Source: Bermanella marisrubri
GTDB lineage: Bacteria; Pseudomonadota; Gammaproteobacteria; Pseudomonadales; Oceanobacteraceae
Direction of reading: 5' to 3'
DNA: 64,000 nt
Assembly: GCF_012295615.1 (NCBI RefSeq)
Contig: NZ_CP051183.1
Span: 3,003,001-3,067,000 of the forward strand
Below are positions 1-64,000 of the stretch, in pieces. The notes under the pieces are model-generated. The model made no database searches, was not told the origin of the DNA, and worked only from the letters and a program-made list of their open reading frames with translations. Position numbers and translations under genes: made by a program. Each line of letters opens with the position of its first letter. The first letter of the stretch is position 1.

Positions 1-358
1 TCAAACCAACACTCAGTGCCGTACTAGCATTAAGCCCGGCTAACCAGGCGATAATCGCAACTAAAATTGTGGTTAACGCCACTTGTAATCCGCCAAGGCC
101 AAGCAACCGATTGCGCATTCCCCAGAGCTCTTTTGGATCAAGCTCTAGCCCAACCAAAAACAGCATCATCACTACGCCAAATTCGGCAAAATGCTGAATG
201 GTATCTGTTTCACTGCCTACTAACCCTAAAACAGGACCGATAACCAAACCTGCAATCAAATAACCTAAAACTGAACCTAAACCCAGACGTCGAGCCAAAG
301 GTACAGCTATCACCGCTGCACACAAGTAAATGAAGGCTTGTATAAAATATTCTGTCAT
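1..358 (-). CDS. KefB/KefC-type cation:proton antiporter, N-terminal part
   Basis: Only the first 119 codons are inside the window; the gene runs off the left edge. Translation of the reverse strand gives a hydrophobic chain starting MTEYFIQAFIYLCAAVIAVP, followed by LGLGSVLGYLIAGLVIGP and FGVVMMLFLVGLELDP, which are signature segments of the CPA2 monovalent cation:H+ antiporter family (KefB/KefC). These inner-membrane proteins gate K+ efflux during electrophile stress. The start codon overlaps the stop of the upstream KefF-like gene as ATGA, the arrangement expected for an antiporter and its flavoprotein activator. The TrkA-N domain that would separate KefB/KefC from other CPA2 members is not visible. 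Confidence 0.85.
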   Translation of the reverse strand, partial: MTEYFIQAFIYLCAAVIAVPLARRLGLGSVLGYLIAGLVIGPVLGLVGSETDTIQHFAEFGVVMMLFLVGLELDPKELWGMRNRLLGLGGLQVALTTILVAIIAWLAGLNASTALSVGL

Positions 359-963
359 GACGATGCGCCTCCAAGATCGCGATTCCAATCATTGAGTTTA
401 GCGAGGCTTTGGCATGCCTGTATATCCAATGTCTCTTCTACAAGCGCCTTCAACAGCATCTGCCATTCACTAATGTGTTGCTGCAAACGACCGTCTTCTT
501 TGGCTGTGCGTGAACTGAATAGTGCAAATGGAGGAAGGTAGTTCATCTTCGTAAGATAGGCGGTTTGCTCTAAGGGTTGCAGTAGCTGCAATATGGTAAA
601 GTGATTATAGCCGTCAGTTTGATACGCCACTTCGGCTCCCCCTGCTGTTATTGCGCAAAAGAAATGTTTACCCTCTAGTGCCTTGCCCTCTTTGCCGTAG
701 GCGAAACCGTACTCAAGCACAAGATCTTGCCATTCCTTCAATAAAGACGGCGTGGAATACCAATACAGTGGGAACATAAAAATAACCACATCATGCTCCA
801 AAAGACGCTGCTGCTCACGATCAATGTTGATTCTAAAATCGGGATACTCCGCGTACAAATCAATGCAGGTCACACCTGGCATCTCACTAGATTGATATAG
901 GGGCACATTTACTTCACTGCGCCCTTGAGAAGGATGGGCAAATAGTAACAGCACCTTCGCCAT
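355..963 (-). CDS. KefF/KefG-like NAD(P)H oxidoreductase, antiporter ancillary protein
   Basis: A 202-residue flavodoxin-fold quinone reductase of the NAD(P)H dehydrogenase 2 family. Visible are the flavin-binding N-terminus LLLFAHPSQGRSEVN, the FPLYWYSTPSLLKEWQDLVL block near residue 95, and the AYGKEGKALEGK segment followed by TAGG, all typical of KefF, KefG and MdaB. Cytosolic KefF-type proteins bind FMN and activate the KefB/KefC antiporter, which is exactly the gene that follows with a 4-base overlap. The upstream region (964-1109) is shared with the divergent glutathione peroxidase gene, pairing two glutathione-linked stress functions. KefF versus KefG cannot be decided from sequence alone. 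Confidence 0.88.
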   Translation of the reverse strand: MAKVLLLFAHPSQGRSEVNVPLYQSSEMPGVTCIDLYAEYPDFRINIDREQQRLLEHDVVIFMFPLYWYSTPSLLKEWQDLVLEYGFAYGKEGKALEGKHFFCAITAGGAEVAYQTDGYNHFTILQLLQPLEQTAYLTKMNYLPPFALFSSRTAKEDGRLQQHISEWQMLLKALVEETLDIQACQSLAKLNDWNRDLGGASS

Positions 964-1109
964 GAAAGCCTCAGTATCGAATAGGATTAAACTATCATAA
1001 TAGCATTTGATTATATTAATTGCCCATGCGCCTAGACTTTCAAACTTTTTAGTATTGAAAACCGATTAGGGCAACACTGCGTAAATATGCATAAGATGAG
1101 GAGGCCCAC

Positions 1110-1679
1110 ATGCTACGAAGTACAATAACTCTGGCTTTCATGATTGGCGTTACTTTGATCGTCAGCTATCAAGCGAAAGCCGGTGAAGACAATACAAAAG
1201 ACTGCCCACAGTGGCTCGATATGACACTGCATAAACTGCATAGCAAGGAAACAGTAGATCTTTGCAGTGTTGTAACAGGCCACCCACTATTGATTGTCAA
1301 TACGGCCAGTCACTGCGGCTATACGAAGCAATTTTCTGGCTTAGAAGCTTTGCATCAAGATTTTCAAGATATGGGCTTGGTAATCATTGGTTTCCCGAGC
1401 AACAGTTTTAACCAAGAAGCCAGCAGCGAAGCAAAAACAGCCAGCGTATGCTTCAAAAATTTTGGTGTCACTTTCTTAATGAGTAAGCCGGTCAACGTTC
1501 GCGGTGAAGACGCTCACCCGGTATTTAAGCATCTTAATCAGCAGCGTGGAGAACCTTCATGGAACTTCAACAAATACCTGGTTTCCCCAAATGGCGAAGT
1601 GTTGAAACGCTATGAATCGAGTGTTACCCCCAGTTCGCAACGCTTACGCAATGATATTCGCACACAATTCTCCTTATGA
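1110..1679 (+). CDS. glutathione peroxidase family protein, exported, Cys type
   Basis: 189 residues with an N-terminal signal peptide (cut probably after QAKA, residue ~24), so the protein should be periplasmic. The peroxidatic motif NTASHCGYTKQF places a cysteine at residue 69 where animal enzymes carry selenocysteine. The second motif reads FPSNSFNQEAS instead of the usual FPCNQFGxQEP, so the Gln of the classic catalytic tetrad is replaced by Ser; related bacterial forms with PSND are known to me. The Trp-Asn pair is present in PSWNFNKYLV. A GGAGG ribosome site precedes the ATG. The stop overlaps the start of the next photolyase gene (ATGA), so hydroperoxide removal and photolyase genes are cotranscribed. 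Confidence 0.88.
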   Translation: MLRSTITLAFMIGVTLIVSYQAKAGEDNTKDCPQWLDMTLHKLHSKETVDLCSVVTGHPLLIVNTASHCGYTKQFSGLEALHQDFQDMGLVIIGFPSNSFNQEASSEAKTASVCFKNFGVTFLMSKPVNVRGEDAHPVFKHLNQQRGEPSWNFNKYLVSPNGEVLKRYESSVTPSSQRLRNDIRTQFSL

Positions 1680-2998
1680 AACTATATCAACGTTCTCTAT
1701 TTGTCTTTAGTAAAGACCTAAGACTGCATGATCACCCAGGATTAAAACAAGCCAATGATCTCAGTGAGCGTTTGGCTTGTGTATATTTTCTGTCACCTTA
1801 CGAGTTTGAACCAAAAAGTTTTTCCGTTTGCCCAATGGGAAAGCAACGCTATGAGTTCTTACGGCAAGGCTTGTGCGATTTAAGAAACAGTTTAAATGAC
1901 ATTGATCACGAGCTGCATGTGTTTCAGGAGAAGGTGGCTCCAGGTCTCGAACGCATCATAGAACAAAACAAAATCGAGGCTGTATTCGCTTCACGATGCG
2001 CGGGAACCTATGAGAATCAGGTATGGGTTAGTTTGCAAAAGCGCCAGCCAAATTTGAAGATTCATTTAGTTGACAGCCACACCCTGTTCAATATTGATCA
2101 ACCCGATTTATCTAAATCCTTTTACAATAGCTTTAGCCAGTTTCGCCGCCAAGCAGAAAAATGGCCCCAGCCTTTACCTATGGCGACGATCTTGAGCCTG
2201 CCTGCCGCCATGCCGGTTGCCACAGACTCTGCCAGAATAAATCTAGACGATAACCGTTCCTCTGCGCTGTGTATTACCGGGGGTGAGCAAAAAGGGCTTG
2301 AACACCTTTACGACTATTTTAACGGCAGCTATGCGTTGCAGTACAAAGCAACCCGCAATGCCCTAGATGGTTGGGAGAATAGTTCTAAGTTCAGCTATTG
2401 GCTGGCTCAAGGGAGTCTCAGTGTACGCTTAATTTTGCAGGAATTACGTCAATTTGAATCCTTACACAGCAATAATGAATCTACTGAGCATCTCTACATG
2501 GAGCTTCTTTGGAGGGAGTTTTTCCAATGGTATAGCCACTTTTATGGCAAGCAGCTTTTTTATTTCTCGGGTATTCAGAAGAAACGTCCACTCACCACGT
2601 TTTACCCACAAGCGTTTCGCATGTGGCTAGAAGGCCATACTGAATGGCCGCTAGTAAATGCCTGTATGAATCAACTACGCACAACAGGCTACATGAGTAA
2701 TCGCGGTCGGCAGATCGTTGCTAGCTGTTTGCTGAATGAACTAAAAGTTGATTGGCGGGCAGGAGCACAAGCATTTGAACATTATTTGCTGGACTATGAC
2801 GTTGCCGCCAACTGGGGTAACTGGCAGTACATCGCAGGCGTTGGCGCGGACCCAAGAGGCGGACGTCACTTTAATATAGAAAAGCAAACTCAGCTATATG
2901 ACCCTGACAACCTCTTCATTGACAAGTGGTCTGGCAACAGTACGGCAAGTATTCATACGGTCGATGCCGCTGATTGGCCTGTAGGATCGCAAAAATGA
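1676..2998 (+). CDS. DASH-type cryptochrome (single-strand photolyase)
   Basis: 440 residues with the photolyase N-terminal alpha/beta domain (LFVFSKDLRLHDHPGL) and the FAD-binding helical domain. The C-terminal blocks YMSNRGRQIVASCL and WGNWQYIAGVGADPRGGRHF are characteristic of CRY-DASH proteins, which repair cyclobutane pyrimidine dimers mainly in single-stranded DNA and bind FAD plus a pterin (MTHF). The length matches bacterial CRY-DASH. It lies second in a four-to-five gene run starting with the glutathione peroxidase; both its start and its stop overlap neighbours by 4 bases, indicating translational coupling with the following family member. Confidence 0.93.
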   Translation: MKLYQRSLFVFSKDLRLHDHPGLKQANDLSERLACVYFLSPYEFEPKSFSVCPMGKQRYEFLRQGLCDLRNSLNDIDHELHVFQEKVAPGLERIIEQNKIEAVFASRCAGTYENQVWVSLQKRQPNLKIHLVDSHTLFNIDQPDLSKSFYNSFSQFRRQAEKWPQPLPMATILSLPAAMPVATDSARINLDDNRSSALCITGGEQKGLEHLYDYFNGSYALQYKATRNALDGWENSSKFSYWLAQGSLSVRLILQELRQFESLHSNNESTEHLYMELLWREFFQWYSHFYGKQLFYFSGIQKKRPLTTFYPQAFRMWLEGHTEWPLVNACMNQLRTTGYMSNRGRQIVASCLLNELKVDWRAGAQAFEHYLLDYDVAANWGNWQYIAGVGADPRGGRHFNIEKQTQLYDPDNLFIDKWSGNSTASIHTVDAADWPVGSQK

Positions 2999-4452
2999 AT
3001 GTCGTCTGGTTTAAACGAGATTTACGTTTACACGATCACGATGCTTTGTTTAAAGCAATTTCACTCGGCAAGCCCTGTCTTCTACTTTACATTCTTGAGC
3101 CTAGCTTAATAGAAGATACTCACTATGATGATCGCCATTGGCGTTTTGTTTACGAATCGCTGCAAGACCTTAACAAACAACTTTCGCCTTATGGGCATCG
3201 CTTAACTGTCATTAAGGGCGAGGCTCTGGATGTTCTGCAGGCGATACATCAGCGTCACGAGATTCATACCATTTTTAGCCACCAAGAAATTGGTATCGCA
3301 CGTACTTTTTCTCGCGACCGAAAAATAGAATATTGGTGTAAAAATAACAGCATAGTTTGGCAGCAAAGTCCTCATGGCGCTGTCGTCAGAGGTTTACAAC
3401 ATCGACTCTATTGGCAGGATCATTGGTACAACTACATGGCCAGAAGCATTCCACCGATTGAGCTAAATAAACTCAAAAGTGAACAATCCTGCCTACATGA
3501 TGTTGACGCGTTTGATGATATCTACAAACAAACCAATCCCCACTTTCAATACGGGGGTGAGTCCAGTGCGATGGTAACACTAGAAGACTTTTTAACGGAT
3601 CGTCACCTTCATTATCGTGGCAGCATATCCAGCCCCTCGCGATCTCGACACTATTGCTCTCGACTTTCGCCATATCTCGCATGGGGAAATTTAAGCTTGC
3701 GCTATTGCTATCAGCAAACACAATTGGCCTTCGCGCAAAGTAAAGGCAAGCAACACTTAAATGCATTTAGCTCACGTTTGCACTGGCATTGTCATTTTAT
3801 TCAAAAATTTGAGTCTGAAAGCCGAATGGAATTTGAAGCTGTCAATCGTGGCTATTTGGACTTCCCTTATGATATCGGTGATAGTGCTCATGAAAAACTG
3901 GCTATCTGGCAACAAGGAAAAACAGGGTATCCTTTAGTGGATGCTTGCATACGCTGTCTCCAAACAACGGGTTATCTAAATTTTCGTATGCGGGCTATGC
4001 TAGTGAGCTTTGCCTGCCATTATCTTAACTTGCATTGGAAATCTGTTGCAGAGTACTTAGCAAAACTCTTTCTCGACTTTGATCCAGGTATTCATTACAG
4101 CCAGATACAAATGCAAGCAGGTATCACTGGAACAAACACAATTCGGATTTATAACCCAGTTAAGCAAAGCCAAGAGCAAGACCCTGAGGGTGAGTTTATT
4201 CGTCTATGGTGCCCAGAGCTCTCCAGCTTAAGTAATGATGTTATTCATAGTCCATGGTTGCTTGGTCCCTTAGAAAAGCAAATGTTTGCGCTGGACTATC
4301 CTGAACCCATGGTGAATGCGGACTGCATCCAAATAAATCGAGAACGCCTATGGAGCTGGCGCAGCCGAGATAAAGTAAAGCTTGAAGCTAAACGAATATT
4401 GAACACTCATGTCACACCCAACAGCGAAACCCGACAACAAGCAAAGCGTTAG
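2995..4452 (+). CDS. divergent FAD-binding cryptochrome/photolyase family protein
   Basis: 485 residues starting MNVVWFKRDLRLHDHDALFK. I chose the ATG at 2995 because it overlaps the previous stop as ATGA and begins directly at the photolyase fold; an upstream in-frame ATG at 2974 would add only seven residues. The N-terminal photolyase domain and helical FAD domain (TGYPLVDACIRCLQTTGYLN) are clear. The segment normally reading NNGGWQWxAxTGxDAxPYFRIFNP in class I enzymes is instead GIHYSQIQMQAGITGTNTIR, then IYNPVKQ, so it belongs to a distinct, less studied clade. Whether it repairs DNA or senses light cannot be told from sequence. Its neighbours are two other family members. Confidence 0.85.
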   Translation: MNVVWFKRDLRLHDHDALFKAISLGKPCLLLYILEPSLIEDTHYDDRHWRFVYESLQDLNKQLSPYGHRLTVIKGEALDVLQAIHQRHEIHTIFSHQEIGIARTFSRDRKIEYWCKNNSIVWQQSPHGAVVRGLQHRLYWQDHWYNYMARSIPPIELNKLKSEQSCLHDVDAFDDIYKQTNPHFQYGGESSAMVTLEDFLTDRHLHYRGSISSPSRSRHYCSRLSPYLAWGNLSLRYCYQQTQLAFAQSKGKQHLNAFSSRLHWHCHFIQKFESESRMEFEAVNRGYLDFPYDIGDSAHEKLAIWQQGKTGYPLVDACIRCLQTTGYLNFRMRAMLVSFACHYLNLHWKSVAEYLAKLFLDFDPGIHYSQIQMQAGITGTNTIRIYNPVKQSQEQDPEGEFIRLWCPELSSLSNDVIHSPWLLGPLEKQMFALDYPEPMVNADCIQINRERLWSWRSRDKVKLEAKRILNTHVTPNSETRQQAKR

Positions 4453-4463
4453 GTAAACATTGA

Positions 4464-4613
4464 ATGGCGCACAAAAAAAATCATTTACCGGAAAAGCAAT
4501 GTATTGTCTGTCAAAGACCATTCACTTGGCGGAAGAAATGGGAAAAAGACTGGCAAAACGTGAAATATTGCAGTGAACGATGCAGGAGACATAAATCCTA
4601 TGCACTACGATAA
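4464..4613 (+). CDS. DUF2256 small zinc-ribbon protein
   Basis: A 49-residue reading frame beginning [20 protein letters not shown] and continuing with WRKKWEKDW and KYCSERCRR. The CxxC...CxxxC cysteines (CIVC and CSERC) and the RPFTWRKKW core are the hallmark of DUF2256, a tiny predicted zinc-binding family often found beside cryptochrome/photolyase genes. Its function is unknown. The frame starts 11 bases after the preceding photolyase stop and its last 14 bases overlap the start of the following iron-sulfur photolyase, so it is translated as part of this operon. Very basic composition would suit nucleic-acid contact, but that is inference. Confidence 0.85.
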
Positions 4614-6150
4614 CATTTGTCTGATTTTAGGGGATCAACTCAATGCTGGTCACTCATGGTTCCAAAAGAAAGATCAAGACACTTTATTTGTAATAGCCGA
4701 GCTTTATCAAGAAACCCAATACACTAAGCATCACATTCAAAAATTATGCGGTTTCTTTATGGCCATGGATAAATTCGCAAAGGCCCTGAAAAAAGCAGGT
4801 CACGAGGTTTTGCATCTCTCTTTAGATGACACTCAGGAATTTTCAAACTTACCAGAGCTAATCAGGCACCTAACATCTAAATACAAGGCGACCACATTTC
4901 ACTATCAGCGGCCTGATGAGTATCGACTTTTAGAGCAACTTCGCAATTTAGATCTACCAAATACAGCAACAAAAGAAAGTGATACCGAGCATTTCTTATT
5001 GCCCTTTGAAGAGATAGAAAAAACCTTCAAACCAAATAAAGCACATCGCATGGAAGCTTTTTATAGAAAAATGCGTAAACAGTTTAATATTCTTATGAAT
5101 GGTGATGAGCCTGCAGGAGGCAAGTGGAACTTTGACCAAGACAATCGAGGCAGCCTAAGTGAAGAAGCCATCCAAGATATCCCTGAACCAATTAGTTTTA
5201 GCCATGATGCTCGCTCCACTATTAAGCGCTTAGACAAACATGGTGTTGAATATTTTGGTAGTTTAAACAATAAGCAGAGTTTCATTTGGCCTATAACACG
5301 CAGTGAAGCGCGCCAAGTATTGGATTATTTTTGTGATTCTCTTTTACCTAAATTTGGCCTTTATCAAGACGCGATGACGCTGCACTCAGCTCATGCTTGG
5401 TCCCTTTATCACAGTCGCTTGTCTTTCGCACTTAATACGAAAATGATCAGTCCGCTAGAAGTGATACAAAAAGCCATACAAGCCTATGAGCAAAGCAATC
5501 AAATCAACCTTGCACAAATAGAAGGTTTTGTTCGTCAGATTCTGGGTTGGCGCGAGTTCATTCGTGCTATGTATTGGATCAATATGCCTGATTATCAGAA
5601 TAAAAATTCATTGGACGCAAGCCGCTCACTGCCAAACTACTTTTGGAATGGTGAAACTAAAATGCAATGCATGCGAGCATGCTTATCTCAAAGCCTCGAG
5701 CATGCCTATGCCCATCACATACAGCGTCTTATGATCATTGGTAATTTTTCTCTATTAGCCGGTCTCGATCCTAAGGCTGTTGATGCTTGGTACCTAGGCG
5801 TTTATATCGATGCCATTGAATGGGTAGAGATGCCAAATACTCGCGGCATGAGTCAATTTGCAGATGGCGGGCTAGTAGCCAGTAAACCCTATGCAGGTAG
5901 TGCCAATTATATCAATAAAATGAGTGACTACTGTCAAAGCTGCTACTACAAGCACAATCAAAAAACAGGTGATCGGGCGTGTCCTTTTAATAGCTTATAT
6001 TGGCATTTCCTAGATCGGCATCAAGAAAAATTCGCTAAGAACCCGAGAATGGCGTTAACCTATAAAAATTGGCAGAAACAAAAACCAGAAAATAAGGAAG
6101 CGGTTTTAAAACAGGCCAAAACTTACTTGAATGATATCGAAGCACTTTAG
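4600..6150 (+). CDS. iron-sulfur bacterial cryptochrome/(6-4) photolyase (DPRP family)
   Basis: 516 residues starting [20 protein letters not shown]. The ATG at 4600 is preferred over an in-frame GTG at 4573 because AGGAGA lies about 10 bases upstream and ILGDQL is the family N-terminus. The protein matches the PhrB/CryB group that repairs (6-4) photoproducts and carries FAD, a lumazine antenna and a [4Fe-4S] cluster. Four cysteines sit at residues 357, 445, 448 and 461; the spacings (88, 3, 13) equal those of the cluster ligands of Agrobacterium PhrB (350, 438, 441, 454). The conserved [11 protein letters not shown]-like block appears as [11 protein letters not shown]. It closes the photolyase run begun at 1676. 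Confidence 0.93.
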
Positions 6151-6199
6151 ATTACTTTTGCTCGCATTTGATATCCGTTCTAATAGGCAGGAAACTTAA

Positions 6200-7402
6200 C
6201 TATTCATGGCCATTAGAAAGTGGCAGACAAAAAACCACTCGAGTTCCCGGCGAGTATTGCTCATCCACCCAGATATCACCACCTTGATTGCGCACAAACT
6301 CGGCACTGAGCACAAGCCCCAAACCATGACCCTTTTCTCCCATAGTGCCCTCTCCACTTTTCACACTGGTACGAAACACTTTTTGTTTGATTTCATCACT
6401 CATACCAGATCCTTGATCGATAATCGCGATTTCCACTTGATCTTGATTTATTATTCCTTGCAACTGAATTGTCGTTTGTTCAGGACTATATTTGATAGCG
6501 TTACTTAACAGGTTACGAATGACTGTTTTGATAAGCGCTTTGTCGGCCATTACCACTGCATCATGATCCACATCAAGATCAATCGTCTGCTGCTTCATCT
6601 CGACCGCATCCTTCAAAAAATCGACGGTTTCCATAATCACAGGCATTAAAGTTATCGGTTCCAAGCTTATGCTAATGGCACCCAAGCGGTTCCTTGACCA
6701 CTGAAGCAGTTCATCTAATAAATTGTATACCTGCATACTCGAAGTAAGGATGGCATCTGCCATTTGCTTTAAGCGCTCTGGTGTTAGCTTGTTGGCTTTC
6801 TCATGAAGAATGCGAGACAAACCGAGAATACCATTGAAAGGTGTGCGCAAGTCATGGGCCATGACCGCAAAGATCTGGTCGCGCTCTTTGTTTAAGTGCT
6901 CTAGCTGTCGGTGCTTTAAACGAAGTTCTAATTGGCTGATGACTTGATTGGCTAAGATTTTTAACGCGCGCGTTTGATGTTCGGTAAGCTTATGCGTTTC
7001 CGTATCAATAACACAAAGTGTTCCAATCGGCATACCACTCTCTGTTACAAGCGGTGCGCCAGCATAAAAACGTATATCAGGTGCGCCTGTTACTAATGGG
7101 TTATCATGAAAGCGCTCGTCTGTAGCAGCATTTGGAACCTCAAACACCTCATCTTGCAGAATCGCATGGGAACAAAATGCCACCTCTCTTGACGTTTCGT
7201 CTGCATCTAGACCTTTGCGTGATTTAAACCATTGCCGATCACTATCGATCAAGGAGATAAGCGAGATAGGGGTCCCACAAATTTCACTCGCCAGCTCGGT
7301 AAGCTCATCCAAGGCCGATTCATCGTCAGTGTCCAAGACTTCAAGACGCAATAGCTCTTTTAAGCGCTCGCTTTCCTGAGGATGTAAATCAGCGGGAGTC
7401 AT
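6200..7402 (-). CDS. GAF-domain sensor histidine kinase
   Basis: 400 residues, no membrane segment, so a cytosolic sensor. Residues ~25-160 form a GAF domain (ISLIDSDRQWFKSRKGLD, then VAFCSHAIL and FYAGAPL), similar to GAF modules in many bacterial kinases and phytochrome-like proteins. A HisKA dimerisation domain follows with the phospho-acceptor His at residue 183 (FAVMAHDLRTPFN). The ATPase domain shows the N box RNLLSNAIKYSP and the G boxes DQGSGM and GEKGHGLGL. No response regulator is adjacent, so the partner is unknown. It lies convergent to the photolyase operon; a light or redox input is possible but not shown. The chromophore cysteine of bacteriophytochromes is not evident. Confidence 0.9.
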   Translation of the reverse strand: MTPADLHPQESERLKELLRLEVLDTDDESALDELTELASEICGTPISLISLIDSDRQWFKSRKGLDADETSREVAFCSHAILQDEVFEVPNAATDERFHDNPLVTGAPDIRFYAGAPLVTESGMPIGTLCVIDTETHKLTEHQTRALKILANQVISQLELRLKHRQLEHLNKERDQIFAVMAHDLRTPFNGILGLSRILHEKANKLTPERLKQMADAILTSSMQVYNLLDELLQWSRNRLGAISISLEPITLMPVIMETVDFLKDAVEMKQQTIDLDVDHDAVVMADKALIKTVIRNLLSNAIKYSPEQTTIQLQGIINQDQVEIAIIDQGSGMSDEIKQKVFRTSVKSGEGTMGEKGHGLGLVLSAEFVRNQGGDIWVDEQYSPGTRVVFCLPLSNGHE

Positions 7403-7476
7403 TCACACAGTCCTTTATTGCCTTTCTTTACAGTCTAGACAAAGATTAGCAATAAGAAACTGCGCTGTGATATGTA

Positions 7477-8283
7477 TTAGTTCGCAAAATTTGGCGCTTT
7501 GCGAGGCTTAGGCATAAGCGTCTTGAGCTTAACCAGTCCTTTGCGCAAGACATACTTAGGAAACGTCATCAAGCTTACTCGACCAATTTGCAAGGCTTCA
7601 TCTCCCTGTTCAAAGTTGAGTAGATCTTGATAAAACTGAGTCAAAGCCGGATCGCGGTGATGGAACCTAGCATCTTCTGCGTCTTTTTCAAAAACCGTTC
7701 CATCTACACTACCTTTGAATACAAATCGCGAGGCATCGAAAAAGGCCGCATCATTAATGGCGATGGAGTCTCGGTAGTGGCGATCGATACTGCCAGCGAT
7801 TTTATAGTGGGTTTGGGAGGGTTGCTTAACGCCATATGGAGAAGGATAGAGTTGCTCGAAGTACATAGCTACATTGCCTAGGCTTGATAAAACACAAGCG
7901 CAGTTACTAATCCAAGTGCCTTTCAATGGCGCCTTTTTCCACAAATAGGTGAGCAATAACTTACTAGTGAGATGGTGTGTTAAATTCATACCACGAGCAT
8001 CAGGATGGACACACGTCAACCCTAAGTGCAGCACGTCTCCATGCCCTTCTACTGGCAACGCCAAAGCAGAGCAGAATCCCAATAATCGGCCTGATTTATC
8101 TCGAGCCAAGCAGATAACCGCTCTGTCAAGTTCTTGTTTTTTACCTGATAACGCTTGATAAAGAGGCGTCTCATGAAAGCATTCTGAAGCTACTTCACGC
8201 AGTTCGGCAACTAATAAATTTAAATCGTCCGGGGCCATAGTGAGGCCAGGGAAAAACAACACTTGGTACTGATTTTGACTCAT
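7477..8283 (-). CDS. GNAT-like acyltransferase protein of unknown substrate
   Basis: 268 residues, soluble. The central part (RLLGFCSALALPVEGHGDVLHLGLTCVHPDARGMNLTHHL read in pieces) has the layout of an N-acetyltransferase beta-strand followed by the acetyl-CoA-binding loop RGMNLTHHL, so a GNAT fold is likely. The C-terminal third is rich in basic residues and ends KPRKAPNFAN. I do not recognise a precise family. It is a single gene between the sensor kinase and the pirin cluster; 311 bases of non-coding DNA lie upstream. Function is unassigned. Confidence 0.6.
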   Translation of the reverse strand: MSQNQYQVLFFPGLTMAPDDLNLLVAELREVASECFHETPLYQALSGKKQELDRAVICLARDKSGRLLGFCSALALPVEGHGDVLHLGLTCVHPDARGMNLTHHLTSKLLLTYLWKKAPLKGTWISNCACVLSSLGNVAMYFEQLYPSPYGVKQPSQTHYKIAGSIDRHYRDSIAINDAAFFDASRFVFKGSVDGTVFEKDAEDARFHHRDPALTQFYQDLLNFEQGDEALQIGRVSLMTFPKYVLRKGLVKLKTLMPKPRKAPNFAN

Positions 8284-8594
8284 GCTTCACCTCGTTTTCG
8301 TCTCTTTCTTAAACCTGAGACAGATTGAATTGCCGCTCCTTGGCTCTTTATTCTTTAAGACGTTCTTTTTTAGAACGTGTGGCTAGAGTAAAAAGGAAAA
8401 ATGACAGCGGGGTGACAAGTAAACTGCAATTCAAAGACAAATTAATGAGGGTTCTGTGACAACTAGACAGCCAAGGCCACCACCAGGTGACATTAAAGCT
8501 TTCGATCATTTGCGTCGAATTTTGTTGGCTAAAGACCTGACTTTTAGTTGTAGCCTAATGCGCTAAGATAGTATTAACGACAGAGGAGCACAGT
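8284..8594. other. intergenic region with an inverted repeat
   Basis: 311 bases between the divergent GNAT-like and pirin genes. It contains the inverted repeat ACGTTCT-N5-AGAACGT at 8360-8378, a possible operator for either gene. Three scattered TGACA copies (around 8404, 8457 and 8489) are seen without regular spacing. A GAGGAGC ribosome site precedes the pirin ATG. No convincing open reading frame or ECF-type promoter was found here. Confidence 0.4.
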
Positions 8595-9476
8595 ATGACG
8601 CACACGATAACTGGACTTAAAAAGGACTTAGATGGTTTTAGCGTAACCCGAATACTTCCGCACATGGAAAAGAAAATGGTTGGGCCTTTTATTTTCATTG
8701 ACCATATGGGTCCAGCCCAATTTGCTCCTGGAGAGGGTATTGATGTGCGCCCCCACCCTCACATCGGACTCGCCACTATCACGTATTTATTTGAAGGGGC
8801 GATATTACACCGCGATTCCCTAGGCAACAATTTGGAAATAGTGCCAGGGGATGTCAACTGGATGACCGCAGGCAAAGGCATAGTGCATAGCGAACGAGAG
8901 ACACTGGAGATCAAGGCCCATAGTCACGCTCTAGACGGCTTACAATGCTGGGTTGCATTACCGAAAGACAAAGCCGAAATTGAACCAAGTTTCCATCACA
9001 TCAAGAAAGCTGAATTGCCTCACTTCATGCAAGACGGTGTGCTTATGCGTCTTATCGTCGGTGATGCCTACGGCAAGAGTGCACGTATTAAGACCTACAG
9101 TGATATGTTTTATTTAGATGTTTTAGCTAAGGCTGGCCGCACAATATCACGCCCCGATGCGGAGCGCTGGCAAACCAGTGAGTGTGCCGTCTATGTATGC
9201 AATGGTGAAATCAGTATAAAAGGAGAACGGCACATTAAGGGTGATTTTGTATTACTCAATGAAGAAGAGGACATTGAAGTCGAAACAAACAGTCGCTTTA
9301 TATTATTAGGCGGTGAACCTTGGTCGCAAACGCCCCATATTTATTGGAACTTTGTTTCGTTTAGTAAAGATCGCATTGAACAAGCCAAAGATGATTGGAA
9401 ACACCAGAGATTCCCTAAAATCCCCGGTGACGATGATGAATTCACGCCCTTACCGAATAAAGGCAAATCCGGATAA
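8595..9476 (+). CDS. pirin-family bicupin protein
   Basis: 293 residues. The N-terminal cupin shows the pirin metal site: HPHIGLATITYLFEG, HRDSLGN and WMTAGKGIVHSER, giving the three His and one Glu ligands expected for Fe. PFIFIDHMGPAQF is the conserved pirin entry segment. Pirins are cytosolic iron proteins acting as redox-sensitive transcription cofactors or quercetin-dioxygenase-like enzymes; the exact role in bacteria varies. It is preceded by AGAGGAGC 6 bases before ATG. It is the first of three pirin-type genes within 3.1 kb, next to a photolyase cluster. Confidence 0.9.
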   Translation: MTHTITGLKKDLDGFSVTRILPHMEKKMVGPFIFIDHMGPAQFAPGEGIDVRPHPHIGLATITYLFEGAILHRDSLGNNLEIVPGDVNWMTAGKGIVHSERETLEIKAHSHALDGLQCWVALPKDKAEIEPSFHHIKKAELPHFMQDGVLMRLIVGDAYGKSARIKTYSDMFYLDVLAKAGRTISRPDAERWQTSECAVYVCNGEISIKGERHIKGDFVLLNEEEDIEVETNSRFILLGGEPWSQTPHIYWNFVSFSKDRIEQAKDDWKHQRFPKIPGDDDEFTPLPNKGKSG

Positions 9477-9571
9477 ATCTAATAAGTCGATAAATAATCA
9501 CAAAATAGAGCCGCTTTCCTACATAAAATAGATATTAATATACCTCTTAACGATTCATTAGGAGGTTCATC

Positions 9572-10276
9572 ATGGACTACATTCGCAAAGCATCGGATCG
9601 AGGCCATGCCGACTTTGGCTGGCTCAATAGTCATCATAGCTTCTCTTTTGGTAGCTATTACGACCCACGCCATATGGGGTTTTCCACCCTACGAGTGATT
9701 AACGACGACACTGTTGCCCCTGGTGCTGGTTTTGATACCCATGGTCACGCCAACATGGAAATCATCAGCTACATTACCCATGGTCGTATCGCACACAAAG
9801 ACAGTATGGGGCATGAATACGTGATTCCCGCGAATGACATTCAGCGTATGAGCGCGGGTACGGGAATTACACATAGTGAATATAATCACAGTCAGAATGA
9901 TGTTCTAAAATTTCTTCAAATCTGGATTGAGCCCCAGCAGCACAACATACGGCCCAGTTATGAGCAAATACAGCTGCCTGAAAAGACCGGTTTAACGTTA
10001 TTGATGTCGCCGGAACCTGAGGACGGCAGCCTAGCCATCAATTCCGATGCTAGGCTTTATCGCTTAACGTTGGAAAAAGAATCATCTACTAGGCTAGAGC
10101 GTCAATCACTACGTACAAGCTATCTGCATATTGTATCGGGTCGTGCAGAAATTAACGGCCAGATGTTTGAACAAGGCGACGGTATAGGTTTGATGACAAC
10201 AGAAAGCATCGAGATCCACAGTAAAAGTAATGATTTTGTTGCCCTTTGGTTTGATTTACCTGGTATCAAAGAATGA
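9572..10276 (+). CDS. pirin family protein, YhaK-like
   Basis: 234 residues starting MDYIRKASDRGHADFGWLNS, the typical YhaK opening. Metal ligands appear in DTHGHANMEIISYITHG, HKDSMGHE and RMSAGTGITHSEYNH. YhaK-type pirins respond to reactive oxygen or nitrosative stress in enterobacteria. GGAGG lies 8 bases before the ATG. The stop codon overlaps the start of the TauE-type permease gene by 4 bases (ATGA), suggesting a shared transcript with an anion exporter. Confidence 0.9.
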   Translation: MDYIRKASDRGHADFGWLNSHHSFSFGSYYDPRHMGFSTLRVINDDTVAPGAGFDTHGHANMEIISYITHGRIAHKDSMGHEYVIPANDIQRMSAGTGITHSEYNHSQNDVLKFLQIWIEPQQHNIRPSYEQIQLPEKTGLTLLMSPEPEDGSLAINSDARLYRLTLEKESSTRLERQSLRTSYLHIVSGRAEINGQMFEQGDGIGLMTTESIEIHSKSNDFVALWFDLPGIKE

Positions 10277-11004
10277 CATTTGATTTAGTATTTTGGCTTT
10301 TAGCCATTTTGGGGGTTGTGCTCACCGGCATATCCAAATCAGGATTTGCCGGCGGCGCTGGCGTAGTCGCGGTGCCGTTGTTAGCTCTTTGGATTCCAGT
10401 AGAGCAAGCCATTGCCATCATGCTGCCGGTATTAATTGCTATGGACTTGCAAGCGGTGCATTTATATTGGCGTGACATTAATTGGCGCATTTTCAAGCCT
10501 TTAATACCTGCCGCGCTTCTTGGCATTACACTAGCAAGCTTTTTATTAAATCAACTACCAGAAAACACCATGCTTCTTATATTAGCCATCTTAAGTATTG
10601 GCTTTGCCCTATGGCAATCTTTGAGTCGATGGTTTGCCAAATTGCATTTTCAAGGTTTTTTCTGGGGAAGTTTCTCGGGCATTACCAGTACCCTATTACA
10701 CGCCGGTGGACCACCTATTAATATGTACTTATTAACTCTCGGCTTGCCGAAACGGCAATGGATCGCCATTACCTGTATCTTCTTTGCGTTTATGAATTGG
10801 ATAAAAGTAATACCTTATAGTTTAAGCGGGTTATGGCAATGGGATGGTTTTTTCAAAAGCCTTCTGTTATTGCCTATTGCCTATTTAGGTATTTATTTAG
10901 GCCATAAAATCCAATCGCTGTTAAGCGAAAAGCAATTCATGTTTGCCTGTCGCTGCTTACTTTTATTTTCTGGAGTTGGATTGCTAATCAAGGCCGTATG
11001 GTAA
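10273..11004 (+). CDS. TauE/SafE-family sulfite/anion exporter
   Basis: 243 residues with about eight hydrophobic segments. The N-terminal ILGVVLTGISKSGFAGGAG and the mid-protein GSFSGITSTLLHAGGPPINM are the paired repeats typical of TauE/SafE (DUF81) permeases, which move sulfite, sulfonates or related anions across the inner membrane. Direction and substrate are not predictable from sequence. It is translationally coupled to the preceding YhaK-like pirin gene, and its 3' end overlaps the 3' end of a convergent pirin-like gene by 17 bases. Confidence 0.9.
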   Translation: MTFDLVFWLLAILGVVLTGISKSGFAGGAGVVAVPLLALWIPVEQAIAIMLPVLIAMDLQAVHLYWRDINWRIFKPLIPAALLGITLASFLLNQLPENTMLLILAILSIGFALWQSLSRWFAKLHFQGFFWGSFSGITSTLLHAGGPPINMYLLTLGLPKRQWIAITCIFFAFMNWIKVIPYSLSGLWQWDGFFKSLLLLPIAYLGIYLGHKIQSLLSEKQFMFACRCLLLFSGVGLLIKAVW

Positions 11005-11659
11005 ATTTTATTAACGTAACAGCTGACTCACACGTGAGCTGTTCCGTTTGGTTACTTTTCATTAAGCAACCTCGCTCATATTGCCTGTCTGCTTGGCGCA
11101 GCTTTCCCGCTAACACATAAAACCAGTCGCCTTTGTCTAATTGAATTGTTTGACGATCATTTACTTGCAGAATACTGATCTGAGTATCACTTTCAAAACA
11201 ACTACCTAAACCATAAACATGAGTGTTTTGCGTTTCAATATTAAAAATCTGGTGGGATTGTTGTTTGCTTGTTACTAAGCTAGGAGTTAGCCACAGCTGC
11301 ACCATGCCAGTGATTTCATCATTCACGTTCATTTCGTTATGACGAAAACCCTCTTGTCCAGCACACTGCACAAGCACTTGATGCGCTGCAATACGGGAAC
11401 CATCACCTAAACTGCCTCTGTGTTCGATTTCACCGCGCGTAATAATGGACACAATATCCACATGCTCATGGAAGTGCATGCCGGTCTGACCTTTAGCAGT
11501 GAAGTACGCATGAGCCATGTACTGCAGACTACCAATCCCAGACCAAACATGATCAGGACGACGAGGGAAACGTTGCGGGCTCATGACGAGCACACGCTCC
11601 CGAATACCAGCAAAGCCTGTTATATCAATGTCAGAAGAATGAAGGCTATGTATAGACAT
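10988..11659 (-). CDS. pirin-like protein with altered metal-site motif
   Basis: About 223 residues when begun at the ATG at 11659 (MSIHSLHSSDIDITGFAGIR); a longer frame to 11770 would run inside the upstream gene. FTAKGQTGMHFHEHVDIVSI and HRGSLGDGS follow the pirin pattern, but the usual AGxGIxHSE motif reads CAGQEGFRHNEMN, so one ligand region is changed while His and Glu remain. It is the third pirin-type gene of the cluster and starts 2 bases after the solute-binding protein gene, so the two form an operon. Function unknown beyond the fold. Confidence 0.8.
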   Translation of the reverse strand: MSIHSLHSSDIDITGFAGIRERVLVMSPQRFPRRPDHVWSGIGSLQYMAHAYFTAKGQTGMHFHEHVDIVSIITRGEIEHRGSLGDGSRIAAHQVLVQCAGQEGFRHNEMNVNDEITGMVQLWLTPSLVTSKQQSHQIFNIETQNTHVYGLGSCFESDTQISILQVNDRQTIQLDKGDWFYVLAGKLRQADRQYERGCLMKSNQTEQLTCESAVTLIKFTIRP

Positions 11660-11660
11660 A

Positions 11661-12419
11661 TTATCTTTGTAAATAAAGTGCACGCATATCTTGCCACATT
11701 TTATTATTGGGCAGGTTTTCCACTGTATTTTGAATGTAGCTAAAAACACTTGGAAGAGCTTTGGAGACAAGAATTCTCACAGGGTACTCACCTTGAGGCA
11801 GTTCACTGATATGCAAGCGTTCATTTAACGTCATGGTATTACGATAAAAAGACAACGGACCTGAATTCACAATAGCGATATCAATTTCCTTGTTCCTCAT
11901 TAAAGCCTTAAGTACTTCTTTGTCATTGGCAAAGTTAATTCGTTTTGCCCTTCCTTGCTGAACCAAGGGTTCTAAATCCGAATAGGTATACCCTTCAATT
12001 CCTGCCACAGTCAGCCCCAGCAAGCTTTCAGGCCCTTGATACTCAAACGCCACTTCTTTTCTACTTACAACCTCATCTCTTAATTGGTAAACAGGCTCAG
12101 TCCATAGGTATTTTTCTCGCTGAATATCGTCAAACCAAATAGGGGACACAAATAACACCACTGCTGGCTCACCATTTTTTAGCCTTGATAAAGTCGCGGG
12201 TAAACTTTGCAATTCGACTTGAAAATTAAATTGCTTTGAACTCCGATTAAGGAGTCGAGCAAAACCAAAAGTTAGACCAGACTCTCGCGACTCACTCACA
12301 ATCATGGGCGGAAATGTGTGATATTCAAAAATGGGGATTGGCTGTACTGGTTCAGCACGAAGCGTAATAGGAAAGCAATAGAAAAGAGCTACTAGCCAAG
12401 CAAAGAGGGTGATTTTCAT
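11661..12419 (-). CDS. periplasmic solute-binding family 3 protein
   Basis: 252 residues with a signal peptide (hydrophobic residues 4-20, cut after LRA). The mature part has the two-lobe arrangement of bacterial extracellular solute-binding family 3 proteins, with IFEYHTFPPMIV near the N-terminus and IDIAIVNSGPLSFYR in the second lobe. No ABC permease is adjacent, as is frequent for this marine subfamily, so it may act as an orphan sensor or scavenger. It heads a two-gene operon with the pirin-like gene downstream. Confidence 0.72.
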   Translation of the reverse strand: MKITLFAWLVALFYCFPITLRAEPVQPIPIFEYHTFPPMIVSESRESGLTFGFARLLNRSSKQFNFQVELQSLPATLSRLKNGEPAVVLFVSPIWFDDIQREKYLWTEPVYQLRDEVVSRKEVAFEYQGPESLLGLTVAGIEGYTYSDLEPLVQQGRAKRINFANDKEVLKALMRNKEIDIAIVNSGPLSFYRNTMTLNERLHISELPQGEYPVRILVSKALPSVFSYIQNTVENLPNNKMWQDMRALYLQR

Positions 12420-12483
12420 AATTTATCTCCACTCTTTTTAGACTAGCAGCTCAGATATAGAGTGCATAGCAACATGCGTCTAA

Positions 12484-13128
12484 TTAGTTAAGGAACTCAG
12501 CACGAGTGTGAATATTAGTCTTGAATATTCCACCCAAAGCTGTCGTCGAGGTTTCACTATTCACATCCATCACCCCTCTAGCTTTGACGCAGTAATGCGT
12601 CGCATCAATAGATACGGCAACATTATCGGTTTCCAATAACGCCTGTAATGCAACTAAAATTTGCTGTGTAAGGCGCTCTTGTACCTGTGGCCTTTGAGCA
12701 AAGAAACGAACCAGTCTGTTGATTTTTGATAGACCGATAATTTTTTTGTTGGGGATGTATGCCACTTTTGCTTTGCCGTCAATCGTGATTAAGTGATGTT
12801 CGCAAGTACTACTCACTTGAATCTCCGAGATTTTGACCATCTCGTCTACAGACATTTTATTTTCAATCACACTAATGCGAGGAAAATTTGAATAATCAAG
12901 CCCAGAGAAAATCTCATTCACATAGAGCTTAGCCATTCGATGCGGTGTTTCATTTAAACTATCGTCATCAAGATCTAAGCCAAGCGTTCCCAATATCTCC
13001 GTAAAATAACCTTCGATACGTTCTCGCTTAACTTCAGAAGACAGACCATTGTCGTTGAGCGGAGTTTCTAAACCCTTCTCCACTAACATATCTCGGACCA
13101 TAACGGCCTCTGCACTTAACTCTGTCAT
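12484..13128 (-). CDS. folE: GTP cyclohydrolase I
   Basis: 214 residues. Converts GTP to dihydroneopterin triphosphate, the first step of folate and pterin synthesis, in the cytosol. The zinc and catalytic region reads [21 protein letters not shown] with [19 protein letters not shown] after it, and the C-terminal [11 protein letters not shown] completes the active site; all are invariant in type I FolE. It lies 6 bases downstream of folX in the same orientation. Products would feed tetrahydromonapterin and folate, the latter being an antenna cofactor (MTHF) for the photolyases in this window. Transcription is probably from the ECF-like promoter at 13559-13586. Confidence 0.97.
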
Positions 13129-13134
13129 GATATT

Positions 13135-13521
13135 TTACTCTTCAAAATTCTGGTGTTTCTCTAACGTTAGAGACACGCTATCAGCAAAACGTAAAGCGTG
13201 AGGCTTGTCGATAGTCACTTGTGCGTAGCGAACCCAAGGATGATCGCAACAAATAGCCAATACATCTGAGACCAATTTCTCTAATAACAAGAAACGACCT
13301 TGCTCCACATGTTTAATAATACTTTTATTAATGCTTTTATAATTCAGGGCATTTTCAACCTGATCCGTTTGCGTCGCTTTGTCAGCGGGATATTGAATTT
13401 CTACGTTGATCACGACATCCTGCTGTTTTTCTTGCTCTTCCGGGTTGAACCCAATGTAGGTGCGCAAACGCAAATTGGTGATACGAATTGTGGCATAGCT
13501 AATAGGCATTACATTCGTCAC
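13135..13521 (-). CDS. folX: dihydroneopterin triphosphate 2'-epimerase
   Basis: 128 residues of the FolB/FolX fold. [21 protein letters not shown] and the later [10 protein letters not shown] and [20 protein letters not shown] fit FolX, which epimerises dihydroneopterin triphosphate to the monapterin form. The pairing with folE supports FolX over the aldolase FolB. Start is the GTG at 13521, six bases after CAGGAGTCAAAG. In Pseudomonas the FolE-FolX-FolM route makes tetrahydromonapterin, cofactor of phenylalanine hydroxylase; no phhA is in this window. Confidence 0.92.
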
Positions 13522-13558
13522 CTTTGACTCCTGTTTTCTTGTATTTTATTACCATTTG

Positions 13559-13586
13559 TTTACGAAGCATAACAGCCTTTGGATTA
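13559..13586 (-). promoter_or_regulatory. candidate ECF11-type promoter of folX-folE
   Basis: Reading leftwards: TAATCC at 13586-13581, 16 bases, then CGTAAA at 13564-13559. This differs by one base in the -35 element from the TGATCT-N16-CGTAA pattern found at three other operons of the window. The predicted start would lie near 13552, leaving a ~30-base leader that contains CAGGAG. Inference only. Confidence 0.5.
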
Positions 13587-13615
13587 AAACCCATTGCTTG
13601 ATTCAAGACTTTTAG

Positions 13616-13645
13616 TGATCTTATTCGGTCTTTTTTCCGTAATCC
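13616..13645 (+). promoter_or_regulatory. candidate ECF11 (RpoE/ChrR)-type promoter of DUF3429 operon
   Basis: TGATCT at 13616-13621, 18-base spacer ending CCG, then TAATCC at 13640-13645 (equivalently TGATCT-N16-CGTAA). The spacing and bases follow the known Rhodobacter RpoE consensus TGATC(C/T)-N18-TAAGA. The predicted start, about 13652, leaves a 15-base leader with GAGGGGG before the ATG at 13667. Confidence 0.68.
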
Positions 13646-13666
13646 CAGAGAAACCGAGGGGGATTT

Positions 13667-14101
13667 ATGAAAATTGAACGTCTCACCAGCCTACTAACTT
13701 ACGCAGGTGCCATACCCTTTGCTGTCGCTCTGGTCCTCGAATACAGTCAAACGAAGTTGTGGGGTCTAGATGGCGGAAGCTGGTTCATCACTTACGGACT
13801 TGTCATCGTGAGCTTTATGGCAGGCAGTGTTTGGGGACATTCTCTACTGCATGCAGAAAGAAAGCGTAGACCCTTTATTCTCATAAGCACTAACGTTCTT
13901 ACTCTAGTGGCATGGTTTGTTTATATGCTGGCACCACCCATGATGAGTCTCGCGATCAATGGCTTGGCACTCTTGGCCTTGGCTGGGCTTGAGTTACGTT
14001 GGAGCGGCTTGGGCACTGTCGCCGATTATTATCTAATGCTGCGTGCGCGAATTACCCTAGTTGTGTTAGTCATGCATGCCGTAATGCTAGCCATTATTTG
14101 A
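13667..14101 (+). CDS. DUF3429 membrane protein
   Basis: 144 residues with four predicted membrane helices (around residues 12-25, 40-58, 70-92 and 120-142). The opening LTSLLTYAGAIPFAVAL and WFITYGLVIVSFMAGSVWG are typical of DUF3429, a small inner-membrane family of unknown function commonly encoded near photolyases in proteobacteria. It is first in a three-gene operon with a DCC-family protein and an SDR, driven by the ECF-type promoter at 13616-13645. Confidence 0.85.
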   Translation: MKIERLTSLLTYAGAIPFAVALVLEYSQTKLWGLDGGSWFITYGLVIVSFMAGSVWGHSLLHAERKRRPFILISTNVLTLVAWFVYMLAPPMMSLAINGLALLALAGLELRWSGLGTVADYYLMLRARITLVVLVMHAVMLAII

Positions 14102-14131
14102 TCAAAGTGACGTTAAGCTGGAGAAATAATT

Positions 14132-14530
14132 ATGTCCAATGTAACGCTGTTTTATGATGGTAATTGCCCCTTGTGTCTATACGAAGTACGACACTTGCGA
14201 CGCTGGGACACACAACACCGCGTGATATTTGAGGACATCCACCAGCCTGATTTTGCACAGCGCTATCCGGACTTAGACATCGCTGAACTGGATGCACGGC
14301 TCCACGCGTTAGACGGTCAAGGTATTTGGCACACCGGACTGGCGGCAACCTACGTGGTTTGGGAGTCGGTGGGAAAAGGCAACTGGATGCTTCCATTGCG
14401 CTGGAATTGGAGTCGGCGACTGTTAGAACCTGCTTACTGGCTCTTTGCCAAGTACCGCCACCGAATTACTGGGCTATTATTCAATAGGCAATGCCATTCA
14501 AATTGTCGTCAGGTCAATAAGTATGACTAA
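14132..14530 (+). CDS. DCC-family (DUF393) thiol-oxidoreductase-like protein
   Basis: 132 residues. The N-terminal FYDGNCPLCLYEVRHLR carries the DxxCxxC-type DCC motif; later ALDGQGIWHTGLAA and LLFNRQCHSNC... add two further cysteines. The family has a thioredoxin-like fold and is predicted to catalyse thiol-disulfide exchange; no substrate is known. The gene starts 30 bases after the DUF3429 gene and its last 8 bases overlap the next gene. Confidence 0.87.
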   Translation: MSNVTLFYDGNCPLCLYEVRHLRRWDTQHRVIFEDIHQPDFAQRYPDLDIAELDARLHALDGQGIWHTGLAATYVVWESVGKGNWMLPLRWNWSRRLLEPAYWLFAKYRHRITGLLFNRQCHSNCRQVNKYD

Positions 14531-15239
14531 TCTGATTATTGGAGCGAGCAGTGAAATCGCTCAATCCATTACTCGACAGTTACTGTCATCAGGCGAGGTT
14601 GTTCATGGCATTAGTCAGCATCCTCAACCGGCACAAGTTCCCCATGATCAGAATTTACATTGGTGGATATGCCACTATGGGGAAAGTCATATAGAGCAGT
14701 TAGTAGAGTCTTTGCAAGAAACCATCACCGAACCTATAAGTCGCGTTGTAATCTGCAACGGCCAATTGCATGGTGATGGCTTGGTTGTGGAAAAACGACT
14801 GCAAGATTTGCAGGAATCAAGCTTCCATCAAATTATTAACAGCAACGCTTTAGTGCCTTTGCTGTGGCTGAGAGCGCTTCTCCCTTGGCTGAGCAAACAG
14901 GAATGTAAAATCGCCGTTTTTAGTGCTCGCGTGGGTAGCATTGAAGATAACAAGCTGGGTGGTTGGTATAGTTATCGCGCCAGTAAGGCGGCGCTCAATA
15001 TGCTGTTAAAAACCGCTGCTATTGAATACAGCCGACGAGCCAAAAAGATAAAGCTCATGGCGTTCCATCCAGGAACAACAGACACCCCTCTGAGCAAGCC
15101 TTTTCAAGCTAATGTGGCCGAGAGTAAATTATTCGAGCCAGAATTTGTGGCAAAACGACTCCTAGAAATTATGGAGTCGTTGCATATTGATGGGGAGTTA
15201 AGTTATCTAGATTGGGCCGGAGAGCCTATTCGCTGGTAA
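14523..15239 (+). CDS. short-chain dehydrogenase/reductase, C-factor-like
   Basis: About 238 residues, beginning MTNLIIGASSEIAQSITRQL at 14523, inside the end of the DCC gene; an in-frame ATG at 14445 lies deeper in that gene and is unlikely. The Rossmann glycine-rich motif is GASSEIA, the NAG-equivalent is VICNGQLHG, and the catalytic Tyr-Lys pair is YSYRASKAALN. Substrate is unknown. Because it sits in the operon divergent from folX-folE, a FolM-like dihydromonapterin reductase role is conceivable, yet it lacks clear FolM hallmarks that I can name. Confidence 0.82.
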   Translation: MTNLIIGASSEIAQSITRQLLSSGEVVHGISQHPQPAQVPHDQNLHWWICHYGESHIEQLVESLQETITEPISRVVICNGQLHGDGLVVEKRLQDLQESSFHQIINSNALVPLLWLRALLPWLSKQECKIAVFSARVGSIEDNKLGGWYSYRASKAALNMLLKTAAIEYSRRAKKIKLMAFHPGTTDTPLSKPFQANVAESKLFEPEFVAKRLLEIMESLHIDGELSYLDWAGEPIRW

Positions 15240-15269
15240 ACAGCGACTAAGCTCTTATGCAAATTTAAG

Positions 15270-16166
15270 CTATACCTGTTCTTCTGAGATTGGATTCATT
15301 AGTGAATCAAATGGCTCAAAACCCTGCAATGGCAAGAGTGCTTCATCGGACATAATCGCGTCACGGTAGCTTTCTGAACTCTCTAAGACACGCGACAAAT
15401 ATGTTACCGCTTCATTAAACTGATCCATGGCCGCGTGGGCACAGGCCAACTGATACAAAGCATGTATATTCTCAGGATCAATTTTCAGTGCTTGATGACA
15501 TAGATTAATTGCCCATTGTGGCTCAGGAATCTCAAGCACGGCGTCCGCTTTATAAGTTAATGCTTCGCCATCATTCGGTTTCATTTGCAAAATCTGATCG
15601 TAAACCGCAACCTTCTGATGCACATTGGTTTCTTGCGCGGCCTTTAACCATAGATTTTGAATTTCCTGAGTGAGTTCGATTTCTTCACGGTTCTCTTGGA
15701 TATCCAGCGTCTTCTGCTTAAGCTGCTTCTCTACACCGCGCAATCGTTTTTCATATTCTTTGATCAAGCGATTAATTTCTTCATCAGCCAAACTATGAAC
15801 ACGATCTTTGATATCGCGGATCGATGTCCACCCGACAACAACCAAGATGGAAGTAGCTGCGGCGATCAAATAGAAGAAATACGTCACCGTATCAGTCGCA
15901 TAGCGCACCGCCCGATCCACACTCTGATGCTCACGGTCTAGAATTTGCTTTTGTAAATCCACCCGCTGATTGTTCATCTCGGTACGCAAGGCTTTTAATT
16001 CATCCAGCACATAGCGCTCAACAAAAGGCGTATACAAGGGTTGCTGCAGGTTGTTGACCCGCTCTTCTTCTTTTTTAGAAAAGGATTTTTCTTGCTCAGA
16101 ATCAGTTTGGGCCCAAGAATGGGCCCAAAATGTTGAGAGTAATATCACCGCTACGATGCGACGCAT
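15270..16166 (-). CDS. membrane-anchored coiled-coil TPR protein
   Basis: 298 residues. A signal peptide or anchor (residues 1-19, ending WAQ) is followed by a charged helix, a membrane segment at about residues 95-112 (TYFFYLIAAATSILVVVGW), a coiled coil at ~125-170 rich in Glu, Lys and Gln, and two to three TPR-like repeats from ~180 to 270 (NLCHQALKIDPENIHALYQLACAHAA). A scaffold at the inner membrane is likely; no enzyme motif is present. Its start overlaps the end of the ectoine aspartokinase gene by 16 bases, so it is the last gene of that operon. I do not recognise a named family. Confidence 0.7.
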   Translation of the reverse strand: MRRIVAVILLSTFWAHSWAQTDSEQEKSFSKKEEERVNNLQQPLYTPFVERYVLDELKALRTEMNNQRVDLQKQILDREHQSVDRAVRYATDTVTYFFYLIAAATSILVVVGWTSIRDIKDRVHSLADEEINRLIKEYEKRLRGVEKQLKQKTLDIQENREEIELTQEIQNLWLKAAQETNVHQKVAVYDQILQMKPNDGEALTYKADAVLEIPEPQWAINLCHQALKIDPENIHALYQLACAHAAMDQFNEAVTYLSRVLESSESYRDAIMSDEALLPLQGFEPFDSLMNPISEEQV

Positions 16167-17602
16167 ATAGCATCTCCATGGTCATGGACTTCCACCAGAC
16201 AGGCGTGCAAACTCTTAATCGCTTGATCATAATCTTGATCACTGACAATGAACTGCATATCAACCTGTCGCATTGATTGGTGTAATGCTAGCACACTAAT
16301 ATTGCTATCGGCTAAAGCTCGTACGGTTTTTGCTAAAATACCTGGCACATGCATATCACTACCAATGGCCGAAACGATAGCCACTTTGCGCTGACTTACT
16401 TCCGCATCCGTTGAAATCTCTGCTAAGGCTTGGCAGATACGCTTTACAGTTTTCAAGTTCGTGGATACATAATGGGTAATGGTATTAGCATTCACGTCCT
16501 TAGAAATGATATTCACTTTGAAACGCTTCAATACCGCCAAGTATTTTTCGTCATAGGTGCCAAGATTGCCAGCCATGTCTTGGTCAAACAGCTCAATCGC
16601 ATAAACACCTTTACAACCAGCAATGATTTCTACACAAGGCTTATCACTAACATAATCCGTGTCAATTAACGTACCCGCGTGGTCTGGCTCAAACGTGTTT
16701 TTCACACGAAGAGGAATAGCTTGTTGACGCATACCTTTGGCCGCTTTCGGGTGGATCGCTTCCATACCTAAATTTGCCAGCTGATCAGCAACATCATAAT
16801 TCGTGCGGCCAATCGGCACAGCATTTTCTTCGCCTACTAAACGAGGGTCTGCACTACTTAAGTGAAATTCTTTATGAATAACTGCTTCGCGGGCATTAGT
16901 TAGAACCGCGATACGGCTAAACGTCATCTCACTATAGCCACGGTCGAATGTCCGCATCAAACCGTCTTCACTGTGAGCATAACCCGTGGTGATCGGCAGT
17001 TCTTTTGATAGATCTATATCAGAGAATGCTTCTTTAATACGCTCATCCAAACTTACATGTTCTGTGCTTTGCCAAGCGGTTAAGTCCACAAAGCGTGCAT
17101 TAACACCATCGCGTTTTAGCAGTGTCGCTGTATTGTAGGCACTGTGGGCTTCACCAATACTGGCCAACATTTCACGCACAGTATCTAAGTGTTCATCTAG
17201 GGAGAAGTGGCCGTGTTTACACAAAGACTGCAGATCTAACAAGCAATCTTTTGCGCTTTTTAATCGCTCATACAAAAAGGCATTGGCTTTCTCGAGCAAG
17301 TCGGTGTCGCCATACAGTTCGTGGTTAATATCTAATAACTGCTTTTCTAGATTTTCGAACGCTTCAACCCAAGAATCTTCTTCAATCGCATCAGAAAATA
17401 AAGCGTAAATACCAGGCTGCCCGCTTTTCTTATGCTCAAGTAACTTATCTGTAATGCCACCATAAGCGGAGACCACAAATATACGCTGGTATAAGTCGCC
17501 GCTCGCATTATCAGGTTGCTTGATGATGTTATCGCGCACGCTGGCGTAGTCGCTCATGGACGTGCCACCGATTTTTTCTACGCTATGCTCTAAATAAGAC
17601 AT
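16151..17602 (-). CDS. ask: ectoine-type aspartate kinase
   Basis: 483 residues from the ATG at 17602, chosen because CGGAGAT lies 5 bases upstream and the sequence opens SVEKIGGTSM, as in Ask_Ect enzymes; an upstream in-frame start adds 15 poorly conserved residues. It phosphorylates aspartate to supply aspartate semialdehyde for ectoine. FVVSAYGGITDKLLEHKKSG, TAWQSTEH and FDRGYSEMTFSRIAV are kinase signatures; two ACT domains occupy the last ~150 residues. Ask_Ect isoforms are specialised for ectoine operons and insensitive to the usual feedback. It lies downstream of ectC. Confidence 0.92.
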   Translation of the reverse strand: MSYLEHSVEKIGGTSMSDYASVRDNIIKQPDNASGDLYQRIFVVSAYGGITDKLLEHKKSGQPGIYALFSDAIEEDSWVEAFENLEKQLLDINHELYGDTDLLEKANAFLYERLKSAKDCLLDLQSLCKHGHFSLDEHLDTVREMLASIGEAHSAYNTATLLKRDGVNARFVDLTAWQSTEHVSLDERIKEAFSDIDLSKELPITTGYAHSEDGLMRTFDRGYSEMTFSRIAVLTNAREAVIHKEFHLSSADPRLVGEENAVPIGRTNYDVADQLANLGMEAIHPKAAKGMRQQAIPLRVKNTFEPDHAGTLIDTDYVSDKPCVEIIAGCKGVYAIELFDQDMAGNLGTYDEKYLAVLKRFKVNIISKDVNANTITHYVSTNLKTVKRICQALAEISTDAEVSQRKVAIVSAIGSDMHVPGILAKTVRALADSNISVLALHQSMRQVDMQFIVSDQDYDQAIKSLHACLVEVHDHGDAICVAS

Positions 17603-17688
17603 GTTATCTCCGCTTAGGCCGTCATCAATACGACGACCACCACTCACTCTCCATTGACCAAGTTTAGGTTAAAGAATATTAATAAGAA

Positions 17689-18093
17689 TTAATCCGATAC
17701 TTCTTCGGCATCCAATTCATAGGCACCTTCTTCGTTGTGTACTTCCTTGCCATTTAGAGGCGGATTAAAAACACATGCCATTTGCATATCTTTCGTCGCA
17801 CGCAACATATGCTTGTCGTTTTTATCTAGGATGTAAATCGTTCCTGGAGTGATTGCATACTTTTTCCCATCATCTAAGGTTTCAACTTCACCTTCACCAC
17901 TGATGCAGTACACAGATTCGAGGTGATTCTGATAATGAAGCATGAAATCAGCGCCAGCGTAAATCGTTGTAATATGGAAAGAGAAACCCATATTATCGTT
18001 CTTCAGCAACATGCGGGTGCTGTCCCAGTTACCTTTCGGGTCTTTAATGAAACGATCCGATTTTTGGCAATCCTGTAATTGACGTACGATCAT
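17689..18093 (-). CDS. ectC: L-ectoine synthase
   Basis: 134 residues of a single cupin. It cyclises N-gamma-acetyl-diaminobutyrate to ectoine in the cytosol. Motifs [41 protein letters not shown] and [19 protein letters not shown] are those of authentic EctC, with the iron-site residues Glu and His retained, so it should be functional. AAAGG precedes the ATG. Only 50 bases separate it from ectA; the ectB gene expected in between is absent. Confidence 0.97.
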
Positions 18094-18143
18094 AATAAAC
18101 CTTTTATGCAGTAATTAAGTATTTAAAAACAGATGCTATATGA

Positions 18144-18632
18144 TTACTCGGGTGTATTGAATGGTCCAATTTTCACCAAGTGTTCGCTATCGTGATGACC
18201 CTTAAAGTGCTTCTCTTTATCAAAGAATACTTCACTCTCAAGATTAGCGTCTAGCTTACGCGCTTGGCTTTTGAATAAACCCCAACTGGCTTCATTATCT
18301 TTGGTGATGGTTGTTTCTATATACTTCACTTGCGGTTGACGCTTCAAGATATCCTGCAGCATGCGCCCTGCAAGACCCTGTCCACGACCCGCTTCGGAAA
18401 CGGCCACCTGCCACACAAACAGCGTATCAGGACGGTTAGGGATTAAATATCCAGAGATAAAACCAACAAGTTGGCCATCTTTTTCCGCTGCGACAGCAGT
18501 GTCAGCGAAGTGGCTACAGTGCAAAAGATTACAATAGGAGGAGTTGGGATCGAGAGGCGGGCAGTCATTTACAAGCTGATGTAAATCCATACCGTCTTCG
18601 GCTGTGGGTACGCGTAAAGTAATTTCGCTCAT
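18144..18632 (-). CDS. ectA: L-2,4-diaminobutyrate gamma-acetyltransferase
   Basis: 162 residues of the GNAT superfamily. Acetylates 2,4-diaminobutyrate using acetyl-CoA, the second step of ectoine synthesis. LRVPTAEDGMDLHQLVNDCPPLDPNS read in parts and SNYLLxxHF-like YCNLLHCSHFADT are family hallmarks; VWQVAVSEAGRGQGLAGRML is the CoA-binding loop. It heads ectA-ectC-ask. The 258-base region upstream is shared with the divergent EctR-like regulator gene and should hold its osmotically controlled promoter. Confidence 0.96.
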   Translation of the reverse strand: MSEITLRVPTAEDGMDLHQLVNDCPPLDPNSSYCNLLHCSHFADTAVAAEKDGQLVGFISGYLIPNRPDTLFVWQVAVSEAGRGQGLAGRMLQDILKRQPQVKYIETTITKDNEASWGLFKSQARKLDANLESEVFFDKEKHFKGHHDSEHLVKIGPFNTPE

Positions 18633-18764
18633 CTTTTTATCAACACTAATAGTTTCAGTTCTAATTATTTATGCAAGATGAATGCGTTAAGTTAAGGCGC
18701 CTAATACTGTATAAAGCACTTAAAAAGGCGCATATACCTTGAATAAACAATTAATGATTGCTTA

Positions 18765-18788
18765 GTACACTAAATATCGTACACTAAA
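18765..18788. repeat. tandem 10-bp direct repeat in the ectA/ectR control region
   Basis: GTACACTAAA occurs at 18765-18774 and again at 18779-18788, a 14-base period. The pair lies between the divergent ectA and ectR-like genes and may be a regulator binding site. The remaining intergenic sequence also has a hairpin AGGAGC-TCT-GCTCCT at 18856-18870 just ahead of the regulator gene. Confidence 0.45.
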
Positions 18789-18890
18789 CATCTGACCAAT
18801 TCCAGTAACCAAGTGTTTCAGGAGTGGATCAATTGCTTAGAAGTCTAACTAATTCAGGAGCTCTGCTCCTCTATGTCGTATCAATAATAG

Positions 18891-19508
18891 ATGTTTAGCC
18901 GCCACATGAGTGAGATAGTCGACACATTAAAAGCAGGATACAATAACGCTTCGTCTTTAAATCCCCAGGACATTACTTTGGACCGCATTGATGAAGTCTT
19001 AGTGGCACTGCGCCGCGTGATTCGAGCCACTGACCTGCACAGTAAGCATTTAGCTAAAACCACAGGGCTTACGGCTCCGCAAATCTTGCTATTACAAACC
19101 ATACGCGACAAAGGCCAAGTAACCATTGGCGAGATTGCACAACAAATGAGCTTAAGCCAAGCTACGGTCACGTCCATCATGGATCGCCTAGAAAAGCGAC
19201 AGCTAATCTTTCGTGAACGAAGCAAAACGGATAAACGCAAGGTACACGCATACCTCACTGATGACGCATACGAAATGCTCAAAGACGCCCCCATGCCCTT
19301 ACAAGATCAATTTGCCCGCCAGTTTTCTGATTTGCAAGAATGGGAACAAACCATGATCATCTCTGCGCTGCAGCGAGTGGCATCAATGATGGATGCTGAC
19401 CATATTGATGCCTCACCGTTCTTGGATGTCGGTAAGATTGACCGCCAAAGCACCCAATGGGACAAGCCCGAAGCCTATTCAAACCACAATGGCAATCAAA
19501 GCAAATAA
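18891..19508 (+). CDS. MarR-family regulator of ectoine genes, EctR-like
   Basis: 205 residues; a shorter start at 18906 is also possible. The winged-helix region reads TGLTAPQILLLQTIRDKGQVTIGEIAQQMSLSQATVTSIMDRLEKR in sequence blocks, with RERSKTDKRKVHAYLT as the wing, typical of MarR proteins. Divergent placement next to ectA is the standard position of EctR1, which represses ect genes at low salinity in methylotrophs. N-terminal DRIDEVLVALRRVIRATDLHSKHL also fits EctR-type proteins. Confidence 0.85.
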   Translation: MFSRHMSEIVDTLKAGYNNASSLNPQDITLDRIDEVLVALRRVIRATDLHSKHLAKTTGLTAPQILLLQTIRDKGQVTIGEIAQQMSLSQATVTSIMDRLEKRQLIFRERSKTDKRKVHAYLTDDAYEMLKDAPMPLQDQFARQFSDLQEWEQTMIISALQRVASMMDADHIDASPFLDVGKIDRQSTQWDKPEAYSNHNGNQSK

Positions 19509-19527
19509 ACTTGATCCATGTGAATAT

Positions 19528-19899
19528 CTAGAGCGACACATCCCGTCGCTTTAGATAGCTTTTCAATAGCGCCACCACAAACACACCTTCCAACACGGCC
19601 ATCATCAGCAAACCTTCGTAAGCGCCGTGCAATACGATGCCGATGAGGCGAAAGACAAACAATCCTGCAGAAACCAAAAGTGCAAAATACAATGCACCAG
19701 GGACGAATTGTGCATTGAACGTGCTACCCAGCATGGCCACAGCAATACCAACCTGCAGCCCGCCATAAACCGCAATGAATTCTGCCAAGCCTTGCTGGCT
19801 TAAAGTCATACCTAAGAACTGACTGCTCACGTCTGGGTTTGCCACGCACCACAAACCTGATAATAAATACAAAACACCAATGATTCTTAAAGTAATCAT
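19528..19899 (-). CDS. DUF4345-like four-helix membrane protein
   Basis: 123 residues with four hydrophobic segments. ITLRIIGVLYLLSGLWCVANP and EFIAVYGGLQVGIAVAML match the DUF4345 pattern, small inner-membrane proteins of unknown function. It is the last gene of the SDR-DUF2878-DUF3108 operon, 9 bases after the previous stop, and therefore probably under the ECF-type promoter at 21983-22012. Confidence 0.7.
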   Translation of the reverse strand: MITLRIIGVLYLLSGLWCVANPDVSSQFLGMTLSQQGLAEFIAVYGGLQVGIAVAMLGSTFNAQFVPGALYFALLVSAGLFVFRLIGIVLHGAYEGLLMMAVLEGVFVVALLKSYLKRRDVSL

Positions 19900-19908
19900 G
19901 AAATCGAC

Positions 19909-20634
19909 CTATTCTGGATATTCATACTCAATACGCACGACATAATTCTCGTCGAGTCCTTTGCCACTTCTTACTCGCTCAATATTGCCCAGTCCTTCAT
20001 AGCGAATCAATCGACTTGTTTTTACATCATAGGTTAAGTATGTCGGGTCTACTAAAACGGATAACACCCAGGCACTGGGCGCGAGTTTAATACGTATCGT
20101 CTTGTCGTTTATCTTTTCAGGGCTTACTTCAAATCCATAAAACTCGGCACGACCCACTGCAAGAAAAGCCAAAGAAAGGGTTTTACCTTGCTTTAGCTCG
20201 GGCAAGCTCTGCTGCATAAAATAGTTAAACCCAGCATCCACAACAGCCGGCTTATCTCGCGGCAATTTAACGGATTCTTCCCCTTCGGCACTACGAATTA
20301 ATAAGCGATCAACTTCAACCTGCACTTCAAGACTTTTGGCTAGGCGCTGATCATCGAACTGAAAACTAGGTGAATATGGAATTTTGCCATAATTAAGCTG
20401 TTTAACTGCAAGCTCTTCTCCGTTGGCTTGGGTATACACCACGTTACCCGACACTGGAGCGCCGCTCTCATCGACCTTAATAGAATGCTGCTCAGTGTAG
20501 ATTAAATCACCGCTCTGTTGATCATAAGCCTTACCCGTAAAACGCTCTTCTTTATTCTCTTCGGCAATCCCTGAGAAACTAACCAACGATAAAAGAAACA
20601 CGGGCAGGCACGCGAAATGTATAACTCTTAACAT
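19909..20634 (-). CDS. DUF3108-like exported protein
   Basis: About 241 residues from the ATG at 20634, chosen because AAAAAGGA stands 8 bases upstream and a signal peptide follows (LRVIHFACLPVFLLSLVSFSGIA). The mature protein is beta-rich, with FQFDDQRLAKSLEVQVEV and YLTYDVKTSRLIRYEGLGNI, resembling periplasmic DUF3108/lipocalin-like proteins found beside DUF2878 in ChrR-controlled operons. A lipid-related role is possible but unproven. It overlaps no neighbour and sits between DUF2878 and DUF4345 genes. Confidence 0.65.
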   Translation of the reverse strand: MLRVIHFACLPVFLLSLVSFSGIAEENKEERFTGKAYDQQSGDLIYTEQHSIKVDESGAPVSGNVVYTQANGEELAVKQLNYGKIPYSPSFQFDDQRLAKSLEVQVEVDRLLIRSAEGEESVKLPRDKPAVVDAGFNYFMQQSLPELKQGKTLSLAFLAVGRAEFYGFEVSPEKINDKTIRIKLAPSAWVLSVLVDPTYLTYDVKTSRLIRYEGLGNIERVRSGKGLDENYVVRIEYEYPE

Positions 20635-20659
20635 GTTTATATCCTTTTTGATTCGACTG

Positions 20660-21193
20660 CTATACCGAATCTTGTATCGAATCCGATTCTGACGATTGCC
20701 CAATTAAATGAGCAAACCCTTGCGTTAAAGCGGCCCACGATCCCCAAGCAGCAATCATCCAAGGAATATCTGAATTGACAAACATAAGTAAATCTAATTC
20801 TCTACCCGCCAAATATGAAACTGGCCCCATAATCGCAGCAGCTACAATAAAAATCACAGGCTTTGCAAATAGCCAAGCCAGAGATAAGCAAAGGCTGGTT
20901 GCAAAGGCAAACCACATACAAAGCAACCAAAACGGAAAACCTAAAACGTGAGCTGGGTTATTTAAAAAGGTATAGATACCAAGATGATGGAAACTTGAAT
21001 CCATAGCGATCCCCAACAGAATCGCTCCCGTTACAAGCAGAGCTTGCTTGGCCACGCCTGATCTATATACGACTGATAATTGAATCAAGCCAGCAATGAC
21101 AAACAACGAAGACAATAACCATGAAACCAATGCCGCGCTAAACCAAGCGAACTGAAACAAGACGGCATTTAAAAGTATGTGCTGCTTGTTCAT
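20660..21193 (-). CDS. DUF2878 membrane protein
   Basis: 177 residues, five to six membrane helices. LLNAVLFQFAWFSAAL at the start, LLGIAMDSSFHHLGIY and FPFWLLCMWFAFATSL are typical of DUF2878, an inner-membrane family of unknown function that recurs next to SDR and cyclopropane-synthase genes in photooxidative-stress clusters. Its start overlaps the SDR stop by 4 bases (ATGA). Confidence 0.88.
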   Translation of the reverse strand: MNKQHILLNAVLFQFAWFSAALVSWLLSSLFVIAGLIQLSVVYRSGVAKQALLVTGAILLGIAMDSSFHHLGIYTFLNNPAHVLGFPFWLLCMWFAFATSLCLSLAWLFAKPVIFIVAAAIMGPVSYLAGRELDLLMFVNSDIPWMIAAWGSWAALTQGFAHLIGQSSESDSIQDSV

Positions 21194-21963
21194 GAGTTTT
21201 CACCTTGAGGTTCGAAGCGCGACATCTTACCGAGCAGCCAAAACTTTAAGCGGTGAGGTAAGAATGAGAAAAGCTTTAGCAATAAGGTAAAACGTTTAGG
21301 AAAATGAATATCGAAACGGGATCCATCCAACCCTTTAACAATGCGTTTAGCTGCATCCTCACTGGTAATAACAAACGGCATTTCGAAGTCATTTTTATCA
21401 GTAAGCGGCGTCTTCACAAAACCTGGGCTGACAACGCGCACATCAATACCTTGATGCTGCACATCGGCTTTCAAGCATTCTGTAAAGTAACGAATGGCAG
21501 CCTTACTTGCACCATAAGCATGTGCTCTAGTCAGAGCTTGATAGCTCACACTACTGGAAACAATCACAAGCTGAGGTTTTTGCCCCCCAGTCACAGCGTC
21601 ATAAAGAAAAGGTAGAGAGGCATTGATCATGTTGATCGCGCCAAAGAAATTAATCTCAAATACACGGCGAACAAGATCCACATCCACGGGCAACAGATCC
21701 ACGTATTCTGCCGTCCCCGCGTTAATAATCACTTTGTCGAGATGGCCAGTGATTGTTTTAACTTTCTGCTGAGCTTGCTGAATACTGGCAGCATCTGTCG
21801 CATCCAAGGGTACAGCATGCAAATGATCATTTTTGTCACAAATATCATTCAGCTTTTGCTCATTACGTGCGCTAACAAGTACATTATGACCCTGATCTGC
21901 ATACGCTTGTGCCACCGATAAACCAATACCGCTTGATGCACCGATAACCCATATCTGTTGCAT
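21190..21963 (-). CDS. short-chain dehydrogenase/reductase of the ECF regulon operon
   Basis: 257 residues. Classical SDR features: GASSGIG cofactor motif at residues 8-14, INAGTAEYV, the catalytic Ser in IVSSSVSYQ and YGASKAA with the Tyr-Lys pair; VSPGFVKTPLTDKNDF follows. The C-terminal LLLKLFSFLPHRLKFWLLGKM is hydrophobic and basic, suggesting membrane association. AGGAGG lies 5 bases before the ATG. It is first in an operon led by the ECF-type promoter at 21983-22012. The substrate is unknown; an acyl-lipid intermediate is a reasonable guess from neighbours. Confidence 0.88.
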   Translation of the reverse strand: MQQIWVIGASSGIGLSVAQAYADQGHNVLVSARNEQKLNDICDKNDHLHAVPLDATDAASIQQAQQKVKTITGHLDKVIINAGTAEYVDLLPVDVDLVRRVFEINFFGAINMINASLPFLYDAVTGGQKPQLVIVSSSVSYQALTRAHAYGASKAAIRYFTECLKADVQHQGIDVRVVSPGFVKTPLTDKNDFEMPFVITSEDAAKRIVKGLDGSRFDIHFPKRFTLLLKLFSFLPHRLKFWLLGKMSRFEPQGENS

Positions 21964-21982
21964 AACTTCCTCCTTTACTCAT

Positions 21983-22012
21983 CACTTACGCCTCTCACCA
22001 CAGTTTAGATCA
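21983..22012 (-). promoter_or_regulatory. candidate ECF11 (RpoE/ChrR)-type promoter of SDR operon
   Basis: Leftward reading: TGATCT at 22012-22007, an 18-base spacer ending GCG, then TAAGTG at 21988-21983. This is TGATCT-N16-CGTAA, nearly identical to the consensus of Rhodobacter RpoE. The predicted start near 21976 leaves a ~14-base leader that still contains AGGAGG. Confidence 0.7.
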
Positions 22013-22052
22013 GCTATAGATAGGCGATACTCGCCATAAATTGATGGATTGT

Positions 22053-22081
22053 TTGACAATCTGTCAATAAGACACTTTAAT
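22053..22081 (+). promoter_or_regulatory. sigma-70 promoter of candidate small RNA
   Basis: TTGACA at 22053-22058, a 17-base spacer, and TTTAAT at 22076-22081. The -35 hexamer is a perfect match and is also one arm of the inverted repeat TTGACA-ATC-TGTCAA (22053-22067), a possible repressor site. No protein gene lies downstream on this strand, so it should serve the RNA at 22087-22140. Confidence 0.65.
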
Positions 22082-22086
22082 AACCA

Positions 22087-22140
22087 CCCTAGACCGTAAG
22101 GTCCAGTGCCCTTGCCCTCGGTTCGCCGAGGGATTTTTTA
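22087..22140 (+). ncRNA. candidate small RNA, ~54 nt, two tetraloop hairpins
   Basis: The transcript predicted from the promoter at 22053-22081 holds GACC-GTAA-GGTC (22092-22103, a GNRA loop), a C-rich linker with CCCTTGCCC, and CCCTCGG-TTCG-CCGAGGG (22115-22132) followed by A and six T, a textbook rho-independent terminator with a UUCG loop. It lies between two leftward genes, antisense to neither coding region. The T run is on this strand only, so the hairpin is not the terminator of the gene at 22172. The RNA is not a family I recognise. Confidence 0.6.
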
Positions 22141-22171
22141 ATAACCATAAAAAGTAAAGGGTGTGGGAAAT

Positions 22172-23128
22172 TTAAGGTGTGGTAAAGCGACCAACGCCAC
22201 GATTAATGAACTCTGTCTGGGCTCTGGGAATGCCGTTCAGTGCCTGTTCAGGGGTTAACGTCAGACTACCATTGGGAATATTAAAAAATGCACCTTGGTA
22301 GGTTTGCGTAGCAGGGTCGCCAGGATCACCGGTCCCCCAAACCATATCGCGACTTTGAAACGACAAGAATAATCCTGGTGCCGGATCGAATTGGGTATCA
22401 GATACTTTCTCACCAATATCCAGGGTTTTATAATTTGATAGCGGAAAGCACACATTGTCGTTTACGCCAAAACCGCTAACGGTACAGTTATTCACATTGA
22501 GACTGATAGGGATAAAACCAAAGGCCACTGCATCAAACGTGCTTCCGTTGGGCACCCCGACTTGTGTGGCGCGAATAGGGTCGATATCGCCATTCGCATT
22601 CACGAGATTAGCGCGACTCGTCGCTTCCACGGTGAAAGTGCCAATCCATGTATCGGCATCGTATGCCCCTTGCAGCAACACATCAATATTGCCCGTGAGG
22701 CTATTAATATCAAAGCTCATCTTTCCGCGGGAGTCACCAAAACCCACGCGTAAACCTACCAGGTCGTTACTACCAGAGCTGGGATCATAAGCGTACTCAA
22801 AGAAAGGTTCATTGAGTTCGAACGGAATAATTTCGCCGTTCTCTATGTGGCCTAGGGCGAAATTATCAAAATCGATATCAGCACTTTGAGTTTCACCAGC
22901 GCGAGGGTACTCACCAAATACCACTTTGTCGGCATTCAGCTGCACTTTGACATCAAAGCCTGTATTAACACGGACGAAATTGAGTCCGTTTTCATTGTAT
23001 TGATCAATGGTGATTAATGCCTGCCCGTGTTGCTCATGCATTTGCTCATCCGACAGAGGCACCAACTCTGCCCAGCAAAAGTTTGATAGCAACGAAAAGC
23101 TTAACACCCATTTTATTATTTTTTTCAC
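22172..23128 (-). CDS. exported protein of unknown function
   Basis: 318 residues with a signal peptide (IIKWVLSFSLLSNFCWA, cut near residue 20). The mature start LVPLSDEQMHEQHGQALITI resembles the conserved N-terminus of secreted proteins of the DUF6160/FilE-like sort in marine gammaproteobacteria. The rest is beta-rich, acidic and contains only one cysteine pair (NCTVSGFGVNDNVC), suggesting an extracellular or outer-membrane-associated protein. It is flanked by terminators and has its own control region with an 18-bp palindrome, so it is a single-gene unit. I do not recognise its function. Confidence 0.7.
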   Translation of the reverse strand: MKKIIKWVLSFSLLSNFCWAELVPLSDEQMHEQHGQALITIDQYNENGLNFVRVNTGFDVKVQLNADKVVFGEYPRAGETQSADIDFDNFALGHIENGEIIPFELNEPFFEYAYDPSSGSNDLVGLRVGFGDSRGKMSFDINSLTGNIDVLLQGAYDADTWIGTFTVEATSRANLVNANGDIDPIRATQVGVPNGSTFDAVAFGFIPISLNVNNCTVSGFGVNDNVCFPLSNYKTLDIGEKVSDTQFDPAPGLFLSFQSRDMVWGTGDPGDPATQTYQGAFFNIPNGSLTLTPEQALNGIPRAQTEFINRGVGRFTTP

Positions 23129-23190
23129 ACCTGGTTCCTTTTTACTTCAAGGTTCCAGTGCCATTTTTATCTTGCTCTTATTTTTAATTG

Positions 23191-23208
23191 GGTATTGATA
23201 TCAATACC
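23191..23208. promoter_or_regulatory. perfect 18-bp palindrome, candidate operator
   Basis: GGTATTGATATCAATACC is fully self-complementary. It lies 63 bases upstream of the start of the leftward exported-protein gene, a normal operator position. No regulator gene is adjacent, so its binding protein is unknown. Confidence 0.5.
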
Positions 23209-23334
23209 AGCGGCAAGTTTTTTTATTATTATGCTTTGGACAGTAACAAGATTTAGTACACTTGAAAACAAACCAATTGCGCCAAAAACGTTTAATTATA
23301 AGTAGTAGGAATGAACAAAGGTTCAGTTTATAAG

Positions 23335-23364
23335 AAAAGGGAAAGAGGATTAAATCCCTTTCCC
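23335..23364 (-). terminator. terminator of the photolyase/lipid operon
   Basis: On the reverse strand GGGAAAG (23364-23358) pairs with CTTTCCC (23345-23339) across a 12-base loop, followed by TTTTCTT. It lies about 40 bases after the cyclopropane-synthase-type stop codon and would end the leftward operon that begins at 30681. Confidence 0.6.
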
Positions 23365-23402
23365 TAATTGTATATTACACAGGGAAAGGAATACTTATCA
23401 TA

Positions 23403-24665
23403 TCAAACTGGATTGTGCTTATACTCAGGCTTAGCCCAAACCAGATGACTAACGCCAATAGCTCGCTCAGCAAAACCACCTTCACAGTAGCTTAAATAAA
23501 AACGCCACATGCGCTTAAAGTCTTCGCTATAGCCAAGTTTAGAAATTTCTTCATCATGGGCATTGAAAGCGTCTTGCCAGAGTTTCAAGGTATGACTGTA
23601 ATGAGCGCCAAAATCATGCAGCTCTACCAAATTTAAATCCGTATGCTTCTTGGTTGAGGTAAGCATTGCTTGAATACTAGGAATACAGCTACCAGGGAAA
23701 ATATAGCGCTGAATAAAGTCCACATTTTTGAGAGCACGATCATAGCGCTGATCTTCAATGGTAATAGCTTGGATCAACATTAGGCCATCGGGCTTGAGTA
23801 GCGACGCACATTTCTCAAAGTAAGTATCAAAGAACTGATGGCCAACCGCTTCAATCATTTCAATAGAAACCAGCTTGTCGTAAGTTCCCTCTAACTTGCG
23901 ATAATCTTCTTTGAGTAATGTAATTTGACCTTCCAACCCGTGTTCTTTAATACGCTCTTTGGCAAGATTATATTGCTCTTCGCTAATAGTGGTCGTCGTG
24001 ACTTTACAGCCATAATTTTTCGCGGCATAAACTGCAAACCCACCCCATCCTGTGCCGATTTCCACCACATGATCGTCAGCGGTTAAATGCAATCGCTCAC
24101 AAATCGTTTTGAGTTTATTCAGGGAGGCCTCTTCCATCGTCGCGTCAGCGGTGGGGAAAATACCACTGGAGTACATCATGGTCGGATCTAAAAATAACTC
24201 AAATAATTCGTTACCCAGATCGTAATGGGCTGCGATGTTACGGCGACTGCCTTTTTCATTGTTCTGATTTAAGCGGTGGAAGAACTTTAAGAAAGGGCCA
24301 GAGATCAGCGAGGCAATGCCCCCTTCCATGGCATTCATCAGATCGATATTTCTAGCCATCACGCGCACGGCTTTGGTCAAATCGGGAGTGGTCCAATCAC
24401 CTGTCATATACGCCTCCGCGGCACCGATACTGCCACCAGTAAGGATATCAACATAGGCGCTAGCATCTTGGATATGCAGTTCTGCATAAAGATCATGATC
24501 TGCAGTTAGATTTTCACCAAAGACAAAGGCGTCATCGCCCTCTTTTATCACCAAGCATCCTGTATGCAGTTTTTGTAACTGCCCGTGAATTAGCTTACGC
24601 GCCAATTTACGCAAAAAACTCAATCGACTTTTTTTAATATCCAGTTCCGCTACTGACGTGGCCAT
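23403..24665 (-). CDS. cyclopropane-fatty-acid-synthase family SAM methyltransferase
   Basis: 420 residues. Methylates unsaturated acyl chains of membrane phospholipids using SAM. Signatures include MYSSGIF, SAM-binding VEIGTGWGGFAVYAA, and ISxEQYxLAxERI-like SEEQYNLAKERI. The protein is of the group that clusters with DUF1365 and an FAD oxidoreductase; in Rhodobacter relatives of this set (UfaM/UfaD/UfaO) make methylated and furan fatty acids, known singlet-oxygen scavengers. Whether this one makes cyclopropane or methyl-branched products cannot be read from sequence. It is last in the operon started at 30681. Confidence 0.9.
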   Translation of the reverse strand: MATSVAELDIKKSRLSFLRKLARKLIHGQLQKLHTGCLVIKEGDDAFVFGENLTADHDLYAELHIQDASAYVDILTGGSIGAAEAYMTGDWTTPDLTKAVRVMARNIDLMNAMEGGIASLISGPFLKFFHRLNQNNEKGSRRNIAAHYDLGNELFELFLDPTMMYSSGIFPTADATMEEASLNKLKTICERLHLTADDHVVEIGTGWGGFAVYAAKNYGCKVTTTTISEEQYNLAKERIKEHGLEGQITLLKEDYRKLEGTYDKLVSIEMIEAVGHQFFDTYFEKCASLLKPDGLMLIQAITIEDQRYDRALKNVDFIQRYIFPGSCIPSIQAMLTSTKKHTDLNLVELHDFGAHYSHTLKLWQDAFNAHDEEISKLGYSEDFKRMWRFYLSYCEGGFAERAIGVSHLVWAKPEYKHNPV

Positions 24666-24676
24666 ACCGGAGACTC

Positions 24677-25507
24677 CTATCTTGTTTTATTGTCGGCCCC
24701 TTGAGGGGTAGCCGTTTTGGTTTTTGGGTGATCGTAAAAAGGCACCTTCATCCACAATCTCAAGGCGTGCCAGTAAATACCCCACATCACCTTTACGGTT
24801 ATTAAAGGGGTTTGGATCAAGCTCTTAGGTAACGCCTGCCAACTGCGCTTTTCCATGGTTAAGGTAGCATCAAAATGCTTTTCATTGTCTGCATCCTGCA
24901 TAAAGTTATCCATATGCACATGCAGTTTCTCGCCAGGTTCAGAAAACACCCAGCGATAATCCATATTCATTGGGTTAAATGGCGATACATGAAACTGTTT
25001 TGCAAAATGGAAAATATGCTTATTATCGCCTTTCAGCTCCACTTTCATGGCCGCGTCGCTTTGCCCTTTCGGCAAGACATAACTATGGCGCTCACCCCAG
25101 GGCGTATTGGTTATTTGCGATACGATTGCAACCAGTTGATCGAATTCATCATAGCAATAATAAAAACTTACGGGATTAAAAATGATATTGAAGTGTCTCC
25201 CATGAGTGAGCAACATCACTCGCGTAATGTTTTGATATTGTAAACCACGCTCAGCAAAATCCTTTTCCACATGGTCAATAATCGACTGTTTCAAATCTGA
25301 CTGATTACCTTGAAAGTAATCATCGCGTCTTAGGCTCAACAAATTAAAACGCTCAAGGGAGGCGTACCATTTTCCACGAAAGATCTCAGACCATTCATCA
25401 AGATCAATGAACATCATGTACAAAGAGTAGTTCAGCTCATGACGCTTGGGTAAAAAGCGGCGATGGCGTACTTCTCCTTGGTAAATACATGAATTCTTAA
25501 TGCTCAT
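24677..25507 (-). CDS. DUF1365 family protein
   Basis: About 276 residues from the ATG at 25507, one base after the preceding stop. CIYQGEVRHRRFLPKRHELNYSLY in pieces, MFIDLDE, and NPVSFYYCYDE are the diagnostic DUF1365 segments. No biochemical function is established, but the gene nearly always sits between an FAD-dependent oxidoreductase and a CFA-type methyltransferase, as here, so a step in modified fatty acid formation is likely. An in-frame start 21 bases upstream would overlap the previous gene. Confidence 0.9.
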   Translation of the reverse strand: MSIKNSCIYQGEVRHRRFLPKRHELNYSLYMMFIDLDEWSEIFRGKWYASLERFNLLSLRRDDYFQGNQSDLKQSIIDHVEKDFAERGLQYQNITRVMLLTHGRHFNIIFNPVSFYYCYDEFDQLVAIVSQITNTPWGERHSYVLPKGQSDAAMKVELKGDNKHIFHFAKQFHVSPFNPMNMDYRWVFSEPGEKLHVHMDNFMQDADNEKHFDATLTMEKRSWQALPKSLIQTPLITVKVMWGIYWHALRLWMKVPFYDHPKTKTATPQGADNKTR

Positions 25508-25508
25508 A

Positions 25509-26783
25509 TCAATCGATTCCAATGCCAAAGTCCTTACACACCATCAGTGCGCTATTCACTCCGTCTTCGTGGAAACCATTTAACCAATAGGCTCCGCAAA
25601 AATGCGTGCGATTTTTGCCACTGATGTCGCTATGGCGTTTTTGCGACGCGACACCATCCAGTGTGAAGACGGGGTGTGCATAACGGAACTTAGCAATAAT
25701 CTTATCAGGGTCAATCTCTTGATTGCGATTTAAGGTAACCAAAAAGGTTTCGTCCGCGTCCTGATAATTTTGCAAGATATTCATATTATAGGTGACCATG
25801 GCATATTCGCTTTTACGTTGCGGAATATGATAGTTCCATGCCGCCCATGCCAATTTTCGCTTGGGCATCAAGCGCTCATCTGTGTGTAATACCACGTCGT
25901 TCATTTGATAAGGAATGGTGCCCAGAATATGCTCTTCATCCATACTGGCGTCACTTAACATGGACAATGCTTGATCGCTATGACAGGCGAATATTACTTG
26001 ATCAAACTCGTGAGTGCCTTGATTAGTCGTGATTGTCACACCAGTATCATGGCGCTTCACAGAGGTCACTGGCGTATTTAAATGAATACGTTCTTTAAAC
26101 GGCGCGGTAATAGGATCAATGTAAGAACGAGAGCCACCGGTCAGCACTCGCCAGGTTGGTCGATCATCGACACTGAGCATGCCATGGTTATTAAAGAATT
26201 GAAGGAAGAACTTTAATGGAAAGTCCATCATCACATCCACAGATGCGGACCAAATGGCGCTGCCCATGGGGACAATGTAGTGATGCACAAATTCTTTGCC
26301 GTAACCTTGCTCTTCCACAAATTCACCAAGTGTCTGACCCTCGTCTATCTTTTGCTGACTCAATGCGGATACGGTTTCTTTGTTAAAGCGCAGAATGTCC
26401 CGCACCATGCGCAAGAAGCGTGGTCGAATTATATTAATACGCTGGGCAAATAAGCTATTCAAGCTGGTGCCGTTGTATTCTAAACCTGAGTTTTCATCGC
26501 GCACACTGAAACTCATGTCCGACTCTTCGCTCTCCACACCCAACTTGTCCATTAACTTGATAAAGTTAGGATAGGTCCAGTCGTTAAATACGATAAAGCC
26601 GGTATTCACTGGATAGGTTTTACCATTGGATTCAACATCGTAGGTATGTGTGTGGCCGCCAAGGTAATCATTGGCTTCGAATAATGTGATCTCGTGTTTC
26701 TGCGATAAAAGATATCCACATGTGAGACCAGAAATACCAGAACCAACAATAGCGATTCTTTGTTGTTCATTATTATTTTGCAT
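25509..26783 (-). CDS. FAD-dependent amine-oxidase-fold protein
   Basis: 424 residues. The N-terminal dinucleotide motif is IVGSGISGLTCGYLLS, with ITLFEANDYLGGHTHTYDVE after it, then NTGFIVFNDWTYPNF; these are typical of the NAD/FAD oxidoreductase always paired with DUF1365 and CFA-type genes. A C-terminal FAD block CGAYWLNGFHEDGVNSALMV is also present. The Rhodobacter counterpart is thought to act as a fatty acid desaturase (UfaD-like); the same role here is inference. Located between the NTF2-like and DUF1365 genes in the ECF-controlled operon. Confidence 0.88.
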   Translation of the reverse strand: MQNNNEQQRIAIVGSGISGLTCGYLLSQKHEITLFEANDYLGGHTHTYDVESNGKTYPVNTGFIVFNDWTYPNFIKLMDKLGVESEESDMSFSVRDENSGLEYNGTSLNSLFAQRINIIRPRFLRMVRDILRFNKETVSALSQQKIDEGQTLGEFVEEQGYGKEFVHHYIVPMGSAIWSASVDVMMDFPLKFFLQFFNNHGMLSVDDRPTWRVLTGGSRSYIDPITAPFKERIHLNTPVTSVKRHDTGVTITTNQGTHEFDQVIFACHSDQALSMLSDASMDEEHILGTIPYQMNDVVLHTDERLMPKRKLAWAAWNYHIPQRKSEYAMVTYNMNILQNYQDADETFLVTLNRNQEIDPDKIIAKFRYAHPVFTLDGVASQKRHSDISGKNRTHFCGAYWLNGFHEDGVNSALMVCKDFGIGID

Positions 26784-26803
26784 CTATTAACTATCCCTAA
26801 AAA

Positions 26804-27241
26804 TTAACCAAAACGCTTTTTCAATGCGCCAATCGCCCAACCTAAAACGGGCACGTGCTCATAAAGCAAAGCACCGCCATCAAAATAATCTTTGTGAGAG
26901 TAAATTTTATCGTGAAACTTTAATTTCGAAGCACCATCAACGGTGACTGGCTCACCTTTATTGAGCTTGGGATGGACGAAGGTCATCGTCCACGTGATCA
27001 CGGCTGCGCCATCTTTTACATAGCGATCATGAAACTGGAATTCACAACGGGTTACATTTTCGTACATATCGGCACAGTACTTTAGATACTGCGACATGCC
27101 TTCGATTCGATGAAACGGATCAATAAACACAATATCATCGGCATAAACATCTTTTACCAACTCTATGCTGTCTTTATTCAAAGAGTGGTAAAGCTGCTCG
27201 AATCGATCAAGAGGATGCTGAGCTAAATCGGTTTGCTGCAT
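26804..27241 (-). CDS. SnoaL/NTF2-like protein
   Basis: About 145 residues from the ATG at 27241; GGGGAAG precedes it. The fold is suggested by LDRFEQLYHSLNKDSIELVKDVYADDIVFIDPFH read in segments and ITWTMTFVHPKL, matching nuclear-transport-factor-2-like proteins with a polar cavity. Members occur regularly in the CFA-DUF1365-FAD cluster; the ligand is unknown. Starts just after the desaturase stop and is followed 20 bases later by the FAD gene. Confidence 0.8.
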   Translation of the reverse strand: MQQTDLAQHPLDRFEQLYHSLNKDSIELVKDVYADDIVFIDPFHRIEGMSQYLKYCADMYENVTRCEFQFHDRYVKDGAAVITWTMTFVHPKLNKGEPVTVDGASKLKFHDKIYSHKDYFDGGALLYEHVPVLGWAIGALKKRFG

Positions 27242-27242
27242 A

Positions 27243-28196
27243 TCACTTCCCCTTCTCACGACCTTCGCGCAAGATTTTCTCAGGCACGGGAGTTAGATCA
27301 TAAATAATGCCCAGCTTACTCATGGCCTTCAAAATATAATAAGAAATATCAATCTCCCACCAGTAAAACCCTTGGCGAGCAGACGTAGCAAATCGATGGT
27401 GGTTGTTGTGCCAACCTTCGCCCAAGGTAATTAGGGCTAACCAAAAATTATTTCGACTATCATCGCGGGTTTCAAAACGGCGTTTGCCCCATTGATGACA
27501 CAAAGAATTAATCGTAAAAGTGCCGTGAAATAAAAGCACCGTAGAAATGAAGTACCCCCAGATCAGCATCTGCCAACCACTAGTACCTAGATTGGGCCAT
27601 AAGGCATTCAATACTACACCCAAAGCAAACATGCATACCGCCATTAAAACAGGGACGAGACTATCGTAGCGGTTTAGGAATTTAAGCTCTGGAAATTTTG
27701 CCCAATCTTTTACCACTGAATAGTCAGTTTTAAAGGCCGCATCACAAGTAAACCATCCCACGTGGCTCCACCAAAAACCGTGTTTCACTGGGCTGTGCAA
27801 ATCTTCGTCTTCGTCACTATGCTTATGATGTTTGCGGTGATGGGCTGCCCACCAAAGAGGTCCGCGCTGAGATGCGCTATTACCAAGAATCGCGAAGCAA
27901 AATTGCCAAAAGCGATTAGTTTTAAAACTGCGGTGGGAAAAATAGCGATGATAAAACGCGGTAATGGCAAACATTCTTACCCAATACATTAGTAAGCATA
28001 CGGCAACGGCGACGGGACTGATGCCCACCCAAATTACGGCGATACAGGCTAAATGAATAAAGATGAATGGCATGACCCGCAGCCAGTTCATTTCACGGCT
28101 TTCGGCGCCGTCTTTTAAGGGGGCGTCTTGCTGTTCAGCGTCCACCCATAACTTGATCGTTCGCCACAACGAGCCAGCGCTTCTGCTAATGCTCAT
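27243..28196 (-). CDS. acyl-CoA/lipid delta-9-type fatty acid desaturase
   Basis: 317 residues with membrane helices at ~42-75, and two near 170-215. The three histidine boxes are HRYFSH (83-88), HRKHHKHSD (120-128) and EGWHNNHHRF, which bind the diiron centre that inserts a double bond in saturated acyl chains at the inner membrane. Start overlaps the photolyase stop (ATGA). Having an O2-dependent desaturase in the ECF operon links it with the CFA-type methyltransferase, which needs an unsaturated acyl substrate. Confidence 0.92.
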   Translation of the reverse strand: MSISRSAGSLWRTIKLWVDAEQQDAPLKDGAESREMNWLRVMPFIFIHLACIAVIWVGISPVAVAVCLLMYWVRMFAITAFYHRYFSHRSFKTNRFWQFCFAILGNSASQRGPLWWAAHHRKHHKHSDEDEDLHSPVKHGFWWSHVGWFTCDAAFKTDYSVVKDWAKFPELKFLNRYDSLVPVLMAVCMFALGVVLNALWPNLGTSGWQMLIWGYFISTVLLFHGTFTINSLCHQWGKRRFETRDDSRNNFWLALITLGEGWHNNHHRFATSARQGFYWWEIDISYYILKAMSKLGIIYDLTPVPEKILREGREKGK

Positions 28197-29629
28197 ATTA
28201 AAGACTCCTGAGAATAAAATTCTTTATTTGAGGCATCCAACTCTTTAAACCACTGCTTAGTTTGTACCACTGCTTGTTTATGATCCACAATCGGGGCTGG
28301 ATAGCCCAGCTTCTTAACCGTAATGGGATCTGGGTTATGTATTCGCTTATCATCTAAGCTAGCCAGCTCGGGCACGTACTGCCTCAAAAATGTACCTTTA
28401 CTATCAAAACGTTCACTTTGGCGAATTGGATTAAAAATACGAAAGTATGGAACAGCATCCACACCAGTAGACGCACTCCACTGCCAACCGCCATTGTTAC
28501 TGGCGAGATCGCCATCGATCAGCTGTTGCATGAAATAGGCCTCACCTAAGCGCCAATCAATAAATAAATGCTTGCTTAAAAACATAGCGGCGACCATGCG
28601 CAAACGATTATGCATCCATCCAGTTTGATTTAATTGGCGCATGGCTGCATCAACCAGCGGATAGCCAGTACGACCATCACACCACGCTTGGAACAAGGCT
28701 TGATCTTTTTTCCATGGCAAATGATCGGTTTCTTGCTTAAAGGCTTTGTATTGACAAACATGAGGAAAGAAATAAATGAGGTGACGATAAAAATCTCTCC
28801 AAATCAATTCAGATTGCCAGGTCGCTATACCCTCAGGCTTGCTTCCCGAAGGGCTCACTTGCTGCGACATCTGCCAACACTGACGAACGCTCAAACTACC
28901 GATGGCTAAATAAGGGCTTAGCGTACTAGTGCCATCCAGCGATGGAATATCACGATCACGTTTGTAGGCTTTGATTCGATCTTTACAAAATTCATCCAAT
29001 GCATCCAGCGCAACCTGTTCACTACCTTGCCAAGGGTCAATATCCACCTGAGCAATAGATTGCAAAGCACTGATATCGGTTTTTACTTTGGGTGCTTGCT
29101 GTTTCTTTGGCAACGGATATAAATCCCTCATGTAAATATCCAACTGCGCTAAATATGCCTTCTTAAACGCGGTGAAAACTTTGTAAGGTTGATCTTGTTT
29201 GTTAACAATAACACCTGGTTGTATTAAGCACTGATCATGATATTCATGACATTTTATATCCTGTTGCTGTAAAGCTTCTGTCACATTTTTAGTCAGCGCC
29301 ACTTCATTAACTTCGTATTCAGCATTGCAAAACAGTTGCTCAACATTGTATTGCTGCAAAACACTCACGAATGTTTTAGGAATGGATTTAAAATCCGCGG
29401 TATCAATGACAATGAGTGGCACACCCAAAGCCGCAAGTGATTGCGTTAAATCTTCTAACTGCTGACGTATAAGTGATCGCTGGCGTAGAGAGACTTGATG
29501 CTCGTCCCATTGTTTTTGCGCTAAGCAATAGAACGCAATGCACTGACCGTTTTTCATGGCATGGAATAGCGCCGGATTGTCGTGAACACGAAGGTCTCGT
29601 CGAAACCAAACGGCATTAAAACTAGACAT
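28193..29629 (-). CDS. phrB: class I CPD photolyase
   Basis: 478 residues from the ATG at 29629 (SSFNAVWFRRDLRVHDNPAL), which overlaps the upstream TGA by one base; an earlier in-frame start would extend into that gene. Light-dependent repair of cyclobutane pyrimidine dimers. FAD-domain hallmarks are ELIWRDFYRHLIYFFP, GWMHNRLRMVAAMFLSKHL, and NNGGWQWSASTGVDAVPYFR followed by IFNP. This is the fourth cryptochrome/photolyase family gene in the window and the one linked directly to the sigma-ChrR pair. Confidence 0.95.
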   Translation of the reverse strand: MSSFNAVWFRRDLRVHDNPALFHAMKNGQCIAFYCLAQKQWDEHQVSLRQRSLIRQQLEDLTQSLAALGVPLIVIDTADFKSIPKTFVSVLQQYNVEQLFCNAEYEVNEVALTKNVTEALQQQDIKCHEYHDQCLIQPGVIVNKQDQPYKVFTAFKKAYLAQLDIYMRDLYPLPKKQQAPKVKTDISALQSIAQVDIDPWQGSEQVALDALDEFCKDRIKAYKRDRDIPSLDGTSTLSPYLAIGSLSVRQCWQMSQQVSPSGSKPEGIATWQSELIWRDFYRHLIYFFPHVCQYKAFKQETDHLPWKKDQALFQAWCDGRTGYPLVDAAMRQLNQTGWMHNRLRMVAAMFLSKHLFIDWRLGEAYFMQQLIDGDLASNNGGWQWSASTGVDAVPYFRIFNPIRQSERFDSKGTFLRQYVPELASLDDKRIHNPDPITVKKLGYPAPIVDHKQAVVQTKQWFKELDASNKEFYSQESLI

Positions 29630-30681
29630 CAAGCGCTCTCCAAATGACTTTCTAGTATCACTTCTGCGGCGGCCATACCACTCAAACAAGCCGACTCGGC
29701 ATCACTCACTCGCAATGCCTGAGGTTGCTGCTCCGTATAGGCTTTATAGGCGTAATCAGATGCAATTAATAAATCTGGTCTAAGAGTAATATATCCTGAT
29801 GATAGCCTAATGTCCCTGTCTATTAATTCTTGGCCGATACCGTCCGCATATTGGCTATAAAGCCATCGATGCGTGTGCTGAGCAATTGGACGCAATGGAC
29901 CCAGAACCGCCTCTGCCGCCTGAATCAACTTTTCACCTACTTTGGCTTTATCATCGTCAAGATGCGTCAAGGAAAATTCGGTAGTTGCTTGCAGCTTTAA
30001 CAAACTATGACCAGCACTATCCCGTTGAGGTTTGCAATGCTCGAAAGCAATACTGTGCAGAGCATTGTCGTCCAACTTCATAATGGCATCACTGCTCGAT
30101 ATTTTTTTATTGGTCGCCACCAGCGTAACAAAACTTGGATGACAACTGAGTGACGTTAGCGCAGATTTAATCTTGGCAAACTCATTTGGCAATATGGCCG
30201 ATGCCTGTTGTGCTGGAGCCGTTATAATCACGTGAGAAGCACTCACGTCCGTTTTCTTCCCTTCCGTGTTTTCAAGCGACAACTGCCAGCCACCATTTAC
30301 GCTTGATGCCAAAGAAAGCACACGAGTAGACAGTAGAAAATCACAATTCTCTGTTAGGGCTCGCGTGACCACCGAGTTGCGTCCGCGACCGCAATAAAAA
30401 TCGTGATCGTCTCGTTGAAACCACAAATCAATTTGTTCATTTTTTTGTAATGTTGCGAGACGCGCTTGCCATTGTGCACTGTTGGCTTCGAATGCACTTA
30501 GCCCCATATCAAAGCCAACCGAATGCTCATCGTCACATTGCAGGCGCTTACTAGACGCACGCCCGCCAGTGCCGCGCGCCTTATCGATTAACAAAACTCG
30601 ATGTCCTTGAGCCTGCAAAGTATAAGCGGCATTCACGCCCGCCAAACCCGCTCCGATGATGATAATTGGATAGTGCTGCAT
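29629..30681 (-). CDS. FAD-dependent oxidoreductase, amine-oxidase-like
   Basis: 350 residues. IIIGAGLAGVNAAYTLQAQGHRVLLIDKARGTGGRASS in parts is the FAD-binding opening of the renalase-like/NAD(P)-FAD oxidoreductase group commonly adjacent to phrB. A C-terminal block DLLIASDYAY...ESACLSGMAAAEVIL completes the flavin site. Substrate unknown. It is first in the leftward operon and has the ECF-type promoter 30723-30752 immediately upstream, divergent from the sigma factor gene. Confidence 0.87.
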   Translation of the reverse strand: MQHYPIIIIGAGLAGVNAAYTLQAQGHRVLLIDKARGTGGRASSKRLQCDDEHSVGFDMGLSAFEANSAQWQARLATLQKNEQIDLWFQRDDHDFYCGRGRNSVVTRALTENCDFLLSTRVLSLASSVNGGWQLSLENTEGKKTDVSASHVIITAPAQQASAILPNEFAKIKSALTSLSCHPSFVTLVATNKKISSSDAIMKLDDNALHSIAFEHCKPQRDSAGHSLLKLQATTEFSLTHLDDDKAKVGEKLIQAAEAVLGPLRPIAQHTHRWLYSQYADGIGQELIDRDIRLSSGYITLRPDLLIASDYAYKAYTEQQPQALRVSDAESACLSGMAAAEVILESHLESA

Positions 30682-30722
30682 ATGATGATAAAACCTTATC
30701 TGATACCATGCATTTTGTGAGC

Positions 30723-30752
30723 CTTTTACGCTCCACGGACTGACTCAGATCA
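30723..30752 (-). promoter_or_regulatory. candidate ECF11 (RpoE/ChrR)-type promoter of phrB/cfa operon
   Basis: Leftward reading: TGATCT at 30752-30747, 18-base spacer ending GCG, TAAAAG at 30728-30723. The same TGATCT-N16-CGTAA pattern occurs at 21983-22012 and 13616-13645. Its position next to the gene for the matching sigma factor makes this the strongest of the set. Predicted start is near 30717, 36 bases before the ATG. Confidence 0.75.
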
Positions 30753-30830
30753 CTGCTGCGACAAAGTTTTGCTTTACCAGAACTCGCCATTGATTTACTT
30801 TAAAAAAAAGCATTTAAAAAGGATATTTCC

Positions 30831-31442
30831 TTGAGTTACTCGCGAAGTGAGTCCAACAATAAGCTGGGCGAACTCATTGTTAAATTGGCCGAAGATCAAG
30901 ACCAGCGCACCTTTGCAGAGCTATTCGAATTGTCATCTTCTCGCTTGAAGGCCTATGCACTTCGTTGCGGTGCCAATGACAGTGAAGCCGAAGAATTGGT
31001 GCAGGAGTGTTTGCTCACTGTTTGGCGTAAAGCGCACCTTTATAATCCAAAGGCGGCCAGTGCCAGTACATGGTTATATACCATCATCCGGAATAAGCGT
31101 ATCGACCTAGCGCGCAAGAATAAATTGGATGTCATACATTCCGAGGATTTGTGGCCAGACTGGGAAGACGATCAAGAGGGCTCAGAGGATGTAGAATCTG
31201 AGGTCGAACGTGATCTGAATGGGAAGGTTATCCGTACACTACTACAAGCCTTACCAGATGAGCAGAAACAGATCGTCTTTAAGGTGTATTTTGAAGGTAA
31301 GTCCCATAGCGAAATTGCTGGGGAATTGGACCTACCTCTAGGAACCATCAAGTCTAGGCTACGCCTAGCGATGAAAAAGTTAGATACCCTAGCAAAAGAG
31401 CAGGTAACATGGCTAATTATCATCCTAACGCTGAACTTTTAA
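30831..31442 (+). CDS. rpoE: ECF sigma factor, RpoE/ECF11 type
   Basis: 203 residues. Region 2 (FAELFELSSSRLKAYALRCG, then AEELVQECLLTVWRKAHLY) and region 4 (LPDEQKQIVFKVYFEGKSHSEIAGELDLPLGTIKSRLR in parts) define an ECF sigma factor. The adjacent ChrR gene identifies it as the singlet-oxygen/peroxide-type ECF11 group. The start is a TTG at 30831, supported by AAAAAGGA 7 bases upstream; no in-frame ATG occurs before region 2. The end overlaps the ChrR gene by 34 bases. Divergent from the operon it probably controls. Confidence 0.92.
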   Translation: MSYSRSESNNKLGELIVKLAEDQDQRTFAELFELSSSRLKAYALRCGANDSEAEELVQECLLTVWRKAHLYNPKAASASTWLYTIIRNKRIDLARKNKLDVIHSEDLWPDWEDDQEGSEDVESEVERDLNGKVIRTLLQALPDEQKQIVFKVYFEGKSHSEIAGELDLPLGTIKSRLRLAMKKLDTLAKEQVTWLIIILTLNF

Positions 31443-32071
31443 TGCAGTTCGCTGCAGGGCAGCTCGACAACGCCCTAGGCATTATGGTGGCCTGCCACAT
31501 TCAGCAGTGTCCCCATTGTCGCAATCAGGTCCGAACGTACGAGCGCCTGGGCGGTGAGCTGCTAGAAACAATGTGGACAAAAGCCGACGACAACATTGTC
31601 GTTAGCGAAGATTTATTAAGTAAAACGATCGCCCGCTTGGGAGACAGTCGCTCGTCGTCAGCATCAGCTGAGGATACGGGTGTAGACAAAAATATTCCCA
31701 AGCCATTGCGTCGTTTCGTACCCAAGAATTTCGACGACTTGCCTTGGTATGGCTTTAGCAGCAATATCCAACAGTATGATCTTAATTTTGGCGACGACAA
31801 TCAGTACGTTGCCAAGTTTTACAAAATTAAGGCGGGCAAAGAGTTACCTGAGCATACACACAAGGGCAACGAGTTTACTTTAGTGATGAGTGGAGCCTTC
31901 AGTGACGAGGCTGGCAGCTACCATAGTGGTGACTTCATTCTCGCAAACGAGCAGACTCAACACAGCCCTCGTGCTCATAACGACATGGATTGTATCTGCT
32001 TTGCGGTTATGGATGCGCCCTTGAAACTGACTGGTTTCTGGGGAGCTCTTATTAACCCATTCTTACGCTGA
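31409..32071 (+). CDS. chrR: ChrR-type zinc anti-sigma factor with cupin domain
   Basis: 220 residues. The N-terminal anti-sigma domain carries the zinc ligands H5, H30, C34 and C37 (CHIQQCPHC), equivalent to those of Rhodobacter ChrR. After a ~50-residue linker a cupin domain begins near residue 112, with metal ligands H149, H151, E155 and H185 (PEHTHKGNEFTLVM and QTQHSP). In Rhodobacter ChrR holds RpoE inactive until singlet oxygen or hydroperoxides appear. All key residues are present, so the switch should work. Translationally coupled to the sigma gene. Confidence 0.94.
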   Translation: MANYHPNAELLMQFAAGQLDNALGIMVACHIQQCPHCRNQVRTYERLGGELLETMWTKADDNIVVSEDLLSKTIARLGDSRSSSASAEDTGVDKNIPKPLRRFVPKNFDDLPWYGFSSNIQQYDLNFGDDNQYVAKFYKIKAGKELPEHTHKGNEFTLVMSGAFSDEAGSYHSGDFILANEQTQHSPRAHNDMDCICFAVMDAPLKLTGFWGALINPFLR

Positions 32072-32096
32072 TGTGTATTGCCACATCAAGCATACT

Positions 32097-32121
32097 AAAA
32101 AAGGGGCGCTAGCCCCTTTTT
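32097..32121. terminator. bidirectional terminator between chrR and apt
   Basis: GGGGC-GCTA-GCCCC (32103-32116) flanked by six A on the left and five T on the right. The symmetrical A/T tracts allow termination of both converging transcripts. Confidence 0.85.
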
Positions 32122-32150
32122 AATTTTCTAATGTAAGCAAATTATCAATA

Positions 32151-32693
32151 TCACAGACCATCAAACTGGCAAATGCTGTAGATATTAAAGCCAGCGTCCC
32201 TCAGGCGCTCACTGCCCTTTAGGTCTGGTAGATCAATGATAGCCGCTACTTCCAATACATTCGCATCCAGCTTCTTGATCAGCTCGCAGGCCGCTAGCAT
32301 GGTTCCCCCAGTTGCGATTAAATCATCCATTACCACTACGTTATCGCCGGCTTTTAGAGCATCTGTGTGCAGCTCGATCTCTGCTTCGCCGTACTCGAGT
32401 TTGTAGCTTTGGCTCACGGTTTCGTAAGGGAGTTTTCCTTTTTTACGCACCGGCACCAACGGTACTCCCAACTCATATGCTAAAGGCGCACCAAGGATAA
32501 AGCCACGGGCATCAATGGCAGCGACCGCATCCACAGTTTCTTTTTGGTAACGGTGTACAAAGCTATCGATTAGTTTTCTAAAAATATGGGCGTCTTGCAG
32601 CAAGGGCATGATATCGCGAAACATCACACCTTCATCTGGCCAGTTCTCTATCGTTCGAACCGCTTGCTTAATTTCGTTTTCGTATGCAGACAT
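32151..32693 (-). CDS. apt: adenine phosphoribosyltransferase
   Basis: 180 residues. Salvages adenine to AMP with PRPP. The PRPP-binding motif is VVVMDDLIATGGTML, and FRDIMPLL plus AIDARGFILGAPLAYELG are typical Apt segments. It stands alone, divergent from a purine permease gene, which suits joint purine salvage. Confidence 0.96.
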   Translation of the reverse strand: MSAYENEIKQAVRTIENWPDEGVMFRDIMPLLQDAHIFRKLIDSFVHRYQKETVDAVAAIDARGFILGAPLAYELGVPLVPVRKKGKLPYETVSQSYKLEYGEAEIELHTDALKAGDNVVVMDDLIATGGTMLAACELIKKLDANVLEVAAIIDLPDLKGSERLRDAGFNIYSICQFDGL

Positions 32694-33027
32694 GTTTTTC
32701 TCTGGTCAAATCCATTCACAAAATCAGGTGACTAGATTTTAGTCAATTTACTGCATGCACCATTCTAAAGCCAAAATTCCGCTTTCCACTGACACCCTAT
32801 TTTTTGGACGCTCTATACTGGTTCACACAAGGTTTACTATTAGCACTCATGAGCACCTTAAGAGTGCTCAAACCCGCCATTTTACGGGGATTTTAATATT
32901 TTTTAACCCTCTGGTCAGGTTATTGGTGAAATTATAACTTCACCCCCTATAATAGGCCAAAACACAGTCTGCAAAGACTTAAAACTATAAACGACCAAAA
33001 CCTTAGATAACCCTAGGAACACAACCT
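32694..33027. other. apt/purine permease control region
   Basis: 334 bases. On the rightward strand a sigma-70-like -10 TATAAT is at 32948-32953, which would give a ~68-base leader; a second possible -10, TATACT, is at 32815-32820. Between them lies the stem AGCACTC-N13-GAGTGCT (32842-32868) and a weak CCCG/CGGG stem followed by a T-rich run (32873-32904). On the apt side TGACTA-N5-TAGTCA lies near 32732-32748. No recognised purine riboswitch core was found. Confidence 0.4.
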
Positions 33028-34320
33028 ATGCTTGAGAAACTCTTTAAGCTGAGTCAATTCGGCACTACACCTAAAACCGAGGTCATAGCCGGTTTCACCA
33101 CCTACCTAACTATGGCCTATATCATTTTTGTTAACCCAGCCATCCTTGCCGATGCCGGTATGGACAAGGGCGCTGTTTTTGTCGCCACCTGTATTGCCGC
33201 AGCTATCGGTTGTTTCATCATGGGTTTTTGGGCCAACTTACCTGTTGCCCTCGCTCCAGGTATGGGTCTTAACGCCTTCTTCACCTATGGCGTCGTATTA
33301 GGTATGGGACATGACTGGCAAACTGCACTCGGTGCTGTGTTCTTCAGTGGTGTGCTCTTCATCATATTGAGTGTCTTGCGCATTCGCGAAATGATCATTA
33401 ACGCGATACCATCAGCGCTTAAGCTCGCAATTGCCGCTGGTATCGGTGCGTTCCTTGCGCTTATCGCGCTGAAAAGTGCTGGTATCATTGTGGATCATCC
33501 AGCAACGCTTGTGACACTAGGCGAAATCAACGAATTCAAACCAGCTATCGCATTGGCTGGCTTCTTCGCCATCATTGCATTGGTTCAGCGCAATGTGCCA
33601 GGAGCCGTAATGCTCGTCATTCTTGCTGTTTCTGCTATCGGTATCGCGGTAGGAGATGTTGAATATGCAGGCATCATGTCTATGCCACCATCAATGGCGC
33701 CAACCTTCATGCAAATGGATCTGGCAGCCGCTCTTGATGTCGCCATGATCAGTGTAATCTTTGCTTTCCTATTCGTAGATTTGTTTGACACCAGCGGTAC
33801 GCTAATCGCAGTGACACAGCGTGCGGGTTTAACCACTTCAGATGGTAAGGTACCTCGTTTACGTCAAGCATTAATGGCCGATAGTTCAGCAACTATTGCC
33901 GGCGCTGCCTTAGGTACATCAACTACTACCAGCTATATCGAAAGTGCTTCTGGCGTTGCTGCAGGTGGTCGAACTGGTCTAACGGCCATCACCGTTGGTT
34001 TATTATTCCTCGTGAGCATTTTCTTTGCACCACTAGCTGGGATGATCCCTGCCTACGCAACAGCTGGCGCAATCCTTTATGTTTCCGTCTTGATGATGTT
34101 TAGCCTTAAAGACGTAAATTGGGAAGACCTAACCGAATCTGCGCCCGTTGTGGTTGTGTTATTGCTAACACCTCTCACATTTTCTATCGCACACGGTATT
34201 ACGCTTGGCTTCATCACCTATGCAGCAGCAAAACTGTTGGGTAATAAGCGTGAAGATGTTACCGTAAGCGTGTGGATTATTTCCGCGCTATTATTATTAA
34301 AGGTTATCTTTATCGGATAA
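33028..34320 (+). CDS. NCS2/AzgA-type guanine-hypoxanthine permease
   Basis: 430 residues, about 12-14 membrane helices. TEVIAGFTTYLTMAYIIFVNP is the signature opening of the AzgA-like branch of NCS2 transporters, with LPVALAPGMGLNAFFTY and DSSATIAGAALGTSTTTSYIES later. Imports hypoxanthine, guanine or adenine by proton symport at the inner membrane. Divergent from apt. The mscS-type gene follows after 18 bases, possibly cotranscribed. Confidence 0.93.
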   Translation: MLEKLFKLSQFGTTPKTEVIAGFTTYLTMAYIIFVNPAILADAGMDKGAVFVATCIAAAIGCFIMGFWANLPVALAPGMGLNAFFTYGVVLGMGHDWQTALGAVFFSGVLFIILSVLRIREMIINAIPSALKLAIAAGIGAFLALIALKSAGIIVDHPATLVTLGEINEFKPAIALAGFFAIIALVQRNVPGAVMLVILAVSAIGIAVGDVEYAGIMSMPPSMAPTFMQMDLAAALDVAMISVIFAFLFVDLFDTSGTLIAVTQRAGLTTSDGKVPRLRQALMADSSATIAGAALGTSTTTSYIESASGVAAGGRTGLTAITVGLLFLVSIFFAPLAGMIPAYATAGAILYVSVLMMFSLKDVNWEDLTESAPVVVVLLLTPLTFSIAHGITLGFITYAAAKLLGNKREDVTVSVWIISALLLLKVIFIG

Positions 34321-34338
34321 AACAACATAGGAGAAAGT

Positions 34339-35154
34339 ATGGATTCGATAGTAAACTGGGTAAATGAAAACCAAGAGCTGATTATCGACCATACTTTCGA
34401 TGCCTTGATTGCCCTCCTCATTTTTGTGGTGGGCATCAAAATTTCCAGTATTATTGCCAACCTATTAGCCGCAATCCTCAATAAACGTAATACCGACCTT
34501 GCCGTTGTGGGCTTTGTAAAAAGCTTATTCAAAGCCATACTCATCACCTGCGTTATCATCATTGCTTTAAGTCATGCAGGGGTGGAAACCACCAGTTTCA
34601 TTGCCATTTTAGGTGCCGCTGGTCTTGCTATCGGCTTATCACTACAAGGCTCTTTATCCAACTTTGCTTCTGGCATTCTTATTTCCGTATTTCGTCCTTT
34701 TAAGGCGGGGGATTATATTGAAGCAGGCGGTACCGCAGGTATCGTACAAAAAATCGAAATCTTCTTTACCTATTTAAACACGCCCGATAATAAGCAAGTG
34801 GTTGTTCCCAATAGCCAGATCACTTCAAGCAACATCGTTAATTATTCAAGCAATGCGACTCGCCGTGTTGATCTCATTATTGGCGTCGCGTACGAAGCCG
34901 ATTTAAGAGAAGCACAAAAAGTCATCAAACAATGCTTAGATCAGCACGAAAAAGTGCTATCAGATCCAGAGTATTTGGTAGGCGTAGATGCACTGGCAGA
35001 TTCCAGTGTGAATATCCTTTTGCGTGCATGGGTGAAAAGTGAAGACTTTTTGACCACTCGACTCGAACTCAACGAGCAAATTAAACTTGAGCTTGATGCT
35101 AACAATATCTCTATTCCATTCCCGCAAATGGATGTTCGCATCAGCAACTCTTAA
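34339..35154 (+). CDS. mscS: small-conductance mechanosensitive channel, MscS type
   Basis: 271 residues, close to the 286 of E. coli MscS. Three membrane helices precede the pore-lining TM3 (GAAGLAIGLSLQGSLSNFASG) and the beta domain with VFRPFKAGDYIEAGGTAGIV and VVVPNSQITSSNIVNYS. It opens at the inner membrane on hypo-osmotic shock. In a halotolerant bacterium it complements ectoine by releasing solutes. AGGAG precedes the ATG. Confidence 0.94.
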   Translation: MDSIVNWVNENQELIIDHTFDALIALLIFVVGIKISSIIANLLAAILNKRNTDLAVVGFVKSLFKAILITCVIIIALSHAGVETTSFIAILGAAGLAIGLSLQGSLSNFASGILISVFRPFKAGDYIEAGGTAGIVQKIEIFFTYLNTPDNKQVVVPNSQITSSNIVNYSSNATRRVDLIIGVAYEADLREAQKVIKQCLDQHEKVLSDPEYLVGVDALADSSVNILLRAWVKSEDFLTTRLELNEQIKLELDANNISIPFPQMDVRISNS

Positions 35155-35192
35155 ACTATTTTTATGACTTATTACTATCCATGGGGAGCATT

Positions 35193-35978
35193 ATGATTCG
35201 CTTTGGCAGCCTTTTATTAACCAGTTTATTGGCAAGCAACGTCGCCATGGCTGAAGAAGAAACCTCTAATAAAAACAATACGGATGCGCAATCGGAAGAG
35301 AAAAAGGCCATCGAGGGTGAATTCGAACTAGGCTTTATCAGTACGACAGGCAATACTGAAACCAGCTCTCTGAAAAGCAAGTTAGCGGTCATTCACGACT
35401 TAGATCATTGGCGCAACAACTATCAGTTCAGTAGTTTTTACAAAGATGAAACTGTTGAAGAAAACGGCGTCGAAACAACAGAGGTGAGTGCAGAAAAATA
35501 CTTTGCCTCAGTGCAGGGCGACTATAAGCTCATTAACAACGGTTCCGCGCTGTTCCTTTATGCCTCTTATGAAGATGACCGATTTAGCGGTTACAACTAC
35601 CAACAATCTTACGCATTAGGTTATTCAAACCAAGTGCTAAACAATAAAGTGCATAAACTTAATTACAATGTGGGTCCTGGTTATAGCTTTAGCGAACTTA
35701 ACGACGGCGACACCGAAGAAGGTGGTTTCTTGCGTTTGGCGGTTGATTATCGCTATCGAATCAGTGAAAACGCCCGCTTTACTCAAAAAATCAGCACACA
35801 AGCAGCTTTCGAGAGCGATGATAATACCAAGAGCAAGTCAGAAACGGGCTTGGCTGCGACCTTAATTGGAAACTTGAGTATAAAAGCCGCGATTACAGTG
35901 GACCATAATACAAACGTTCCAGACGATACAGAGAAGACAGATACAGAAACCAGCCTTTCAATTTTGTATCTGTTTTAA
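35193..35978 (+). CDS. DUF481 outer-membrane beta-barrel protein
   Basis: 261 residues from the ATG at 35193 (GGGGAG just upstream). A signal peptide ends at NVAMA (residue ~20); a low-complexity acidic stretch follows, then a beta-rich domain with EGEFELGFISTTGNTETSSL, characteristic of DUF481 (salt-induced outer-membrane protein YdiY family). The chain ends in an aromatic residue (LYLF), as usual for outer-membrane barrels. Function unknown; salt induction has been reported for relatives. Confidence 0.87.
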   Translation: MIRFGSLLLTSLLASNVAMAEEETSNKNNTDAQSEEKKAIEGEFELGFISTTGNTETSSLKSKLAVIHDLDHWRNNYQFSSFYKDETVEENGVETTEVSAEKYFASVQGDYKLINNGSALFLYASYEDDRFSGYNYQQSYALGYSNQVLNNKVHKLNYNVGPGYSFSELNDGDTEEGGFLRLAVDYRYRISENARFTQKISTQAAFESDDNTKSKSETGLAATLIGNLSIKAAITVDHNTNVPDDTEKTDTETSLSILYLF

Positions 35979-36000
35979 AGAAATATCTTACATCCAGAAA

Positions 36001-36026
36001 AAGTCAGCTTAGCTGGCTTTTTTTTT
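36001..36026 (+). terminator. terminator after DUF481 gene
   Basis: GTCAGC-TTA-GCTGGC (one G-T pair) followed by nine T. It overlaps the last codons of the convergent sterol-desaturase-type gene. Confidence 0.7.
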
Positions 36027-36851
36027 GACCGAATGTCTTGAGGTTTGAAACGGTGATACCAACATACCTATGAATGATTGAGTCACTTTTGCATCCGTAA
36101 ATTCTCGCAGACCAATGCGCATTTTTTCATGCCCAAACCGTGGTTGATCGACATAGGATCTAAATACTCGATCCCATATCGACAAATTAAAACCAAAATT
36201 AGAGTCCGTCTCTTCAGGTCTTTGTGAATGATGAACCCTATGCATGTCAGGTGTGACAATCAACAAGCGCAGCCATTTATCAAATGTAAGCGGTAATCTT
36301 AAGTTTGCATGATTAAACATGGCGGTACCATTCAAAATCACCTCGAACAAAATAATAGCGACAGCATCAACGCCGAATAACAGAACCGCGATAAATTTAA
36401 TGAAAAGTGACAAGGCAATTTCAATGGGATGAAAACGAGAACCAGTGGTGACATCGATATTTTGATCCATATGATGCACTCGATGTAATCGCCATAACAC
36501 GGGCACTGAATGAAACAAGCGATGTTGCCAGTAGATCAGACAGTCTAAAAGCAACAAGCTCAATATAACTTGAAGCGCAAAATTTGGTTGCCAAACATTA
36601 AATATTCCCCACTGCTTTTGTTCGACCCACAACGCTACGGCAACCGTTGTAGTAGGAATAAATACTCGCATGACAAAGCTATTAAAGAAGACCAGACCAA
36701 GGTTATTGCCCCAACGATAGAGCTTTGATCCAGACAGGGGACGTCGTGGAAAACACTGCTGTACTAAAAATAAGAAGCTTAACAAACCAAAGAAAACGCT
36801 CATGCGTACCTGTGGTTCATATTGGATAATCCAGTCTTGCATGGGGTTCAC
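36009..36851 (-). CDS. sterol desaturase/fatty acid hydroxylase family protein
   Basis: 280 residues, four to five membrane helices. Diiron histidine motifs: WQHRLFHSVPVLWRLHRVHH and, later, HANLRLP and HRVHHSQRPEE. These enzymes hydroxylate lipids or carotenoids in the inner membrane; the bacterial substrate is undefined. Single gene, convergent with DUF481, 28 bases after the solute-binding gene start region of the next leftward unit. Confidence 0.88.
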   Translation of the reverse strand: MNPMQDWIIQYEPQVRMSVFFGLLSFLFLVQQCFPRRPLSGSKLYRWGNNLGLVFFNSFVMRVFIPTTTVAVALWVEQKQWGIFNVWQPNFALQVILSLLLLDCLIYWQHRLFHSVPVLWRLHRVHHMDQNIDVTTGSRFHPIEIALSLFIKFIAVLLFGVDAVAIILFEVILNGTAMFNHANLRLPLTFDKWLRLLIVTPDMHRVHHSQRPEETDSNFGFNLSIWDRVFRSYVDQPRFGHEKMRIGLREFTDAKVTQSFIGMLVSPFQTSRHSVKKKAS

Positions 36852-36879
36852 TCAGCTAGTGTTATTGGAATGACCACAA

Positions 36880-37635
36880 TTACCACCAAGGCGGTACGCC
36901 ATAGCGGTCGAGCAAGCGTTCTAAGCGACCATCTTGCTTCATGGCTTTTGTAGTCTCATCTACCCATTTTACGTATTGCTTACTGGATTCCAATGCAGGG
37001 CTGCAAGCAATATACATAGCTACTGGAGGAATTAAGTTACCTGCACTTTTAAGGTAACCTACCAAGCCCATTTGCTTAAGCTTGGCTTTCATTACCAATT
37101 GACTCTCTAACACTGTATCAATGCGTCGCGCTAAAAACTTTTCAATATTTTTCTTTAGTGGGTCACTGCCGGTCATAAACTGGAAATTTAATCCTTTATG
37201 ATCTTGAGCATAAGCATCAAACGCTTCCTCATAAAAATAGTCGGCGATGATACCTACTTTGCGATTGGCAAGATCACTCAAGTCGCCGTTAAAGCGCCAA
37301 TTATCTTCTTCGGCAATGAAAAATTGAGGGCGATCCAATCCCCAATGCTGTTCCGGAAAAATAAAGTCACGCGTATCAGATTTGTAAGCGCCGACCACAC
37401 AATCAAATCGACCTTCACGCACGAGATCAATAGATCGACTCCACGGCATAATCTGATAATCCACCTTAATTCCTTTTGGCTCAAACACCGCTTTCGCTAG
37501 CTCGATCATATAGCCAGGCTTATCAGCTGCAGGCTGACCGTTCATGGGAAACCAAGGATCGGCACGAATACTGAGTGTATCTGCCTCAACAGCCATACTC
37601 GCAAACAGCAGTAACACCGTAATCAATCTCATCAA
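36880..37635 (-). CDS. periplasmic amino-acid-binding-like protein (SBP family 3)
   Basis: 251 residues with a signal peptide (cut after VEA, ~residue 18). [29 protein letters not shown] in parts and [23 protein letters not shown] are typical of family 3 solute-binding proteins, and [12 protein letters not shown] marks the second lobe. No transporter subunits adjoin. Start overlaps the stop of the flavodoxin-like gene by 4 bases. A second orphan protein of this kind is at 11661-12419. Confidence 0.8.
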
Positions 37636-38102
37636 ATCATTCCTTCCGCTAAGCCGTAAGCCATGGCTTGCGCCAGTTCTTCACAATCTAGCACAAATTG
37701 CTCTTGCCACTCACCTCGACATACCAGGGGCTCTTGCACCCAACGCCAACGCAAACCGGTCAGAATAGTTTTTAACGCATTGCACGTACCAGTACCATCA
37801 TGACCTGCACGAACCACAGCCGCTACCGGCGTACCCTGCTTTTTCTCCAAAACTGGGTAATAGCAGCGATCAAAAAAGTCTTTCAATGCGCCACTCATAT
37901 ACCCTAGATTTTCAGTTGTCCCTAGTATTATGGCGTCTGCTGCTAACACATCGTCAGGGGTTGTATCGAATGGACTTTTTATCAGCAATTGCACACCAAG
38001 CTCATCGGTTTGGATACATTGTTCAACGGCGTATTGCATGCCATCGCGCAATTTACGGGTGTTATCCGACGGAGCATGAAATACAATGAGTAAACGCTTC
38101 AT
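37632..38102 (-). CDS. flavodoxin-like NAD(P)H-dependent FMN reductase
   Basis: 156 residues. [19 protein letters not shown] is the FMN phosphate loop, [39 protein letters not shown] in pieces matches the NADPH-dependent FMN reductase/multimeric flavodoxin WrbA-like fold, and [14 protein letters not shown] follows. Likely a cytosolic electron carrier. Operon partner of the solute-binding protein gene downstream. Confidence 0.85.
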
Positions 38103-38150
38103 ACAGTCACACAGTAATTATTCTTCATACTAAAAGGTTAGCATGGCTCT

Positions 38151-38402
38151 ATGACTGAAATACAGCACGATACAAAGCATCAGCGTTTTTTCATCGATCA
38201 TGAAAAGGGCAGCTGCCACCTCGACTACCAACTGGACTCACAGCAAGGTTCTGTCGACTTCACACATACCTTTGTGCCGTTTTCTCTGCGAGGACAGGGA
38301 TTGGCCGAAAAGCTCGTACACCATGGCCTAGCTTGGGCCAAAGAACAAAACCTACAAATCAAAGCCAGCTGCTGGTACGTGGATAAGTTTTTAAGAAAAT
38401 GA
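38151..38402 (+). CDS. GNAT-like acetyltransferase (Gcn5-related, YidJ/DUF-type)
   Basis: 83 residues, a compact GNAT fold without the N-terminal strands. FFIDHEKGSCHLDYQL, VDFTHTFVPFSLRGQGLAEKLVHHGLAWAKEQ in blocks and SCWYVDKFL are the conserved features, including the acetyl-CoA loop RGQGLAEKL. Such small proteins are widespread; the acceptor is unknown. Stop overlaps the next gene (ATGA). Confidence 0.87.
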   Translation: MTEIQHDTKHQRFFIDHEKGSCHLDYQLDSQQGSVDFTHTFVPFSLRGQGLAEKLVHHGLAWAKEQNLQIKASCWYVDKFLRK

Positions 38403-38662
38403 GTCAGTGGTTTGTTTATATTTTACGCTGTGCCGACGACTCGCTTTATACCGGAGTCACAACAGACTTAGAACGACGCTTACGGGAACATAATGAAGCC
38501 AAGCTAGGGGCCAAATATACACGCAATCGTCGTCCGGTAAAGTTAGTGTATTCTGAAAAGGCGGAAAATCGCAGTGAGGCATGTAAAAGAGAAAGCGCGA
38601 TTAAACGACTTTCTAAGAAACAGAAGACCGAACTTATCAATCCCCATATCGCGCAGCTCTAA
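38399..38662 (+). CDS. GIY-YIG domain protein (UPF0213, YhbQ-like)
   Basis: 87 residues, a stand-alone GIY-YIG nuclease domain. FVYILRCADDSLYTGVTTDLERRLREHN shows the GIY-YIG-equivalent residues and catalytic Arg; EKAENRSEACKRESAIKRLSKKQK supplies the Glu and basic tail. YhbQ relatives act on branched DNA in stress survival. Length matches the family. Coupled to the preceding GNAT gene. Confidence 0.92.
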   Translation: MSQWFVYILRCADDSLYTGVTTDLERRLREHNEAKLGAKYTRNRRPVKLVYSEKAENRSEACKRESAIKRLSKKQKTELINPHIAQL

Positions 38663-38723
38663 AACCGGTGTCGGTCTCGGGACGAGCACCATGATCATCA
38701 AATTATCCAAGGATGAACTTTTT

Positions 38724-39578
38724 GTGAATACGATCTATCGTTTTACAGGCGTCTTCGCCCTACCAATGTGTTTTGCTCTCAGCAGCCAGGCTGGCACTCT
38801 GGACGATTTGGAACGCAATGGTACTCAAGCACAGTCAAAAAACACCTCTTCGTCGAGTCAATCAACTTCCAAAAAAGCGAGCACCGATAGCCATTCTTCT
38901 GCAATCAGCGAAGCCATCGCCGAGATCGTCTTTAAAACCACAATCAAGCTGGCCGAATACAGCGTGGACATTCTTTCAGTCGGTGGTTCACACAGTATGC
39001 AACGCTACCGTCAATCTGAGCCAGTTTACTCTACCAATGACGATAATGAAGCCTCTGCCGCCAGTGATAGTGCTTCGAACAGTTTCTTTAGACAAGTAGG
39101 TGATCCCATTTTACCTGCTCTTAAATTATCCACTCAGTTCTTCGATTCAACAGATGATATATACGCACAACTAAATCGGGTAGAGCTGGGTTATGGCTCT
39201 TTGGGAGTGAGCTACTCACAAAACATTCTGAATGAACAAGACGACGAGCTTTCCTTGGAGAATACCTTGCTGCATTATCGTATGAGCTTCGGCAACAATT
39301 TCTCTTGGGACTTGGCCTACGGAAGAGGGAAAATGAATGGAAACCAGAGCCACAAAGGTGATGTATTTGCGATGCCCATACGCCTTCGCGTTAATCACTA
39401 CCTTCATGCAGAGTTTTATCCCATCTGGTCAAGCTATAATGGAGGCTCTATTTCAGAACGGCAATTCAGCCTCAACTATCACTACCAATACGTTGGTATC
39501 ACGCTTGGTTATAAAAAGTGGTCTGCGGGGCCAACGACCATTGACGGTTTCTTTAGTGGCTTATATGTATCGTTTTAA
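38724..39578 (+). CDS. exported protein of unknown function, probable outer-membrane barrel
   Basis: About 284 residues if begun at the GTG at 38724, which has AAGGA 10 bases upstream and yields a clean signal peptide (TIYRFTGVFALPMCFALSSQAG); an ATG at 38691 is the alternative. After a Ser/Thr-rich stretch comes an amphipathic region and then a beta-rich C-terminal half ending LYVSF, with a terminal Phe as in outer-membrane barrels. I do not recognise the family. Its last 4 bases overlap the convergent peptidase-like gene. Confidence 0.65.
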   Translation: MNTIYRFTGVFALPMCFALSSQAGTLDDLERNGTQAQSKNTSSSSQSTSKKASTDSHSSAISEAIAEIVFKTTIKLAEYSVDILSVGGSHSMQRYRQSEPVYSTNDDNEASAASDSASNSFFRQVGDPILPALKLSTQFFDSTDDIYAQLNRVELGYGSLGVSYSQNILNEQDDELSLENTLLHYRMSFGNNFSWDLAYGRGKMNGNQSHKGDVFAMPIRLRVNHYLHAEFYPIWSSYNGGSISERQFSLNYHYQYVGITLGYKKWSAGPTTIDGFFSGLYVSF

Positions 39579-40261
39579 AACCAAGCAAGTCTGACACCCT
39601 CTTGCTTCAACCAAGCCTGATGCTTTTTATAATCAGGACAAATTTTCGCAACTTGCTGCCAAAACGCTGGACTGTGATTCAAATGTATTAAATGGCTGAC
39701 TTCATGACATACCAAATAATCAATTACCTCAAATGGCGCACCCATAATCAGCCAGTTATATTGAATATTGCCCACACTAGAGCAATGTCCCCATTTACTT
39801 TTGGTATAGCGTAGGCGAACGGCTTTGAGTTGATCTTGCAGATTTAAAGCAGCGACTTTTTCGTTGGTTAATGATGTTAGATAGTTTCGAGCTTCTTGCT
39901 TAAAAAAATCCGCCAGCCATTTTTTTCTGATTTCTTTATTGGGTTCGGTTTTAGCCGAAAATACAAAACCGTGTGGCGTTAGTTTCAAGGATGCCTGTGT
40001 TGCGGGCTGGTAGGTTAACGGGACTGGCTGACCATGCCATAAAATAGTAGAGCCCCATTCAAGATTGGGAATGTGTTGCGTATATCGACTTTGTTCTTTT
40101 AATTTACGCTCAATCCAATCACGTTTCTGCTGTATAAACTGATGGCCCCACGATTCGCTAACGCCATGAGGTAAACGCAATTCTACACCTTGTTGCGTAA
40201 TATGAATGGCAGCGGTTTTACGGCGGCTGTAGCGGATAGCATAGTCCAGTGGTTTATTCAT
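39575..40261 (-). CDS. YgjP-like zinc metallopeptidase (M48/DUF45)
   Basis: About 228 residues from the ATG at 40261. The zinc motif is YLVCHEVSHLIHLNHSPAFW, with the upstream KSKWGHCSSVGNIQYNWLI block that defines the YgjP/DUF45 family. Its cellular substrate is unknown. The gene overlaps the end of the DUF3820 gene by 8 bases and forms an operon with it. Confidence 0.9.
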   Translation of the reverse strand: MNKPLDYAIRYSRRKTAAIHITQQGVELRLPHGVSESWGHQFIQQKRDWIERKLKEQSRYTQHIPNLEWGSTILWHGQPVPLTYQPATQASLKLTPHGFVFSAKTEPNKEIRKKWLADFFKQEARNYLTSLTNEKVAALNLQDQLKAVRLRYTKSKWGHCSSVGNIQYNWLIMGAPFEVIDYLVCHEVSHLIHLNHSPAFWQQVAKICPDYKKHQAWLKQEGVRLAWF

Positions 40262-40487
40262 TAACAACGCGGGTCTTACCTTTCAATGGCTGTAAAATGT
40301 ATTCCAGTCCATTGATTTTGATTTCAAGACACAAGCCTAACAGCATGCCTAAGCGCCCTTGCGGAAACCCCTTTTTCTGAAACCAAAGCAAGTATTCTTC
40401 GGGTAGATCCACCAATGCTTTGCCGGCGTATTTGCCGAACGGCATCTTCATATTGGCTAAATCGAGCAAGTCTTGTTGTTGAAACAT
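40254..40487 (-). CDS. DUF3820 protein
   Basis: About 77 residues from the ATG at 40487 (FQQQDLLDLANMKMPFGKYAG). MPFGKYAGKALVDLPEEYLLWF is the DUF3820 core, a small soluble family sometimes fused to nucleases, function unknown. Longer in-frame extensions to 40580 contain no conserved sequence. Confidence 0.87.
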   Translation of the reverse strand: MFQQQDLLDLANMKMPFGKYAGKALVDLPEEYLLWFQKKGFPQGRLGMLLGLCLEIKINGLEYILQPLKGKTRVVNE

Positions 40488-40642
40488 AATGCTATCTATT
40501 GTCGTGATAATGGCTAGTCTAACCCGAGGTCTATACTGAACCAAGCTTCTACCTCTCAACCTGAGCTGAGGTCTTGTCATTCTATCCCATTCGGCCTAAC
40601 ATGGTTAATATTAGGCTTTTCTAATATTTAATGGAGGTGCTT

Positions 40643-41026
40643 ATGTCACTGACAAAAGACGAATTATTGAACGAAGCTCGCCAGAACATCCATATCATTG
40701 ATGCCGATGAGACTCAGGCCATGATGCAGCAAGGGGCTACCTTGTTAGATGTGCGCGAACCATCTGAATTTGATGCTGGCCACTTGCCTGACTCTGTGCA
40801 TATTCCCCGTGGTTTACTGGAATTCATGGTAGGCAACCACCCCAAGCTCAGTGACTTTGATCAACCTCTTGTGGTGTATTGCAAAAACGGCGGTCGTTCC
40901 ACACTGGCAGCAGACCTTTTACAAAAAATGGGCTTTAAAACCGTGCGCATGTTGGGCGGTGGCTTCGATGATTGGGCGGGTACGGTACACAAGGTCGAAG
41001 TGCCTGAGAACCAGTATCAAGGCTAG
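40643..41026 (+). CDS. rhodanese-domain protein
   Basis: 127 residues from the ATG at 40643, preceded by GGAGGTGC. A single cytosolic rhodanese domain: LLDVREPSEFDAGHLPDSVHIPRG and catalytic loop VVYCKNGGRSTLAA, with active-site Cys in YCKNGGRS. Persulfide or sulfur transfer role. The OsmC-like gene follows after 19 bases, a common sulfur/peroxide pairing. Confidence 0.92.
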   Translation: MSLTKDELLNEARQNIHIIDADETQAMMQQGATLLDVREPSEFDAGHLPDSVHIPRGLLEFMVGNHPKLSDFDQPLVVYCKNGGRSTLAADLLQKMGFKTVRMLGGGFDDWAGTVHKVEVPENQYQG

Positions 41027-41045
41027 CAGCATAAGGACGAAAAAC

Positions 41046-41471
41046 ATGAGTGAACATCACGCCCACATAGTATGGCAGAAAGACGGTGACTTCTCCCATG
41101 AAGGCTACAATACCGCCCATAACGCAGAAGCGAGCGGACAAAGCCTCGCCATGGCTACTGCTAATACTGAACAGCATGTGGATCCGGAACAAGCTCTGGC
41201 CATGAGCTTAGCCAGTTGTCATATGCTGACGTTCTTGGCACTGGCAGCGAAAAAGCGCTTAGTCGTTGAACACTACGAGGACAATCCCATTGCTTATGTA
41301 GAGCAAAATGAGGACAGTAGATACTATGTGCCGCGCATTCGCTTGCGCCCACAAGTGCGCTTTGCGGGTGAGGTAAAAGCCAGTGCGATTGAGTCTATGC
41401 ACCATAAAGCTCATCAGCACTGCTTCATCAGTAACTCATTGCAAAGCGAAGTGATTATTGAGCCTCAGTAA
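41046..41471 (+). CDS. OsmC family peroxiredoxin-like protein
   Basis: 141 residues beginning SEHHAHIVWQKDGDF. DPEQALAMSLASCHMLTFLALAAKKRL contains the single conserved Cys within the ASCH motif of OsmC/YhfA proteins; a second Cys is in HQHCFISNSL, giving the usual Cys pair for organic hydroperoxide reduction. Cytosolic. Cotranscribed with rhodanese. Confidence 0.93.
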   Translation: MSEHHAHIVWQKDGDFSHEGYNTAHNAEASGQSLAMATANTEQHVDPEQALAMSLASCHMLTFLALAAKKRLVVEHYEDNPIAYVEQNEDSRYYVPRIRLRPQVRFAGEVKASAIESMHHKAHQHCFISNSLQSEVIIEPQ

Positions 41472-41477
41472 GCCCCC

Positions 41478-41810
41478 TTACTGCTCATTGGCGCAGCTGG
41501 CACACAGAGCCGTATATGGCAGTGCCAGCAAGCGTTCGGGCTCGATACTTTGCTGACATAGCTCGCACACCTGATACTGGCCTTGCTTAAGACGCAAAAT
41601 GGCATGCTTGATTTGCTGGAGCTCTTGCTGAGTTTCTTGAGCGATGGCTTCTGCGACTTCTTCATTTTCTAGCTGCTGCGCACGATCCTCGCTGTCTTTG
41701 CTTACTTCGATATTGTAACGAGTTAATTCCTCGCTCAGCTTGGAGGCACGTATTTCTAATTCATGCTGTTTTTTTCGTAGTCGCACATCAATTTCACAAG
41801 CATCTATCAT
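41478..41810 (-). CDS. TraR/DksA-type C4 zinc-finger protein
   Basis: 110 residues. A coiled-coil hairpin (RLRKKQHELEIRASKLSEEL...) precedes the C4 zinc finger CELCQQSIEPERLLALPYTALCASCAN, with Cys pairs CxxC and CxxC, typical of DksA/TraR proteins that enter the RNA polymerase secondary channel. The helical-tip acidic residues of true DksA are not obvious. Its start codon lies in a hairpin with the ribosome site in the loop (41810-41837). Confidence 0.87.
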   Translation of the reverse strand: MIDACEIDVRLRKKQHELEIRASKLSEELTRYNIEVSKDSEDRAQQLENEEVAEAIAQETQQELQQIKHAILRLKQGQYQVCELCQQSIEPERLLALPYTALCASCANEQ

Positions 41811-41837
41811 GATCAGACTCCTTTTTTAGTCTGATCA
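41810..41837 (-). promoter_or_regulatory. RBS-presenting hairpin at DksA-like gene start
   Basis: On the reverse strand TGATCAGACT (41837-41828), an 8-base loop AAAAAAGG, and AGTCTGATCA (41819-41810) form a perfect 10-bp stem. The last A is the first base of the ATG; the GGAG ribosome site straddles the loop and stem. Translation control by RNA folding, or a protein operator, is plausible. Confidence 0.55.
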
Positions 41838-41930
41838 GCATACCTCGCTGGCGAACAGTCCTTTTGATATAGGTCACGCACCCGGATGACCTAGATCATG
41901 GTCTACAATTAAAAGAAAAGGAGGTGCGCC

Positions 41931-42191
41931 ATGTCCATTACCGATCAAATTCATAATTACTATGAGCACAAGGTTTTGGAGGTGCTAGCAGAAGAAACGG
42001 CTGATAAAGGCTTTAGTCAAGATCAACTTGTCGATTTGGCATGTTTAGCACTGAATAATCTCCCTACGCGCTACTATCGACATGAAGTGGATATTGCGTT
42101 TTACATGTCAGCTCACGAGCACGAAGAGATCAATCGGCGTACTCGCCAAGCTGTAAAAGACGCGGTAAGTTACTTGCAAAGCAAAGTTTAA
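41931..42191 (+). CDS. ComFB-like (late competence) protein
   Basis: 86 residues. IHNYYEHKVLEVLAEE, FSQDQLVDLACLALNNLPTRYYRHEVDIAFYM in parts and the ending KDAVSYLQSK match the PF10719 ComFB family. Relatives in cyanobacteria bind cyclic dinucleotides; in gammaproteobacteria the role is unknown. AAGGAGGTG stands 6 bases before the ATG. The upstream sequence contains GGTCA-N10-TGACC and a further TGGTC (41876-41901). Confidence 0.85.
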   Translation: MSITDQIHNYYEHKVLEVLAEETADKGFSQDQLVDLACLALNNLPTRYYRHEVDIAFYMSAHEHEEINRRTRQAVKDAVSYLQSKV

Positions 42192-42197
42192 AACCGT

Positions 42198-42836
42198 CTA
42201 TTGATACCGATAAGCGATGTTGAAGTTATAGAAGTTGATGCCGTTATTGGGCAACTTGATACTGTTATTGCTGTAGTGCTGCAATTGTAAGGACCAAGAC
42301 ACACGTGGTGTAAAGTACCCGCCAAACGCTAGACTATTCGCAAACTGAAAGTTAGTGCTGAATTCTTTGTCGTTAAATTGTGTTCGAGAAAACACGGAAA
42401 CACCGACAGCAGTTTCTACGTAACTAAAGAAGTCTTGCTCACCATCACTAAATCGAAATACGGGAATAAACTCCAACGCATTATTCACGCCTTCCTGACC
42501 ATCTACATCAAGGCTTTGCCAATAGTTATAGCCAAAATGGTAATAGTGGCTTAGAGTCAGGCCTCCAAGTTGCATCGTTTCATCTTGATGCCAGCGAAAA
42601 CCAACCTTAAGTGCAGCAGTATCCTTCGCGGACATCATAGACACACTGTATTCATCGGCATCTAAAGGATTAGTTGCTAAAGTCAAAGCCAAACTGGTGA
42701 TCATAGCTGTGCGCCAACCCCAAGTTTCTCCTGAATCATCTTGCAGGGTCTCTCCCTTGTCCGACCAGCTGAATGGAGAACACAGCAATAAGACGACGAT
42801 AAGGCTGAACGCTGTACTTCTGTTTGCCAAGGTCAC
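42198..42836 (-). CDS. PagL-like lipid A 3-O-deacylase
   Basis: 212 residues with a signal peptide (cut near WS/DK, residue ~26). The C-terminal QHYSNNSIKLPNNGINFYNF carries the His-Ser and Asn-Gly pattern of the PagL active site, and the chain ends in alternating beta-strand sequence FNIAYRYQ. The enzyme removes an acyl chain from lipid A in the outer membrane. Convergent with the ComFB-like gene, six bases apart. The N-terminal ~60 residues are longer than in short PagL proteins. Confidence 0.78.
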   Translation of the reverse strand: MTLANRSTAFSLIVVLLLCSPFSWSDKGETLQDDSGETWGWRTAMITSLALTLATNPLDADEYSVSMMSAKDTAALKVGFRWHQDETMQLGGLTLSHYYHFGYNYWQSLDVDGQEGVNNALEFIPVFRFSDGEQDFFSYVETAVGVSVFSRTQFNDKEFSTNFQFANSLAFGGYFTPRVSWSLQLQHYSNNSIKLPNNGINFYNFNIAYRYQ

Positions 42837-42973
42837 AGTTAATTGTCCCTAATGGAATAAAACGTCATTGTAATGAATGCAAATTTTATAACTAGCCACG
42901 GATAATGAACAAACTTTTTCAGTCATTGTTCGTAGTATTGCACAAACCAAGTGCAAATCACTAACGCCATCAC

Positions 42974-43009
42974 AAAAAAGCAGCTATGTTTTAGCATAGC
43001 TGCTTTTTT
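42974..43009. terminator. bidirectional-type terminator near mqo 3' end
   Basis: GCAGCTATG-N6-CATAGCTGC (42980-43003), with six A before and six T after. Placed 25 bases beyond the mqo stop, it should end the leftward mqo transcript and block rightward read-through. Confidence 0.85.
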
Positions 43010-43033
43010 ATAATGCTTATGGATGGTTTCAGC

Positions 43034-44518
43034 CTATTCGTAGAGACCTAATGTCTTATGGGATTCATCTCTGACTCTTTTCAAAAGTTCAGCATCGTCT
43101 TTTAGCGACTCACCATAGCTCGGTACCATTTCTTTTAAGCGCTGTTTCCACCCGTCTTGCTCTAGGCGATCGGCAAAGCAACGCTCTATCACATCAATCA
43201 TTGCGTGCACGGCTGTCGATGCACCTGGTGAAGCGCCAAGAAGAGCGGCAATTGAACCATCCTTAGCAGCCACAATTTCAGTACCAAACTCTAATTTGCC
43301 TTTGCCTTTCTCATCTTTCTTAATGATTTGCACACGCTTGCCGGCATCCGCTAGCGTCCAGTTTCCATCTTGCGCTTGTGGAAAATACTGACGGAGGGCC
43401 TCCATGCGAGCACCATCACTCTGAAACACTTCACTGATCAAGTAACGGGTGAGATCCATATTGTTTTTGCCAACAGACATCATAGGCAATAAATTATTAG
43501 GGCGTACAGACAAAGGTAAATCCATTATCGAGCCTTTCTTCAAAAACTTGGTAGTAAATCCAGCGAAAGGCCCAAATAATAATCCTCTCTTACCGTTAAT
43601 CACTCGTGTGTCTAAATGTGGAACCGACATCGGAGGCGCACCAATCGCGGCTTTACCATAGACTTTCGCGTGATGCTGCTCGACGACTTCTGGGTCGGTA
43701 CACACTAACCACTGACCACTAACCGGGAAGCCTCCGTAACCATCCGCTTCGTCGATCCCTGAACGCTGAAGCAATGGCAAAGCACCACCGCCCGCACCCA
43801 AAAAAACAAATTTAGATTTAATGCGAGTTTCTTTACCCGAACTGCGATCCTCGACTTTCACTGACCAACCGCCAGACTCTGAGCGCTTTAGGTCTTCTAC
43901 ATCGTGATTAAGCAACACTTCGAAATCGTCTTGCTTGCTTAGATGATCAACCATGTAGCGAGCAAGGGAACCAAAGTCCACATCACTGCCGTGCTTCACA
44001 TAAGTGCCGGCAACGGGTTCATCGCTTTTACGGCCATTCATCACGAGCGGCATCCACTGACGCAAGGTTTCCGCATCATCACTAAACTCCATTTGCTCAA
44101 ACAGGTGATGCTGGCTCATTTTTAAATAGCGGTTACGCAAGAAATTTACGTTCTTTTCACCCCACACGAAACTCATGTGCGGTGTACGATTGATGAAATT
44201 AGAAGGCTCTGGCAAAACACCCTTGTTTACTAGGTGACTCCAGAACTGAAGAGAAATCTCAAATGAAGAATTAATCGTCAGCGCTTTGCTGATATCCACA
44301 TGGCCATCTTGATCTTCAGGCGTGTAGTTCAACTCACAATAAGCAGCATGGCCCGTACCTGCGTTATTCCAACCGTCGGTACTTTCGCTGGCTACGCTGG
44401 GCAAGCGCTCTACCACTGTGATTTTCAAACTTGGATCAAGCTGTTTAAGGATCATGGCCAGTGTGCTGCTCATGGCGCCCGCACCAACCAATAAGACGTC
44501 TACTGATTTTACAGTCAT
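43034..44518 (-). CDS. mqo: malate:quinone oxidoreductase
   Basis: 494 residues from the ATG at 44518. Membrane-associated FAD enzyme that oxidises malate to oxaloacetate and reduces quinone. VDVLLVGAGAMSSTLAMILKQLDPSLKITVVERL in pieces is the FAD motif; STDGWNNAGTGHAAYCELNYTP and FGPFAGFTTKFLKKGS are Mqo signatures, as is LLGASPGASTAVHAMI near the end. Single gene with a ~390-base divergent control region. Confidence 0.96.
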   Translation of the reverse strand: MTVKSVDVLLVGAGAMSSTLAMILKQLDPSLKITVVERLPSVASESTDGWNNAGTGHAAYCELNYTPEDQDGHVDISKALTINSSFEISLQFWSHLVNKGVLPEPSNFINRTPHMSFVWGEKNVNFLRNRYLKMSQHHLFEQMEFSDDAETLRQWMPLVMNGRKSDEPVAGTYVKHGSDVDFGSLARYMVDHLSKQDDFEVLLNHDVEDLKRSESGGWSVKVEDRSSGKETRIKSKFVFLGAGGGALPLLQRSGIDEADGYGGFPVSGQWLVCTDPEVVEQHHAKVYGKAAIGAPPMSVPHLDTRVINGKRGLLFGPFAGFTTKFLKKGSIMDLPLSVRPNNLLPMMSVGKNNMDLTRYLISEVFQSDGARMEALRQYFPQAQDGNWTLADAGKRVQIIKKDEKGKGKLEFGTEIVAAKDGSIAALLGASPGASTAVHAMIDVIERCFADRLEQDGWKQRLKEMVPSYGESLKDDAELLKRVRDESHKTLGLYE

Positions 44519-44917
44519 GGATATCACTCTTTTTTAAAGGAATGCTGGCCCACTGCCCATGTGTCTGACCCATTTAGGTGCACATATTGGCTTTGGGTAA
44601 AAGCCTCGTGGCAGGGCATGCTGGCGTTTTTTGACCCCAGCGAAAAATTCCCGTGAATTATACCCAAAAATGACTCCTTTGGGGGCCTTTAGCGAACATT
44701 TGTTCCATAGACTTTAGGAGTATTGCCAATGGTATAAGTGTAGACAATTTACGTATTTTGCCAGAATTTCGATTTTTTCGAGCCGTGTCTGGGTTTACCA
44801 TATCAACCACTCAGTCCTTTGCGGTATACTGGCAGATCTTTCACGGCATACCTGAAGAAGTGGTTTTTAGTTGCTCAGGTATTATTCGCTTTTACCAATT
44901 CCTTTGATTGTTGCAGT
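44519..44917. other. mqo / DnaT-like divergent control region
   Basis: 399 bases. Leftward, a TATAAT (reverse strand, ~44659-44654) could be the mqo -10, giving a long leader that includes the hairpin GGCTTT-N5-AAAGCC (44589-44605). Rightward, TATACT at ~44824-44829 may serve the DnaT-like gene. No open reading frame with a ribosome site was found. Confidence 0.35.
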
Positions 44918-46015
44918 ATGGCTCATAGTTTAATTCCAGAACGCATGTTAGTTGTGTCCCCCAGCTTAGCCGCCACCATCGGCTTAGAGGAGGCGTTAAT
45001 GCTGCATGCTCTCAATGATGGCAAACAGCCCCATGATGAAAACTGGAGTTTTATCAACAAGGGGACGTTGCGCGATTGGCTCCCGTTTTGGCAGGATGCG
45101 GATATCAAGCGCATTCTTAAGAGCCTCAGTGATAAAGGCATTGTGCATTTCAATAGTCCGCCCTTTGGCCAAAGCGAGCAGCTTTTCTATAGCTTTGAAG
45201 AAAAAGCCCCAAGCGACAGTAAACGCAGTCGTAACGAACAAGCTTTTGAACAGGCCAAGCAGCAGTACAAGCAAGCCATTCACCCTGACTGGCGTCCGGA
45301 CACAGAGACTCTCAAATACATCGAGCAAACGCTTGGCATCCCTAAACGCTATGCACAAAGTCAATTGCAGGATTTTGTATTCCACTATCAAAGCCAAGGC
45401 ACACTGGCCACAAGCTGGAGTACCATGTTCATCCGCTGGGTGAACAAGCGCTTTAAAGAGGACCAAGCTCACCCTGCGGTTTTCCAAGGAGATGCGCAAC
45501 GCAAGCAAGCCATGTGGGATAGCTGGCAGCCGCAAGCGGCCACTTTGGACATTTTGCAAAAAGCCGGCGTGGAGCCCAGCTTTATTCAAGATTGCGTTAG
45601 CGAATTTGTCCTGTTCTGGATGGAAAAAGGCGAAGCCCACGATACATGGAACACCAAGTTTGTAGCCTGGGTTCGGCGTCAATGGGCTCGCTTTAGTGCA
45701 AGCCTTGCGCATCCTTCTGATCCAGTTCCCATGCAAGATGGCTGGGAACCGGCTGTAGAAGTCTATGAGATTTTAGAAATGGCGAATATTGATCGGCAAT
45801 TTGCACAGAGCCTCATCAAAGAATTTGTTTTATACTGGCGAGACAGCAATCAATTGCATACCTCTTGGAATAGCAAGTTTTTACAACATGCCAAACACAT
45901 TTGGAGTAAGCGCTTAAATGGACAAGGCAACTCAGCAACCTCTCAACGAGATCACACAGCAAATACAAGCATTGCCGACCGAGTCCAAGATCTCAGCTGG
46001 GCAAACGATCTCTAA
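44918..46015 (+). CDS. primosomal protein with three tandem DnaT domains
   Basis: 365 residues from the ATG at 44918 (AHSLIPERMLVVSPSLAATI), the start conserved in pseudomonad DnaT-like proteins; no strong ribosome site is visible. Residues 1-95 form a winged-helix-like N-domain (GLEEALMLHALNDG). Three DnaT-type ssDNA-binding domains follow at ~124-180, ~200-260 and ~274-331, each with a W-P opening, EFVxxW/DFVFHY and TSWxxxF motifs. DnaT helps load DnaB at restarted forks. Overlaps the lambda-P-like gene by 98 bases. Confidence 0.85.
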   Translation: MAHSLIPERMLVVSPSLAATIGLEEALMLHALNDGKQPHDENWSFINKGTLRDWLPFWQDADIKRILKSLSDKGIVHFNSPPFGQSEQLFYSFEEKAPSDSKRSRNEQAFEQAKQQYKQAIHPDWRPDTETLKYIEQTLGIPKRYAQSQLQDFVFHYQSQGTLATSWSTMFIRWVNKRFKEDQAHPAVFQGDAQRKQAMWDSWQPQAATLDILQKAGVEPSFIQDCVSEFVLFWMEKGEAHDTWNTKFVAWVRRQWARFSASLAHPSDPVPMQDGWEPAVEVYEILEMANIDRQFAQSLIKEFVLYWRDSNQLHTSWNSKFLQHAKHIWSKRLNGQGNSATSQRDHTANTSIADRVQDLSWANDL

Positions 46016-46574
46016 AGAGCAAAAAGAGGCCTTAGCAGCCTCTTTTGAATTAATGCGCATTAATTACGGCAATCAATTCAATGCGGCCTATCCTAATGTG
46101 GAAAGTTCCACTGCCGCTATGCGCCTGTGGTTAACCAATCTGAAAGATTTTTCCGCTGATCTCATTCAAAAAGTAGCGGAGGAAGTCATCCGCAACGAAC
46201 GCTACTTGCCAAACCTAGCCACGTTTCGTCAATATTGCGAAAATGCATATAGCCTGTTTGGCTTACCCGATTCGCATCGAGCTTATATCGAAGCTTGCCG
46301 AGCGCCGCAGCCTAAGGCCAATTTCAATTGGACTCATCCGGCGATTTATTACGCGGGCAAAGCAACGGATTGGTTCTTTTTGAGCTCAGAGCCAGAAGAC
46401 AAAGTCTTCCCTATTTTTAAACATAACTATCAAATGTTATGCGAACGGGTGATTAAAGGGGAAACCTTGGACGACCCCATCCCTAAGGCCTTACCACAAG
46501 AAACGACAACGCCTTTAAGTGGTGAAGCAAATCTACAACACTTAAAGGCGTTACGAGACGAATTAGAACTATAA
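45918..46574 (+). CDS. replication protein P-like helicase loader
   Basis: 218 residues. FELMRINYGNQFNAAYPN, AAMRLWLTNLKDFSADLIQKVAEEVIRNERYLPNLATFRQYCE in parts match the lambda replication protein P family (PF06992), which recruits DnaB. Encoded directly behind, and overlapping, the DnaT-domain gene; the pair likely forms a host primosome loader in place of DnaC. No phage genes are nearby, so it is a chromosomal function. Confidence 0.82.
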   Translation: MDKATQQPLNEITQQIQALPTESKISAGQTISKEQKEALAASFELMRINYGNQFNAAYPNVESSTAAMRLWLTNLKDFSADLIQKVAEEVIRNERYLPNLATFRQYCENAYSLFGLPDSHRAYIEACRAPQPKANFNWTHPAIYYAGKATDWFFLSSEPEDKVFPIFKHNYQMLCERVIKGETLDDPIPKALPQETTTPLSGEANLQHLKALRDELEL

Positions 46575-46578
46575 GCGC

Positions 46579-47454
46579 TTATTTTTTTACTTGATCTAGT
46601 TTGTCTTGGGTTTTATTTTCGAAATCACTGGCATCATGACGCTCACGTAATTGTTCATGTAATTCACCCCAGGCTTTATTCACCATTTCACCGCGTTTAA
46701 CAGCAGGGCGTTGAGCAATTTGCTCGGTCCAGCGAATCACGTTTTTATAGGTGTGCGCTTCAATGAACTCCGCAGCGTCGTAAACCTTATTCTTCACTAA
46801 CGCGCCATACCATGGCCAGATTGCCATATCAGCAATACTGTATTCCTCCCCCGCCATGTATTCATTATCCGCCAGGTGACGATCCAATACATCTAGCTGA
46901 CGTTTGATTTCCATGGTGTAGCGATCAATCGGGTATTGATATTTTTCCGGTGCGTACGCGTAAAAGTGACCAAAGCCACCGCCTAAAATCGGCGCACTGC
47001 CCATTTGCCAAAACAACCAAGATAATGCCTCGGTACGAGCTCGAGGATCACTCGGCAAGAACGCGTTAAATTTTTCGGCAAGATACAAAAGAATAGAGCC
47101 GCTCTCGAAAATACGTTGCGGCGGATTCACACTGTGGTCCATTAATGCTGGTATTTTTGAATTAGGGTTCACATCCACAAAACCACTGGAGAACTGATCC
47201 CCTTCCATGATATTTACCAAATACGCATCATATTCCGCTTCAGAGATACCTTTTTCTAAAAGCTCTTCAAACATGATGGTAACTTTCACACCATTTGGGG
47301 TTGCTAAGGAATATAACTGAAAAGGATGTTCGCCCTGTGGCAATGTTTTCTCAAAAGTAGGGCCCGCTACTGGTCGATTGATATTCGCAAACTTACCGCC
47401 ACTTTCTGCATCCCACTGCCATACCTTTGGAGGTGTATAGGTATCATTCGACAT
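46579..47454 (-). CDS. yghU: glutathione-dependent disulfide-bond oxidoreductase, YghU-like
   Basis: 291 residues of the GST/Ure2p group. An N-terminal extension (PPKVWQWDAESGGKFANINRP) is typical of YghU. The thioredoxin domain has LYSLATPNGVKVTIMFEEL with the Thr-Pro-Asn glutathione site and FVDVNPNSKIPAL; the all-alpha domain follows from ~residue 140. It reduces disulfides with bound glutathione in the cytosol. Convergent with the loader gene, 4 bases apart. Confidence 0.93.
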   Translation of the reverse strand: MSNDTYTPPKVWQWDAESGGKFANINRPVAGPTFEKTLPQGEHPFQLYSLATPNGVKVTIMFEELLEKGISEAEYDAYLVNIMEGDQFSSGFVDVNPNSKIPALMDHSVNPPQRIFESGSILLYLAEKFNAFLPSDPRARTEALSWLFWQMGSAPILGGGFGHFYAYAPEKYQYPIDRYTMEIKRQLDVLDRHLADNEYMAGEEYSIADMAIWPWYGALVKNKVYDAAEFIEAHTYKNVIRWTEQIAQRPAVKRGEMVNKAWGELHEQLRERHDASDFENKTQDKLDQVKK

Positions 47455-47598
47455 GTATTGCTCCTATTAAATAACTTGTTCTTTAACATATGTGATTTTA
47501 TTCAAGTTACAAGGCTAACCCATTGGAACGAACTTTTTTGTCGAAACTTGGGCAAATATTAGATCATTCAAAACATGTTTTTAAATGATTTAAGCTAC

Positions 47599-48228
47599 TT
47601 AGTCCGAGAGCATGAGTATTCCTTGCTCTTCTCTCATCGAAAGCTGATTAAGAAATGACATCCCCAAAAGGGGAATGGCAGGAAAGCTGCCTTGGATAAT
47701 GGTTGCATCGACGTTATAGCGAGTGATACCGCCTACCTGCATCTTGTTTAACTGTACTTTATAGCTATTTACGATTCCACCTGCAGTAGAGGCTCGACCT
47801 CTAGTTCCCTTAGAGTAGTCAATACCTAATTGCTGAGCATGCTCCTCGCTCATAGCAACGTGAGTAGCGCCCGTATCCACCAGCATATTAATAGAGCGTC
47901 CATTTATATTGGCCGGCGTAAAATACTGTCCATTATCGCTACGTGTAATACGCACCTGAGCGCCACTGGGTTCAGCATAACCATCGGCAACACTAGCACC
48001 TAACTCTAATTCGATTTCGCGGCCGTTGATTTCAATGATGGCAAAATCACTGCCCGCTTCGAGTAAGTGTATACCCTGTTTAGTTTGTCCTTGCTTGAGT
48101 ATGAGTCGTGAGCCTTCGTGCTCCAAAATAGCCATGCCTGGCATCAAACCCACAGCCGTGACTTGAGCCCATAATTGGCTTGTGTATAGCAATGAAAAAC
48201 TTAGAATAATGAACGTAAACGATTTCAA
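47599..48228 (-). CDS. retropepsin-like aspartic protease, exported
   Basis: 209 residues with a signal peptide ending LWA (residue ~21). A central PDZ-less linker leads to the retropepsin domain, where MLVDTGATHVAMS gives the catalytic Asp at 118, and GMSFLNQLSM at the C-terminus is the conserved second motif of the TIGR02281 family. Acts in the periplasm; substrate unknown. Divergent from the zinc peptidase gene. Confidence 0.88.
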   Translation of the reverse strand: MKSFTFIILSFSLLYTSQLWAQVTAVGLMPGMAILEHEGSRLILKQGQTKQGIHLLEAGSDFAIIEINGREIELELGASVADGYAEPSGAQVRITRSDNGQYFTPANINGRSINMLVDTGATHVAMSEEHAQQLGIDYSKGTRGRASTAGGIVNSYKVQLNKMQVGGITRYNVDATIIQGSFPAIPLLGMSFLNQLSMREEQGILMLSD

Positions 48229-48263
48229 AGCGTTATCCTTATTTTCAAACTGGAATATCTGCC

Positions 48264-48938
48264 ATGCTGTGGATCCTATTATTTATTGCCATACTCGCTA
48301 TTATGCTTATCCCACAGTGGTGGACTCAACGCATCCTCAAAAAATACAGCGAACATCGATCCGATTTCCCTGGCACAGGTGGAGAGTTTGCGCGTCATTT
48401 AATTGCAAAACAAGACTTGGATGTGAAATTAGAAACCACGTCACAAGGGGATCATTATGATCCCAATGATCGAGCGGTACGTCTTAGTGAGGAAAATTAT
48501 AACGGCCAATCACTGACCGCCGTTGTAGTGGCGGCCCATGAGGTGGGACATGCCATGCAGCACCAGCAACGCATGGCGTTACTGTTGCTTCGTACACCAC
48601 TGGCAAAGTTCGCTTTTTACATTGAACGCATTGCACAAGTGGCGTTGATAAGTACCCCTCTGCTATTAAGCTTTATTCCCGTGGTTGGTCGTATATCCAT
48701 GCTACTGGTGATATTCGGCATACTAGGCAGTTTTATTGTTCACCTCATTACCTTACCAGTGGAGTTCAATGCCAGCTTCTCGAAAGCACTTCCAGAAATT
48801 AAAAAAGGTGGATACTTGAGTAACAAGGATTACAAAGCCGCTCAACGTATCTTATTAGCCTGTGCGCTCACTTATGTGAGCGGCGCATTGGCGAGTTTAT
48901 TGAATGTGTGGCGCTGGCTTCGATTTTTCCGCCGCTAA
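48264..48938 (+). CDS. membrane zinc metallopeptidase, YugP-like
   Basis: 224 residues. N-terminal membrane helix, then the zinc motif AAHEVGHAMQH (HEVGH at residues 92-96) and two further helices near 125-160; FNASFSKALPEI follows. This matches PF04298 zinc-dependent neutral metallopeptidases of unknown substrate. The last 4 bases overlap the convergent pgpA gene. Confidence 0.9.
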   Translation: MLWILLFIAILAIMLIPQWWTQRILKKYSEHRSDFPGTGGEFARHLIAKQDLDVKLETTSQGDHYDPNDRAVRLSEENYNGQSLTAVVVAAHEVGHAMQHQQRMALLLLRTPLAKFAFYIERIAQVALISTPLLLSFIPVVGRISMLLVIFGILGSFIVHLITLPVEFNASFSKALPEIKKGGYLSNKDYKAAQRILLACALTYVSGALASLLNVWRWLRFFRR

Positions 48939-49408
48939 ATCCACAGCAAAATAACCTGCATACAAGCTAGCGCCATTAATCCTGCTAAGACATCATCAAT
49001 CATAATGCCAAAACCGCCTTTGACATGTTGGTCTAACCATTTAATCGGCCAAGGTTTGATGATGTCGAAGAAACGGAACAAAGCAAAAGCGATCAGTAGC
49101 ATGGTCAAAGTTTTGGGGACTAAGAAAAGTGCAATCCACATTCCCACCCATTCATCAATGACGATGCCTCCATGGTCGTGTACACCCAGATCCTGTGACG
49201 TTTTTTCACTTACCCATACACCCACAACAAAACTTACGCCCACGATAATGGCGAAAATCAGTGGAGAACAATAGGACAGCCCCCACCAATAGATGGGCAA
49301 TGCGGCAATCGTACCCATGGTGCCTGGTGCCTTGGGGCTCAAACCACTGCCTAAGCCAAAGGCCAGTAAATGAATGGGATTTCGTATGTTCGGTTTAATC
49401 TGTGTCAT
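48935..49408 (-). CDS. pgpA: phosphatidylglycerophosphatase A
   Basis: About 157 residues from the ATG at 49408; an ATG at 49474 would add 22 residues and neither start has a strong ribosome site. Dephosphorylates phosphatidylglycerol phosphate at the inner membrane. FGLGSGLSPKAPGTMGTIAALP and DDVLAGLMALACMQV plus VIDEWVGMWIALF are PgpA hallmarks, with acidic metal-binding residues conserved. Confidence 0.93.
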   Translation of the reverse strand: MTQIKPNIRNPIHLLAFGLGSGLSPKAPGTMGTIAALPIYWWGLSYCSPLIFAIIVGVSFVVGVWVSEKTSQDLGVHDHGGIVIDEWVGMWIALFLVPKTLTMLLIAFALFRFFDIIKPWPIKWLDQHVKGGFGIMIDDVLAGLMALACMQVILLWI

Positions 49409-49487
49409 GGCATGATTGATTTTGAATTCAGGCCATAGATTACATGACTCCACAGTTTTTTTCTTCACTGCCATGTATAATTAGCGC

Positions 49488-50750
49488 ATGAAAACATTAC
49501 TTGTTATTGGCTACGTCTGGCCAGAACCCAATTCCAGCGCGGCAGGTAGCCGTATGATGCAGCTGATCCAAAGCTTTCAAGCCATGGACTATCAAGTTCA
49601 CTATGCTAGTCCGGCACAAGCCAGTGATCATGCCATCGATTTTGCTTCCCAACACATAACGCCGCACGCTATTAAAGTGAACAATAGTAGCTTTGATAGT
49701 CTTTGTCGCGAACTGGAACCTGATGCGGTTCTGTTTGATCGTTTTATGATGGAAGAACAATTCTCATGGCGTGTCGAAAAAGTATGTCCAAATGCTCTGC
49801 GTGTTTTGGATACGGAAGACCTTCACTGCTTGCGCTTCACTCGTCAAAGACTAGCCAAAGGTAATCAAGACGTTGTTGATACTGTTGATTTGCAACAACT
49901 TATGCAGGACGAACGCTGCGTTAGAGAACTAGCGGCCATTTATCGATGCGATATAACGCTCATGATTAGCCAATTTGAAATGACGTTATTACAAGACAGC
50001 TTGGCAGTACCCGCCGACTTATTACATTACACACCGTTTATGCTCACGGAAGATCAATGCCAAATGAACACTACAGAGTTTCAGCAACGGCAGCATTTTG
50101 TTTCCATTGGCAATTTCCGTCACGAACCCAATTGGGATGCTGTGTTGCAACTGAAGCAAGTCATTTGGCCTTTGATTCGACGATCGTTACCTAAAGCAGA
50201 ACTGCATATTTACGGCGCCTACCCTCCGAAAAAAGCGACACAACTACATAATCCTAAACAAGGTTTTTTGGTCAAAGGTTGGTGTGAAAATGCCCAAGAA
50301 ATGGTGAGTCAGGCGCGCGTTTTATTAGCACCGTTACGCTTTGGCGCAGGATTAAAAGGAAAAATCATTGAGGCGGCCCAATGCGGTACACCTGCGGTAA
50401 CAACCAGTATCGGCATTGAGGGTATTAGCGATACTCAAGAAAAAAACCATGCCGTCGTTCACGATGACTTTGCACATTTCGCACAAGCAGCGATTGAACT
50501 TTATAGCAATCAAGATACTTGGCAACAACGACATGGTCAGTGCACTGAAGTACTGTCTAAATTTAAGCAAGCAGACCATCAGCAATCGTTGGTAAATCGA
50601 CTAAATCAATTATCATCACAACTGGTTCAACATCGATTACAAAATATTGTGGGCACTATACTGCGTCATCACAGCATGAAGAGCACACAATATATGTCTC
50701 AGTGGATAGAAAGCAAAAACCAGTTAGCCAAATTGAGAAAATCCGATTAG
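49488..50750 (+). CDS. glycosyltransferase, GT4-like (GT-B fold)
   Basis: 420 residues. The N-terminal donor-side segment is VIGYVWPEPNSSAAGSRMMQLIQ; the C-terminal Rossmann domain has SIGNFRHEPNWDAV, LHIYGAYPP, VLLAPLRFGAGLKGKIIEAAQCGTPAVTT in pieces and the E-x7-E-like EAAQCGTP/GIEGI motif of GT4 enzymes. Target glycan unknown; no other glycan genes adjoin. Cytosolic face. Its end overlaps the convergent cupin gene by 4 bases. Confidence 0.87.
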   Translation: MKTLLVIGYVWPEPNSSAAGSRMMQLIQSFQAMDYQVHYASPAQASDHAIDFASQHITPHAIKVNNSSFDSLCRELEPDAVLFDRFMMEEQFSWRVEKVCPNALRVLDTEDLHCLRFTRQRLAKGNQDVVDTVDLQQLMQDERCVRELAAIYRCDITLMISQFEMTLLQDSLAVPADLLHYTPFMLTEDQCQMNTTEFQQRQHFVSIGNFRHEPNWDAVLQLKQVIWPLIRRSLPKAELHIYGAYPPKKATQLHNPKQGFLVKGWCENAQEMVSQARVLLAPLRFGAGLKGKIIEAAQCGTPAVTTSIGIEGISDTQEKNHAVVHDDFAHFAQAAIELYSNQDTWQQRHGQCTEVLSKFKQADHQQSLVNRLNQLSSQLVQHRLQNIVGTILRHHSMKSTQYMSQWIESKNQLAKLRKSD

Positions 50751-51430
50751 CGGATTCTATCTTGGGTAAGTAAATCGGGATGTAGGTGACCCACTTTCAC
50801 CATGATCACGGTATCTTCGTCCACAAAAGGATAATGCTCGCTCATGTGTGGGCTACGAATCCAAGTACCGGCGGGGTATTCACCGTGCTCATCTTTGAAA
50901 CATCCACTAACGACTAAGATCTCTTCCCCGCCGAAATGACGGTGAGGCACAAATCGCTCACCTGCAGGCCAAAATACTAACGCCGTATGCTCCCCCTGAA
51001 AGTCATGCAACGGCTTCACCATTAGACCCCCTTGGCCCTGCAACCAAGGTTGATCATCAGACTGGAGCGCAATGGTTTGCTGGTCTCCTTGTTGGAATTG
51101 GTTAAGTTTCACAAACAACTTACAACCTGACTTACTAAAAGGAGCATGCTGTGAACCAGGCGGATTACGCAAATAACTGCCCGCCGGATAGTCACCTGAT
51201 TGATCACTAAACACGCCTTCAAGTACAAAGATTTCTTCTCCCATTGGATGCTTATGGGGTCGAAACTCACTACCTGCCTCGTATTCCACTATAGAAGTCA
51301 CCTGACCGCTTTCGGCCGCTTCACGCTCCAATGGGATACGACGTACACCGGCCATGGGAGAGTCTTGCCAAGCCTGTTCTTGGGTACGAATAACGGATAC
51401 TTGGCTTCGATCTAAATTAAAGGGTTCCAT
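50747..51430 (-). CDS. double ChrR-cupin protein without anti-sigma domain
   Basis: 227 residues made of two ChrR-like cupin domains: FRPHKHPMGEEIFVLEGVFSDQSGDYPAGSYLRNPPGSQH (~55-100) and FVPHRHFGGEEILVVSGCFKDEHGEYPAGTWIRSP (~160-195), each with HxH, E and H metal ligands. The zinc-binding anti-sigma N-terminus of ChrR is absent, so it cannot bind sigma the same way. Possibly a sensor or scavenger of the same oxidants. A TGATCT-N16-CGTGG element lies 64-98 bases upstream. Confidence 0.82.
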   Translation of the reverse strand: MEPFNLDRSQVSVIRTQEQAWQDSPMAGVRRIPLEREAAESGQVTSIVEYEAGSEFRPHKHPMGEEIFVLEGVFSDQSGDYPAGSYLRNPPGSQHAPFSKSGCKLFVKLNQFQQGDQQTIALQSDDQPWLQGQGGLMVKPLHDFQGEHTALVFWPAGERFVPHRHFGGEEILVVSGCFKDEHGEYPAGTWIRSPHMSEHYPFVDEDTVIMVKVGHLHPDLLTQDRIR

Positions 51431-51500
51431 GACGGCTCAAACCTCACAAACAGTACATTCGTATATGGGGCATTTCGATTTAACCCGTTAGACCTTCAAT

Positions 51501-51532
51501 ACCACGCCTTGATCTTGAAACAAGATCAAGGC
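51501..51532 (-). promoter_or_regulatory. perfect inverted repeat overlapping a possible ECF-type promoter
   Basis: GCCTTGATCTTG-AAA-CAAGATCAAGGC (51506-51532) is a perfect 12-bp inverted repeat. Its right arm, read leftwards, supplies TGATCT (51528-51523), followed after 16 bases by CGTGGT (51506-51501). The -10 half departs from CGTAA, so this is the weakest of the candidate sites. Confidence 0.4.
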
Positions 51533-51596
51533 CAGAGCTTAAAGTGACTTATTAAAGATGCCCATAGGCTAACACTTAAATTATGGAGGTTTGGAT

Positions 51597-51680
51597 GTGA
51601 ATGCAGAAGATATTGAGTGGGAACAGTGTTTTCAAGCTATGTGTGGGGCTCGGCGGAGCACCACACATCACTCGGCATAA
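51597..51680 (+). CDS. possible 27-residue small protein
   Basis: A GTG-initiated frame (NAEDIEWEQCFQAMCGARRS...) is preceded by TGGAGG 7 bases upstream and by a possible promoter (TAACAC near 51570). It ends 7 bases before the convergent DUF2156 stop. No family is recognised and the frame may be chance; the good ribosome site is the only strong support. Confidence 0.25.
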   Translation: MNAEDIEWEQCFQAMCGARRSTTHHSA

Positions 51681-51686
51681 GCTTTA

Positions 51687-52709
51687 TTAGATAACATTAC
51701 ACAAACGGAACATGGCCACGAAGTTTTTCGCGGGTATGCGATTCTTGTGCAAAACATAGGTTGGTTGCTCATCACCACGAAAACGAGATTTTGTGAAATC
51801 GATGCCTTTAAAATTATATAAAAAGTTCAAGTGCTTGGCAGTGAACTCCAGCATCCAGCGTAGTGCCGTAGATTCAAAGCCTTTAGGCGGATAATCCAAT
51901 GCTAAAGGTGACAGCCCTAGATAGATATAAGGCACACCTTCTTCTTTAAATTTTTCCATGGCCTGCACCATGAGCATGTAGAAAATCCCCTGCGGGAATT
52001 TTTCACTAGCACGGCTAATATTAGGCACATAACCGACGACTTTGTTACTTTCATAAACGGGGTCAAAGAAGATAAAACCAATCATTTCATCACCTTGATA
52101 GGCGAAAAAGCGACGAGTGCCTTCTTTGTAGTCCATCTCCATAGGACGAATTAAGAAGATGATTTCACGTCCTTTACACTTTCGAGTTTTCAGCCATGAC
52201 TCAGAAAGATCACGATATTTCATATCGCCATAGCTTTCACGAACCGTTACGCCTTCTTTCTTAGCATGGTTAATAGCGGTACGAATAACTTGTTTCTTTT
52301 TACCTGAAAGCGTCCAGCTATTGAGATCGATTAAAGTTTCTTTGCCAAATTGCGTAGCATGATAGCCCATGCGCTCATGAATCAGTTTGGCAACGTCCGG
52401 CGTCACTTGAATAAAGATAGGCGCTGGATATTTAGTAAAAAATGCATCAAGAAGCGCTTCTCGATCTTCTGGTGAACAAACTGGATCACCTAAACACACG
52501 ACACTGCCCCACTGACGACGGTAAGCGATATAACCAACACCTTCCATGTCGAAATAGCGCATCTTGGGTTGCAACGCACTAAATGCCATTGAGTGCTTAC
52601 CGTATTTTTTCAAATACTCCACACGCTCTGAGAATGTGAAAACACCACCACCATGGGCAACCTTTGACTCTTCCTCGAGTGTGCTAACTTCCATTTCTGC
52701 TTTATTCAT
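51687..52709 (-). CDS. DUF2156 protein (LPG-synthase C-terminal domain)
   Basis: About 340 residues from the ATG at 52709, with AAGAGG 8 bases upstream. It is the soluble tandem-GNAT domain found at the C-terminus of MprF lysyl-phosphatidylglycerol synthases, without the membrane flippase part: GDPVCSPEDREALLDAFF, GKKKQVIRTAINHAKKEG and LGLSPLALDYPP are visible. It might transfer an acyl or aminoacyl group to a lipid. It follows the methyltransferase gene in one operon, suggesting joint modification of the same product. Confidence 0.82.
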   Translation of the reverse strand: MNKAEMEVSTLEEESKVAHGGGVFTFSERVEYLKKYGKHSMAFSALQPKMRYFDMEGVGYIAYRRQWGSVVCLGDPVCSPEDREALLDAFFTKYPAPIFIQVTPDVAKLIHERMGYHATQFGKETLIDLNSWTLSGKKKQVIRTAINHAKKEGVTVRESYGDMKYRDLSESWLKTRKCKGREIIFLIRPMEMDYKEGTRRFFAYQGDEMIGFIFFDPVYESNKVVGYVPNISRASEKFPQGIFYMLMVQAMEKFKEEGVPYIYLGLSPLALDYPPKGFESTALRWMLEFTAKHLNFLYNFKGIDFTKSRFRGDEQPTYVLHKNRIPAKNFVAMFRLCNVI

Positions 52710-52752
52710 GTGTGACACCTCTTAATTATTATTTTAAGCAAGCTGTATACGC

Positions 52753-53430
52753 TTAAGCGGCATCAACTTGCTGAGGTTTATTTTGTTGCTTACGAACCGC
52801 CTTGATAGACCATAAAGAAGGCACAAACAGCACGTTAAAAGATTCTGTTTTTTCCACTTTTAATCCCAAGCTTTCCATATGTTTGGGATAGTTATAAATC
52901 TTATGAAATGCATTTTTCGCAAAAACTGTGAAGATGAAGACCGCCACGTACCAGTATGCATTCTGAAATGCGCGGGTAAAAATATTCCCTTTTGGATAAT
53001 GGAAATCACCCACCACAAAAGAACCTTCTGGTTTAACCAATGTGGTTAAATGCTTCATCACGGTAACCATAAAGTCTTCTGGAAAAACGTTTAAGAAGAA
53101 GTTAGCAACCACTTGATCGTATTCTTCAGTTTCATCGAACTTCAGGATGTCGCTATGAACCAAACGAATAGGATGCTTAAACTGCTTACCTTTAATATTC
53201 TTTTCTAGATTTTTAAGCATGGTGGCAGACAGATCTACTACCGTCACTTTCAAACCTTTCTCTGCAGCGTCAATGGCATCTTTACCATGACCTACACCTG
53301 CAAATAGAATCTTGTCGTCTGTCTTCAAGCCATCATTCATGGCGATTTTGCATTTGTGTATTTGGCGGCCGCTGTAAATGGTGCTAAGGAAATCGTAAAG
53401 CGGACCTATGATCTTATATTTATCTGCCAT
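52753..53430 (-). CDS. class I SAM-dependent methyltransferase
   Basis: 225 residues. SAM-binding motif I is ILFAGVGHGKDAIDAAEKG with VTVVDLSATMLKNLEKN next; motif IV reads YDQVVANFFLNVFPEDF. The N-terminus YKIIGPLYDFLSTIYSGRQIHKCK resembles UbiE/PmtA-like lipid or quinone methyltransferases. Residues ~150-165 are hydrophobic (YWYVAVFIFTVFA), suggesting membrane contact. Operon partner is the DUF2156 gene. Confidence 0.85.
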   Translation of the reverse strand: MADKYKIIGPLYDFLSTIYSGRQIHKCKIAMNDGLKTDDKILFAGVGHGKDAIDAAEKGLKVTVVDLSATMLKNLEKNIKGKQFKHPIRLVHSDILKFDETEEYDQVVANFFLNVFPEDFMVTVMKHLTTLVKPEGSFVVGDFHYPKGNIFTRAFQNAYWYVAVFIFTVFAKNAFHKIYNYPKHMESLGLKVEKTESFNVLFVPSLWSIKAVRKQQNKPQQVDAA

Positions 53431-53830
53431 AACTGGCTCCCGTTAGAATTCTTATAGTTCGGGTTATATTTTTCTGATGGCAGTTAGAGTCACTTGCGAT
53501 GACTTAGGAGCAGCTGATCCGATACTGAACAGCGGTTTTTTTATTATTTTGATGCCATATCAGGTGGCAGAACCTTAACATGGAATTTTTACTCTAATAA
53601 AGGCTTTTGTAACGCTTTGTTAAGATTATACAGGTACGTTTGTACACAGTTATTTTTCACTAATAAAATCAAAGACTTAAGATTGTCTAACAGTCTTGCA
53701 TTGAGGCATTTCGACTGCCACTCATGGCGTTTATCGTCCGCACCAAGTGACTCTATATGACTAGAAATTACAAGCCAAAGTAATCACCCCGCTGCTCTAG
53801 CTGCTTGAAATCAGAGGTTTTTCCAACAAA
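53431..53830. other. intergenic region upstream of the methyltransferase gene
   Basis: About 400 bases without a supported gene. A reverse-strand TATAAT at roughly 53632-53627 could be the -10 of the methyltransferase operon, with no good -35. A TGATCC at 53515 has no matching -10 at the ECF spacing. A short ATG frame near 53479 has no ribosome site. Confidence 0.35.
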
Positions 53831-53851
53831 AAAGGCGACCCTTTGGTCGCC
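53828..53851 (-). terminator. terminator of ilvA
   Basis: Reverse strand GGCGACC-AAAG-GGTCGCC (53851-53834) followed by six T. It lies 40 bases after the ilvA stop. Confidence 0.85.
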
Positions 53852-53890
53852 TTATTGATCACACTTTTGATCACACTGAGGTAATCCTCA

Positions 53891-55402
53891 TTATTTTAAG
53901 AAAAGCTGATAAGCGGGATTATCACTCTCATCCCAACAAGGATAGCCGAGCTCTTTAATATGTTGCTTAAAGGCCTTTTGATCGTCTTTAGAAACCTGCA
54001 AGCCTGCCAGTACTCGACCATTGGCTGCCCCATGATTGCGATAGTGGAACATGGATATATTCCATCGCTCACCTAAATGTTTCAAAAACTGCATCAGTGC
54101 CCCCGGACGTTCTGGAAATTCAAAGCGGTAAAGAATTTCGTCTTGTACTTCTTCTGGAGCATGACCGCCGACCATATGGCGAATATGGTACTTACTGATC
54201 TCATTTTCACTAAGGTCTAACACTGGATAGCCCTTTTTTTCTAGCTCATCAAACAGCTCTTGCTTGCCGCCTTCGGCGATTTTTACCCCCACGTAAATTT
54301 GAGCCTGATCGCTTTTGCCATAGCGATAATTGAACTCAGTAATATTGCTCTTTCCTAAAACGTTGCAGAACTGCTTAAAACTACCAGGACGCTCAGGAAT
54401 GGTCACCGCCATAAGGACTTCGCGCTTTTCACCCACTTCGGCCATCTCAGAGACATAGCGCAAGCGATCAAAGTTAATATTGGCACCGGACTCGATCGCC
54501 ACCATGGTTTCATCTTTTATACCGGTTTTCTCGATGTACTTTTTCATGCCCGCAACGCCAAGAGCACCCGCTGGCTCAGCGACACTGCGCGTATCATCGA
54601 AGATGTCTTTAATAGCGGCACAAAGTTCGTCAGGCGTTACTGTGATAACCTCATCGATGTGTTCCTTACACACCTTCCAAGTGTGCTTACCGATTTGGCC
54701 CACTGCTACGCCATCCGCGAAGATACCAACATGCGGTAACTTAACACGCTTACCTGCTTTCATTGCCGCATCCAGACATGCGCTCTCGGTGCTTTCGACC
54801 GCAATGACCTTGGTTTCTGGACGCAAGTATTTTGTATAGGCTGCTATTCCTGCGGCTAAACCACCACCACCTACACAGACAAATATGGCATGGATTGGAC
54901 CAGAGTGCTGACGCAAGATCTCCATAGCGATAGTGCCCTGCCCAGCGATGACATCTGGGTCATCATAGGGATGGATATAGGTCATGCCTTTCTCTTCCAC
55001 CAACTTCTGACTGTGCGCAAAGGCTTCGTCGAATGTGTCCCCATGCAGAACCGCTTTAGCACCACGAGCTCGCACATTGGCCACTTTAATTTCGGGCGTG
55101 GTGCGCGGCATAACGATAGTTGCTTTGATACCTAGCTGCTGCGCAGATAACGCAACACCTTGCGCGTGATTTCCTGCTGATGCGGTAACCACACCCTTGG
55201 CCAATTGCTCAGGTGATTTCTTGGCAATGCAGTTATAAGCGCCGCGACATTTGAAGCTATAAACCGGCTGCTTGTCTTCACGCTTAATGAGAATGTTATT
55301 ACCCAAACGATTGCTCAAAAACTTAGCTTCCGACAGCGGTGTCTCCACCGCCACATCGTAAACGTTGGCTTCCAATATGCGCTTTATATAGTTTTCCGCC
55401 AT
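53891..55402 (-). CDS. ilvA: biosynthetic threonine ammonia-lyase
   Basis: 503 residues, full IlvA length. Deaminates threonine to 2-oxobutanoate for isoleucine synthesis with PLP; the Lys is in YSFKCRGAYN, and GGGGLAAGIA is the phosphate loop. SAGNHAQGVALSA is also diagnostic. Two ACT-like regulatory domains occupy residues ~325-500 (TIPERPGSFKQFC and EFPERPGALMQFL), giving feedback by isoleucine. Divergent from rpiA, as in many gammaproteobacteria. Confidence 0.97.
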   Translation of the reverse strand: MAENYIKRILEANVYDVAVETPLSEAKFLSNRLGNNILIKREDKQPVYSFKCRGAYNCIAKKSPEQLAKGVVTASAGNHAQGVALSAQQLGIKATIVMPRTTPEIKVANVRARGAKAVLHGDTFDEAFAHSQKLVEEKGMTYIHPYDDPDVIAGQGTIAMEILRQHSGPIHAIFVCVGGGGLAAGIAAYTKYLRPETKVIAVESTESACLDAAMKAGKRVKLPHVGIFADGVAVGQIGKHTWKVCKEHIDEVITVTPDELCAAIKDIFDDTRSVAEPAGALGVAGMKKYIEKTGIKDETMVAIESGANINFDRLRYVSEMAEVGEKREVLMAVTIPERPGSFKQFCNVLGKSNITEFNYRYGKSDQAQIYVGVKIAEGGKQELFDELEKKGYPVLDLSENEISKYHIRHMVGGHAPEEVQDEILYRFEFPERPGALMQFLKHLGERWNISMFHYRNHGAANGRVLAGLQVSKDDQKAFKQHIKELGYPCWDESDNPAYQLFLK

Positions 55403-55593
55403 GGGTATCTCATGTGTTCAGAGTTAAAAAGGACAAAGATTGTATCAGCGATTAAGGATTCACTACAGAGCACCTCTGATAATTCACTGTCTGCTCAGGC
55501 TATTTAGGGTTGAATTATTAGAGATGCCCTGCAGGCAAAGCCCTCGATTTTCGCTATAATTCCGGTTCAGCATACCTTCATCGACGGGATATT

Positions 55594-56271
55594 ATGAATC
55601 AGGATCAACTCAAGCAAGCAGTCGGCCAAGCTGCTGTGGATTACATCAAGCCGCATCTACAAAAAGATAGCATTATTGGCGTAGGCACAGGTAGCACAGC
55701 AAATTGCTTTATTGATGCCCTTGCAGAACTAAAGAATGATTTTGATGGCGCCGTTGCCAGTTCCGAGGCGACCGCTGAAAGACTAAAAAGCCATGGCATT
55801 CCCGTCTATGACTTGAATTCCTCTGGCACTCTCGACTTTTACATTGATGGTGCCGACGAAACCAACGATCACCTACAGTTAATTAAAGGCGGTGGTGGTG
55901 CACTAACTCGGGAAAAAATCGTCGCCGCCTGTGCTAAAGAATTTATCTGTATCGCTGATGAAAGCAAATGGGTCGACTTATTGGGCACATTCCCTTTGCC
56001 GGTTGAAGTCATTCCCATGGCCCGTTCATATGTTGCTAGAGAGTTGGTTGCTTTAGGGGGCGACCCGGTTTACCGCCAAGGCTTCGTAACCGATAACGGT
56101 AATGTCATTCTTGATGTACACAATATGAGTATTCAAAGCGCCACGGCATTGGAGGAGCGCATTAATAATATTGTGGGCGTGGTCACCAATGGTTTATTTG
56201 CTTGTCGACCTGCTGATGTTTTATTAATGGGTACGGCAGATGGTGTCAAAACCATCAAGGCTAAGAACTGA
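55594..56271 (+). CDS. rpiA: ribose-5-phosphate isomerase A
   Basis: 225 residues. Interconverts ribose-5-P and ribulose-5-P in the pentose phosphate pathway. [44 protein letters not shown] in parts and the active Glu/Lys in these motifs are conserved. A TATAAT at 55555-55560 may be its -10. Terminator follows at 56302-56337. Confidence 0.97.
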
Positions 56272-56301
56272 CTCACCAACAATAAATGATAGACAACGAA
56301 G

Positions 56302-56337
56302 AGGCGCTGACTTGAGAAATGGTAGCGCCTTTTTTTA
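56302..56337 (+). terminator. terminator of rpiA
   Basis: AGGCGCT (56302-56308) pairs with AGCGCCT (56324-56330), followed by seven T. Confidence 0.85.
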
Positions 56338-56345
56338 TGGGCGAA

Positions 56346-56612
56346 TTATGCTTTAGGACCGCCAGACTTGGAATGATCATCAGTGCCATCTTTAAATTCT
56401 TCATCGTCTTGACTCAGAGTAGAATCATTTTTTGATGAGTCTACCTTGCCAAATAACATCACCATGGCGAGACCAGTGAAAATAATGATGGCACCAAAGA
56501 GTTTGCAGTTTTCACAACCCTCGACGCCGCGCACTAGAGGCATGCCCACAACAATGAGAGCTAAACCAGCCCACCATTTAACGGGTTTTTTAAACCAATT
56601 TAAAAGTTCCAT
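56346..56612 (-). CDS. small two-helix membrane protein of unknown function
   Basis: 88 residues. Two hydrophobic helices (WAGLALIVVGMPLV and LFGAIIIFTGLAMVMLF) flank a short loop GVEGCENCK with two cysteines, followed by a polar acidic tail rich in Ser, Asp and Lys. No family is recognised. It stands alone between rpiA and the FAH-family gene, both neighbours on opposing or separate units. Confidence 0.65.
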   Translation of the reverse strand: MELLNWFKKPVKWWAGLALIVVGMPLVRGVEGCENCKLFGAIIIFTGLAMVMLFGKVDSSKNDSTLSQDDEEFKDGTDDHSKSGGPKA

Positions 56613-56653
56613 AACGGTCTTACGCCAATTATCGATAAACGGATGATAATCTA

Positions 56654-57322
56654 TTACTGCGCTTGGTTCACTTTTGCAGAGCAGCGCAGCTTATCATCCA
56701 ACATCAAAGTTAATTCGTCTTCCACATGCAAAGGACCAACACCAGCAGGCGTGCCAGTGAGAATGACATCGCCTGGCTGCAAAGAGAAATATTCACTCAT
56801 GTAACTAAGCAGTCTTGGGATGTCGTTGAGCATTTGCGTCGAACGACCATTTTGCTGTAGCTGTCCATTCTTGTACAAAGAAATTTCCATATCGTTACGA
56901 TTAACAATATCACTTAACGGTAACCATTTAGATATCGGACAGGCACCATCGAAGGCCTTCGCGATTTCCCATGGGTGGGATTTTTCTTTTAGTTTGGTCT
57001 GCACATCTCTTAATGTTAAATCCAACGCTAAACCCACATGGCTGACCATACGCCACGCACTCTTTGCCTCGATATTCTTCGCGGTTTCACCGATCAAAAG
57101 TGCAATTTCCAATTCATGGTGCACACTGCCTTGATGCGTTGGGATAGTAAAACTTGGCTCTAGCGCTACTAAACTTGTCGCCGGTTTCATGAATAAAATC
57201 GGCTCAGCGGGTATTTCATTCCCCAATTCTTTCGCATGTTCAGCATAATTGCGCCCAACACAAACAACCTTGCCCACAGGAAGATCTATCTTTTTATTGT
57301 CGATACTTTGATGCTGAAACAT
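56654..57322 (-). CDS. fumarylacetoacetate hydrolase family protein
   Basis: 222 residues. VVCVGRNYAEHAKELGNE, the metal-site HHELEIALLIG (His, Glu, Glu) and DVILTGTPAGVGPL are signatures of the FAH/YcgM group of acylpyruvases and oxaloacetate decarboxylases. The genomic closeness to the D-2-hydroxyacid dehydrogenase suggests a 2-oxoacid clean-up role. A perfect 25-bp inverted repeat lies just upstream. Confidence 0.9.
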   Translation of the reverse strand: MFQHQSIDNKKIDLPVGKVVCVGRNYAEHAKELGNEIPAEPILFMKPATSLVALEPSFTIPTHQGSVHHELEIALLIGETAKNIEAKSAWRMVSHVGLALDLTLRDVQTKLKEKSHPWEIAKAFDGACPISKWLPLSDIVNRNDMEISLYKNGQLQQNGRSTQMLNDIPRLLSYMSEYFSLQPGDVILTGTPAGVGPLHVEDELTLMLDDKLRCSAKVNQAQ

Positions 57323-57367
57323 AGGGTTTTGAGAGTTATGAGTGTTTAATTTTTAATTGGTTGAGAT

Positions 57368-57419
57368 GCTCTAGCTGTGTTGCAGTGTATTTGAAAATAC
57401 ACTGCAACACAGCTAGAGC
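57368..57419. repeat. perfect 25-bp inverted repeat with 2-base centre
   Basis: The left arm (57368-57392, beginning GCTCTAGCTGTGTTGCAGTG) and right arm (57395-57419) are exact reverse complements; only GA separates them. No T run follows on either strand, so it is not an ordinary rho-independent terminator. It lies between two leftward genes. Confidence 0.85.
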
Positions 57420-57440
57420 GAGGAAGCAGGCTACAGAGTG

Positions 57441-58844
57441 TTATAAATCGATAACTTTACCCGGATTCATAACATTCTTTGGATCAAACACACGCTTCAT
57501 AGCACGCATATATTCGATCTCAACTTCGCTACGCGTGTATTGAAGATATGGTTTTTTGGTCATACCCACACCGTGCTCCGCGGATACAGATCCTTGGTAT
57601 TTTTCTACAATTTCAAACACCCAAGTGCTAACTTTGGCACACTTTTCAAAGAATTCTTCTTTCGCCAAACCCTCTGGTTTTAAAATGTTAAGGTGCAGGT
57701 TACCGTCACCAATGTGACCAAACCATATGATTTCAAAATCGGGATATTCACGGTTTACCACTTCTTCGATTTCACGCAGGAACGGTGGTACTTTTGACAC
57801 TACGACACTGATATCGTTTTTGTATGGCGTCCATTCAGCAATGGTTTCACTAATATCTTCGCGTAAACGCCATAGATTTTGCGCTTGGGTTTCGCTTTGG
57901 CTAATCACACCATCTAATACCCAGCCTTGCTCAACACAATATTCGAAAACTTCCATGGCGGAATTTACTAACTCTTCATTCTCGGCTTCAAACTCAAGCA
58001 GAGCATAGTATTCCGCTTGCGTTTCAAAGGGCGCTGGCACATCACCGCGGGCTAATACTTTGCGCATGGCTTTGTCGGAGAAGAACTCGAAAGCCGTTAA
58101 ATCCAGTTTATTCTGGAAGGCATGCAAGACATCCATGATGGCTTCAAATTCAGGCACACCTAGCACTAAAACACTCAAATCTTTTGGTGCACGATCCAAG
58201 CGCATAGTTGCTTCCGTAACGATACCTAACGTCCCCTCACCGCCAATGAACAACTGACGTAAATCATAACCGGTATTGTTTTTCACCAAGTCTTTATTCA
58301 ATTCTAGAACGTCACCTTTACCTGTAACCACTTTCATACCAGCCACCCAATCACGAGTCATGCCGTATTTGATTACTTTGATACCGCCTGCGTTGGTGCC
58401 GATATTACCGCCAATCTGACTAGAACCGGCAGATGCGAAGTCCACGGGGTAAAAAAGACCTTGCTCTTCAGCATAATCTTGAAGCTGCTCGGTAATCACA
58501 CCTGCACCACAGCGCACGGTTCGATCGATGGCATTGAAATCGGAAATCGTGTTCATACGATCTAGGGCAATTACCACCTCCCCATTAGCGGCAACGGCGC
58601 CAGCACTCAAACCTGTACGGCCACCGGATGGTACAATCGCGAATTCCAGTTCATTAGCCGCCTTTACCAGCTCAGCCACTTCTTCTGTCGACTTTGGAAA
58701 TACGATAGCCAAAGGCTTAGGCTCATAAATCTTGGTCCAGTCTTTACCGAAGGTGTCTAAACTGTCTTGGTCTGTTTTGACTTTATCCTCACCTACGATG
58801 CCTTGTAGGCGGCTTAGAATCTGGCTTTGATTATCACTGCTCAT
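57441..58844 (-). CDS. FAD-linked D-2-hydroxyacid dehydrogenase, D-2-hydroxyglutarate type
   Basis: 467 residues of the GlcD/VAO family. FAD-binding segments: FAIVPSGGRTGLSAGAV and ASAGSSQIGGNIGTNAGGI; the metal-binding GHIGDGNLHLNILKP and the C-terminal GVGMTKKPYL are typical. Oxidises a D-2-hydroxyacid and passes electrons on. It is divergent from serA; in Pseudomonas the serA-linked homologue is D-2-hydroxyglutarate dehydrogenase, which pulls serine synthesis by removing the SerA by-product. That assignment is inferred from context. Confidence 0.88.
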   Translation of the reverse strand: MSSDNQSQILSRLQGIVGEDKVKTDQDSLDTFGKDWTKIYEPKPLAIVFPKSTEEVAELVKAANELEFAIVPSGGRTGLSAGAVAANGEVVIALDRMNTISDFNAIDRTVRCGAGVITEQLQDYAEEQGLFYPVDFASAGSSQIGGNIGTNAGGIKVIKYGMTRDWVAGMKVVTGKGDVLELNKDLVKNNTGYDLRQLFIGGEGTLGIVTEATMRLDRAPKDLSVLVLGVPEFEAIMDVLHAFQNKLDLTAFEFFSDKAMRKVLARGDVPAPFETQAEYYALLEFEAENEELVNSAMEVFEYCVEQGWVLDGVISQSETQAQNLWRLREDISETIAEWTPYKNDISVVVSKVPPFLREIEEVVNREYPDFEIIWFGHIGDGNLHLNILKPEGLAKEEFFEKCAKVSTWVFEIVEKYQGSVSAEHGVGMTKKPYLQYTRSEVEIEYMRAMKRVFDPKNVMNPGKVIDL

Positions 58845-59044
58845 GTTTCGAACTACCCTAGTTAGTCAATATAGGTGGTGTTATCGGGTTTATATGAGTC
58901 CCTTGCAAGTCTTGTTGCAGACTTTTCCACACCACTGGGGCTTCAATAAAGGTGGATTATGATACCATACGCGCCTTAATTTGATGACTAAGATTTAGGC
59001 GACTCACTCTAAATCGGTTTTTTCGACACTATGAAGGCGAGACC

Positions 59045-60274
59045 ATGAGCACAACTTCTCTGGATAAAAGCAAAATTCGTATCCTTTTATTGGAAGGGGT
59101 TCACCAAAGCGCCCTAGATACACTAAATGCTGCTGGCTATACGAATATCGAGTATGTAAAAACGGCATTGGCTGGGGACGAACTGAAAGAAAAAATTAAA
59201 GACGCCCACTTTGTTGGTATCCGCTCGCGCACCCAGTTAACTGAAGACGTGTTTGAAGTGGCCAATAAACTGATTGGTGTTGGTTGCTTCTGTATCGGTA
59301 CCAACCAGGTTGATCTTAACGCAGCAGCCAAACGCGGTATCCCAGTATTTAATGCTCCATATTCAAACACTCGCTCAGTTGCAGAGTTAGTCCTTGCTGA
59401 AGCTATCCTAATGCTACGCGGTATTCCGGAAAAGAATGCTGTGTGTCACCGTGGTGGCTGGTTAAAGTCTGCTGTTGGCAGCTTCGAATGTCGTGGTAAA
59501 AACCTAGGTATCGTGGGTTATGGCAGTATTGGTACTCAGCTATCTGTTTTAGCTGAAGGCCTTGGTATGAAAGTCTACTTCTACGATGTGGTAACTAAGC
59601 TTCCGATCGGTAACGCTACACAAGTAGAGAGCATGGACGAGCTGCTGTCTATTTCTGACATTGTTACTCTTCATGTCCCTGAAACTGGCGACACGAAAGA
59701 CATGATGGGTGCTGAACAGTTTGCCAAAATGAAAAAAGGTAGCCTTTTCATTAATGCTGCTCGTGGTACCGTTGTCGATATCCCAGCATTGGCAGAAGCG
59801 CTTGAAACTGGCCATATCGCAGGTGCCGCAGTGGATGTTTTCCCAGTTGAACCTAAAGGCAATGATGATGAGTTCTTATCGCCTCTACGCAAGTTCGACA
59901 ATGTGATTTTAACGCCGCATATCGGTGGATCTACGCAAGAGGCACAAGAAAACATTGGTAAAGAGGTAGGTGAAAAGCTAGCAGGCTATTCTGATACGGG
60001 TACGACTTTATCTGCCGTTAACTTCCCAGAAGTAGCGCTGCCTCAGCATGGAAACTTCCACCGCATTCTTCACATCCACAAAAACCAGCCTGGTGTATTG
60101 AATGCTATCAACACCATCTTTGCTGAAAACAATATCAACGTCTTAGGTCAGTTCTTACAGACTAGTGCCGACATTGGTTACGTTGTGATCGATGTAGAAG
60201 AAAGCGCCGGCGAACTGGCACTAGAAAAAGTGCAAGAAGTAGAAGCGACCATTCGTGCTCGCATTCTGTACTAA
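59045..60274 (+). CDS. serA: D-3-phosphoglycerate dehydrogenase
   Basis: 409 residues. First step of serine synthesis. Substrate and NAD sites: GIRSRTQLTEDVF, GYGSIGTQLSVLAEGLGMKV and the catalytic His in ILTPHIGGSTQEAQENIG; a C-terminal ACT domain (HIHKNQPGVLNAINTIFAEN in blocks) gives serine feedback. Length and motifs match E. coli SerA. Confidence 0.97.
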   Translation: MSTTSLDKSKIRILLLEGVHQSALDTLNAAGYTNIEYVKTALAGDELKEKIKDAHFVGIRSRTQLTEDVFEVANKLIGVGCFCIGTNQVDLNAAAKRGIPVFNAPYSNTRSVAELVLAEAILMLRGIPEKNAVCHRGGWLKSAVGSFECRGKNLGIVGYGSIGTQLSVLAEGLGMKVYFYDVVTKLPIGNATQVESMDELLSISDIVTLHVPETGDTKDMMGAEQFAKMKKGSLFINAARGTVVDIPALAEALETGHIAGAAVDVFPVEPKGNDDEFLSPLRKFDNVILTPHIGGSTQEAQENIGKEVGEKLAGYSDTGTTLSAVNFPEVALPQHGNFHRILHIHKNQPGVLNAINTIFAENNINVLGQFLQTSADIGYVVIDVEESAGELALEKVQEVEATIRARILY

Positions 60275-60304
60275 TCGATAGTTTACACTTTATCGATATG
60301 AGAA

Positions 60305-60334
60305 AGCCGCCCTCGAATGAGAGGCGGCTTTTTT
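60305..60334 (+). terminator. terminator of serA
   Basis: AGCCGCC (60305-60311) pairs with GGCGGCT (60323-60329), with an additional CTC/GAG inner pairing, followed by T residues. Confidence 0.87.
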
Positions 60335-60372
60335 GTGTTTGAAAAAAACACCTCCACGCTAAAGTGTTAAGA

Positions 60373-60400
60373 GGCGACTTTCCAATACTGTAAAGTCGCC
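60373..60400 (-). terminator. inverted repeat at the end of the btu-cobO operon
   Basis: GGCGACTTT-N10-AAAGTCGCC, a perfect 9-bp stem, begins 12 bases past the cobO stop. There is no T run directly after it on the reverse strand, so it may stabilise the 3' end or act with Rho. Confidence 0.5.
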
Positions 60401-60412
60401 GCTGCTTTAGTA

Positions 60413-61039
60413 TTAATAATCGACGCCTTTTCGAGCCTTAATACCGCTGGCATAAGCATGCTTAATATCTTTTACTTCACTGACGGTATCAGCCAGCTCT
60501 TGTAAAGCCGAACCCCCGCCACGACCGGTTACAACAACGCTTTGCTCCCGAGGACGATTGCGAATCGTATCCAGTATTTTCTCTTCATCTAAGTATTTAT
60601 AGGCAATCATATAAGTTAACTCATCAAGCAAAACTAGATCGTATTGCGGATCACGTAACATACGCTCAGCATGAGCCCAGGTTTCTTCCGCCGCCTTGAT
60701 ATCACCGCCTCGATCTTGCGTATTCCAAGTAAAGCCTGTGCCCATTTGATAAAAGTCTTGCTCTTCAAAGTTAGGCAGTAGCGTTGCTTTTTCTTTTAAA
60801 AAGACTTCTTCGCCAGAAAGCTGTTGGCCTTTAATGAACTGAACCACCCCCACTTTTTGATCATAGCCCAGTGCGCGCAAAACCATACCAAAGCCTGAAC
60901 TACTTTTACCTTTACCATTGCCAGTCAGTAAAATCAGAACACCACGCTCTTCATCCGCTTTAGCAATGTTGGCATCGACTTTCTCTTTCTGCTTTTGCAT
61001 TTTTCGCTTGTGCGCTTCGTTCTTTGCTTGTTCACTCAT
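60413..61039 (-). CDS. cobO: cob(I)yrinic acid a,c-diamide adenosyltransferase
   Basis: 208 residues. The P-loop LLTGNGKGKSSSGFG is the ATP site of CobO/BtuR. TWAHAERMLRDPQYDLVLLDELTYMI and VVTGRGG are also diagnostic. It attaches the adenosyl group to scavenged corrinoids, completing the uptake operon. The start overlaps the btuF stop by 4 bases (ATGA). The first ~30 residues are basic and coiled, typical. Confidence 0.96.
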   Translation of the reverse strand: MSEQAKNEAHKRKMQKQKEKVDANIAKADEERGVLILLTGNGKGKSSSGFGMVLRALGYDQKVGVVQFIKGQQLSGEEVFLKEKATLLPNFEEQDFYQMGTGFTWNTQDRGGDIKAAEETWAHAERMLRDPQYDLVLLDELTYMIAYKYLDEEKILDTIRNRPREQSVVVTGRGGGSALQELADTVSEVKDIKHAYASGIKARKGVDY

Positions 61040-61944
61040 AACTGTCTGCTTTTTTGTCTAACTTCGTCGAGTTTGTTACACACTTCTTTTGCCCCATCCA
61101 TGACGCGCAAAGAGAAACGATGGAGTAAGTCTCCATCAATGAAGAAGATGTTGTTTTGTTTTACTGCAGGTATTTGCGGCCATTTTTGCCATAATCCCCC
61201 AGCTTGGCTATAACTACCATGGTCAGACGGTATAAAGATCGCTTGCGGTGCTTCAAGAATGACAGACTCTAAGTTGATCTGTGGATAGTCACTTAAACCA
61301 CTATTGCTATCAACCACATTTTGACCATTGCAGGTTTCGAAGATCTCATTAATCCAGCTACCGCTTGCCATAGTTCTTAATGGTTGTTGCCATAACTGAT
61401 AAAAAAAAGAAACGGATGATTTTGATTGATATTGTTGCGCAAGCTCAGTAAATGCTTCCCTAAATTCTACCTCTAAAGCGCGCGCCTTAGATTGTGTCCC
61501 TGTACTTTTCGCGAGCGCATTAAGTTCGTCCACAATACCAAACAAGGTTTTAGTCTCACTTCGATAGACATTTAGCCCAAGAGACTCCAGCTTATCTAAG
61601 TCTTGAGCCCGATTGCCGCCCTGCCATGCAACTATTAAATCTGGCCTGAGTTCGACAATACGTTCAATTTGTAATCCGTGAAAGCCGCCAATACGCTCTA
61701 TATTTAATGCAGCCTTGGGATAATCTGCATGCTCTGTAGTTGCAATAATTCGCTCACCAGCACCTAAAGCAAATAATAACTCCACACTATGAGGAGAGAG
61801 TGCGATGATTCTTTGCGCTTCTTTCTGCTCAGCCAAAATCCCTGAGGCACTTAACATGAGCCCCATTGCGATTAAAGAGTGAATTACAATCGTATGCTTT
61901 TTATTTTTAAAGTTTGTACTTCTTAATAGGATATTCTGCATCAT
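61036..61944 (-). CDS. btuF: periplasmic vitamin B12-binding protein
   Basis: About 302 residues, starting at the ATG at 61944 (a TTG at 61953 is the alternative). A signal peptide (HTIVIHSLIAMGLMLSASGILA) precedes RIIALSPHSVELLFALGAGERIIATTEHADYP in blocks, and LRPDLIVAWQGG; these match the BtuF/PF01497 fold. Delivers cobalamin to BtuCD. Placed between btuC and cobO. Confidence 0.92.
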   Translation of the reverse strand: MMQNILLRSTNFKNKKHTIVIHSLIAMGLMLSASGILAEQKEAQRIIALSPHSVELLFALGAGERIIATTEHADYPKAALNIERIGGFHGLQIERIVELRPDLIVAWQGGNRAQDLDKLESLGLNVYRSETKTLFGIVDELNALAKSTGTQSKARALEVEFREAFTELAQQYQSKSSVSFFYQLWQQPLRTMASGSWINEIFETCNGQNVVDSNSGLSDYPQINLESVILEAPQAIFIPSDHGSYSQAGGLWQKWPQIPAVKQNNIFFIDGDLLHRFSLRVMDGAKEVCNKLDEVRQKSRQL

Positions 61945-61949
61945 GAAAG

Positions 61950-62966
61950 TCAATATTGATTAGCCGCAGGACGACGTAAGACAAATAGAAAAAAGATACT
62001 ACCGATAGCGGCAGTAATAATTCCAATAGGTAGTTCGTGGCCATCAAGCAAACTACGTGCAACTACATCGACCCACAGCATAAACACAGCACCAAGAAGT
62101 AGATTATAGATCAACTGTGTGAGGACACTGCCAAGGAATATGCGGCGAACAATGTGCGGAATCATTAAACCAACAAAGCCAATACCGCCCGTATGAGCCA
62201 CAAGCATAGCAGTAAGAAACGAAGTAATAAGAAGCATAACAGTCCGTAACTTTTTAGCATTAACTCCTAATGTGAGAGCCTGTACATCACCCGCCAAAAG
62301 CGTATTAAGCGGTCGCCAAAGCAACATGCAAACAACTGCTGTGAAAATGATGCTTAGAAAGACAATCCCCACATCACTCCACTGAGCATGGGCGAAACTC
62401 CCAAGGGTCCAAAATAATACCGACGCTGCCGCTTGAGGGTCAGAAGCATAAAGCACCAAACTACTAAACGCACTGAGCATAAATGATGTTGCTACACCTG
62501 CGAGTACCAATCGCTCAACTTGTATACCCGTACCAGCGAGTGATAGCACCAGAAAAACGGCTACGACACTTCCTAGGAACGCAGCCAATGGAATCCCCAA
62601 CGATTGAATAACAGGGAAATTGAATCCCAGAGTGGCACTGACGGATATAACCAGGACCGCACCTAACGTGGCGCCAGAACTGATACCAAATAAATAAGGG
62701 TCTGCTAACGAATTACGTGTAATAATTTGCAATACAAATCCGGCCATAGCCAAGCCAGCACCGGCCATCATTGCTAACAATACACGGGGCGCCCGCAACT
62801 CCAAGATAATCGTATGCGTAATGGCGTCCTTTTGTACGTCATTGCTTAACAATGAAGTCATCGCATTAATAACGTCAACGGTATCAATATCAGCAACACC
62901 AATACTGATTGCCATAAATGGGCTCAGTAAAAAGAGTACCGTCAAAAACAGATCAGAAAACTTCAT
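61950..62966 (-). CDS. btuC: vitamin B12 ABC transporter permease
   Basis: 338 residues, about nine to ten membrane helices. LRAPRVLLAMMAGAGLAMAGFVLQIITRNSLADPYLFGISSGA in pieces is the FecCD/BtuC family signature, and GFVGLMIPHIVRR follows. Inner-membrane pore for cobalamin import. Overlaps btuD by 4 bases. Confidence 0.95.
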   Translation of the reverse strand: MKFSDLFLTVLFLLSPFMAISIGVADIDTVDVINAMTSLLSNDVQKDAITHTIILELRAPRVLLAMMAGAGLAMAGFVLQIITRNSLADPYLFGISSGATLGAVLVISVSATLGFNFPVIQSLGIPLAAFLGSVVAVFLVLSLAGTGIQVERLVLAGVATSFMLSAFSSLVLYASDPQAAASVLFWTLGSFAHAQWSDVGIVFLSIIFTAVVCMLLWRPLNTLLAGDVQALTLGVNAKKLRTVMLLITSFLTAMLVAHTGGIGFVGLMIPHIVRRIFLGSVLTQLIYNLLLGAVFMLWVDVVARSLLDGHELPIGIITAAIGSIFFLFVLRRPAANQY

Positions 62967-63778
62967 CGCTTTATCTCATGATGTTTTAGGTTGCGAGGTG
63001 ATTCATGAAATGCATAAGTAATTCGAATTTGATTTTCATCCAATGGGTATGAATCAACAATAGCGCAAGCTTGAAATACCTGTGAGATACGGTCCTCAGT
63101 GAGCACCTCTTTTGGAGTACCTTTAGCAACAAGCTGTCCGTGGTCTAGCAACAACAATTCGTCACAAAAAGCGGCAGCCAAGTTAAGATCATGAATTGAC
63201 GCTAAAACCGTCTTATTTAAACGCTTAACACGGTGCAGTAAGTCGATTTGATAGTGCACATCTAAGTGATTGGTTGGCTCATCTAGGATAAGGAAGGGCG
63301 TATCCTGCACCAGTGCTTGCGCTAACATCACCCGTTGTTTTTCACCACCAGAGAGAGATACATATTCCTGCTTTGCTAACGGCAGTACATCCATGATTTC
63401 CATAGCGTTATCCACTTTGCGCTTATCGCTAGGTGACGGCCAATCTAACCATGATTTATTCGGCATTAAACCTAAGGCAACCACTTGCTTCACTAACATT
63501 CCCATGTGAGGAGTATGCTCTTGATGGATAACCGCCATACGCTGAGCTCTTTGCTTTACACTGAGAGAGGACAACGACTGGTTTTCAAATAACAACGCCG
63601 AATAGTCACATTCATATAGACCAAACAAACAGCGCATTAACGAAGACTTACCCGCACCATTAGGGCCCAGCAAACCCACAAACTGGTGTGGTTGAATATC
63701 AAAACTGATGTCATCAAGAATCGATCTAGTTTGTATTCTCCAAGATAGATTCTTAACACTTAACAATGGACTAGCCAT
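62963..63778 (-). CDS. btuD: vitamin B12 ABC transporter ATPase
   Basis: 271 residues. Walker A is GLLGPNGAGKSSLMR, the ABC signature VSLSGGEKQRVMLAQAL and Walker B FLILDEPTNHLDV. Order btuD-btuC-btuF-cobO behind a cobalamin riboswitch fixes the substrate as B12 over iron siderophores of the same family. The C-terminal ~25 residues extend beyond the ATPase core. Confidence 0.95.
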   Translation of the reverse strand: MASPLLSVKNLSWRIQTRSILDDISFDIQPHQFVGLLGPNGAGKSSLMRCLFGLYECDYSALLFENQSLSSLSVKQRAQRMAVIHQEHTPHMGMLVKQVVALGLMPNKSWLDWPSPSDKRKVDNAMEIMDVLPLAKQEYVSLSGGEKQRVMLAQALVQDTPFLILDEPTNHLDVHYQIDLLHRVKRLNKTVLASIHDLNLAAAFCDELLLLDHGQLVAKGTPKEVLTEDRISQVFQACAIVDSYPLDENQIRITYAFHESPRNLKHHEIKR

Positions 63779-63839
63779 CTTTTACCTGCTGATTGCAACG
63801 TCATTGCGGGAAGCACAATAGGTGCTTTAAGAGATGATG

Positions 63840-64000
63840 GGGACTCTCCACCAGGTTTTCCCGCCTGGAAACACATGGAACGGCATAATGCCAAGCTCCA
63901 TGCTTGGGCTAACTTCAGGTATCTGGCTGGTACGTCTAAAACATACTCACAGTTGCGGGTACAGCCCTAGAATCTCACTAGGTTCCCTGAGGTCTTAGAC
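63840..64000 (-). promoter_or_regulatory. cobalamin riboswitch of the btuDCF-cobO operon
   Basis: Reading leftwards the aptamer has GGGAACCTAGTGAGATTC, then GGGCTGTACCCGCAACTGTG, both conserved core elements, a variable stem, and the B12 box CCAGCCAGATACCTGAAG (63930-63913). A CCAAGC-N5-GCTTGG stem and CCAGG-N8-CCTGG stem follow, then AAGCAC-N5-GTGCTT near the ribosome site of btuD (AGGT before the ATG at 63778). Binding of adenosylcobalamin would repress uptake. The 5' end may lie beyond the window. Confidence 0.9.

Follow-up and report, generated by a model that had tools for sequence, protein, structure and literature searches.

The window (the whole 64,000-nt stretch of Bermanella marisrubri DNA analysed here) carries a sigma factor gene at 30831–31442 (+), with Pfam regions 2 and 4, and downstream of it, in an overlapping arrangement, the gene of a ChrR-type zinc/cupin anti-sigma factor at 31409–32071 (+). 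The best solved match of the sigma factor is RpoE of Rhodobacter sphaeroides (2q1z, E 6.7e-34), placing it in the ECF11 type, and the anti-sigma factor scores above the TIGR02451 cut-off, contains the ChrR cupin and matches ChrR 2z2s at E 5.8e-33. The H-x3-C-x2-C and H-x-H-x3-E patterns are kept in the alignment to 2z2s; their residues are presumably the metal ligands.

A long operon on the reverse strand, assigned by Pfam, starts with an NAD(P)/FAD-binding oxidoreductase (29629–30681) and continues with a DNA photolyase (28193–29689), a fatty acid desaturase family protein (27243–28196, PF00487), a SnoaL-like protein (26804–27259), a UfaD-like flavin amine-oxidase-like protein (25509–26783, PF01593), a UfaO-like DUF1365 protein (24677–25528, PF07103) and a UfaM-like methyltransferase of the cyclopropane-fatty-acid-synthase (cfa) type (23403–24665, PF02353). 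UfaD of R. sphaeroides is RSP1091 and UfaO contains DUF1365 (PMC7380195), while the Pseudomonas syringae orthologue of RSP1091 is annotated as a flavin-containing amine oxidase (PMC5507510). At the level of protein family, the methylase, the FAD desaturase-like protein and the DUF1365 protein together match the furan fatty acid pathway. A second reverse-strand operon consists of an SDR gene (21190–21963), a DUF2878 gene (20660–21193; both Pfam), a gene without Pfam match (19909–20703) and a weak DUF4345 match below the Pfam cut-off (19528–19899). On the forward strand, Pfam recognizes a DUF3429 gene (13667–14101), a DCC1-like thiol oxidoreductase (14132–14530) and a second SDR (14445–15239). 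Divergent from these are folX, encoding dihydroneopterin triphosphate 2'-epimerase (13135–13521, −; NCBIfam NF008418, above cut-off), and folE, encoding GTP cyclohydrolase I (12484–13128, −; Pfam PF01227). The six core ECF11 targets besides the sigma pair include SDR, amine oxidase, DUF1365, phr, cfa and a lipoprotein (PMC5507510); five of the six are matched in the window, all except the lipoprotein, in two operons each preceded by a promoter-like site.

Exact copies of TGATCT-N16-CGTAA lie at 30752–30726 (−), 22012–21986 (−) and 13616–13642 (+), ending 44, 22 and 24 nt before the start codons of the photolyase operon's first gene, the SDR gene and the DUF3429 gene, respectively. A degenerate TAATCC-N16-CGTAA at 13586–13560 (−) ends 38 nt before folX. 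The sequence-only reading had named these four sites and noted a CG preceding each −10 element; all four are where it put them, with CGTAA at N16 in every case. Its list was nevertheless incomplete, as it overlooked an exact TGATCC-N16-CGTAA at 24819–24793 (−), within the DUF1365 gene and 128 nt upstream of the cfa/ufaM-like gene. TGATCC/T-N16-CGTA is the published ECF11 promoter motif (PMC4336711, PMC5507510, PMC5241685); two mapped Shewanella transcript starts lie at the same N16 motif (PMC4336711), and ChIP-seq in P. syringae returned it as well (PMC5507510). As far as sequence goes, the target genes of the window thus carry ECF11-type sites.

The 3.55-Mb genome holds six exact TGATCY-N16-CGTAA sites, four of them in the window, against an expectation of 0.063 per 64 kb (Poisson P(≥4) = 6e-7, P(≥3) = 4e-5), which bears out the earlier view that a chance origin is improbable. 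The genome scan proposed along with that view confirmed the cluster, but it revealed no genome-wide excess over the reversed pattern, either for exact N16 sites (6 vs. 9) or at up to one mismatch (123 vs. 122), the reversed pattern being an imperfect control because it contains CTAG. With the gap varied from 1 to 31, TGATCY-N-CGTAA had 108 genome matches vs. 91 for the reversed pattern, or about 3.5 per spacing. The signal is therefore one of position, not of number. A scoring matrix derived exclusively from other genomes (42 sites, most of them themselves found by consensus) ranked 30752 top in the window and placed the four originally claimed sites within the best eight positions. All eight scored at least 14, compared to a mean of 0.37 such positions in 200 first-order simulations; the remaining four were 24819, 31211 (within the sigma gene), 29729 (antisense in the first gene of the photolyase operon) and 56646.

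Conservation of the sites was followed in relatives, genomes being counted as ECF11-positive on the sigma match alone. The site of the photolyase operon is present in 12 of the 13 genomes matching its first gene, the window included (seven exact, five with one mismatch). Before the SDR orthologue, G005 and G008 have an exact site and G007 one with a single mismatch. Five g6 genomes, with the SDR gene placed after chrR, have none at up to one mismatch. The DUF3429 site is exact in G034, a genome of another family whose DUF3429 and sigma genes are some 3.5 kb apart, and reads TGAGCC in G005 and G002. Among genomes having the DUF3429 gene, 4/8 ECF11-positive vs. 0/9 ECF11-negative ones show, no more than 50 nt before it, a site with one mismatch or none. 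The folX site is kept in position, as GGATCC in G002 and GAATCC in G005 and G008, with CGTAA at N16 in all, and is lacking from five further folX orthologues, three of them in ECF11-positive genomes. Of the operons that the sequence-only reading had tied together, the photolyase/lipid, SDR-DUF2878 and DUF3429-DCC-SDR operons are supported, whereas folX-folE has the weakest of the sites, its −35 being degenerate in all four genomes with the site. The site inside the DUF1365 gene, which recurs exactly, on the same codons, in G005 and L032, and with one mismatch in G008 (28 aligned genes), is a possible internal promoter before cfa, inseparable from coding conservation because the lineages are too few.

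Neither the window nor any of 10 close relatives has a recognisable autoregulatory site in the 250 nt upstream of its sigma gene, the best score (mismatches plus 0.5 for N15 or N17) being 2.5 or more. Of the other ECF11 genomes, 18 of 22 carry one there with no more than one mismatch; autoregulation of rpoE-chrR is a common, not a defining, ECF11 feature.

Several further candidates were considered. In the photolyase gene of 12 Idiomarina-type loci and five g6 genomes, TGATC falls on the sole codon-invariant Asp and CGT on the sole codon-invariant Arg (7 Asp and 9 Arg columns being invariant in the combined set). The control consisted of plasmid-collection records with hosts not sorted by ECF11 status, 12 chosen of 60 listed and 11 readable at the motif. 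It had CGT at the same Arg in 11/11, among them E. coli, Klebsiella and two Salinivibrio genes in which the −35 cannot form. Codon invariance is therefore no evidence for a promoter, and the intragenic site was dropped. An exact site at C1:3351596 (−) faces away from an SDR39U1-type gene, antisense over a tiny ORF, and was judged non-functional; the SDR39U1-type gene itself has a degenerate AAATCC-N16-CGTAA 34 nt upstream. The pattern RATCCAAA-N13-CGTAA, chosen after seeing its matches, has only three exact ones in the genome (folX, DUF1365 and the SDR39U1-type gene) and no excess over the control at up to one mismatch (23 vs. 25). The own genome has 117 one-mismatch sites in all. Twenty regions, picked by mismatch type among the matches listed, hold 21 of them. 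Two are intergenic and followed by an ORF: TAATCC before an HhH-GPD gene that reads as MutY-like, and TGAACT before a DUF6279 gene. Another has no ORF downstream, and the rest are inside ORFs. Among 18 remote exact sites from G002, G003, G005, G007 and G008, 10 fall inside ORFs of at least 100 aa. A MoxR-type ATPase has an exact site in G008, G005 and G002 and a two-mismatch one in the own genome.

Outside the window, on the same contig, an exact site precedes a BLUF-dodecin-ChaC operon. The regulon had been called local, a term too narrow given this distant operon. Among 18 similar BLUF genes in ECF11-positive genomes (own included), 10 have an exact and 15 an at most one-mismatch version of TGATC-N16-18-CGTAW, leaving three without a site within one mismatch. 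The BLUF loci of ECF11-negative genomes have such a site in 0/8 cases, and none of 16 less similar BLUF genes, seven of them in ECF11-positive genomes, has one. In several genera of this order, the ECF11 singlet-oxygen sigma factor is likely to act directly on the BLUF blue-light receptor gene as a conserved target. If so, a damage alarm would set the amount of a light sensor, thereby linking the sensing of chemical damage with that of light, and photo-oxidatively damaged cells would gain blue-light vision ahead of the next exposure. This link is probably new, as no description of it was found in the literature searched.

Overall, the window sites are, with high probability, promoters of the sigma factor at 30831–31442 and form an ECF11 sigma/ChrR regulon, as the sequence-only reading proposed. 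This rests on the protein match to the R. sphaeroides pair, the match to the published motif, the conserved placement in relatives and the association with the sigma gene. We observe the sites themselves, how they cluster and are conserved, and how they go together with the sigma gene; their use by this sigma factor is what we infer. The sigma/ChrR alarm very probably switches on the adjacent DNA-repair and membrane-protection genes, and by analogy with R. sphaeroides its trigger would be singlet oxygen. In the unstressed cell, the sigma factor would be held by ChrR; exposure to singlet oxygen or organic hydroperoxides would cause loss of ChrR, and the released sigma factor would guide RNA polymerase to TGATCY-N16-CGTAA. 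The photolyase and furan-fatty-acid synthesis (UfaM/UfaD/UfaO-like) would be turned on, as would the SDR-DUF2878 and DUF3429-DCC-SDR operons, the BLUF operon outside the window and, probably, folX-folE for pterin synthesis.

It is extremely unlikely that there is no regulon and that the pattern recurs through chance or coding coincidence. Coding does account for several matches within genes (D-L-x5-R in the sigma gene, D-P-x5-R-K in the photolyase), and counts over the whole genome show no excess compared to the reversed-pattern control, but the exact intergenic sites are clustered next to the sigma gene (for three of them, P is about 4e-5), their positions are kept in relatives although the spacers diverge, and the BLUF-gene sites track the presence of the sigma gene. 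Hardly more credible is light control by another regulator of the LitR/CarH MerR type, as in Pseudomonas, with the ECF11-like sites minor or relict. In P. mendocina, phrB, SDR, FAD oxidoreductase, ufaM and folM-folE-folX are light-induced, and LitR homologues regulate there and in P. putida (PMC9758184); moreover, phrB lies downstream of a MerR gene in two Salinivibrio records. Against this, the adjoining regulators in the window are sigma and ChrR, and the ECF11-negative relatives examined have no ECF11 motif before their BLUF or DUF3429 genes.

A more serious alternative, possible though not the one we favour, limits the local regulon to the photolyase/lipid, SDR and DUF3429 operons, folX-folE just sharing the divergent intergenic region. 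The TAATCC/GGATCC/GAATCC readings of the folX −35, the absence of the site from five other orthologues and the general conservation of the block around it in G002, G005 and G008 fit this limit. Yet 4/4 genus members with the close orthologue retain ATCC and, at N16, CGTAA, and the targets of Rhodobacter RpoE include FolE2, a GTP cyclohydrolase (PMC7074977).

The system itself is a further example of the known ECF11 sigma/ChrR type. With the Pseudomonas LitR (PmlR/PplR) light regulon it has phrB, SDR, FAD oxidoreductase, ufaM, folE and folX in common, light-induced there under a MerR-type protein with a LOV partner instead of an ECF sigma factor. Shewanella oneidensis RpoE2-ChrR, in the parts of its description available to us, likewise has TGATCC-N16-CGTAA/T promoters, two with mapped starts, and a phrB-cfa operon; it differs in being autoregulated, in its periplasmic glutathione peroxidase and ferrochelatase targets, and in that no BLUF gene was found among the targets described in those parts. 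P. syringae PSPTO_1043/1042 resembles the present case in its TGATCC-N16-CGTA ChIP-seq motif, its phrB-cfa locus, its many bound sites within coding regions and its targeting of a photoreceptor operon (bphO-bphP), although that photoreceptor is a bacteriophytochrome, not BLUF, and a bound site precedes its own sigma gene. The R. sphaeroides sigma-E/ChrR (ECF11) singlet-oxygen regulon shares related sigma and ChrR sequences, the SDR, UfaD, UfaO, UfaM/cfa and photolyase targets and a GTP cyclohydrolase. Here, in contrast, the sigma gene lacks a recognisable site, FolE-FolX probably takes the place of FolE2 as a target, and an extra desaturase and the DUF3429-DCC-SDR and BLUF operons are present. 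A well-supported ECF11 regulon is thus added, and the target list would grow by the BLUF photoreceptor and DUF3429-DCC-SDR operons.

The sigma gene (30831-31442, forward strand) encodes a protein whose best solved relative is RpoE of R. sphaeroides (2q1z, E 6.7e-34). The gene overlapping it downstream (31409-32071, forward strand) encodes a ChrR anti-sigma factor, which exceeds the TIGR02451 cut-off and matches 2z2s (E 5.8e-33), with zinc and cupin patterns that align with this structure; the cognate sigma/anti-sigma pair proposed by the sequence-only reading is borne out by these matches. All four promoter-like sites of that reading were found in the window, at 30752, 22012, 13616 and 13586, each ending 22-44 nt before a start codon. 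Three are exact TGATCT-N16-CGTAA, and the one ahead of folX (13586) reads TAATCC-N16-CGTAA. An additional exact TGATCC-N16-CGTAA (24819-24793) is located within the DUF1365 gene, 128 nt ahead of the CFA-type gene. When window positions were ranked with a matrix built on 42 sites from other genomes, most of them found via the consensus, the four sites were all in the top eight and 30752 came first.

With boundaries inferred from gene order, the sites precede four operons. Operon 1 (30681 down to 23403) encodes a FAD oxidoreductase, a photolyase, a desaturase, a SnoaL-like protein, an amine-oxidase-like protein, DUF1365 and a CFA-type protein; operon 2 an SDR, DUF2878, an unknown protein and a weak DUF4345; operon 3 DUF3429, DCC and an SDR; and operon 4 FolX (equivalog above cut-off) and FolE. 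By family, the last three proteins of operon 1 correspond to UfaD, UfaO and UfaM, described as the furan fatty acid synthesis proteins, UfaO being RSP1090 (PMC7380195). The core ECF11 targets named in PMC5507510 (SDR, lipoprotein, amine oxidase, RSP1090, photolyase and cfa) can all be recognised in the window except the lipoprotein. Situated among the operons of the predicted regulon are genes for an ectoine synthase (17689-18093) and for an amino-acid-kinase/ACT protein (16151-17647).

The unusual feature of the sites is their location. With the spacer left free from 1 to 31, the 3.55-Mb genome contains 108 pairs of the two boxes, which averages to about 3.5 for each spacer length, and the reversed pattern forms 91. 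Only six exact pairs have N16, four of them within the window, where 0.063 are expected per 64 kb (P(>=4) = 6e-7; P(>=3) = 4e-5). The sites concentrate in the window, but their genome-wide number does not exceed that of the reversed pattern, either exactly (6 vs 9) or at up to one mismatch (123 vs 122).

A sigma match at E <= 1e-30 classed 22 of 55 genomes (own included) in one set, and 11 of 18 in a second, as ECF11-positive. The order of operon 1 next to the sigma gene is kept in G002, G005, G008, G013, G019, G023, G027, G031 and L032; the sequence stops inside the operon in G007 and L031, and G039 has its first gene and photolyase only. Counting the window, 13 genomes were compared for the site ahead of the first gene, and all but L032 have it. 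The photolyase genes of L037-L051, G013, G019, G023, G027 and G031 carry an internal TGATCC-N16-CGTAA at D-P-x5-R-K, where the Arg codon is CGT even in photolyases unable to form the -35. The SDR site of operon 2 has no mismatch in G005 or G008 and one in G007; among the sites listed, the five genomes of genus g6, in which the SDR gene follows chrR, have none with fewer than two mismatches. Among genomes having the DUF3429 gene, a site within 50 nt occurs in 4 of 8 ECF11-positive vs 0 of 9 ECF11-negative ones, and G034, from another family, has an exact one about 3.5 kb from its sigma gene. The folX site is degenerate, present in four genus members and absent from five further orthologues. No recognisable site was found in the 250 nt upstream of the sigma gene in the window and ten close relatives (best candidates at 2.5 or more, scored as mismatches plus 0.5 for N15/N17), while 18 of 22 other ECF11 genomes have one; in the window, none within 30682-30830 is directed at the sigma gene. 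Autoregulation may have been lost in this clade; it is reported in Shewanella (PMC4336711), and binding data point to it in P. syringae (PMC5507510).

Two exact sites lie outside the window. One, at C1:591716-591742, is 2.4 Mb away on the contig and ends 35 nt ahead of a BLUF-domain gene followed by dodecin and ChaC genes (C1:591716-593120; L018, 1501-2905), so the regulon is probably not purely local as had been claimed. The BLUF orthologues of G008, G005 and G034 also have an exact upstream site. BLUF genes were taken at E <= 1e-24, a cut fixed only after the first site results were known, from searches of 55 genomes and of 293 genomes of the order, and the 200 nt ahead of each gene were scored with TGATC-N16-18-CGTAW, a consensus taken from the literature (PMC5241685). 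Of 18 genes from genomes that are ECF11-positive, the window's own among them, 10 had an exact site and 15 one at up to one mismatch; 300 permuted motifs gave means of 0.03 and 0.54 of 18 (maxima 3 and 12). ECF11-negative genomes had a site at none of 8 loci (7 genomes). Since six of the exact cases belong to genus g27 and three to g1, the independent count is lower; by genus, at least one gene at up to one mismatch was found in 5 of 7 that are ECF11-positive and in 0 of 4 that are ECF11-negative. No site was present at any of the sixteen scored BLUF genes of lower similarity, seven of which are in ECF11-positive genomes; the genomes of named ECF11 loci gave a BLUF match in 5 of 20, all of this less similar kind and without a site. 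Within the 1.5 kb covered, ChaC follows BLUF in G002, G005 and G008, and dodecin only in the window's genome. A search mostly of literature outside subscription journals found no publication that counts a BLUF gene among the targets of ECF11/ChrR.

Further candidate targets were noted. In three members of the genus, a MoxR-type AAA ATPase gene of high conservation has an exact site 81-82 nt ahead of it, with differing spacers (G008:C105:14813, G005:C2:1175534, G002:C37:14378; L213, L209, L218); the window's genome has a two-mismatch site only. Exact sites with partly shared spacers occur 196 nt ahead of an sdhC-looking gene (G005:C2:4852, G008:C75:2682; L207, L212), and, in one genome each, 28 nt ahead of an AhpC/TSA-family gene (G008:C120:33203, L214) and 31 nt ahead of a glutathione S-transferase gene (G002:C2:14185, L217). 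In the window's genome, AAATCC-N16-CGTAA lies 34 nt ahead of a DUF1731/epimerase-family gene (C1:3351743-3351768, L310), and TAATCC-N16-CGTAA just ahead of an HhH-GPD, MutY-like gene (C1:175305-175331, L289), a plausible target because 8-oxoguanine arises from singlet oxygen.

Overall, motif, spacing, sigma/ChrR matches and conservation in relatives support the reading of a predicted ECF11 sigma/ChrR regulon. Motif and spacing are the same as in Shewanella, there with mapped starts (PMC4336711), and as in the P. syringae ChIP motif (PMC5507510). The described ECF11 trigger is singlet oxygen, and furan fatty acids act in ChrR turnover (PMC6852236); in P. mendocina, a similar gene set is induced by light, with LitR homologues (PMC9758184). 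The least certain member is folX-folE, supported as a target by the control of a GTP cyclohydrolase gene by Rhodobacter RpoE, though that gene, folE2 (PMC7074977), differs from the window's folE. The bacteriophytochrome operon among the P. syringae targets (PMC5507510) gives ECF11 control of a photoreceptor a precedent, though one of another type than BLUF. The window's system is a further case of the already known ECF11/ChrR kind, and the new element is the putative BLUF target.
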